Origin: Alistipes sp.
GTDB lineage: Bacteria > Bacteroidota > Bacteroidia > Bacteroidales > Rikenellaceae
Assembly: GCA_017630735.1 (NCBI GenBank)
Contig: JAGBUS010000047.1
Location: 1-32,765 of the forward strand
Reading direction: 5' to 3'
DNA length: 32,765 bases
Part shown: one piece after another, positions 1 through 32,765 of the stretch
How the letters are laid out: each line of letters starts with the position of its first letter
Position numbering within the stretch: position 1 is the first letter of the stretch
Notes under the pieces: generated by a model
What the model was told of the DNA's origin: nothing
The model's database searches: none
The model's input: the letters and a program-made list of their open reading frames with translations, nothing else
Made by a program: the position numbers and the translations under genes

Positions 1-755
1 CCATCAAACTCTGGTCCATCAACACACGTAAAGAGTGTCTTGCCACCTACAGATACTCGGCAAGCACCACACATACCTGTACCATCAACCATCAAGGCAT
101 TCAATGATACTGTAGTCTGCAACTCCCAAGGCTTAGTGGTAAGACATACGAATTTCATCATAATCATAGGGCCAATACATACACACTCGTCGTACTTCTT
201 ACCCTGCTTTACTACAAGCTCCTCAAGGAGACCTGTAACCATACCCTTGTAGCCCTCAGAGCCATCGTCTGTTGCGATGTGTACGTTAGCAATCTTGCTC
301 ATCTCCTCAATATAGATAAGCATATTCTTGCTCTTAGCACCGATGATAACATCACACTCTACACCCTGCTCATGCAACCACTTAACCTGTGGATATACAG
401 GAGCAGTACCTACACCACCAGCTACGAAGATATATTTACGCGCCTTAAGCTCCTCCTTAGGCATGTGTATAAACTCCGATGGACGACCCAACGGACCTGC
501 GAAGTCAGCCAAAGCCTCGCCTACCTCCAACGCACAAATCTTCTTTGTAGAGAAACCAATAGTCTGTGTCACGATAGTAACAGTACCTGCCTCTACATCG
601 TAGTCGGCAATGGTTAGTGGAATACGCTCACCACCCTCGTTAGTACGCACAATAACAAACTGTCCTGGCTGGGCAGCACGTGCTACACGCTCAGCGGCAA
701 TCTTCATCTCATAGATGTTATCTGCCAACTTGCGTTTTGATACAATTTTAAACAT
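1..755 (-). CDS. NfnA/PyrK-like FAD/NAD(P)-binding oxidoreductase subunit (3' end cut off)
   Basis: The gene runs off the left edge; about 251 codons are visible from the ATG at 753-755. It looks like the small flavin subunit of NADH-dependent ferredoxin:NADP+ oxidoreductase or sulfide dehydrogenase (NfnA/SudB), related to the dihydroorotate dehydrogenase electron-transfer subunit PyrK. An FAD-binding barrel occupies the N-terminal third, with the flavin motif ERIPLTIADY near residue 36. An NAD-binding segment follows, with VAGGVGTAPVYP. The C-terminal part has the cysteine motif GTGMCGACRVSVGG and a later FTCVDGPEF, together expected to bind a 2Fe-2S cluster. In this family the partner is a GltA-like flavoprotein, which would lie to the left of the window. 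The gene lies 71 bp downstream of the DUF1573 gene on the same strand. NfnA is preferred over PyrK because no pyrimidine gene is near, but the visible part does not settle it. Confidence 0.85.
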   Translation of the reverse strand, partial: MFKIVSKRKLADNIYEMKIAAERVARAAQPGQFVIVRTNEGGERIPLTIADYDVEAGTVTIVTQTIGFSTKKICALEVGEALADFAGPLGRPSEFIHMPKEELKARKYIFVAGGVGTAPVYPQVKWLHEQGVECDVIIGAKSKNMLIYIEEMSKIANVHIATDDGSEGYKGMVTGLLEELVVKQGKKYDECVCIGPMIMMKFVCLTTKPWELQTTVSLNALMVDGTGMCGACRVSVGGKTLFTCVDGPEFD

Positions 756-826
756 CTTGTAAGTTTTAGTTTATCCTTTTAGTTGTGTAATCGTTTTTGT
801 CCCTTAGCACCACATACTCTCGTTAG

Positions 827-1924
827 CTACCACATAGGAATAGCCGTAACCCTCACCGTCTGCATAGGACGTATCGGGTCATTTGTAATGATACGTATGC
901 GTGCAGTAAATATATCGTCAATGTCAGCAATCTTACTACTATCAAGCGTCACAACCACCTCTACACTCCCCTCTGGCTCAGTTCCACGGCTCAACACCTC
1001 GCAATGTAACGCCTCGGATGATGACTCAACACTACGCAATTCAAGCCTTGAGCCACCTACATTCTTAAGTTTAAAACTATCAGTATGCTGACTATTTACG
1101 CAATTTACCTCCCCAAATTTAATAATATTTTTTGAAATATCAGCACGCGGAGCAGAAATATCGTCAACACTATCGAAGTTATCCACAGCAATAGCACTCG
1201 TCACGACTACATATTGGGAGCGTTTACCATTGATAATTAGATAGTTATTATCCACAAGTGAGCCATACGCAGTGCTATTTTCCGATAACTCATAGCGAAC
1301 AACAATCTCACCCGATTCATTTGGCGCAATATATTCAGGATAGGAGATAGTCAATGCCCCCGAAGACAAGATACTCTCAACGCCGATATAAATCGTTTGA
1401 TCCGAAGTATTAACATATTCTATATACTCCACACTCTCCTTGCCATGCTCCAGGTAGCCCAAAGCACGCGATGTAGTATGCAGCCTCAATCCATCGCCCA
1501 TATCGAAAGGATATATCTCATCGATTGTGCGCTCACGAGCTTGAACATACCCTACCATATTTAATATAGTATGCTTTTCGCTATCTGACGCAACAACCAT
1601 AACCTTTCGCTCGATACGCCCAGGGCGATTCATCGGGTCGAAAGAGATACCAATACGAATAGTCTGGTTCGGATTTATTGCTTCACGCGGATAATCTGCC
1701 TTTGTACATCCACACGTTGTAATAATATCTTCAATATATATAGGTGTATCACCGCGGTTAATTGCATCGACATAAGCAGTGACCACACCTCCATCCTCGG
1801 CAATTGTACCATAATTTATGGTCGAAGCAGTAAAATATAGGGCACTATCCTCTACATTTTGTGCAAAACAACACATAAAAGAGGTAAAAAAACACACTAT
1901 TGCTACAACAAATTTAAGCTTCAT
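827..1924 (-). CDS. Secreted DUF1573 protein
   Basis: A 365-residue protein with an N-terminal signal peptide (basic start, hydrophobic residues 4-20, likely cleavage after CFA). Residues about 30-130 match DUF1573, a domain very common in Bacteroidetes with an Ig/ASH-like beta-sandwich look: FGT/YGTIAEDGG start, then DIITTCGCTKADYP and the FDPMNRPGRIERKVMV strand pattern. A second, weaker repeat is visible at about 265-360 (IIKFGEVNC and a DPIRPMQTVRV end). No catalytic residues are evident and the molecular role of the family is not established; it probably works in the periplasm or at the cell surface. A Bacteroidetes-type promoter lies just upstream. The MCC near residue 18 is not a good lipobox, so I read it as signal peptidase I cleaved. 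Confidence 0.85.
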   Translation of the reverse strand: MKLKFVVAIVCFFTSFMCCFAQNVEDSALYFTASTINYGTIAEDGGVVTAYVDAINRGDTPIYIEDIITTCGCTKADYPREAINPNQTIRIGISFDPMNRPGRIERKVMVVASDSEKHTILNMVGYVQARERTIDEIYPFDMGDGLRLHTTSRALGYLEHGKESVEYIEYVNTSDQTIYIGVESILSSGALTISYPEYIAPNESGEIVVRYELSENSTAYGSLVDNNYLIINGKRSQYVVVTSAIAVDNFDSVDDISAPRADISKNIIKFGEVNCVNSQHTDSFKLKNVGGSRLELRSVESSSEALHCEVLSRGTEPEGSVEVVVTLDSSKIADIDDIFTARIRIITNDPIRPMQTVRVTAIPMW

Positions 1925-1951
1925 AGCTTATTTAATTAAAAGTTCACCGAA

Positions 1952-1982
1952 CAAAGATACTATTTTTCTGAGATTTTTCTAA
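1952..1982 (-). promoter_or_regulatory. Bacteroidetes-type promoter of the DUF1573 gene
   Basis: On the minus strand a perfect -7 box TATCTTTG lies at 1952-1959, with TTAG (consensus TTTG) 19 nt upstream at 1979-1982. Transcription would begin near 1948, giving a leader of about 24 nt before the ATG at 1924. Confidence 0.65.
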
Positions 1983-2086
1983 AAAATCATCATTTTTAAG
2001 CAACCATATATTTATTTATATATCAACACTTTAAGTCATACCACTAAAAAAAACCTCTTTTTTTTGCTATTTTTTTTGTGAAAAAA

Positions 2087-2117
2087 TTTGCAGATTAAAA
2101 AAAATGGTGTACCTTTG
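2087..2117 (+). promoter_or_regulatory. Promoter of tRNA-Asn
   Basis: TTTG at 2087-2090, 19 nt, then TACCTTTG at 2110-2117. The -33 region reads TTTGCAGATTAAAAAA, identical over this stretch to the promoter of tRNA-Thr at 20827. A/T-rich DNA fills the rest of the 1925-2154 gap; no gene is seen there. Confidence 0.8.
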
Positions 2118-2154
2118 CACTCGCAATCGAAAAGATAACGGTTCTTTAGAAAAT

Positions 2155-2228
2155 GCCTGAATAGCTCAGTTGGTTAGAGCACATGACTGTTAATCATGGG
2201 GTCCTAGGTTCAAGTCCTTGTTCAGGCG
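2155..2228 (+). tRNA. tRNA-Asn (GTT)
   Basis: The cloverleaf is clear: acceptor GCCTGAA/TTCAGGC, D stem GCTC/GAGC, anticodon stem CATGA/TCATG with loop CTGTTAA giving anticodon GTT, and T loop TTCAAGT. The T stem CTAGG/CCTTG has one T-T mismatch, slightly unusual but compatible with function. No CCA is encoded (GCT follows). Confidence 0.93.
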
Positions 2229-2432
2229 CTCAAGTGCGAGGGACGCACAAAAAGAGGTAGCAATCGATAAGCTGCAGTAGTTTGGTAGCGAGGTGGAGGA
2301 AAAGCCACACTGCCGATAAGCAGATATTCGCGGTCTTGCTTCAAATGATGCCAAGGCTCTTAAAAAAACTTATCGAAAAAATTGCAGGTCGAGAAAAATG
2401 ATTACCTTAGCGATCCCAAGCCTTTACAAAAC
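2229..2432 (+). other. Unassigned spacer between tRNA-Asn and tRNA-Val
   Basis: About 150 bp of moderately G-rich DNA sit between the tRNA and the next promoter. Short hairpins are visible (GTGCG/CGCAC at about 2233-2247, and GTGG/CCAC around 2294-2310), and the octamer CGATAAGC occurs twice. No open reading frame or recognised RNA family was seen. It could be processed tRNA trailer, a decayed tRNA or a small RNA; I cannot tell. Confidence 0.3.
2381..2410 (+). promoter_or_regulatory. Promoter of first tRNA-Val
   Basis: ATTG at 2381-2384 and TACCTTAG at 2403-2410 match the Bacteroidetes -33/-7 pattern with an 18-nt spacer. The -7 box differs from consensus at one of the fixed positions, so it may be weaker than the one before the second copy. 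Confidence 0.55.
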
Positions 2433-2507
2433 GGGAGTTTAGCTCAGCTGGTTCAGAGCATCTGCCTTACAAGCAGAGGGTCGGCGGTTCGAATCCGTCA
2501 ACTCCCA
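2433..2507 (+). tRNA. tRNA-Val (TAC), copy 1
   Basis: Acceptor GGGAGTT/AACTCCC, D stem GCTC/GAGC, anticodon stem TCTGC/GCAGA around loop CTTACAA (anticodon TAC), T stem GGCGG/CCGTC with TTCGAAT loop, discriminator A. The 75-nt sequence is identical to copy 2 at 2653. Confidence 0.95.
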
Positions 2508-2513
2508 CTACCA

Positions 2514-2545
2514 TAAGCTACTTGATTTTCAGGTAGCTTTTTTGT
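2514..2545 (+). terminator. Intrinsic terminator after tRNA-Val copy 1
   Basis: AAGCTACTTGATTTTCAGGTAGCTT forms a stem pairing AAGCTAC with GTAGCTT and is followed by a T run. It is nearly the same as the terminator after copy 2, so gene and terminator were duplicated together. Confidence 0.8.
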
Positions 2546-2602
2546 TTTATATGCCATAGTGCAATCTACCCTATCTCGAATGTAAAAAGATTGCTATTGG
2601 GA

Positions 2603-2634
2603 TTTGGAAGTAAAGAAAATAATTATTACCTTTG
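2603..2634 (+). promoter_or_regulatory. Promoter of second tRNA-Val
   Basis: TTTG at 2603-2606, 20 nt, then a perfect TACCTTTG at 2627-2634; the tRNA starts 18 nt later. Confidence 0.8.
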
Positions 2635-2652
2635 CATCCGCAAAACCAAAAA

Positions 2653-2727
2653 GGGAGTTTAGCTCAGCTGGTTCAGAGCATCTGCCTTACAAGCAGAGGG
2701 TCGGCGGTTCGAATCCGTCAACTCCCA
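2653..2727 (+). tRNA. tRNA-Val (TAC), copy 2
   Basis: Identical over 75 nt to the copy at 2433, with the same fold and anticodon TAC. CCA follows the discriminator at 2728-2730, but copy 1 has CTA there, so the CCA is probably chance rather than an encoded 3' end. Confidence 0.95.
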
Positions 2728-2733
2728 CCACCA

Positions 2734-2766
2734 TAAGCTACTTGATTTTCAAGTAGTTTTTTTTAT
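2734..2766 (+). terminator. Intrinsic terminator after tRNA-Val copy 2
   Basis: Perfect 8-bp stem CTACTTGA/TCAAGTAG with a 3-nt loop, followed by about eight T residues. Confidence 0.85.
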
Positions 2767-2835
2767 TTTACCCCGATGAGGTTGATTATCAATATCTCTC
2801 ACGCTTAAACACCTAAACTTATAAACTACCCGTTT

Positions 2836-3534
2836 ATGAACAAGACATGGTTCAACAAGAAGAATATACTAAAGATTAAACTTATTACATTTGTAGTATT
2901 GTTGTGTATAATCACTGGTGGCATATACAGCTATATATCAAAGCCAATATTAAATAAACCATATACAGCAAAGGTAATAAAGTTCTCATCACTTTTCAAT
3001 GACATGAATCCTGCGCATCTAAAAGCCGCGAAGGAGCTTGGACTGAAACAACCACTACAGAGCAGAGAGGATTCCGAAGCAGTAAAAAACGACTTGGTGA
3101 GAATTGAGGATAATAAGTACTATTCCATCGATAAGCTAACACACTCCGTACCATACCTGACTGAGGGTGCTGCGGAGCTACTCGATATAATTGGGGAGGA
3201 GTTTCTTGACGCATTAGAGGGCAAAGGGCTTAACCCTAATAAGATTATTGTAACATCGGTACTCAGAACACAGGAGGATATTAAAAAGCTCCAAAAATCG
3301 GGAAATATAAACGCATCGAGCAACTCCGCACATTGTTATGCCACGACTTTTGACATTACATACGGTCGCTTTGACAAGGTAGAGAAACGTCTATTCCGCG
3401 AATATGAGTCCGTTGACCAGTACACGCTAAAGAGCATCTTGGCAGAGGTACTTCAAGAGCTTAAGGAACAAGAGAAGTGCTATGTGAAGTATGAGAAGAA
3501 ACAGGGTTGCTTCCATATAACATCAAGAATATAA
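2836..3534 (+). CDS. DUF5715 family membrane-anchored M15-like peptidase
   Basis: A 232-residue protein with one N-terminal transmembrane segment (about 13-32) and the rest predicted outside the cytoplasm. The C-terminal half resembles DUF5715, which is similar to peptidase family M15 (D-Ala-D-Ala carboxypeptidase/VanY). Visible candidate zinc ligands are H166 and D173 in SAHCYATTFD and H227 in GCFHITSR, the H-x6-D...H order of M15 enzymes; SVLRTQEDI at about 141-149 matches the conserved strand before the site. A role in trimming peptidoglycan stem peptides is inferred from the fold only. It lies 32 bp before proC on the same strand and may be cotranscribed. No clear promoter was seen after the tRNA-Val terminator. 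Confidence 0.8.
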   Translation: MNKTWFNKKNILKIKLITFVVLLCIITGGIYSYISKPILNKPYTAKVIKFSSLFNDMNPAHLKAAKELGLKQPLQSREDSEAVKNDLVRIEDNKYYSIDKLTHSVPYLTEGAAELLDIIGEEFLDALEGKGLNPNKIIVTSVLRTQEDIKKLQKSGNINASSNSAHCYATTFDITYGRFDKVEKRLFREYESVDQYTLKSILAEVLQELKEQEKCYVKYEKKQGCFHITSRI

Positions 3535-3566
3535 TTATATTTGTAATATCGATATTATAGACAATA

Positions 3567-4364
3567 ATGAAAATAGCAATAATAGGAGCAGGTAATATGG
3601 GTGGTGCCGTAGCACGTGGTCTTGCGTGTGGCAGCACCGTATCAACATCGGACATCTTTGTTTCAAACCCTTCGACAGCAAAGTTGGAGGCATTGAAAAA
3701 TGAGTTTCCTGAGATAAATGTAACGACAGACAACTGCAAAGCCGCCACATCGGCAGACCTCATTGTGCTAGCAGTTAAGCCATGGAAGGTAGAAGAGGTG
3801 ATTGAAGAGATAAAGCCTCATGTAGACTATACACACCAAGCCATTGCGTCGATGGTTGGAGGTCTTGGCACTGAGCAGCTCTCAAAGTGGCTTGATAAAG
3901 ATTGCGGTATATTGCCAGCAACATACCTTATAATCCCTAACACGGCTATTGCAACTATGAGCAGCATGACGTTTATCTCCTCTGTTCGCTCTACAGCAGC
4001 AAAGGACAATGAGGTGCTTAACATCTTTAATGAGCTTGGTGAGGCTATGCTCGTGGATGAGAAGCTTATCCCTGCCGGCACATCGCTTGCATCGTGTGGC
4101 ATAGCTTATGCACTACGTTATATACGTGCTGCGATGGAAGGTGGTGTTGAGCTTGGCTTTCGCGCAGATGATGCAAAGCGAATAGTGATGCAGACATTGC
4201 GTGGTGCTGTAGATATTCTTGATGCAGGAGGTCAGCACCCAGAGGTGGAGATTGACCGCGTAACGACACCTGGAGGATTAACAATCAAAGGTCTCAACGC
4301 AATGGAGGCTGCAGGCTTCACAAATAGCGTTATTGAAGGACTAAGAGCTTCAACCAAGAGATAA
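3567..4364 (+). CDS. proC: Pyrroline-5-carboxylate reductase
   Basis: A 265-residue cytosolic enzyme catalysing the last step of proline synthesis, NAD(P)H-dependent reduction of 1-pyrroline-5-carboxylate. The N-terminal Rossmann motif IGAGNMGGAVARGL (residues 5-18) starts the fold; LAVKPW at about 68-73 matches the conserved strand-turn after it. The C-terminal P5CR dimerisation domain contains TPGGLTIKGLNAMEAAGF at about 234-251, the family signature. Length is normal for ProC. The ATG at 3567 is right because the Rossmann strand MKIAIIGAG begins at once. It is followed by a bidirectional terminator shared with rny. Confidence 0.96.
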   Translation: MKIAIIGAGNMGGAVARGLACGSTVSTSDIFVSNPSTAKLEALKNEFPEINVTTDNCKAATSADLIVLAVKPWKVEEVIEEIKPHVDYTHQAIASMVGGLGTEQLSKWLDKDCGILPATYLIIPNTAIATMSSMTFISSVRSTAAKDNEVLNIFNELGEAMLVDEKLIPAGTSLASCGIAYALRYIRAAMEGGVELGFRADDAKRIVMQTLRGAVDILDAGGQHPEVEIDRVTTPGGLTIKGLNAMEAAGFTNSVIEGLRASTKR

Positions 4365-4399
4365 TGCTCGTCTGAAACTATATATTGCTACATAACATC

Positions 4400-4435
4400 A
4401 AAGAAGGGATTGTCCAATCGGACAATCCCTTCTTT
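4400..4435. terminator. Bidirectional terminator between proC and rny
   Basis: A perfect 16-bp inverted repeat (AAAGAAGGGATTGTCC, 4-nt loop, complement) sits between the convergent proC and rny genes. The A/T ends of the arms give a short U run in both directions. Confidence 0.85.
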
Positions 4436-4464
4436 AACTAAGAAGTTGCATATCATCAGCTAGA

Positions 4465-5994
4465 TTACTTGGCGTACGATACTGATCGTGTCTCGCGAAT
4501 AACCGTAATCTTCACCTGTCCAGGATATGTCATCTCGTCCTGAATCTTCTTTGCTATGTCGTGTGACAATGCCTCTGACTCCTGATCTGAAAGCTTATCA
4601 GCACCTACGATAACGCGAAGCTCACGACCCGCCTGGATAGCGTATGTCTTGATAACACCAGGGTATGATAGAGCGATACCCTCCATCTCCTTAAGACGCT
4701 TGATGTACGACTCAACAACCTCACGACGTGCGCCTGGACGTGCACCAGAGATAGCATCACACACCTGAATGATAGGAGCAATAAGCGATGTCATCTCAAT
4801 CTCATCGTGGTGAGCACCAATAGCATTACATACATCTGGCTTCTCCTTATACTTCTCAGCGAGCTTCATACCGATAATTGCGTGTGGCAATTCTGGCTCA
4901 TCATCAGGCACCTTACCTATATCATGCAAGAGACCTGCGCGACGTGCTGCCTTAGGATTAAGACCCAACTCTGCAGCCATGATACCTGCGAGGTTTGCAG
5001 TCTCACGAGCATGCTGCAAAAGGTTCTGACCATAAGAAGAACGATACTTCATCTTACCGATGAGACGGATAAGCTCTGGGTGCAAACCGTGGATACCAAG
5101 ATCGATGGTTGTACGCTTACCAACCTCGATAATCTCCTCCTCAATCTGCTTCTTAACCTTAGCCACGACCTCCTCAATACGTGCTGGGTGGATACGACCA
5201 TCGGTAACCAACTGATGCAATGCAAGGCGTGCAATCTCGCGACGTACAGGATCGAAGCCTGAAAGGATGATAGCCTCTGGAGTATCATCAACAATAATCT
5301 CGATGCCTGTAGCTGCCTCAAGAGCGCGGATGTTACGACCCTCACGACCGATGATACGTCCCTTTACCTCATCCGACTCAATATTGAATACGGTAACAGC
5401 ATTCTCGATAGCTGTCTCGGTTGCTACACGCTGAATAGAGGCTACAACGATACGCTTTGCCTCCTTAGTTGCTGAAAGCTTAGCCTCCTCGATAGTCTCT
5501 GCTACAAAGGCTGCAGCCTCCGCCTTAGCCTCGTTCTTCATATTCTCTACGAGGACATTCTTTGCCTCCTCAGAGCTCATGCCTGAGATCTGCTCAAGAC
5601 GCTCATTCTGCTCACGGATAACTGCTGCGAGCTCCTCCTTGCGTGTCTCCACACCCTTAATCTGGGTATCAAGCTGCTCCTTAAGCTTGTCGCAATCACT
5701 CTTCTTGCGCTCCAACTCGCGCTCCTTGTTCTGAAGATTTGACTCCAACTGCTTAGCGCGCTGCTCACTCTGCTGCAACTTCTGGTTACGCTCATTCACC
5801 TGGCGATCATGGTCGCTCTTAAGCTGGATGAACTTCTCCTTAGCCTGCAACATCTTCTCCTTCTTTATCATTTCGCCGTCAGCCTCAGCCTTGTGTACGA
5901 TTGCCTTAGCACGTGCGTGAGCACCAAAATATGCCAACACGCCACCCACTACTGCACCTACTATTACACCGACGATTATCCAAATAAATTCCAT
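4465..5994 (-). CDS. rny: Ribonuclease Y
   Basis: A 509-residue membrane-anchored endoribonuclease that starts decay of many mRNAs. Residues 1-25 form the transmembrane anchor ([20 protein letters not shown]); 30-185 are a long charged coiled coil. The KH domain has the signature [15 protein letters not shown] at about 211-225, and the HD domain carries LLHDIGK near residue 356 followed by [12 protein letters not shown] and GAHHDE. Length is close to the usual 510-520. The gene follows the candidate 6S RNA and zapA on the same strand and ends at the shared terminator with proC. All key motifs are intact. Confidence 0.97.
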
Positions 5995-6061
5995 AATCTA
6001 AATAGAGGTATTATAATGTTGTTTTAAAAGGTTATTAGTTAGTTTTTAATAGTTTACATAC

Positions 6062-6266
6062 AAAAAAATCCCGCACAGTCCCTTAATCGTTTGACGAATC
6101 CGCAGATAAGTCATAGGTGGGGCTCCGAGGCTCGCAACAGTCCACTGGTGGATAAATCCACACCCCGAAGGGTTGAGGCCTTGTTTTGAGGCATTACTCG
6201 AGAGTTGTCCCAATGTTTTTTAGTTTGTACAGTTCGCAAATCACATAAGGCAACTATGCGGGAAGA
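6062..6266 (-). ncRNA. ssrS: Candidate 6S RNA (ssrS) downstream of zapA
   Basis: Between zapA and rny, on the minus strand, about 200 nt fold around a long closing stem. The 5' arm (6246-6263) and 3' arm (6069-6086) pair over 18 positions (TCCCGCAtAGT.. with ..ACTgTGCGGGA) and the 3' arm is followed by seven T residues, so the closing stem doubles as an intrinsic terminator. Inside are unpaired A-rich stretches, a stem near TGGG..CTCTCGAG/CTCGGAG..CCCA, and small hairpins such as GTGGAT/ATCCAC. A rod about 200 nt long with closing stem, internal bubble and apical stem is the 6S RNA plan, and 6S genes commonly lie just downstream of zapA in other bacteria. 6S RNA binds the housekeeping RNA polymerase holoenzyme by mimicking an open promoter. 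Identity is inferred from size, structure and position; another structured RNA is possible. Confidence 0.65.
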
Positions 6267-6323
6267 TCATAATATAAAGAACGTTATAACAACTATTAAG
6301 GGCAAATATCACGCCAGCGGACT

Positions 6324-6614
6324 CTACTCCTTAATATAGTTATGTATGCGTTGTTCTATTTTTTCAAGCTCAACAATATCTTGGTCACCAAGTGATGACG
6401 AGTGCTCTGCATTTAGTGCAAGTATAGAGAATCGCAATGCTGCCATTGCCACGCGATCCTGAGCATCAATCTTCGGAATACGTGTATACTCCGAGATCTT
6501 CTCATTTAGTCGCTTCGCAGCAACACGATAGAGCTCCTCCTTAGAAGCATCGATGGTCATAGGATAGTTACGTCCCGCTATCGATATATTTACCTTTACC
6601 TTAGCCTCTGCCAT
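6324..6614 (-). CDS. zapA: Cell division protein ZapA
   Basis: A 96-residue protein of the ZapA family, which crosslinks FtsZ filaments at the division ring. The N-terminal part has the typical VKVNISIAGRNYPMTIDASKEE..YRVAAKRLNEKI pattern (residues 6-40), followed by the helical region DRVAMAALRFSILALN and a C-terminal coiled coil. Length is normal. A short coiled-coil gene lies 196 bp upstream on the same strand; the candidate 6S RNA follows within about 60 bp. The gap 6615-6810 is A/T-rich and shows no gene. Confidence 0.93.
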   Translation of the reverse strand: MAEAKVKVNISIAGRNYPMTIDASKEELYRVAAKRLNEKISEYTRIPKIDAQDRVAMAALRFSILALNAEHSSSLGDQDIVELEKIEQRIHNYIKE

Positions 6615-6810
6615 CTTTTGTGTTGCTTAGATTAATTAATTATAGCTCTTTCGGAAGAATTAAGGCATTTATTAATGATTGTCAATTATATACTGCTATA
6701 CAATCCAACTACATCCACTATTCTCAACACCTCATCTTCGCTTCTCTATATTCCCCTCTTATCTTCTCTCCACTACATCTGCACTCACCATTCAATAATC
6801 ATCCTACCCG

Positions 6811-7113
6811 CTATTGGGCATCTTGATGTTTTAGGACGGCTATGCAACGATCTACTTCCCGCAATAGACTATTTATACGCTGCTTAGCACGCTCCACATC
6901 ACCCCCTTGGGCTCCCGTCATCGCCTTTGTAAGATCAGCACTCTTAAGCTGTGTGTCTAACTCGCGCACGCGCTCCTCAAGACCTCGCTTATCGCGCTGT
7001 AGCTTATCGCGCTCAGCCATGAGTTCACGACACCTCTGAGATATACGCTCGTGGTCAGCTATAAGCCTCTCCACCTCGCTACTTAATCGCTTTACTATAT
7101 CCTTTTCGGCCAT
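6811..7113 (-). CDS. Short coiled-coil protein next to zapA (ZapB-like or FtsZ-ring associated)
   Basis: A 100-residue protein that is almost entirely charged alpha helix: heptads of L/V/I run from about residue 5 to 58 (RLSSEVERLIADHERI.., LEERVRELDTQL), then a Gly/Ala break (TGAQGGD) and a second helix (RINSLLREVDRCIAVLK). There is no signal peptide or enzyme motif. Position directly upstream of zapA with its own strong promoter suggests a partner in cell division, comparable in size and character with ZapB, but sequence identity to ZapB is not evident and the function is an inference from context. Confidence 0.7.
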   Translation of the reverse strand: MAEKDIVKRLSSEVERLIADHERISQRCRELMAERDKLQRDKRGLEERVRELDTQLKSADLTKAMTGAQGGDVERAKQRINSLLREVDRCIAVLKHQDAQ

Positions 7114-7154
7114 CCGTACTACCCATTAGGGGTTAATTATTCTATTTTGTTGGT

Positions 7155-7186
7155 CAAAGATAGTAAAAAAAATATCCATAACCAAA
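7155..7186 (-). promoter_or_regulatory. Promoter of the coiled-coil/zapA unit
   Basis: Minus-strand TTTG (7183-7186), 20 nt, and a perfect TATCTTTG (7155-7162). The predicted transcript starts near 7151, about 37 nt before the ATG at 7113. Confidence 0.8.
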
Positions 7187-7211
7187 CAAATATGGTAATT
7201 TATGCGTTGCA

Positions 7212-8507
7212 CTACTTAACTACAGCATATAAATCATAGTCCTCTGCATCGGTCACAACAACATCGTAGTGATGACCGCGCAACAGGCGACGACCCTTGC
7301 TGTCTATGATAAGCTCCTGATCTACCTCTGGCGAGTCATACTCCGAACGACCGATATAAAACTCACCCTCCTTACGATCAATTATCACGCTCATTGTAGA
7401 ACCTATACGCTTTGCGTTATTCTCAAGAGATATTCGCTCCTGAAGGCGCATTATAGTCTCCACGCGCTGTTGCTTAACCTCATCAGGCACATCATCCGTA
7501 AGACGTGTTGCCGAGTATGTACCCTCCTCCTCAGAGTAGGCAAAGACACCGAGACGATCAAACTTGGTCTCGCGCACAAAGCTCTTCAACTCCTCAAAAT
7601 CCTGCTCCGTCTCACCAGGATAACCAACAAGTAGTGTTGTGCGTAGGGCGATATCTGGTATCGATGCTCGTAGCTTCGCAATAAGAGCCTCTGCCTCTGC
7701 CTTAGTGTGGCGACGCTTCATCGCAGTAAGCTGATTATCCGAAATATGCTGGAATGGGATATCAAGATAGTTACAAATCTTTGGCTCGCGTGCCATAACC
7801 TCGATTACCTCATCAGGGAAATCGGTAGGATAAGCATAATGCAGACGTATCCAACGAATCTTCTCAATACGGCATAGACGCTCCAAAAGCTCAGCTAACT
7901 TACGCTCGCCATAGATATCCACGCCATAATAGGTGGTATCCTGTGCTATGACCATCAATTCACGAACACCCTTCTCTGCTAACGTCTCCGCCTCGGCAAT
8001 AAGATCCTCCATAGGCACCGAGGTATGACGACCTCGGATGAGAGGTATAGCACAATAGCCACACATCCAGTTACAACCCTCCGAAATCTTGAGATAGGCA
8101 TAGTGTGAAGGTGTAGATAGCTCTCGCTTTGTCTCGTTCTCCTTAAGATACTTAGCTCCGAGACGCTCCACGATACCAGCCCAGTCGTTTACACCGAAGA
8201 AGTCATCCACCTCAGGAAGTTCTGGGCGCAACTCATCGGCATAACGCTGTGAAAGACAACCCACAACGAAGAGCTCCTCGATCTTACCCTGCTCCTTGAG
8301 CTGTGCGGCACGAAGGATAGTATCTATAGACTCCTGCTTAGCATCACCAATGAAGCCACAAGTGTTGATAACCACAACATCGGCATCTGTACGGTCGCTA
8401 TCAAAGACAATTTTATAGTCCATCGCTGCAAGCTGCGCTGCGAGGTGCTCCGAGTCTACGGTATTCTTCGAACAACCGAGGGTTATGATATTAATCTTCT
8501 TTGACAT
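7212..8507 (-). CDS. rimO: Ribosomal protein S12 methylthiotransferase RimO
   Basis: A 431-residue radical SAM enzyme that adds a methylthio group to the conserved aspartate of ribosomal protein S12. The N-terminal UPF0004 domain supplies three ligands of the auxiliary 4Fe-4S cluster (C12 in LGCSKN, C50 in NTCGFI, C84 in VGCLSQ). The radical SAM motif is at C145, C149 and C152 (EGCNWMCGYCAIPLIRG). A TRAM domain occupies the C-terminal 65 residues (ISLENNAKRIGSTMSVIID onward). The LGCSKNTVDSE start distinguishes RimO from the tRNA enzyme MiaB. It is the last gene of the prfB > namZ-like > ftsY > rimO cluster, 6 bp after ftsY. Confidence 0.96.
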   Translation of the reverse strand: MSKKINIITLGCSKNTVDSEHLAAQLAAMDYKIVFDSDRTDADVVVINTCGFIGDAKQESIDTILRAAQLKEQGKIEELFVVGCLSQRYADELRPELPEVDDFFGVNDWAGIVERLGAKYLKENETKRELSTPSHYAYLKISEGCNWMCGYCAIPLIRGRHTSVPMEDLIAEAETLAEKGVRELMVIAQDTTYYGVDIYGERKLAELLERLCRIEKIRWIRLHYAYPTDFPDEVIEVMAREPKICNYLDIPFQHISDNQLTAMKRRHTKAEAEALIAKLRASIPDIALRTTLLVGYPGETEQDFEELKSFVRETKFDRLGVFAYSEEEGTYSATRLTDDVPDEVKQQRVETIMRLQERISLENNAKRIGSTMSVIIDRKEGEFYIGRSEYDSPEVDQELIIDSKGRRLLRGHHYDVVVTDAEDYDLYAVVK

Positions 8508-8513
8508 AGTTTC

Positions 8514-9728
8514 TTAGTTTTTAGCATCTCCGAAAAGCGCACGTACAAACTCCTTGCGGTCGAACATCTTCAACTGGTCGATGCCCTCACCAATACCGAT
8601 ATAACGCACTGGAATATGGAACTTATCGCTGATACCGATTACCACACCGCCCTTTGCTGTACCATCCAACTTTGTGATAGTAAGCGATGTAACCTGCGTA
8701 GCCTCGGTAAACTGCTTTGCCTGCTCAAAGGCATTCTGTCCTGTTGAGCCATCGAGAACAAGCATCACCTCGTGAGGTGCATCAGGGATAACCTTCGACA
8801 TCACGTTGCGAATCTTCGTAAGCTCCTTCATAAGACCCACCTTATTATGAAGACGACCAGCAGTATCAATAAGAACTACGTCAGCACCATTTGCTACTGC
8901 CGAGCGAAGAGTATCGTATGCCACAGACGCAGGATCAGAGCCCATATCCTGGCGCACCATTGTTGCACCTGCACGCTCTGCCCATACTGCCAACTGGTCG
9001 ATAGCCGCAGCACGGAAAGTATCAGCAGCACCGATATATACCTTACGACCTGCACGTGTAAGCTTTGCAGCGAGCTTACCAATGGTAGTTGTCTTACCTG
9101 CACCATTAACACCCACAACCATCATCACGTATGGGAAGCCCTCCTTAACCTCGATACCAAAGTCGCGTGTAGAGCGGTGTGACTCCTCCATAAGATAAGC
9201 AATCTCCTCACGAAGGATGTCATTAAGCTCCGAGGTATTCATATACTTATCACGTGCCACACGTGCCTCGATAGCCTCGATAATTTTTACCGTTGTCTCA
9301 ACACCCACATCAGAGGTGATAAGCATCTCCTCCAAGTCATCAAGAACATCCGCATCAACAGTTGTACGACCTGCAATAGCGCGCTTCAAGCGACCAAAAA
9401 AGCCCTCCTTAGTTTTCTCAAGTCCAGCCTCAAGCTCTTTACGCTCCTCCTCGATATTAGGCTCATCATCATCGTCCTCCTCAACAGCCACCTCCTGAGG
9501 CTTCTCCTCAACAATTTTAAGCTCCTCCACAACAACTTGCTCGGCAGGTACTTCTGCCACAACCTCCTGCGAAGCATTATCAGCAACTCTCTCCTCTGGC
9601 ACGCACTCCTGCACAGGCTCAGGCTCGCAAGGTGCAACCTCCGAGACCTCTACCGCTGGCTGCTCTATTTTAGGTTCTTCAACCTTAGGCTCTGTCTTTT
9701 TACGTTTGAATAAGTCAAAAAATCCCAT
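8514..9728 (-). CDS. ftsY: Signal recognition particle receptor FtsY
   Basis: A 404-residue GTPase that docks SRP-ribosome complexes at the inner membrane. Residues 1-100 form an acidic, Glu/Val-rich A region typical of FtsY; the N domain starts around 105 (TKEGFFGRLKRAIAGRT). The G domain has the P-loop GVNGAGKTTT (206-215), DTFRAAAIDQL (236-246), DTAGRLHNK and TKLDGTAKGG. The Phe-rich start (MGFFDLFKRKK) and the acidic region separate it from Ffh, which also has an M domain absent here. It lies 22 bp after the NamZ-like gene and 6 bp before rimO. Confidence 0.97.
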   Translation of the reverse strand: MGFFDLFKRKKTEPKVEEPKIEQPAVEVSEVAPCEPEPVQECVPEERVADNASQEVVAEVPAEQVVVEELKIVEEKPQEVAVEEDDDDEPNIEEERKELEAGLEKTKEGFFGRLKRAIAGRTTVDADVLDDLEEMLITSDVGVETTVKIIEAIEARVARDKYMNTSELNDILREEIAYLMEESHRSTRDFGIEVKEGFPYVMMVVGVNGAGKTTTIGKLAAKLTRAGRKVYIGAADTFRAAAIDQLAVWAERAGATMVRQDMGSDPASVAYDTLRSAVANGADVVLIDTAGRLHNKVGLMKELTKIRNVMSKVIPDAPHEVMLVLDGSTGQNAFEQAKQFTEATQVTSLTITKLDGTAKGGVVIGISDKFHIPVRYIGIGEGIDQLKMFDRKEFVRALFGDAKN

Positions 9729-9750
9729 AACTTTATCTGTTTATTTGTTT

Positions 9751-10908
9751 CTATTCATTATATATTAAATACTTACGTCTCAACTCTTTATATGCCTGAA
9801 CATCCTCGCTCCAACGCTCACGAATCTGCTCAGCGGTATAGCCCTGCTTTATCATCTCGCGCACCCATGCCACACCTATCAGCTTCTCGAACATCGGCTT
9901 GAAGAACGAATCGCCGATATTCAAATCGTTGTAGGCGTCAATGACATATTCGAGGGTCACACCCTCGCGCCATATATCTGCATACGACATATCGCGCAAG
10001 TCCTCACCATAACACTCAACACCCACATGTGGTGGCTCCGACGCAGCAGCAACCGACTGAGGGACAAAAGAGAACTCTCGGTTCTTCATCTTTGGATGTC
10101 CATAAATCTCAAATGGAGCCTCCGTGCCACGACCTACGCTCACAACAGTGCCCTCAAACAAGCATAATGAGGGGTATAGATATATTGAGCGTTGCGTCGT
10201 AAGGTTTGGCGAAGGAGCTATAGGCAGTTCATAGTGTGTCTGATGATCGTAGTTACGACACTTGACTACCTCGACATCTGCCTTCTTTACCCAGCCCTCA
10301 CCCATGGACATCAAGGCAATCTCTCCCATTGTAAGACCATGCACCACAGGCACTGGGATATGTCCTACTCCCGACTTATAACGCATATCGAGTATAGGGC
10401 CATCGACATAGTGACCATTAGGATTTGGTCTGTCGAGGATAATCACCTTGCGTGAGAAGTCGGCACAAGCGTCAATCATGCGGAGCATAGATATATAATA
10501 GGTATAGAATCGCAACCCCACATCCTGCATATCGACAATCAATACATCGAATGACTGCATCGCTGCATCCGAGGGACGCTTAGTATTACCATTGTAAAGC
10601 GAGAGGATAGGTATTCCCGTCTTTACATCTACATCATCCTTAACATCATATCCTGCCTCTACTGCACCACGAAAGCCATGCTCCGGAGCAAAGATACCCA
10701 CGATATTTACACCCTCGCGGTGTAGCATATCCACAATATGTTCTTCGGCACTATACATCGCCGTATGGTTTACAAGCAGTGCCACACGCTTACCCTCCAA
10801 AAGAGACATGTAGGACTCTGTGTCTGTAGCACCCACCAACACACCCTCTGCCGCTGCTGTGAAGCACAGCAACAACGCTATGAGTGATATGTATAGTCGT
10901 CTAAGCAT
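9751..10908 (-). CDS. Secreted DUF1343/NamZ-family protein, probable exo-N-acetylmuramidase
   Basis: A 385-residue protein with an N-terminal signal peptide (residues 1-20, cleavage likely after TAAA). It has the DUF1343 pattern: KRVALLVNHTA (40-50), GIFAPEHGFRG (71-81), DVLIVDMQDVGLRFYTY, ILDRPNPNG, and VVHGLTMGE. Characterised members (NamZ/YbbC) release MurNAc from the non-reducing end of peptidoglycan fragments, so a role in periplasmic cell-wall recycling is likely; the EHG motif belongs to the proposed active site. It sits 9 bp after prfB and 22 bp before ftsY, an odd place for a muropeptide enzyme, and appears cotranscribed with them. Confidence 0.88.
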   Translation of the reverse strand: MLRRLYISLIALLLCFTAAAEGVLVGATDTESYMSLLEGKRVALLVNHTAMYSAEEHIVDMLHREGVNIVGIFAPEHGFRGAVEAGYDVKDDVDVKTGIPILSLYNGNTKRPSDAAMQSFDVLIVDMQDVGLRFYTYYISMLRMIDACADFSRKVIILDRPNPNGHYVDGPILDMRYKSGVGHIPVPVVHGLTMGEIALMSMGEGWVKKADVEVVKCRNYDHQTHYELPIAPSPNLTTQRSIYLYPSLCLFEGTVVSVGRGTEAPFEIYGHPKMKNREFSFVPQSVAAASEPPHVGVECYGEDLRDMSYADIWREGVTLEYVIDAYNDLNIGDSFFKPMFEKLIGVAWVREMIKQGYTAEQIRERWSEDVQAYKELRRKYLIYNE

Positions 10909-10917
10909 ACTAATCTA

Positions 10918-12018
10918 TTAGTAATGAAGCAAATACTCCTTGATGAAAGCATCCAGGTCGCCATCCATCACAGCATCGACATTCGAAGTCTGATACCCTG
11001 TGCGGTGATCCTTAACACGCCTATCATCAAAGACATAGCTACGTATCTGCGATCCCCACTCTATACGTTTCTTCGTAGCCTCCAATGCCTGCTGCGTTGC
11101 CATACGCTTATCGAGCTCGCGCTGATAGAGTTTAGAGCGTAGGATGCGCATAGCATTCTCACGGTTGTTGAGCTGCGAGCGGGTCTCCATATTCTCAATC
11201 AAGAACTCCACAGGCTCGCCCGTCTCGGCATCCTTGCCATGGTAGCGCAGACGTACCGCCGTCTCCACCTTATTTACATTCTGACCTCCAGCACCACTTG
11301 CACGGAATGTATCCCACTCGATATCTGCTGGCGAGATGTTTATCTCGATGCTATCATCTACGGCAGGCGAGATAAATACCGACGCAAAGGTTGTCTGGCG
11401 CTTATTGTTGGCATTGAATGGTGATAGGCGCACCATGCGATGCACACCACTCTCAGAGCGTAGGTAGCCATAGGCATACTCACCCTCAAACTCCAAGGTG
11501 CAAGACTTTACGCCCACCTCGTCACCTGCCTGGTATGCCGCCACCTTCACCGTATATCCGTGTGCCTCACCCCAGCGCGTATACATACGCATAAGCATCT
11601 GCGCCCAGTCCAATGCCTCTGTTCCTCCAGCACCTGCGTTGATATCCATAATTGCGCCGAGCTTATCCTCCTTGCCTGAAAGCATCTGCTGTAGCTCCAG
11701 CTTCTCAACAAGCTCCAGGGCTGAGGCAAATTGACCCTCTGCCTCCTCCTCTGTGATTACACCCTCGGCAACGAAATCGGGGATTAGCGAAAGATCATCC
11801 ACAGCACGACACATAGCAGCAAAATCATCCAAGATGGCTTTGATGTCTGCCACCTTCTTTAGCTGCTGACGCGCCTTGTCGGGATTATCCCAGAAATTTG
11901 GCTCCTCGGTACGCTCCTGCTCATTGCGGAGGTCTATCTCACGCTGCTCGATGTTGATAGCCTCGTCAAGCTTCTTAGCTCGCACCTCAAGGTCGTTTAT
12001 CTGCTCCTGTGTTACCAT
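10918..12018 (-). CDS. prfB: Peptide chain release factor 2, without programmed frameshift
   Basis: A 366-residue class I release factor reading UGA and UAA. The anticodon-like tripeptide SPF is at 199-201 (VRLSPFNANN) and the catalytic GGQ at 244-246 (SGAGGQNVNK). The gene is one uninterrupted frame from ATG 12018. Many prfB genes carry an in-frame UGA near codon 25 read through by +1 frameshift (leader ending Leu-Asp). Aligning back from NFWDNP, the equivalent place here reads INIE with no stop, so this autoregulatory switch is absent. It is the first gene of the prfB > namZ-like > ftsY > rimO unit. A tandem-repeat element begins only about 12 bp upstream of the start codon and must form the leader or promoter region. 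Confidence 0.96.
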   Translation of the reverse strand: MVTQEQINDLEVRAKKLDEAINIEQREIDLRNEQERTEEPNFWDNPDKARQQLKKVADIKAILDDFAAMCRAVDDLSLIPDFVAEGVITEEEAEGQFASALELVEKLELQQMLSGKEDKLGAIMDINAGAGGTEALDWAQMLMRMYTRWGEAHGYTVKVAAYQAGDEVGVKSCTLEFEGEYAYGYLRSESGVHRMVRLSPFNANNKRQTTFASVFISPAVDDSIEINISPADIEWDTFRASGAGGQNVNKVETAVRLRYHGKDAETGEPVEFLIENMETRSQLNNRENAMRILRSKLYQRELDKRMATQQALEATKKRIEWGSQIRSYVFDDRRVKDHRTGYQTSNVDAVMDGDLDAFIKEYLLHY

Positions 12019-12029
12019 TACTCGTTTTT

Positions 12030-12137
12030 AAGTGAAAGGTGAGAAGTGAAAGGTGAAAAGTATTGTGTCTGCGACGCAGATTTTATTTCGTGCGAAGCAC
12101 ACCATACTTTTCAGTTTTCACCTTTTACTTTTCAGTT
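12030..12137. repeat. GTGAAARGT tandem/inverted repeat element, copy 1
   Basis: The left arm is tandem copies of a 9-10 nt unit (AGTGAAAGGTGAGAAGTGAA...), and the right arm is the same unit in inverted order (TTTTCAGTTTTCACC...). Between them lie two small hairpins (TCTGCGACGCAGA and GTGCGAAGCAC). The unit and the core GTG..CTG..CGCAGA..TTTATT recur at 30319-30385. The element lies directly before the prfB start codon and next to the palindrome at 12150. Confidence 0.75.
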
Positions 12138-12149
12138 AGTAGTTATGCT

Positions 12150-12279
12150 TAATTTGTTGTTATAAAGGCATCAGATTTGGCGATTTGTCGCAGGCTGAAA
12201 AAGCGGAGTTTACTTGAGGTAAATGAGCATTTTTCAGACAAGCAAAGCGTCAAAGATGACCCCTTATCACAACAAATTA
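12150..12279. repeat. 130-bp palindromic element, copy 1 (3' end of cysS)
   Basis: Both ends read inward as TAATTTGTTGT followed by T/G-ATAA, and the two arms remain similar for about 60 nt, meeting in CTGAAAAA..AGTTTAC / GTAAAT..TTTTTCAG around a 4-nt loop. The last three bases on the minus strand are the TAA stop of cysS. The same termini occur in the palindrome at 30487-30618. It could act as a terminator-like RNA hairpin between cysS and prfB, or be a small non-autonomous mobile element. No target duplication is obvious. Confidence 0.75.
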
Positions 12280-13746
12280 CTCGATCTCCCAGTCAAATCC
12301 GTCCTTACGATCCTTTACTCGAATACCGATGGCTGTGAGATTATCGCGGATCTTATCGGATGCTGCCCAATCCTTGTTTGCCTTAGCCTCCATACGCATT
12401 GTAAGAAGCATATCTACAAGAGGTGATACCATATCTTTGCCTCCTGCCTCAGCTGCCTTCTCGTTGCGAAGGCCAAGGATATCAAAGACATAGCGATTGA
12501 AAGTAGCCTTCAATGTTTCGAGATCCTCGGCAGTAAATGTCTGCTGACCCTCAACTGCCTGGTTGATGATACGCACCCAGTCGAAGAGAGCTGAGATAAC
12601 CATTGGCGAGTTGATATCGTCTGCCATAGCCTCGGCGCAACGACGCTCAAGCTCCTGAACATCAGATGTAGATGTTGCTGCAGGCTTCAACTTTGCGAGT
12701 GCCTCAATACCCTTCATAAGGCGGTCGAGACCCTTCTCTGCTGCCTGGAGAGCATCGTTAGAGAAGTCGAGAGTTGAGCGGTAGTGTGCCTGAAGCACAA
12801 AGAAACGAATGGTCATAGGGGTGTATGCCTGCTCAAGAAGCGGATGATTACCTGTAAAGAGCTGCTCCAAGGTAATAAAGTTACCGAGCGACTTACCCAT
12901 CTTCTGACCATTGATGGTAATCATATTGTTGTGTACCCAGTAGCGTGCTGAGTCCTTACCCATAGCTGCTGTAGACTGCGCAATCTCACACTCGTGGTGT
13001 GGGAACATAAGGTCCATACCACCGCCATGGATATCAAACTGCTCACCAAGATATTTTGTGCTCATTGCAGTACACTCCATGTGCCAACCTGGGAAGCCAT
13101 CACTCCATGGTGAAGGCCAACGCATGATATGCTCTGGAGATGCCTTCTTCCATAGTGCAAAGTCGAATGAGTTATGCTTATCGCTCTGACCATCAAGCTC
13201 GCGTGTGTTAGTTACGATATCATCAAGGTTACGACCTGACAAACGACCATAGTGATAATCCTTATTATACTTCTCAACATCAAAGTAGATAGAGCCGTTA
13301 GACTCATAAGCATAGCCAGCATCAAGGATGCGCTTTACCATCTCAATCTGCTCGATGATATGTCCCGAAGCATGTGGCTCGATAGATGGGGTCTTAACAC
13401 CCAACTCACGCATAGCGTCGTGGTATCGCTCAGTATAGTAGTGAGCAATCTCCATAGGCTCAAGCTGCTCAAGGCGAGCCTTCTTAGCAATCTTATCCTC
13501 ACCATCATCAGCATCCTGCTCAAGGTGACCTACATCGGTGATGTTACGCACATAGCGCACCTTATAGCCCAACGACTGCAAGTAGCGGAACAACAAGTCG
13601 AAAGTTACAGCAGGACGTGCGTGACCCAAGTGTGGATCACCATAAACTGTAGGGCCACAAACATACATGCCTACATGCTCAGGGTTAATAGGCTCAAACG
13701 TCTCCTTGCGGCGTGAGAGCGTATTGTAAAGTACAATCTTTTCCAT
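12277..13746 (-). CDS. cysS: Cysteinyl-tRNA synthetase
   Basis: A 489-residue class I aminoacyl-tRNA synthetase charging tRNA-Cys. The HIGH-type motif is PHLGHARP (about 38-45), after the zinc-ligand motif [10 protein letters not shown]. Further zinc-site residues are in WHMECTAMS and the family block [21 protein letters not shown] lies near 237-257. The KMSKS loop reads KMGKSLGNF. The C-terminal helical anticodon-binding region is complete (ending KDGFDWEIE). It lies 17 bp after the DUF2723 gene. Its TAA stop is the first triplet of the palindrome at 12150-12279. Confidence 0.97.
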
Positions 13747-13763
13747 TATTTTATATTTTTTGT

Positions 13764-16700
13764 TTATATCTTTCCATAAATTACAAGCACCTCATTTGCA
13801 GCATCACTCATCAAGAACTCCTCAGTATCATAGATGTATGGTGCAGGAGCATCCTTACCGTCAATAAATCGTGCGGCAGGGAGTGAGTTATATATCTCGT
13901 AGAGGTTGCATATATGACCCTCGATAAGTGCCATAGCTGGATCATTAGCATCGTCTGGCGCAAGTCGCTTGATTGCTGCAAGGTAATCCACAACAAGTTT
14001 ATCGAAGTTGAGAGGATTCTCCACTAACGGCTCATCGGTTTCGCCATTAGCAACCCAGTCGAAACTACCAGCAAGCAAGTGGCTGATGTTGAGCGTCTCA
14101 ATAATATCAAGCATCTTGTTATAAAGCTCTTCACTTACAGCGAATGAGAAGCTATCGTAGGTAGCATACTGCAAATAGTAGTTCACCCACTCGCCACGCT
14201 GCTTAACATACTCCGCAGCGAGCATATCTCCCTTACGATAGGCACCTTCAGCACGCGCAAAAGTCTCATCACTTGAAAGAAGTCGAGAGTTAATATCATC
14301 AATATCTAAGCCTCGATGCATAGCCGTAGCCTGACGTTCCGCAGCAGCATCCGACAGGTCATAGAAGTACGTAAAGTTATCTCCATCATTGACTATCTCG
14401 ACATGGATATCCAACAAATCGTTCAATTCAGCAACTGCCACTTCGAGGTCCTCCGTAGCACGCTGCAAGAAGTAGTTGGCAATAGTATAATAACCTCGAA
14501 TATATGGCTGTGTATTGCTATGCGAGTAGCCCAACTTCTTAAGTGGCAACATCTCCATACCTCTGTCGAGTAGAGCCTCAGCACGGAGGACATCCTCCTC
14601 AGAGCCACGACGCAGATACTCAGAAGCTACACGTGCGAAGTTCTCACGTATACGCGCTGCAGAGAGGTTAAAGCGGTAGAAGTAATCAACCAAGACATCC
14701 TCATCGGCGATATTGCCGAAATATAGAGGCTCCACACTCTCGTCATTACCCATATAGATTGGATAGAGCTTATCTGCATCCAACGTTCCTGCCTCGCTAC
14801 CTGCACGATACTTGGTATAGATAGGCACAAACGAGTAGCAATAGCCATCGAAGCGAGCATAGTCAATAATACCGTAATCCTTCATAAGGCTCGCCTGGGT
14901 GAACGATATAGGTCGCTTCCATCCGAAGTTTGCGAATAGGTCAAGCATCATAAGGTGATCGCGTGTAAGTAGGCTCTTACCCGACAACGACAACTTAATC
15001 TCATCGACAAGACGCTCCGCATCCTTAGCATCAACAATACCCGACTCAATAGCCGCATCCTTATCCACAGGCACAATATAGTTGCGTGCAGCAATGATAT
15101 AATCAGAGTCAATACCATCAAAAGAGCTATCTACCTTAGCCTTAAGGCGACCTACAACCATGTAATCCTCCTTACGCTGCTCACGTGGCAGAGTTTCACC
15201 CTCAGCCAACAACACCATACGTCCATCATTGATGACAAGCGTCATAGGATCATCCGAAACAAAGAGGCGGATAGCATCCTTCAACAAGATATCATTAGCC
15301 GCAATGGCATCGTTATATGCCCAGTACTCATCCAGTATATCGTAATCTGCAATAAAGGTCTCATCCGACACAATAGCCTCAAAAAGATTACGCGCAACGG
15401 CATACGGTACGTATACATCGTAGAAGCCATCCGAAGATGTATCGCCACTATTGATATATCTCTCAACCATAGGTTGATACTCCTCAATAATCGACTGCGC
15501 CTCCTTGATATGTGATGATATCTCGGCGTAGGTACCCATCAAGGTTTGCATTCTACCACTTGCATCCTTATAGGCGATATTATAGTAGCTCTCATACTCG
15601 ATACGACGACGTGCCTGACGTAGCTTGCGTGCCTTATCGTTATCGAGTACACTCACCACATCGGCAATAAGCGTCCAGTCGTTAACAAAGCTATACTTCG
15701 ACGATGGAATAGTGAAAGGCACTCCATCGGCATCGTTTGCAGCTATCTTCATCTCATCAACATACCACTCACCACCAAGGTACGAAGAGTTCATCACACG
15801 CACATCCTTGCGAACACCCTCAACCTCTTGACAATACCACAATGGGAAGGTATCGTTATCGCCAAAGTTGATGATGATAGCATTCTTAGGTGCTGTATTT
15901 AGATAGTTACGACCAATATCCCTCGCCATGTAACGTCCTGAACGATCATGGTCATCCCAGTTCTCCGTAGCAAGCACCACAGGGACACTCAGGGTGAGCA
16001 ATACCGTAGCAACAGCCGCAACAACGCCACCACGCTGAGGATTAATCTTGCGAGCTAAGCTAAGGAGAATATCTCCAATAGCCATAACTCCAATACCCAA
16101 CCAGATGGAGAAGGCATAGAAGGCACCTGCATATACATAGTCTCGTTCACGAGGCTCGTCAGGAGCAGTATTGAAGTATACAACAAGTGCAATACCCATC
16201 ATTCCGAACAGGAGCAAGACCACGAAGAAATTACGCCAATCGTTATTTAGCTGATAGATAAGACCCAACAATCCAAGCAATAGAGGCAGGAAGAAGTAGG
16301 TATTATGCGCAGGATTATTCTCCATTTCTGAAGGGAGAGCAGTGCGCGCACCAACATACAACTCATCAATAAAATCAATTCCTGACAACCAGCCACCATG
16401 CATATACACACGATTAAAGGTGTCGGCTTCAAGTTGCTCATCATCCTGACGACCTACGAAGTTCCACATAAAGTAACGCCAGAACATATCGCCCATCTGG
16501 TAGCCGAGGAAGTAATTAAAATTCTCCGCCGCAGTAGGCTCATACCATACACCGCCATTGCCATCATCAACACGCACCGTAGCATGACCATCCGTCATTG
16601 CCACCCAGTTATTATCGTAACTTGCACGACGCGAAGAGAACCACATACGTGGGAAGAAGTGCATAGCCTCATCAGGATAGGTATAGCCATCGAAGATAAC

Positions 16701-17909
16701 ACGCTCCTCGTAGATACCTGTCTCAGGGTTCAGCCACATAACCTCCTTAGCGACGAAATCACCCGTAGGAAGATACTCATCATCGGACATAATATCGGGA
16801 TTCTGCGTCACGACATAGTTAGGCATAGCCGTATAATAAGGACCTCGCAACAATGGGCGGTCGCCATACTGATCGCGATTGAGAAGGCTCAAAAGCATGT
16901 GTGGATTTGATGGATTGTTCGAGTTCATAGGCGGGTTTGCCGCAGCACGGATAGAGACCGAAGCGTATGAACTAAAACCAATAAGTATCACCAGCACCGC
17001 CATAGCCACACCATTAAGCGTTCTATAACCCTTACGATGCGTAAACATTATAGCATAGCCCAGAAGCGCGAATACCGCAACAGCGAAAAGTATCATACCG
17101 CTATTGACAGGCATACCGAGAGAGTTAACCACAAAGGTATCTACCGCAGCACCGAGAGCTACAGTATAAGGGATAATAATACCATTTATTGCACCAAGAA
17201 TTAGGAGCGAAACGACCAATGCAAGAGCAATCTTTGCGACATAATCCCACGCAGTACGATACTCATAACGGCGGAAAAACCATATCATCACCAACGCTGG
17301 AATGGTGAGCAAGTTTAGGATATGCACACCGATTGAGAGACCCATCAAGTAGGCAATAAGTATTATCCAACGCATAGATGTTGCACGGTGGGCATTCTCC
17401 TCCCACTTAAGCATCAGCCACACCACCAACGCCGTAAACATTGACGATAATGCATACACCTCACCCTCAACAGCCGAAAACCAGAACGTATCGGTATAAG
17501 CATACGACAACGCACCCACAGCACCTGCACCCAGGATAAGCACCATACGGCTAAACGACATCGGCTCACCATCATTGCGAGTGGTGATACGTCTGGCTAA
17601 ATGGGTGATAGTCCAGAATAGGAAGAGGATGCAAAAGCCCGATGCAACGCCATTCATCGCGTTTATCATCATCGGCACACTCTCAACCGATGGAGCAAAA
17701 AGTGAAGCGATGCGTGCCAGCATCATAAAAAGAGGAGCCCCCGGTGGGTGACCAACCTCAAGCTTGTATGAGGTAGCGATAAACTCACTACAGTCCCACA
17801 AACTTGTTGTAGGCTCAATAGTTAGAATGTAGGATGCAGTGGCAATAAAAAAGACCATCCATCCTACGATATTGTTCCAAAGTTTGAATTTATTCATTTC
17901 GTGCATCAT
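13764..17909 (-). CDS. Very large DUF2723 multi-spanning membrane protein
   Basis: A 1381-residue protein, the longest in the window. The N-terminal part is DUF2723: a first membrane helix (about 13-33), then [33 protein letters not shown], the family signature, followed by about ten hydrophobic helices to residue 325 and three or four more between about 540 and 665. This resembles GT-C glycosyltransferases, with the acidic residues before the first luminal loop as in protein O-mannosyltransferases; the enzymatic role is an inference. The remaining 700 residues are soluble, with one conserved-looking stretch [28 protein letters not shown] near 690-717 and helical repeat-like sequence toward the end. 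The first ATG at 17909 or MNKF at 17897 could be the start. It precedes cysS by 17 bp, so the two are probably cotranscribed. Confidence 0.9.
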
Positions 17910-17932
17910 TGTCGATTACTCTTTAAATCTCG

Positions 17933-17963
17933 CAAATATAATAATATTTGCCCGATAAACGAA
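17933..17963 (-). promoter_or_regulatory. Promoter of the DUF2723-cysS unit
   Basis: A perfect minus-strand -7 box TATATTTG at 17933-17940 with TTCG (three of four bases of TTTG) 19 nt upstream at 17960-17963. Transcription would start near 17929, about 20 nt before the first ATG. The rest of 17964-18101 is A/T-rich with no feature seen. Confidence 0.6.
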
Positions 17964-18101
17964 GAAACTTTGCAAATATTTTACCCTCGCTAAATCATTG
18001 AGCCGAAGATAAAATCACAAAGCATGCACTACAACCACAAAATTCACACTCCTTTTAGAACTATTATTGGAATATTTCAGAACAAGAAATTATCGTTAAA
18101 A

Positions 18102-19007
18102 TTACCCTATATTCTCCTTGATTCTGGCAAGTCCTGCGCGTGTCATTGCCGTCTCGCCTGCCAACTTTTCGAACTCCTTATCACTCATGCTCAGCCAAGC
18201 ACCTGAATCAAACGACAGAGGGTTAAATAATGGATCAAACAGAGAGTTTCGATGCTCCGAAGCATGTTGATTAAATGGGCATACATTTTGGCAAGCATCA
18301 CAGCCATATATCCATCCATCTAAATTAATATCCTCCATATCGTCTTTACGCTCGATAGTTCGACAAGAGATACAACGGCTGGTATTTAGCGTTCTACTCT
18401 CAGATATCGCCCCATTTGGGCAACTATCCACACAGCGACGACACGTACCGCAACCAACACCCTCCATAGGCTTATCGTATTCATCAACCTCCTCGCTGAT
18501 AAATAGCTCACCAAGGTGCATCATTGACCCGAAACGAGGATTTACAACCAACGAATTGCGACCTATCCATCCAAGACCTGCTCGCACAGCAAGACTCTTC
18601 TCTGCCACAGGAGCAGAATCGGTAAATGCACGATAGCGCAACCCAGGAGCATACTCCTCCAATCGCTTAGCAACACGCTGAAGCATCTCCTTTATTGTTT
18701 TGTGATAATCTCTGGCGAGAGCATAAGAGGCAATCTTTGTGCGACATTCCTCAGCATAGCCACGACTATAAGGCGATAAGTACGAAACAGCACAAACAAC
18801 AACGCTTCTACACCCCTCAACCAAAAGTTGCGGGTCGAAACGCTTTTCCACGTTACGTTCGAGATACGAGAGTGTAGAGTGTGCGCCACTTAACAACCAC
18901 TCATTGAACAACTTTCGTTCAGCATCCAAAGAGTCGGCAGAAACAACACCTACAAGGTCGAAACCCTCCTCCAAAACGGCGTTTATTAGAACTTTTCGGG
19001 ATATCAT
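18102..19007 (-). CDS. queG: Epoxyqueuosine reductase QueG
   Basis: A 301-residue cobalamin-dependent iron-sulfur enzyme that reduces epoxyqueuosine to queuosine in tRNA, the last step of the modification. The probable catalytic aspartate is D130 in YRAFTDSAPVAEK. The two-cluster ferredoxin region follows: CGTCRRCVDSCP (C186, C189, C192, C196), then C212/C215 and GCDACQNVCPFN (C236, C239, C243). AGLGWIGRNSLV at about 143-154 is another family block. The protein is somewhat shorter than E. coli QueG (about 380), which is usual in Bacteroidetes, where the C-terminal HEAT-like tail is absent. It is transcribed away from the acyl-CoA ligase at 19106. Confidence 0.95.
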   Translation of the reverse strand: MISRKVLINAVLEEGFDLVGVVSADSLDAERKLFNEWLLSGAHSTLSYLERNVEKRFDPQLLVEGCRSVVVCAVSYLSPYSRGYAEECRTKIASYALARDYHKTIKEMLQRVAKRLEEYAPGLRYRAFTDSAPVAEKSLAVRAGLGWIGRNSLVVNPRFGSMMHLGELFISEEVDEYDKPMEGVGCGTCRRCVDSCPNGAISESRTLNTSRCISCRTIERKDDMEDINLDGWIYGCDACQNVCPFNQHASEHRNSLFDPLFNPLSFDSGAWLSMSDKEFEKLAGETAMTRAGLARIKENIG

Positions 19008-19024
19008 TGAAAATTATTTTATGG

Positions 19025-19032
19025 CAAAATTA
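19025..19032 (-). promoter_or_regulatory. Probable -7 box of queG
   Basis: Minus-strand TAATTTTG fits TAnnTTTG and would start transcription near 19021, about 14 nt before the ATG. No good TTTG was found at the expected distance upstream. Confidence 0.4.
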
Positions 19033-19105
19033 GCAAATTTTAATAAATTATTGGTAACTTGCACTCGGTTTGTATAATAAATCGAAAAACCTAAACATTG
19101 AAACT

Positions 19106-20764
19106 ATGATTTTTAACACTCTTTATGAGATAGTTAAGCACAGTATTGAAAAGTTCGCAGACCGTATAGCATTCTCAATGATTGGCGGCGAGGATGTATC
19201 ATACAAGGAGGTTGGCGAGCGTGTTGAGAAGGTTCAGGACATGCTACTTAATGCTGGCGTAGGTGCTGGCGATAAGGTAGTAATCCTCAGTAGCAGCATG
19301 CCAAACTGGGGCGTATCATACTTCGCTGTAACATCAGCAGGTATGGTTGCAGTGCCTATCCTTCCAGACTTCACAGGTGCAGAGCTAGATCTTATCATCG
19401 AGCACTCAGAGGCAAAAGCTATCCTTGTGTCGGATAAGCTTTACACGAAGCTATCGAAAGCCACAGTAGAGAAGATGAACATTGTGATTCGTACTAAGGG
19501 TCTCAATATCATCTCGCAGCGTGTTGAGGAGAGAGCCGAGGCAAAAGTACCACAGCCAGAGGATTTGGCAGTGATTATCTACACCTCAGGAACTACATCG
19601 AAGCCTAAGGGCGTAATGCTCACTCACTACAACATTGCTGCACAGACAACCATCATCCCACCACTCTTCGACTATAATCAGGATGATGTATTGCTCTCTA
19701 TCCTACCACTTGCACACACATACGAGTGTACACTTGGTATGATTTACCCATTCTCTCGTGGCGCACATATACATTACCTCGATCGTCCACCTACCGCATC
19801 GGCACTTATGCCTGCGTTGGCAGCTGTGCGACCTACGGTGATTGCCTCTGTGCCACTTATCATGGAGAAGATATATCGTGGCAAGGTGTTGCCTACATTC
19901 CAGAAGAAGGCAATACTAAGAAAGCTATACAGCTGGGACTGGTCGCGTAAGTTTTTGCACAAGGTTGCCGGCAAGCAGCTTAAGGAGCTCTTTGGTGGTC
20001 GTATGCGTTTCTTTGCTATCGGAGGTGCTAAGTTCGACTCTGAGGCTGAGCGTTTCCTCCTTGAGGCGGGATTCCCATATGGTATTGGCTATGGTCTTAC
20101 TGAGACTGCTCCACTTGTAGCAGGTGCTGTAACCTCAATGGTTCGTATCGGCTCTACAGGTCCTGCACTTCCAGATGTACAGATACGCCTCGATAACGTC
20201 AACCCAGAGACACAGCAGGGCGAGATTGTGGTTAAAACGCCATGTTGCATGCAGGGTTACTACAAGAATGAGGCTGCAACAAAGGAGGCATTTACCGAGG
20301 ATGGATGGTTCCGCACTGGTGATCTCGGCTATATCGCTGAGGATGGCTGGATCTTCATCAAGGGCCGCTTGAAGAATATGATTGTAGGACCATCGGGAGA
20401 GAACATCTACCCTGAGGATATCGAGGAGGTGCTTAATAGCAACCGCTTTGTTGCCGAGTCAGTAGTTACTGAGGAGGATGGCAAGTTGATTGCTCTCGTA
20501 CACTTCGACACCACTGCTTTGGAGGAGGCATACGACGAGTTTAAGCATAAGGTTGCCACAAACGCCGAGCAGGTACAGCTTAAGATGGAGGAGATTAAGC
20601 GCGAGGTTTTGGAATATGTAAACTCTAAGGTTAATCGCTTCTCAAAGATTACAAAGGTTATAGATAACGAAGGTGAGTTTGAGAAGACTCCAACGAAGAA
20701 GATTCGTCGTTATAACCTCGGTAAGAATAAGAATAATGGTGGCGAAAATGCTTCAAACAAATAG
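19106..20764 (+). CDS. Long-chain fatty-acid-CoA ligase (AMP-binding)
   Basis: A protein of 552 residues from the ATG at 19106. It belongs to the acyl-adenylate synthetase family and most likely activates medium or long-chain fatty acids to acyl-CoA at the inner membrane. Motifs: P-loop IIYTSGTTSKPKGVMLTH (157-174), GYGLTETAPL (328-337), WFRTGDLGYIAEDGW and the hinge GRLKNMIVGPSGENIYPEDIEEVL. The lysine-containing end TPTKKIRRYNL supplies the usual catalytic Lys region. An in-frame ATG at 19070 adds 12 residues (MYNKSKNLNIET), but homology begins at MIFNTLYE and the first ATG falls close to a weak -7 box, so 19106 is preferred. It is transcribed alone. Confidence 0.92.
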   Translation: MIFNTLYEIVKHSIEKFADRIAFSMIGGEDVSYKEVGERVEKVQDMLLNAGVGAGDKVVILSSSMPNWGVSYFAVTSAGMVAVPILPDFTGAELDLIIEHSEAKAILVSDKLYTKLSKATVEKMNIVIRTKGLNIISQRVEERAEAKVPQPEDLAVIIYTSGTTSKPKGVMLTHYNIAAQTTIIPPLFDYNQDDVLLSILPLAHTYECTLGMIYPFSRGAHIHYLDRPPTASALMPALAAVRPTVIASVPLIMEKIYRGKVLPTFQKKAILRKLYSWDWSRKFLHKVAGKQLKELFGGRMRFFAIGGAKFDSEAERFLLEAGFPYGIGYGLTETAPLVAGAVTSMVRIGSTGPALPDVQIRLDNVNPETQQGEIVVKTPCCMQGYYKNEAATKEAFTEDGWFRTGDLGYIAEDGWIFIKGRLKNMIVGPSGENIYPEDIEEVLNSNRFVAESVVTEEDGKLIALVHFDTTALEEAYDEFKHKVATNAEQVQLKMEEIKREVLEYVNSKVNRFSKITKVIDNEGEFEKTPTKKIRRYNLGKNKNNGGENASNK

Positions 20765-20789
20765 CATTATCAACACCTTAGATATGTAG

Positions 20790-20827
20790 ACTTTTTGTAG
20801 GGGAAGAGAAATTTCCCCTCAAAAAGT
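20790..20827. repeat. Inverted repeat after the acyl-CoA ligase gene
   Basis: ACTTTTTGtAGGGGAA and TTTCCCCTcAAAAAGT pair over about 15 positions around a 6-nt loop. The stem may end the upstream transcript, although no T run follows on the plus strand. Its right edge touches the -33 box of the tRNA-Thr promoter. Confidence 0.6.
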
Positions 20828-20857
20828 TTGCAGATTAAAAAATCTTATGTACTTTTG
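20827..20857 (+). promoter_or_regulatory. Promoter of tRNA-Thr
   Basis: TTTG at 20827-20830, 19 nt, then TACTTTTG at 20850-20857. The -33 region TTTGCAGATTAAAAAA is the same as at tRNA-Asn (2087). Confidence 0.8.
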
Positions 20858-20888
20858 TGCGCTCTTAAAAGGAGTAGGGTTTATTAAT

Positions 20889-20960
<72 letters not shown>

Positions 20961-20962
20961 CA

Positions 20963-20998
20963 TGAGGGATAGCCGAAAGGTTATCCCTTATTTTGTTT
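20963..20998. terminator. Terminator hairpin of tRNA-Thr, overlapping the end of glycerate kinase
   Basis: AGGGATAgCC, loop GAAA, GGtTATCCCT, followed by TATTTTGTTTAT on the plus strand. The convergent glycerate kinase stop codon (20981-20983) lies inside the right arm, so the same DNA encodes the last two residues of that protein. Confidence 0.8.
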
Positions 20999-22117
20999 AT
21001 TATTTGCCACTTGACGACCTACTGCATGTAGATTCTCTCGTGCTACCGAGGGCTGCATAGCCTCACTGAGGGGCATACTATCTGGGGTGGCAGCATAGAT
21101 TGCCTTAAAGAGGCTCGACCGAAGCTCGTCGCACCACGCAACACCACCACCCACAGCAATACAATCCACGCCATGTTGCTCTGCGCGACGAAGCACACCC
21201 GATGGTGCTTTACCCATAAGTGTCTGTGCATCGATACGTCCCTCGCCCGTAACTACGAGTGTAGCACCCTCCAACGAAGCATCAAAGTGAATAGTATCAA
21301 GAAGTAGCTCAATGCCAGACGTTAGGTATCGCCCCATAAACGCTACAAAAGCATACCCCACACCTCCAGCAGCACCTACGCCCGCAACATCCGAAGCTTC
21401 ATAACTACAATAGTCGTTGCCTAACTCGGCATAGTGTTTAAGTGCGCTATCCAAACGCGCTACCATAGCATCATCAGCACCCTTCTGCGGAGCATAGACA
21501 TACGACGCACCACGCGCGCCATATAGCGGATTATCGACATCCACAGCCACAGATATCTCGATATTCCTCAACACTATATCAACATCCTTATCAGAGACTT
21601 TTACGGCGTGCTCAAGAATATCAATTGAGCGCGTAAGCTCCTCGCCCACTGCATCATAGAAACGATATCCCAAGGCACGTAACATTCCTGCACCGCCATC
21701 CGTTGTGGCACTACCTCCAAGTCCCACAATTATACGTCTGCAACCGCGCGTTACGGCATCAAGGATAAGCTCGCCAGTGCCATAGGTCGTAGCAAGAAGA
21801 GGATTACGCTCCTCAGGCGCGAGGAGTGTTAACCCCGAAGCTGAGGCAAGAGATATTACCGCCATCTCGTTATCCACAATGGTATATCGCGCAACTATGG
21901 TACGACCCAACGGGTCTGATACCCTACACTCCACAATCTCGCCACCACGTGCCGCGGTGATGGCATCGGAAAATCCCTCGCCACCATCGGAAATTGAGAA
22001 TATACGAATATCAGCATCGGGCGCAACGTCACGATAGCCCAACGCAAAAGCCTCGCCAGCCTCCATAGAGCTTAGCGAGCCCTTAAACGAGTCAAATGCC
22101 ACAACAATTTTATCCAT
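20981..22117 (-). CDS. Glycerate kinase (GarK/GlxK type)
   Basis: A protein of 378 residues from the ATG at 22117, of the glycerate kinase type 1 family, which phosphorylates D-glycerate to 2-phosphoglycerate (3-phosphoglycerate in some members). The N-terminus MDKIVVAFDSFKGSLSS and ISDGGEGFSDAI (about 39-50) are the family signatures; GLGGSATTDGGAGMLRALG (about 133-151) and GEGRIDAQTLMGKAPSGV (about 282-299) complete the active-site glycine loops. An upstream in-frame ATG at 22138 would add seven residues (MLHYLCA) but overlaps a perfect -7 box, so MDKIV is the real start. It is convergent with tRNA-Thr. Confidence 0.94.
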   Translation of the reverse strand: MDKIVVAFDSFKGSLSSMEAGEAFALGYRDVAPDADIRIFSISDGGEGFSDAITAARGGEIVECRVSDPLGRTIVARYTIVDNEMAVISLASASGLTLLAPEERNPLLATTYGTGELILDAVTRGCRRIIVGLGGSATTDGGAGMLRALGYRFYDAVGEELTRSIDILEHAVKVSDKDVDIVLRNIEISVAVDVDNPLYGARGASYVYAPQKGADDAMVARLDSALKHYAELGNDYCSYEASDVAGVGAAGGVGYAFVAFMGRYLTSGIELLLDTIHFDASLEGATLVVTGEGRIDAQTLMGKAPSGVLRRAEQHGVDCIAVGGGVAWCDELRSSLFKAIYAATPDSMPLSEAMQPSVARENLHAVGRQVANNKQNKG

Positions 22118-22121
22118 AGCA

Positions 22122-22129
22122 CAAAGATA
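22122..22129 (-). promoter_or_regulatory. -7 box abutting the glycerate kinase start codon
   Basis: Minus-strand TATCTTTG ends four bases before the ATG, so transcription would start at or next to the A of the start codon, giving a leaderless message. No matching TTTG is visible 19-21 nt upstream, which lowers confidence. Confidence 0.45.
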
Positions 22130-22220
22130 GTGTAACACGGCGACATACCAGTTACGATGTCAAAGATACACAAAAAGTGACGATATTTCAACTTAGGAGG
22201 TTGTCATTTATTAAGGAGCA

Positions 22221-22290
22221 ATAGGTATTTATAAAGATGGATAGGTATAATGGGTAAAAAATCGCCTATAACTACCCATAAATACCTATC
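22221..22290. repeat. ATAGGTAT direct and inverted repeats downstream of the terminase
   Basis: ATAGGTAT occurs at 22221 and 22241 and inverted at 22282. GATAGGTATAATGGGTA (22240-22256) pairs with TACCCATAAATACCTATC (22273-22290) with one gap. It could be a terminator, a protein-binding site or a remnant of an attachment site. Nothing else is seen in the gap 22139-22312. Confidence 0.5.
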
Positions 22291-22312
22291 ATTCACTATA
22301 ACCACAGCGCAC

Positions 22313-23764
22313 TTAGATAAAGCGTGCGCGTTGCCAGCGGCTACCGTTTGAGGTGGTTATCTCGCGCTCGACAACGCCGGTGAGTGCATCGGCAGCATCG
22401 TCATGGCGGTTAGCGCGAAACAAGCGGCGGTAGGTGACAAGATGCTGATAGAACTCGGACCAACGAAGATGCCAATCCTCAGGCATACGCACATTATGCA
22501 GAACCGTAGCCGAATTGGAGAGGATGCGCGCCTCCTTATTACCGCTCTGGTGGAACCACTCTACACGTGTGCGAGGGGCAAGGCGTTGCAGTGCTCGCGC
22601 AAAGCCACGACCTCCATTATTACTCTCGACATAGGCATAGCGAGTATCGGAACGCTCAAACATCGAAGCAACAAGGCTCTCGGTAAGCTCCATAGGCTCC
22701 TGGGTATAGACTATATCGGTGATATATATCACACCATCCATATCCACAACATAGGCGATAGAGCAGAGGTAGTCACCACCAGTATCTGCCGTATCGGTAT
22801 AGCTCGCGCGAGTGACGATATCGCGCGGAAGCTCGGAATATGTCCGAAAGCCATCGCCATAAAGGAGACCCTCGCGTGTGGTGGGGTGACCCTGATACAT
22901 AGCCTCGAAGCGCACGGCATCCAAGCGACGCTTAGCCTGGAGTAGCTCGACGCTCTGCTGTTCGGGCCACAGAGCCTCGCCCATCTGTCGCGGGTCGAGG
23001 TCGTTGGGTGGTGTAGCCTTAAGTGCCTCAAAATTCAGCACAAGCCACTCATCGCTCCCAACATCGTCGATATCACTCATAGAGGTCATAACACGGCATG
23101 GCTCCGTGCGACAGAGCGTGCCAATAAGATCCTCCTCGTGCCAGCGCGTGAAGACTATCAACTCGCGCGAAGCATTGTGCATACGCGTGCGAACAACAGA
23201 GGTATACCACTCCCAGCAATTCTCTCGCACAACAGGCGACTGAGCCTCCATAGCATCCTTATAGAGGTCATCGAGGATAAAACAGTCGACGCGGTTGCCC
23301 GTGAGTGAGCCCTCGCGACCTACACTTATAAGCTCCCCCTTATAACCGATAATCTCAACCTCATCCGAAGTACGGATATAACCTGCAGGTTTAGCACCCT
23401 GCTTAATGGTGGTATCGGGAAAAATCTCGCTATACTCCCTCGACTCCAAGATACGTTGAACACGTCGATTGAACTTCGACGCGAGTGTTCCAGAGTAGGA
23501 AGCAATAGCTATACGCATATCGGGATCAAGTCCGAGCATATAGGCAGGTAGCAGCGTGGTGGCTCCGACACTCTTGCCATGTTGCGGTGGCACAGTGACA
23601 ATCAACTTGCGAATACGACCACGCGCGTATGCCTCCAATACAGCATAATAGGTACGATGAAAAGGTGTCATCTCAAGAAACGGATAGACGCTCATCGCAA
23701 ACTCCTCAAATGAGGGTATGGCACGCTCCGCACCACACACCTCGCCAACCTTACTACTCTTCAT
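22313..23764 (-). CDS. Phage-type terminase large subunit (orphan)
   Basis: A protein of 483 residues from the ATG at 23764. The ATPase domain has VPPQHGKS (Walker A, 58-65), ASYSGTLASKFNRRVQ, and CFILDDLY (Walker B, 161-168), then the coupling-like FTRWHEEDL (205-213). The RNase H-like nuclease domain keeps its acidic residues: YTDTADTGGDY (D324/D327), YAYVESNNGG (E380) and HDDAADALTG (D455/D456). It is full length with no sign of decay, yet there is no portal, capsid, protease or tail gene on either side. Base composition looks clearly more GC-rich than its neighbours. The start overlaps the end of the upstream 100-residue gene by 11 bp, so the two are translationally linked. A TTG six bases upstream is a less likely start. 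It may be a prophage remnant or a domesticated DNA-packaging motor. Confidence 0.9.
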   Translation of the reverse strand: MKSSKVGEVCGAERAIPSFEEFAMSVYPFLEMTPFHRTYYAVLEAYARGRIRKLIVTVPPQHGKSVGATTLLPAYMLGLDPDMRIAIASYSGTLASKFNRRVQRILESREYSEIFPDTTIKQGAKPAGYIRTSDEVEIIGYKGELISVGREGSLTGNRVDCFILDDLYKDAMEAQSPVVRENCWEWYTSVVRTRMHNASRELIVFTRWHEEDLIGTLCRTEPCRVMTSMSDIDDVGSDEWLVLNFEALKATPPNDLDPRQMGEALWPEQQSVELLQAKRRLDAVRFEAMYQGHPTTREGLLYGDGFRTYSELPRDIVTRASYTDTADTGGDYLCSIAYVVDMDGVIYITDIVYTQEPMELTESLVASMFERSDTRYAYVESNNGGRGFARALQRLAPRTRVEWFHQSGNKEARILSNSATVLHNVRMPEDWHLRWSEFYQHLVTYRRLFRANRHDDAADALTGVVEREITTSNGSRWQRARFI

Positions 23765-24056
23765 CGCCAAGTAATAACAAATTTATCATCTCACGAAATG
23801 AAAAATCGTTCGTCACCTCATCGCCGCCAATCGTGGTCGACATCTCCCACCACACAGGAGTAACCCTTACAACAACATCCTTAGGCAAATCACCGCCCTG
23901 AATAGTATTGCGATGCACTACAACAGTAGTCCTCAACCTGCAACACACCTCATCATCATAACACAAGACTACCCCACTGAAGAAATCTCGGTCTCCAATA
24001 ACCTCCATCAATCGCTCAGCAACCTGAAGATAAACATCATTTGAAAATTCGTACAT
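23754..24056 (-). CDS. Unknown 100-residue protein upstream of the terminase
   Basis: I do not recognise this protein. It is 100 residues, acidic, with no signal peptide or membrane helix. The middle reads as beta strands (FSGVVLCYDDEVCCRLRTTVVVHRN, then VVVRVTPVWWEM), and it ends with NDFSFREMINLLLLGDEE. It overlaps the terminase gene by 11 bp and is divergent from the CI/LexA-like repressor, so it is probably coexpressed with the terminase under that repressor. A small terminase subunit is the obvious guess from position, but no DNA-binding helix-turn-helix is visible, so that is not supported by sequence. Confidence 0.7.
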   Translation of the reverse strand: MYEFSNDVYLQVAERLMEVIGDRDFFSGVVLCYDDEVCCRLRTTVVVHRNTIQGGDLPKDVVVRVTPVWWEMSTTIGGDEVTNDFSFREMINLLLLGDEE

Positions 24057-24100
24057 AACTGATTAATTAGGGTTTATTAATTAAATTTTTTGTCTCAAAC

Positions 24101-24132
24101 CTTGCAACTATAAAATAAATTGCTTAACTTTG
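24101..24132 (+). promoter_or_regulatory. Promoter of the CI/LexA-like repressor
   Basis: CTTG (24101-24104), about 20 nt, then a perfect TAACTTTG at 24125-24132. The leader would be about 68 nt. A small inverted repeat overlaps the -7 box (next entry). Confidence 0.75.
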
Positions 24133-24142
24133 CACAACAAAG
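24128..24142. promoter_or_regulatory. Possible repressor operator over the -7 box
   Basis: CTTTG, 5 nt, CAAAG is a perfect 5-bp inverted repeat covering the end of the -7 box and the start of transcription of the repressor gene. Such a position suits autorepression, but the repeat is short and could be chance. Confidence 0.3.
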
Positions 24143-24205
24143 ATATATTCAATAATTTATCTTGTCAATAGTTTTGTACAATTATTTAATATAATATTTT
24201 CTTAT

Positions 24206-24886
24206 ATGGAGACGATAGGGCAGCGATTGAGACTTATACGTAAAGAGTTAAATATGACGCAAGAGCAACTGGCTCAGCATCTTGGCATAGGCAAAGCAGC
24301 TCTCTCGATGATTGAAACAGGAAAGGCTGGACTATCAACACGCAATAGAAACATCCTTGTTCAGGATTTTAACACCAACCCTGAGTGGATTGACAACGGA
24401 AAAGGTAAAATGTTTAACGCAGAGCCTGACTTCACGCCATATACTCACCGTACAGATAAGTCGCTTCCACTGCAGAGCGTTCCACTATACTCGATTGAGG
24501 GAACAGCAGGTTTAGTACCTATCTTTGCAGAGGGATCAACTGCTCAGCCAATAAACTATATTCACATACCAAACCTTCCAAAGTGCGATGGCGCAATATA
24601 TGTTGTTGGCGATTCGATGTACCCTTTGCTCAAGAGTGGCGATATCATTCTTTACAAGCAGTTGCGCGATGTGAGAGATGTATTTTGGGGTGATATGTAT
24701 CTCCTTTCGATAGATATGGATGGCGAGGAGTATATAACAGTTAAGTATGTTCAAAAGTCAGAGCACGAGGGATATATCCGACTCGTAAGCCAGAATCAGC
24801 ACCACGCCGACAAGGAGATTGAGGTAAGCCGCATACGCGCAATCGCACTTATCAAAGCGTCGGTTCGTATGCATACAATCGGGTAA
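24206..24886 (+). CDS. XRE-S24 family CI/LexA-like self-cleaving repressor
   Basis: A 226-residue protein. Residues 3-60 are an XRE-type helix-turn-helix (IGQRLRLIRKELNMTQEQLAQHLGIGKAALSMIETGK). Residues about 95-215 are an S24 peptidase domain with the catalytic Ser137 (VVGDSMYPLL) and Lys180 (EYITVKYV). A probable self-cleavage bond Ala101-Gly102 lies in EGTAGLVP; the spacing of 35 residues from the cleavage Gly to the Ser is that of LexA. DNA damage sensed through RecA is therefore a plausible inducer. It is divergent from the 100-residue/terminase pair. It could instead be a host regulator of the same fold. A strong terminator follows. Confidence 0.9.
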   Translation: METIGQRLRLIRKELNMTQEQLAQHLGIGKAALSMIETGKAGLSTRNRNILVQDFNTNPEWIDNGKGKMFNAEPDFTPYTHRTDKSLPLQSVPLYSIEGTAGLVPIFAEGSTAQPINYIHIPNLPKCDGAIYVVGDSMYPLLKSGDIILYKQLRDVRDVFWGDMYLLSIDMDGEEYITVKYVQKSEHEGYIRLVSQNQHHADKEIEVSRIRAIALIKASVRMHTIG

Positions 24887-24912
24887 TGATTTAGAAAGAG
24901 TAATAAGCAATA

Positions 24913-24946
24913 AAAATGGTGTTAAACAGATGTTTAACACCATTTT
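24913..24946. terminator. Bidirectional terminator between repressor and folA
   Basis: AAAATGGTGTTAAACA, 2-nt loop, TGTTTAACACCATTTT is a perfect 16-bp stem with A/T ends between two convergent genes. Confidence 0.88.
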
Positions 24947-24962
24947 ACAATATTATAAATCT

Positions 24963-25445
24963 CTACTTTTTATCGTAGACCAAGAACGCAAATGGCGACT
25001 CATACTCCTCGCCACGTTCAAAACACTCCTCCTTAACCAAGGTCCACTTACTATAATCAATCTCTGGGAACGAGGTATCGCCCTCATAATCTCGCTCTAC
25101 GCGTGTGATATACATTCTGTCAGCAATATCCAACGACTGAGCATATATCTGAGCACCACCCATGATGAATATCTCCTCATCACCCTCAGCCATAGAGATA
25201 GCCTCCTCAAGTGAGTGTGCCGTGAATGCACCCTCAAACTCAACATCAGAGCGCGTAATAACAATATTCTTACGCTTAGGCAATGGCTTAGAACCCAACG
25301 ACTCAAATGTTTTACGACCCATAATCACAGGATGACCAGATGTCGTCGTGCGGAAGAAGCGCATATCCTCCTTTATATGCCACAACAGCGAATTCTTATC
25401 GCCAATTGTGCCGTTCTGTGCAATTGCAACAATTATGCTTATCAT
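24963..25445 (-). CDS. folA: Dihydrofolate reductase
   Basis: A 160-residue enzyme making tetrahydrofolate from dihydrofolate with NADPH. Family motifs: IVAIAQNGTIGDKNSLLWHIKEDMRFFR (5-32, with the substrate-binding acidic residue in KEDM), HPVIMGRKTFES, and EEIFIMGGAQIYAQSL, the NADPH-binding GG turn. Length is normal. It lies 12 bp after thyA, the usual pairing, since thymidylate synthase turns methylene-THF into dihydrofolate that FolA recycles. It is the last gene of the unit. Confidence 0.97.
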   Translation of the reverse strand: MISIIVAIAQNGTIGDKNSLLWHIKEDMRFFRTTTSGHPVIMGRKTFESLGSKPLPKRKNIVITRSDVEFEGAFTAHSLEEAISMAEGDEEIFIMGGAQIYAQSLDIADRMYITRVERDYEGDTSFPEIDYSKWTLVKEECFERGEEYESPFAFLVYDKK

Positions 25446-25457
25446 ATCAGTAATCTT

Positions 25458-26351
25458 TTAGAATGAAAGTGGAGCTTTAATTGCTGGATGTGGATCGTAG
25501 CCCTCCAACGTAAAGTCCTCATAGGTATAGTCGAAGATAGACGTAACATCAGGATTTAAGTGCATAACAGGGAGCTTTCGTGGCTCACGCGCAAGCTGCT
25601 CATGCGCCTGGTCGAGATGATTCAAATAGAGATGTGCATCTCCCAATGTATGGACGAACTCTCCTGGCTCAAGACCACACTCCTTGGCTATCATCATCGT
25701 AAGGAGTGCATACGATGCTATATTGAATGGCACGCCGAGGAATGTATCACCACTGCGCTGATACAACTGACACGACAACCTGCCCTCAGCCACAAAGAAC
25801 TGGAACATAGTGTGGCAAGGAGGCAATGCCATACTATCAACATCGGCAACATTCCATGCCGAGACAATCATACGACGAGAGTTAGGATTCGTCTTTATTG
25901 TTTCGATGACCTTCTTAATCTGATCAATAGCACCGCCATCACCAGAGGGCCAGCTACGCCACTGATAGCCATAAACATTATTTAGATCGCCAAAGCGATA
26001 GCCCTCAATAGGCGACTCCACACCTGCGGCAGCGAGAAACGTATCTTTATCAACTGGCAGCACACCATGCTGCACACAAAGCTCATTATAGTAGCGGAAA
26101 GCATCACTATCCCAAATATGAACTCCATGATCTACAAGATACTTAATATTGGTATCGCCCTTCAAGAACCACAACAACTCGTAAATAACGCCCTTCAAGA
26201 AGAGCTTCTTTGTGGTAACCAAAGGGAAACCCTCACGAAGGTCGAAACGCATCTGATAGCCAAAGATACCCTTAGTACCTGTACCCGTTCTATCATCACG
26301 CACAACACCATCGCGACATATCTTATCCAACAATTCAAGATACTGTCTCAT
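25458..26351 (-). CDS. thyA: Thymidylate synthase
   Basis: A 297-residue enzyme methylating dUMP to dTMP. The catalytic cysteine is C179 in [22 protein letters not shown] (20-31) holds the phosphate-binding arginine; the R-S-G-D block is [20 protein letters not shown]; the C-terminus [10 protein letters not shown] matches the family. It is about 33 residues longer than E. coli ThyA (264) because of an insertion around residues 88-117, as in other long-form ThyA proteins. Its start overlaps the end of lpxH by 17 bp. Confidence 0.97.
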
Positions 26352-27093
26352 CTATATCAAATGTTTTAAGTTCGAGATTATTACTATCATCCATAACAAT
26401 ATACGTAGCTCGCGCGCCAGACCAATCGCTCATAAACAAAACATCCAAATCATCCTCCGTATGACGATAAGGAAGGTGCATGTGACCGAAGATATAAGCC
26501 AAAACATCGTTATTCTGACTGCGATGCTCACGCGCATAATCCACCAAGTAATGTAGATTATCTGCTGTTATATTCTCTGTGCTATGGCTTTTTCGAGACT
26601 TGCCACTCCACCACTGTCCGAACTTCAAAAAGAGGTCAGGATGAATAAGCCAACTGAATATTGCTCGTAGCACATTGGAGCGAAACGCCCTATTCATCAG
26701 CTTAAGCATAGGGTCACCATGGATGTTCATATTATCGCCATGAGCAAGATGAAGCTTCGCGCCATTTACGACCTCTACGCGAGGAGCACGTACCACCTCG
26801 ATACCACACTCCTTCTCAAGATAGTCGTAGCACCACATGTCGTGGTTGCCTGCATAAAACACCACCTTAACGCCTCTATCAAACAATTGAGCAAGACGAC
26901 CTAATACACGCACAAAACCCTGGGGAACGACACGTCGGTACTCAAACCAAAAGTCGAAGATATCGCCCATAAGATATATGCACGTAGCATCCTTAGCGAT
27001 AGCATCCAACCATCGACAAAAAGCCTGTTCAGTGCGTTTTGCTTGCTTAGCATCGCCAGCACCGAGGTGTATGTCCGATACAAAATATATCAT
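26335..27093 (-). CDS. lpxH: UDP-2,3-diacylglucosamine diphosphatase LpxH
   Basis: A protein of 252 residues from the ATG at 27093. It is a calcineurin-like metallophosphoesterase expected to hydrolyse UDP-2,3-diacylglucosamine to lipid X in lipid A synthesis at the inner membrane. Metal-binding motifs appear in order: SDIHLG (6-11), [28 protein letters not shown] and FGHMHLP. An upstream in-frame ATG (27132) would extend into the preceding gene; [11 protein letters not shown] at 27093 begins 1 bp after that gene's stop and directly at the first strand, so I use it. Its end overlaps thyA by 17 bp. Other YbbF-type phosphoesterases are the alternative. Confidence 0.9.
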
Positions 27094-27094
27094 C

Positions 27095-28234
27095 CTATAG
27101 AAGAGCCTTGATTTCGCGTTCCAACGACTCAATATTAAGAGGTGCTACTCGAATATTGCCCTCACGGTCGATGATATATGCCTTTGGCAGAGTATCTACA
27201 TTAAATAGAGTGAACACCTCGGCATGATTTCCTCCATATACCGAAATCCATGGATGCTTCTGCTGACGCACCGCCTCAATCCATACCGCCTCATCAGCAT
27301 CTGCAGATACATGATATACCTCAAAGCCCTTATCATGGTAACGCTCATACAACGCCTTAAGGTCTGCATTTATATTGTTACACATAGCACTCTCCGAAAT
27401 CCAGAAATAGAGCAATACTACATCGCCTGAGAGCGAAGCCAAACTATGCTTAGCATGATACATATCCTCAAGCTCAATATCAGGATATGACGCCAACTCA
27501 ACGCGGTTTATAACATCTATCAACGTCTCATTATCGGCAATCTCACGCTCGATATTAGCGATATATGGTGAGTCTGGGTAGTTCGCCTTAAGACCATTGA
27601 GCACTGCGCTATAGTGTGCCATGGTGATACCATAGCCATCAAGCTGAGGGATATACTGCTCTGCCACAGCATGACGCATAGCATAGAGTGCCGCAAGCTT
27701 ACCCTGATTAGAGCCTACGAAGCGTACCTGAGCCGTAATAGCCTCCTGCGCTGCACGGTAAGCCTCAACCTCTGAGTAACGCTCAGCAGTATTCAAACGC
27801 TCAGCGATAAGAGCCAAACGGTCACATGCACCGAAATATTCATGATTAAACTGACGAATCAACGCTGACTCCTCAGAACCCTCGACCACATAGTTAAGGA
27901 ATATGTCGCCCGCAGCTTCAAGTCTGATATCATCACCAGGAGCCACAATAAGCGTAACAGGGCGATCATTGCCTGGGAAACACAATCTATAGAATCGTGG
28001 CGAGCTATCCTCCTCGATATTCAACGAGAAAGCAAAACCTCCATTATCCTGAAGTGCAGCACCATCAATACGCTCAGGCATAGCAAAGTTATCAGATATA
28101 CGCTCAAGATATACAGAGTCTACATTGCTACCTACAAAACGACCCGAAATAGTTGTATTACCCTCACCGTGCTCGCTACCACACGAAACCAAGAGAGAGA
28201 CAAAAGCAACAAGGGATAAAAGATATTTCTTCAT
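27095..28234 (-). CDS. Thioredoxin-fold lipoprotein (DUF4369/TlpA type) with degenerate CxxC
   Basis: A 379-residue predicted lipoprotein: signal peptide ending LLVSC with lipidated C18. Residues about 28-120 form a beta-rich domain of the DUF4369 type (ISGRFVGSNVDSVYLERIS), 120-240 are helical, and 255-379 are a TlpA/AhpC-like thioredoxin fold (SGDVVLLYFWIS..., HPWISVYGG, LFNVDTLPKAYIIDREGNI). In TlpA proteins the fold carries WCxxC; here the site reads ISESAMC, so only the second cysteine (C285) remains and S282 replaces the first. The cis-proline P350 is kept. Normal disulfide exchange is therefore unlikely; a binding or single-cysteine role is possible. It is the upstream neighbour of lpxH (1-bp gap) and lies 65 bp after the DUF4290 gene. 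Confidence 0.88.
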   Translation of the reverse strand: MKKYLLSLVAFVSLLVSCGSEHGEGNTTISGRFVGSNVDSVYLERISDNFAMPERIDGAALQDNGGFAFSLNIEEDSSPRFYRLCFPGNDRPVTLIVAPGDDIRLEAAGDIFLNYVVEGSEESALIRQFNHEYFGACDRLALIAERLNTAERYSEVEAYRAAQEAITAQVRFVGSNQGKLAALYAMRHAVAEQYIPQLDGYGITMAHYSAVLNGLKANYPDSPYIANIEREIADNETLIDVINRVELASYPDIELEDMYHAKHSLASLSGDVVLLYFWISESAMCNNINADLKALYERYHDKGFEVYHVSADADEAVWIEAVRQQKHPWISVYGGNHAEVFTLFNVDTLPKAYIIDREGNIRVAPLNIESLEREIKALL

Positions 28235-28299
28235 ACTTATTTAAATTCATTTTCTGCGAGGCTTCATCACAATATCACGATTGCCTCAACTATGGATAA

Positions 28300-28968
28300 T
28301 TACTTATGTCCGTTGTGACGTTGATTATTCTTACTATTCTTCTGCACCTTATGACGGCTATTACTACGCTGCTGCACCTTACCTCGACGTTGTACGCGCG
28401 TTGCTGCACCCTGACGATACTCACTACGCATTGAGCTTATCTCCGAAAGGTCGATTTCGAGCTTATTATCTGCCATAAGATGTATATCACGAATGATAGA
28501 GTCGTTATTTGGATGCTCATTATTGAACTCATAACTCTTAGTTCGCATAAAACGCGCTACGTTGGCAATCTCACCCACCGCACGCGAAGGGTCACTATCC
28601 TCGGCTATAAGACGAACAAAACGCTGTGCATACTTACCATAGTGCTTAAACATAGCACGCGACTGAGGATATGATAGTTTTTGAGGTCTTAATGTCAAAT
28701 CTTGGCGTGATGGTTGTGCGTATGGCGAGTCGACGTCTAACTGAAAATCTGACATTATGAAGAGATGATCCCAAAGCTTATGTTTGAAATCTTCGGTATC
28801 ACGTAGCGTAGAATTGAGATTACCCATAACCGCAATGACAGCCTTAGCCTGTCGAGTGCGCTCCTGGCGATCCTCAATCTCCAAGAGCGAGTCAACCATC
28901 TCATGTATATGGCGACCATACTCTGGAAGATAGAGTCTACGACGTGTATAATTATAATTTTTTCTCAT
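28300..28968 (-). CDS. DUF4290 family protein
   Basis: A 222-residue protein of a family found in Bacteroidetes, recognised from YNYTRRRLYLPEYGRHIHEMVD at the N-terminus and the following helical region with FKHKLWDHLFIMSDFQLDVDSPY. Its molecular function is not known. Residues about 185-222 are a basic, Gln/Arg/Asn-rich and probably disordered tail (RRGKVQQRSNSRHK..), suggesting contact with nucleic acid or the ribosome, which is inference only. It is probably cytosolic, as no signal peptide is seen. It precedes the thioredoxin-fold lipoprotein on the same strand. The 212-bp gap 28969-29180 to the divergent sigma-54 gene shows no clear promoter or RNA. Confidence 0.85.
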   Translation of the reverse strand: MRKNYNYTRRRLYLPEYGRHIHEMVDSLLEIEDRQERTRQAKAVIAVMGNLNSTLRDTEDFKHKLWDHLFIMSDFQLDVDSPYAQPSRQDLTLRPQKLSYPQSRAMFKHYGKYAQRFVRLIAEDSDPSRAVGEIANVARFMRTKSYEFNNEHPNNDSIIRDIHLMADNKLEIDLSEISSMRSEYRQGAATRVQRRGKVQQRSNSRHKVQKNSKNNQRHNGHK

Positions 28969-29180
28969 TTTGTAATGATGTTAATTCATAACTGATGAAT
29001 ATTACCCCAATAACGAAAAGCGCCTCCAATTTAGTGCTTATAGCTCATTATGATAACGGTACTACACCACACTGCGGGGGACTATTGCACCGATGACTAA
29101 AAGATATCATCTTTAACCATAAAACTTATGGTGTGCTTTAACCATACAAAGTAACTAAAAATAATTTATATAAACAAACT

Positions 29181-30323
29181 ATGACAAAAATTTTACTTCT
29201 TTCACACTCCAAAAGCATGCTTAACTCATTAAGCGAACGACTAAGGTTTGAGAACTTCGATACATCGGAGGCTGACAACATAACATCGGCTACCGAGATG
29301 TACGACACAAACAACTTCGATGCCGCAATTGTTGATGGCGTGATGGAGCTTAAGGATATAGGACTACCAACAATCGTCGTGGCACAAAAAGCAGATGTTA
29401 ATAGTGCTATAGAGGCTCTCCGCAGTGGTGCTATCGACTATCTCAGTACCCCAATAGACATGAACCGTCTACTCACAACCCTGCGCAACATACATAGCGA
29501 CGATATACCCACCGAGCATCTTCGAACGCGCACCTCGCGTCACAACGCAAAACGCACGAACTATGCCACACAACCCATCATAGGACACTCCGAAGCTATC
29601 GAGCATGTACGAATGATGATTAAGCGCGTGGCACCTTCAGATGCAAGAGTGCTGGTACTCGGCGAGAATGGCACAGGCAAGGAGCTTGTAGCGCGGTGGC
29701 TACATATTAAGAGCCTACGCGCAAATGCTCCGTTTATAGAGGTAAACTGCGCCGCGATACCCGCAGAGCTTATCGAGAGCGAACTTTTTGGTCACGAAAA
29801 GGGCTCGTTTACCTCGGCAGTAAAACAACGTAAAGGCAAGTTTGAGCTTGCTGATGGAGGGACACTCTTTATGGATGAGATAGGCGACATGTCGCTATCG
29901 GCACAGGCGAAGGTACTACGCGCACTGCAGGAGAATAAGATAACACGTGTGGGCGGAGACAAGGATATAGCTGTGGATGTGCGCGTTGTGGCGGCGACGA
30001 ACAAGGATATACGCCACGAGATTCGTGAGGGCAACTTCCGTGAAGACCTCTATCATCGACTAAGCGTAATAGAGATAGAGGTACCGCCCCTTCGAGAACG
30101 CCGCGGAGATATAGGACTACTCGTTGACCACTTTTTAGAGGAGATATGCTCGCGACATAATATTGAGACTAAGAGCATTGAGCGAGAGGCAATAGATATC
30201 CTCGCTTCACGAGAGTGGACGGGAAATATCCGCGAGCTACATAATGTCGTTGAGAGACTTGTAATCCTCAGCGACACAACAATCACAGCCGATTCAGTAC
30301 AGATGTACTGCAAAGCGAAGTGA
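29181..30323 (+). CDS. Sigma-54 activator with degenerate receiver and no DNA-binding domain
   Basis: A 380-residue NtrC-type protein. Residues 1-104 are a receiver-like domain: the phospho-acceptor position is D52 (AAIVDGVM), but the usual N-terminal acidic pair is missing (ILLLSHS) and the conserved Lys is replaced by Thr (LSTP, T90). Residues 133-355 are the AAA+ domain: Walker A GENGTGKE (161-168), a variant GAFTGA loop reading GSFTSA (208-213), Walker B GGTLFMDEIGD (226-236), VPPLRERRGDI and REWTGNIREL. The protein then ends at QMYCKAK; the FIS-type helix-turn-helix that normally follows (about 60-80 residues) is absent. The stop TGA is provided by the first unit of a GTGAAARGT repeat. 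It may work without site-specific binding, as some HTH-less activators do, or be a truncated gene. Confidence 0.9.
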   Translation: MTKILLLSHSKSMLNSLSERLRFENFDTSEADNITSATEMYDTNNFDAAIVDGVMELKDIGLPTIVVAQKADVNSAIEALRSGAIDYLSTPIDMNRLLTTLRNIHSDDIPTEHLRTRTSRHNAKRTNYATQPIIGHSEAIEHVRMMIKRVAPSDARVLVLGENGTGKELVARWLHIKSLRANAPFIEVNCAAIPAELIESELFGHEKGSFTSAVKQRKGKFELADGGTLFMDEIGDMSLSAQAKVLRALQENKITRVGGDKDIAVDVRVVAATNKDIRHEIREGNFREDLYHRLSVIEIEVPPLRERRGDIGLLVDHFLEEICSRHNIETKSIEREAIDILASREWTGNIRELHNVVERLVILSDTTITADSVQMYCKAK

Positions 30324-30385
30324 AAGGTGAAAAGTGAAAAGTGAAAGGTAAAAAGTAAGGTGCGCTGAAGCGCAGAAGTTTATTA
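30319..30385. repeat. GTGAAARGT tandem repeat with shared core, copy 2
   Basis: Five imperfect units of AGTGAAAGGTGAAA type at 30319-30360 are followed by GGTGCGCTGAAGCGCAG and AGTTTATTA, matching the inner part of the element at 12061-12087. The inverted right arm present in copy 1 is missing. The first unit contains the stop codon of the sigma-54 activator. Confidence 0.7.
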
Positions 30386-30392
30386 TAGGGAG

Positions 30393-30466
30393 GTTAAAGA
30401 AATTAGTGAATTTAAAGAAGTTAAGGATTACTCCTTAAACTCACTAAACTCCTTAAATTCCTTAAC
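30393..30466. repeat. GTTAAAG/TTTAAGGA inverted repeat
   Basis: About 34 nt of imperfect 9-nt units (GTTAAAGAAATTAGTGAATT..) are followed, after a 4-nt loop, by the reverse complement series (..CCTTAAATTCCTTAAC). It can form one long A/U-rich hairpin and could end transcription of the sigma-54 gene. It belongs to the composite repeat tract between 30319 and 30618. Confidence 0.65.
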
Positions 30467-30486
30467 ACACTACCACCCAGCGAGAC

Positions 30487-30618
30487 TAATTTCTTGTCAG
30501 AAGGGGTAAGATGTGTTACATCACAAAAGCATCCCACCTGGGATAGTACACGAGGTACAGCCCAGGTGGGATAACTTTTAGGGATGTGACGCAGATTGCG
30601 CCTTATCACAAGAAATTA
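30487..30618. repeat. 132-bp palindromic element, copy 2 (3' end of the barrel gene)
   Basis: The ends are a perfect 11-bp inverted repeat TAATTTCTTGT (12 bp with the flanking C). The arms stay about 70 percent similar for 33-35 nt (AAGG..TG.GT.ACATC), then close with a perfect 12-bp inverted repeat ATCCCACCTGGG (30531-30542 and 30561-30572) around an 18-nt loop. The terminal TAA on the minus strand is the stop codon of the outer-membrane protein gene. Termini match copy 1 at 12150-12279; the inner sequence differs. Confidence 0.8.
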
Positions 30619-31095
30619 GAAGTGGAATACACAAGAAACACCAAAATTAGCAAAACCCAAGTCACGGAAAGCTGCGTGAGAGTGACCACCAGCATAACCA
30701 ATACCAGGACCAATTACAGGTGTATAATCTACTGATACACTTATAGGTGCATTATTAAACTTAATACCCAAACGAGCCAAACCAGCAATACCAACATATG
30801 CATAGTGAGCCTTACCACCAACGTTTAGACCAACACCAGCATCGAAGAACCACTTACCAGCTCTTGGAGTCCAGTCCATAGTACATATCTGCCAGTTGTG
30901 CAAGACTGTGAAATCTGCAGATACGCTACCAAGCCACGATGCACCAAAACGACCCTCGAAATAGTCATTACCATTATAGGAATATGTACCTACAGCCTGG
31001 AATCCAGAACCCAAACGAGCACCCGCTGACCAATCCTGTGCCGACACTCCAGCTACGCATAGTATAGCAAAAATAGCAAGCAAAAATTTTTTCAT
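30616..31095 (-). CDS. Small outer-membrane beta-barrel protein
   Basis: A 159-residue protein with a clear signal peptide (MKKFLLAIFAILCVAGVSA, cleavage before QD). The mature part alternates polar and hydrophobic residues with frequent Gly and aromatic residues (GARLGSGFQAVGTYSYNG, FFDAGVGLNVGGKAHYAYVGIAG), as in eight-stranded barrels, and ends in Phe (CVFHF), the usual outer-membrane insertion signal. No specific family or function can be named. It is transcribed alone from a strong promoter and its stop codon is the first triplet of the palindrome at 30487-30618. Confidence 0.8.
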   Translation of the reverse strand: MKKFLLAIFAILCVAGVSAQDWSAGARLGSGFQAVGTYSYNGNDYFEGRFGASWLGSVSADFTVLHNWQICTMDWTPRAGKWFFDAGVGLNVGGKAHYAYVGIAGLARLGIKFNNAPISVSVDYTPVIGPGIGYAGGHSHAAFRDLGFANFGVSCVFHF

Positions 31096-31134
31096 AACAT
31101 TCTGTTTTTAAGTTTAACTCTTCTATTTCAAATA

Positions 31135-31165
31135 CAAATATAACATTAAATTATAAAACCTCAAA
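31135..31165 (-). promoter_or_regulatory. Promoter of the outer-membrane protein
   Basis: Minus-strand TTTG (31162-31165), 19 nt, then TATATTTG (31135-31142): a full consensus match. The leader is about 35 nt. Confidence 0.85.
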
Positions 31166-31286
31166 TATTATTCAACAGAAAGTTAAATAACATAAATAAA
31201 AAATTTTTATACCTTTTATATATAGAACAACATATCAATAAGTGTACAAAAGGATATGAACAACATTGAACTACCTCGTAACACAA

Positions 31287-31327
31287 CAAAAAAATAGCCA
31301 AGAAGCATCAATACTTCTCAGCTATTT
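31287..31327 (-). terminator. Terminator of the glyS-ruvX-def unit
   Basis: On the minus strand AAATAGCTGAGAAG pairs with CTTCTTGGCTATTT and is followed by a run of T residues, 25 bp after the def stop codon. Confidence 0.85.
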
Positions 31328-31351
31328 ATGATACAAACGCAACGACTATAA

Positions 31352-31900
31352 TTATCGTTTTGTCTTATATGCTGCACGATAACTACCACGCGCCATCTTC
31401 TGAAGCTTATTCTTGATGAGATTCTTACGAATAGGAGCAAGGTGGTCAGTAAATACAAGACCCTCGATATGGTCATACTCGTGCTGAATAACACGTGCTG
31501 GCTTACCTGTAAACTCCTCGTCGTGCTCAACAAAGTTCTCATCGAGGTAGCGCATACGGATAGAGACAGGACGGCGCACATTCTCGTGCAATCCAGGGAG
31601 TGACAAGCAGCCCTCCTCGAAGAGCGATGTCTCCTCAGAACGCTCATAAATCTCGGCATTGATGAAGACGCGCTTGAACTCTGCCAACTCAGGATTCTCC
31701 TCGCCCCAAGGTGTGCAGTCCACGATGAAGAGGCGGATATTCTTGCCAATCTGTGGTGCTGCAAGACCCACACCCTCAGCCTCGCCAAGAGTAATCCACA
31801 TATCCTCAAGAAGCTTCTTAAGCTCTGGATACTCAGGAGTTATATCTTCGGATACGTTACGCAACACCTGCGAGCCGTATATAACGATTGGATAAATCAT
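31352..31900 (-). CDS. def: Peptide deformylase
   Basis: A 182-residue metalloenzyme removing the formyl group from nascent proteins. All three motifs are present: GVGLAAPQIG (43-52), EEGCLSLPG (95-103, metal ligand C98) and HEYDHIEG (140-147, ligands H140 and H144, catalytic E141). It follows ruvX by 21 bp and is the last gene of the unit with glyS and ruvX, ended by a strong terminator. Length is normal. Confidence 0.97.
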   Translation of the reverse strand: MIYPIVIYGSQVLRNVSEDITPEYPELKKLLEDMWITLGEAEGVGLAAPQIGKNIRLFIVDCTPWGEENPELAEFKRVFINAEIYERSEETSLFEEGCLSLPGLHENVRRPVSIRMRYLDENFVEHDEEFTGKPARVIQHEYDHIEGLVFTDHLAPIRKNLIKNKLQKMARGSYRAAYKTKR

Positions 31901-31921
31901 AACTTACTTTATTTCTTACGT

Positions 31922-32338
31922 TTACATTCCTACTGAAGCCATATAATCCTGCAAGATTATCGCTGCCGACACCTTATCTACAAGGCTCTTATCACGGCGT
32001 GCCATCTTACCGATACCACTCTCGCGGATAGTGCGCTGTGCGAGTACCGAGGTGAAACGCTCATCATACGCCACAACCTGCTTATCGGGGTAGGCATGAC
32101 GCAAGCGACCCATAAGTGGCTGTATGAAGCGCATGGTCTCCGATGGCTCACCATTCATCTGGCGTGGGTGACCGACAACGATTGTCGATACATCCTCCTT
32201 AGCGAAATACTCCGCAAGGTAACGCTCCAGCTGCTTGGTCTCCACAGTCTCCAAAGGCGAGGCGATGATACCCAGAGGGTCGGTCACCGCCAAACCTGTG
32301 CGCTTTGTGCCGTAGTCTATGGCAATCAGTCGAGCCAT
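31922..32338 (-). CDS. ruvX: RuvX/YqgF family protein, putative pre-16S rRNA nuclease
   Basis: A 138-residue RNase H-fold protein. The first strand carries LIAIDYGTKRTGLAVTDPLG (residues 3-22, with the catalytic D8), VVGHPRQMNG lies in the middle, YDERFTSVLAQRTIRESG (about 94-111) follows, and DKVSAAIILQDY closes with the last acidic residue. Members of the family process the 5' end of 16S rRNA; the older name Holliday junction resolvase is doubtful. The start ATG overlaps the glyS stop (TAATG), which indicates coupled translation. Confidence 0.95.
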   Translation of the reverse strand: MARLIAIDYGTKRTGLAVTDPLGIIASPLETVETKQLERYLAEYFAKEDVSTIVVGHPRQMNGEPSETMRFIQPLMGRLRHAYPDKQVVAYDERFTSVLAQRTIRESGIGKMARRDKSLVDKVSAAIILQDYMASVGM

Positions 32339-32765
32339 TAAGCCTCCTTAATCTTCTTGAACAACTCGCGGAACGATACCTCCTTCTCGATCAAAGCTCG
32401 CAAATCCTCAATCTTAACACGCTCCTGAGCCATAGTATCGCGGTGACGAACTGTTACCATACCATCGGTCAAGGTATCGTGGTCTACAGTAACACAGAAT
32501 GGAGTACCGATAGCATCCTGACGGCGGTAGCGCTTACCGATAGAGTCCTTCTCGTCGTAAACAACATTATAATCGTACTTTAAATCGTCGATAATCTGAC
32601 GTGCCACCTCTGGGAGACCATCCTTCTTAACAAGAGGCATTACAGCAACCTTTGTAGGAGCAAGAGCTGCTGGGATACGCAATACTACACGCTCCTCGCC
32701 ATTCTCCAACTTCTCCTCGCAGTATGCCGCAGACATAATCTGCAAGAACATACGGTCAACACCGA
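32338..32765 (-). CDS. glyS: Glycyl-tRNA synthetase, single-chain type (C-terminal part; 5' end cut off)
   Basis: The last 141 residues of the gene are visible; the start lies right of the window. The segment begins GVDRMFLQIMSAAYCEE, typical of the end of the class II catalytic core, and continues into the anticodon-binding domain (LAPTKVAVMPLVKK, DLKYDYNVVYDEKDSIGKRYRRQDAIGTPFCVTVDHDTL, VTVRHRDTMAQERV). This is the homodimeric, eukaryote-like GlyRS, not the two-subunit GlyQ/GlyS type. The stop overlaps the ruvX start by one base. Confidence 0.95.
   Translation of the reverse strand, partial: GVDRMFLQIMSAAYCEEKLENGEERVVLRIPAALAPTKVAVMPLVKKDGLPEVARQIIDDLKYDYNVVYDEKDSIGKRYRRQDAIGTPFCVTVDHDTLTDGMVTVRHRDTMAQERVKIEDLRALIEKEVSFRELFKKIKEA

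What the first reader, a model, noticed from the sequence alone, without database searches (positions are those of the whole stretch)
12150..30618. Two copies of a ~130-bp palindromic element whose terminal TAA is the stop codon of the neighbouring gene
Elements at 12150-12279 (130 bp) and 30487-30618 (132 bp) share inward-facing ends TAATTT[G/C]TTGT[T/G/C]ATAA-like, the same total length and full-length imperfect palindromy, but have different central sequences. In both cases the outermost TAA on the minus strand is exactly the stop codon of the adjacent gene (cysS; a barrel protein ending in a natural C-terminal Phe). Arms differ within each copy, unlike a fresh insertion. This could be a small mobile element that targets stop codons, or a family of long 3'-UTR hairpins kept by selection for RNA structure. 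I know of no named family with these ends.
Basis: partly seen in the sequence, partly recalled or inferred. Interest (0 to 1): 0.72.

Follow-up and report, generated by a model that had tools for sequence, protein, structure and literature searches.

The report
Stop-codon-anchored modular DNA hairpins
Uncultured gut bacteria related to Alistipes carry many copies of a roughly 130-base hairpin that mostly begins right at the stop codon of a gene, points the same way, and is built from interchangeable nested layers; how it spreads and what it does are not yet known.

Summary
Both palindromes start exactly at the upstream gene's stop codon. In 800 kb from three carrier genomes there are 47 places, about one per 17 kb. 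In this sample, not selected by ends, 34 of 47 have a stop codon of a co-oriented gene at -12..+3 of the start, against 2 of 47 at the other end. Near-identical copies behind different genes share the hairpin and usually little else. The hairpin consists of nested 'shells' swapped between copies on both arms together. Wobble pairs and tandem G.A mismatches make the strand complementary to the upstream mRNA the better-folded one (121 of 127); other 3' inverted repeats in the same sequence lack this bias. Copies are enriched between convergent genes. The cysS stop is filled in 17 and unfilled in 13 of 30 loci. Tests speak against integron attC and REP/RAYT; no Rfam match. I read it as a non-autonomous mobile palindrome (ERIC/YPAL-like in kind) acting through its folded antisense strand. 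Transposition, enzyme, and RNA versus single-stranded DNA are inferred, not shown.

The parts
12150..12279 (-). Element 1, 130 bp, gene-sense orientation on the minus strand (GTGATAAG arm next to cysS); better-folded strand is plus
   Evidence: CM 80.7 bits on +, 47.6 on -
12277..12279 (-). TAA stop codon of cysS, shared with the outer stem of element 1
12203..12229 (-). Core module type III of element 1 (TGCTCATTTACCTCAAGTAAACTCCGC read on minus)
   Evidence: type III defined; found in other Bacteroidia
12277..13746 (-). Host gene of element 1, CysS-like, 489 aa (name by sequence, recalled)
10918..12018 (-). Downstream co-directional gene, release-factor-2-like (prfB; name recalled); -1 to 3 nt from cysS in nine unfilled relatives
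30487..30618 (-). Element 2, 132 bp, gene-sense orientation on the minus strand; better-folded strand is plus
   Evidence: 116.2 bits on +, 73.7 on -
30616..30618 (-). TAA stop codon of the barrel-like gene, shared with the outer stem of element 2
30540..30563 (+). Core module type II of element 2 (GGGATAGTACACGAGGTACAGCCC on plus; GGGCTGTAC..GTACTATCCC on minus)
30616..31095 (-). Host gene of element 2, 159 aa barrel-like secreted protein (by eye); its neighbour 29181-30323 (+, sigma-54 activator-like, by eye) is convergent

Best explanation
A high-copy family of non-coding, non-autonomous mobile palindromes. One unit is the hairpin itself (mostly 127-134 bp), placed in one orientation directly at the stop codon of a gene, so that the protein is unchanged (in related genera some genes end at a TGA inside the unit). 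The object recognised is most likely the folded strand complementary to the upstream mRNA, either as single-stranded DNA during copying (as bottom-strand attC hairpins are used by integrons) or as RNA in transcripts that enter from the far side. Fixed mismatches at depth 12, 14 and 24-25 would be recognition features. Copies then exchange inner shells by recombination with other copies, which replaces both arms at once because the tract lies between shared outer arms. SHOWN: the family, stop anchoring, orientation, unit boundaries, paired shells, strand asymmetry, filled and unfilled sites. INFERRED: that copies arise by insertion rather than only by conversion of old copies, the acting enzyme (not found), RNA versus DNA, and why stop codons are chosen.
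For: Stop anchoring: 100 of 127 strict copies in frame at the stop versus 3 of 127 at the other end (both ends were selected to be TAA/TTA); without that selection 34 of 47 versus 2 of 47 (p 2.5e-12). Unit: among 84 pairs of copies at least 93% alike with under 60 nt of ungapped shared upstream flank, identity ends 8-11 nt before GTGATA (at the stop) in 68 and 5-9 nt after the TRAC in 49; e.g. L193/L117, 99.1%, same genome, different genes. Shells: similarity of the same shell on left and right arm correlates at 0.62-0.74, outer versus inner shells of the left arm at 0.12-0.23 (125 elements). Strand: antisense RNA fold better in 121 of 127; sense A.C 524 versus G.T 98; control of 177 other 3' inverted repeats A.C 217 versus G.T 276 (p 4.6e-13); DNA fold better on the antisense strand in 7 of 7 elements picked. 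The asymmetry runs over the depth from 10 to 70. cysS: inserts of 141-168 nt at four filled loci versus -1..3 nt at nine unfilled ones.
Against: No autonomous copy with these ends was seen: four far-apart end pairs enclose ordinary genes by eye. Y1 transposase in 0 of 61. No consistent target-site duplication (TA on both sides in only 11 of 29). The cysS tree also suggests nested losses (L222, L218 beside L216/L221, which share one element), so unfilled sites are not all ancestral; three unfilled loci have other sequence of 70-196 nt in the gap (L214, L228, L231). Identity ending at the hairpin edge is also expected from gene conversion between old copies. Some of the 84 pairs are orthologous or not independent (L188/L093). 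The A.C excess is weaker in other genera (56 to 28) and absent in the second subfamily (19 to 22). A DNA enzyme cannot by itself tell an in-frame TAA from any other.
Confidence: 0.5

Rival explanations
1. A resident regulatory structure rather than a mobile element: a 3'-boundary hairpin formed in antisense-direction RNA that halts or caps transcripts entering a gene from its 3' side, diversified by gene conversion.
For: Enriched between convergent genes: 28 of 42 versus 108 of 353 for all ORFs in the same loci, p 8.6e-6. G.U pairs and tandem G.A on the antisense strand over most of the depth; covariation through G.U in that strand, e.g. UG 47, CG 16, UA 9 of 72 at one pair.
Against: No T-run follows the hairpin: 3 of 127 antisense, 2 of 127 sense. 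14 of 42 copies sit before a co-directional gene, where no opposite gene reads in. Copies at a given stop are patchy. Convergent enrichment may only reflect tolerance.
Confidence: 0.28
2. A sense-strand mRNA hairpin (REP-like) that stabilises mRNA or slows ribosomes at the stop; the weaker sense fold is a compromise that lets ribosomes finish.
For: Position and orientation. PMC12306157 (passages read) says that REPs within 15 nt of a stop stall ribosomes. PMC2229807 (passages) says YPAL elements are co-translated with upstream genes.
Against: The weakening is not confined to the ribosome-proximal base; it extends to depth 60-69. At depth 24-25 the antisense strand has tandem G.A, a stabilising motif by general knowledge. 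Other 3' inverted repeats show no such bias.
Confidence: 0.12
3. Integron-type attC sites or another hairpin-recombinase target, with genes as cassettes.
For: Same plan as attC (recalled): oriented imperfect palindrome behind the stop codon, bottom strand folded, variable middle.
Against: attC R boxes at the ends in 0 of 127; integron integrase over cut-off in 0 of 61 genomes, although all 61, like all 14 controls, show weak matches from other tyrosine recombinases. The one gene pair followed, cysS-prfB, keeps its order where both genes were found.
Confidence: 0.04
4. MITE of an IS630/mariner-type transposon with TA duplication.
For: TA precedes ATTT in 22 of 29 copies of the unselected set that could be parsed; 11 of 29 have TA on both sides.
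Against: 12 of 29 have TG on the right; outer ends vary, unlike fixed terminal repeats; no long copy seen. IS630 transposases themselves were not searched.
Confidence: 0.05

Closest known systems
YPAL / RU-2 of Yersinia (PMC2229807, passages; the original 2006 paper recalled, not seen)
   Same: Palindromic repeats with empty and filled chromosomal sites, read together with upstream genes; recalled: tend to lie close behind stop codons
   Different: 168 bp, internal inverted repeats, target duplications of 3-26 bp; here the ends pair with the stop codon itself, shells are swapped, no duplication found, antisense strand favoured
ERIC / IRU / RU-1 of enterobacteria (PMC2229807, passages)
   Same: 127-bp repeats in enterobacteria with terminal inverted repeats; imperfect palindromy recalled
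   Different: No anchoring to stop codons and no modular shells in the passages read
REP / BIME / REPIN with RAYT transposase (PMC3733652, PMC2817692: listings; PMC12306157: passages)
   Same: Dispersed palindromes, some close to stop codons
   Different: 20-40 bp units; here Y1 transposase is absent (0 of 61)
Integron attC (listings only; details recalled)
   Same: Behind stop codon, oriented, bottom strand folded, variable centre
   Different: No R boxes, no integron integrase over cut-off
Palindromic candidate RNAs of human-gut metagenomes (PMC8040213, passages)
   Same: Palindromic structured candidates from gut bacteria, one of 109 bp mostly in Bacteroidetes
   Different: 230 of 250 predicted to be terminators; no sequence was compared here

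Membership tests
Integron attC | R boxes RYYYAAC / GTTRRRY (motif recalled) at the ends | tested here: not met
   0 of 127 on either strand
Integron attC | Integron integrase in the genome | tested here: not met
   TIGR02249 over cut-off 0 of 61; weak matches in 61 of 61 and in 14 of 14 controls
REP/REPIN with RAYT | Y1 (REP-associated) transposase | tested here: not met
   PF01797 0 of 61; found in 5 of 14 control genomes
MITE (IS630/mariner type) | TA duplication on both sides | tested here: inconclusive
   TA/TA in 11 of 29 parsed copies, TG on the right in 12 of 29
MITE (any) | Autonomous element with the same ends | tested here: inconclusive
   None seen in the loci held; four far-apart end pairs enclose ordinary genes by eye; whole genomes not read
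ERIC | ERIC sequence | not tested
   No direct comparison with ERIC; a 34-nt type III core found no match in E. coli genomes
YPAL | Target duplications of 3-26 bp | tested here: not met
   12 filled cysS loci with a usable gene end: an 8-bp repeat (CGAGTAAT) beside prfB only in the own genome; repeats under 6 nt were not looked for
Rho-independent terminator | T-run after the hairpin | tested here: not met
   Five T within 12 nt: 2 of 127 sense, 3 of 127 antisense
Known Rfam family | Match at gathering score | tested here: not met
   Window: only tRNAs; both elements at relaxed thresholds: only scores far below gathering
Retroelement (target-primed) | Reverse transcriptase in carriers | tested here: inconclusive
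   PF00078 in 20 of 61; none found in own genome, G017, G050, G058, but present in carriers G039, G040, G024 (MAGs incomplete)

The most novel reading that the evidence does not exclude
A mobile hairpin system that places one folded single strand, complementary to the message, exactly at translation stop codons, and whose nested, separately exchangeable stem layers form a combinatorial recognition code; one core layer is shared with palindromes in other phyla.
Probability: 0.22. Interest if true: 0.88.

Novelty: new variant of a known kind. Interest (0 to 1): 0.72.

Why it matters
Bacterial palindromic repeats have been known for decades, but in the 2007 review passages read here how they move was still unproved. 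This family makes the question testable: its copying unit is sharply bounded, its target is a single codon position with a fixed direction, its layers record exchange between copies, and the strand that must fold can be read from the wobble pairs. It may affect the 3' ends of many genes in uncultured gut bacteria (about 120 copies per 2 Mb in the three carriers sampled, extrapolated). The shared core in Pseudomonas and other genera hints at a wider, overlooked group.

Tried and rejected
Chance A/T-rich ends: rejected. Insertion with TA duplication: not consistent. Target duplication at cysS: an 8-bp repeat CGAGTAAT flanks the whole inserted block in the own genome, but none of the other usable filled loci has an equivalent repeat beside prfB (13 filled loci printed, L227 with a wrong gene end; L221 was misparsed and not scanned). 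Target-primed reverse transcription: fits the precise gene-side junction, but several carriers lack a detected reverse transcriptase while others have one. Mutation bias as the source of the strand asymmetry: recalled strand biases (C to T on the sense strand) would give the opposite sign; not tested. Helical phasing of mismatches (about 13, 24.5, 37, 50): spacing 11-13, too loose to separate A-form from B-form. In one search the DNA-parameter part printed nothing (ViennaRNA failed to load in a subprocess, as one search showed); strand folding was used instead on 7 elements. A first orientation analysis of the g16/g20 loci was wrong, because minus-strand matches were not turned; it was redone by arm type, 17 of 29 loci parsed. 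On the Pseudomonas veronii plasmid the related palindrome does not look stop-anchored in the annotation; the other plasmid copies were not analysed for this.
Full report
WHAT WAS CHECKED. The TAA at 12277-12279 and at 30616-30618 on the minus strand closes the CysS-like ORF and the barrel-like ORF. The end pattern is far above chance in the window (4 hits, expected 0.20, 0 of 100 shuffles).

A FAMILY. The own genome (a 1.85-Mb MAG, 80% complete) has a third exact copy and 37+41 single ends at up to 2 mismatches, control 3+4. In the genus, 14 of 61 genomes have exact paired ends. The same scan of viral contigs found none. A covariance model (R1, 72 sequences, antisense orientation) hits 88 of 151 genus genomes (at most 22 scored per genome) and 39 of 150 genomes of the family, in 4 of 22 genera.

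SAMPLE NOT SELECTED BY ENDS. To avoid the bias of exact ends I took 40 stretches of 20 kb from three carriers: 47 places. In 34 of 47 a stop codon of an ORF of 90 aa or more, on the strand opposite to the better model hit, lies at -12..+3 of the start (the script's label says -9); in 21 exactly at 0. On the other side this holds for 2 of 47, one of which (L196:18595) has its strand misassigned by score, as its arms show. Of the 13 places without such a stop, 7 lie within 60 nt of another model hit, that is in tandem. In the end-selected set of 127 distinct copies the figures are 100 and 3.

UNIT OF COPYING. Among 164 copies found by their arms, 84 pairs are at least 93% alike with less than 60 nt of ungapped shared upstream sequence. 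Identity ends 8-11 nt before GTGATA, that is at TAATTTNNN, in 68 of 84, and 5-9 nt after the right-hand TRAC in 49 of 84. Pairs are not independent and a few are orthologous (L188/L093) or block copies (L173/L174). A clear case is L193 and L117: same contig, different genes, 99.1% alike.

NESTED SHELLS. For 125 copies I compared left and right arms at three depths. Similarity of a shell on the left arm predicts that of its partner on the right arm (r 0.62, 0.74, 0.68), although the partners lie far apart in the sequence. The outer shell predicts the inner shells of its own arm poorly (left arm r 0.23, 0.12; right arm 0.33, 0.21); the two inner shells correlate at 0.57. In 76 of 281 pairs of copies with the outer shell alike on both arms, the next shell differs on both arms. 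Discordant arms (left alike, right different) are rare outside the core: 8 of 467 and 11 of 183; in the core window 32 of 423. Six core types centred on (G)TAC..GTA(C) recur (57 palindromes in 800 kb, 15 outside the model's hits; shuffled control 0). Type III also sits in a second subfamily with unrelated outer arms. Exchange by conversion between shared outer arms explains the paired swap without special machinery (inference).

STRUCTURE AND STRAND. RNAalifold finds 33 pairs, 18 with a double change; the outer S position is G-C in 36 and C-G in 35 of 72. Copies that share modules count more than once. Outer TTTNNN varies and pairs. Depth profile of 75 non-redundant copies: near-perfect stem to 11, then in the sense reading G.R at 12 (72 of 75), T.C at 14 (64), T.C or C.T at 24-25, C.A at 22 and 28. 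On the other strand these are Y.C, A.G, tandem A.G/G.A and G.U. Counted without reference to strand, sense A.C exceeds G.T 524 to 98, and the antisense RNA fold is better in 121 of 127. In 177 other 3' inverted repeats of the same 800 kb the figures are 217 to 276; in 40 model elements 139 to 47 (p 4.6e-13). Single-stranded DNA parameters agree in 7 of 7 elements picked, so this does not decide between RNA and DNA. Against the rule: in genera g16/g20 the excess is smaller, 56 to 28, and in the second subfamily (11 sequences) it is not seen, 19 to 22 summed over depth.

SITES WITH AND WITHOUT. At cysS, 30 loci (the own genome and 29 relatives, 87-98% aa identity): 16 filled and 13 unfilled by script, plus L227, filled by eye. 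Nine unfilled loci have -1 to 3 nt between cysS and prfB; three have other sequence (70-196 nt) and one was not parsed. Four filled loci have 141-168 nt, room for one hairpin; others are longer. Shells differ between relatives. The tree is patchy; L222 and L218 are unfilled beside L216 and L221, which share one element, so losses probably occur. Gain and loss cannot be fully separated here. No consistent target duplication.

CONTEXT. Of 45 places with callable neighbours (of 47), 42 have a co-oriented upstream gene; 28 of these face a convergent gene; baseline 108 of 353; p 8.6e-6. In genera g16/g20, 17 of 29 loci were parsed: a sense stop within -40..+11 in 13, an antisense one in 4; 5 sense stops at -6..-1 and 5 at a TGA inside GTGA of the element.

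MACHINERY. No Y1 transposase (0 of 61), no integron integrase over cut-off (0 of 61), reverse transcriptase in 20 of 61, present in some carriers and not detected in others. No long copy with these ends was seen in the loci held; four far-apart end pairs enclose ordinary genes by eye. The acting enzyme is unknown.

WIDER LINK. The type III core (CTCATTTAC N3-9 GTAAACTSCGSWTTT) occurs in 10 of 395 Bacteroidia genomes, own included, 8 of 197 genera, control 0, in 6 viral-contig records, and a palindrome with this core has relatives in 16 plasmid records, 14 of Pseudomonas. Of 12 loci, 5 have a sense stop within 7 nt of the palindrome's edge; 8 have a sense and 3 an antisense stop within -60..+39. 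On the Pseudomonas veronii plasmid the palindrome lies upstream of a gene. I do not claim common descent of the whole element.

LITERATURE. Nine searches ran, in open-licence PMC text only. None listed a description of this family among the results shown; core strings of 14-15 nt are in 0 papers, and strings of 9-10 nt gave 220 papers of which the 15 listed look unrelated. Passages were read from PMC2229807, PMC2267715, PMC8040213 and PMC12306157; other papers were seen as listings only. Subscription papers, such as the original YPAL paper, were not available, so the novelty claim is limited to these searches.

VERDICT. A real, large and unusual family: ordinary in kind (dispersed palindromic repeats), unusual in being tied to stop codons in one direction, in its swapped nested layers, and in favouring the antisense strand.

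Noticed in passing
12030-12136 and 30319-30358 (window): Purine-rich degenerate repeats (AAGTGAAAGGTGA...) that, at 12030-12136, form another large inverted repeat behind the first element; similar repeats (TTTAAGGAGTTTAGTGA.., GACCACAGAGACC..) follow many elements in relatives, and one starts at a stop codon (L214).
   Followed up: partly
L255-L260, L254, L261-L265; L241-L252: Core module AAATGCTCATTTACNNNNGTAAACTSCGCTTTT or close relatives in palindromes of several Bacteroidia, of Pseudomonas, Halomonas and Ca. Fukatsuia plasmids and of viral contigs records: a cross-phylum repeat.
   Followed up: partly
L165:17167, L172, L182, L192, L195 (sense strand): Second subfamily (GAGGCTGAATAAAAAGTG...TTCAACCTC, about 120 bp) with the type III core but unrelated outer arms; several copies lie within about 25 nt of a stop codon.
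   Followed up: partly
L168:15637-15690 and L150:4951-4993: Short derivatives of about 45-60 bp with the same arms but no inner shells, as if the centre had been deleted.
   Followed up: no
L085, L099, L129, L154, L188: Tandem hairpins that share the junction TTAATTT, the second copy starting at the TTA of the first.
   Followed up: partly
22313-24886 (window): A terminase-like ORF next to an HTH/S24-like repressor ORF (read by eye from the translations): possibly a prophage remnant.
   Followed up: no
NZ_CP077935.1 (L253): A Staphylococcus aureus 'plasmid' stretch carries the type III core; no feature is annotated in this stretch, and the record may be mis-assembled or contaminated.
   Followed up: no
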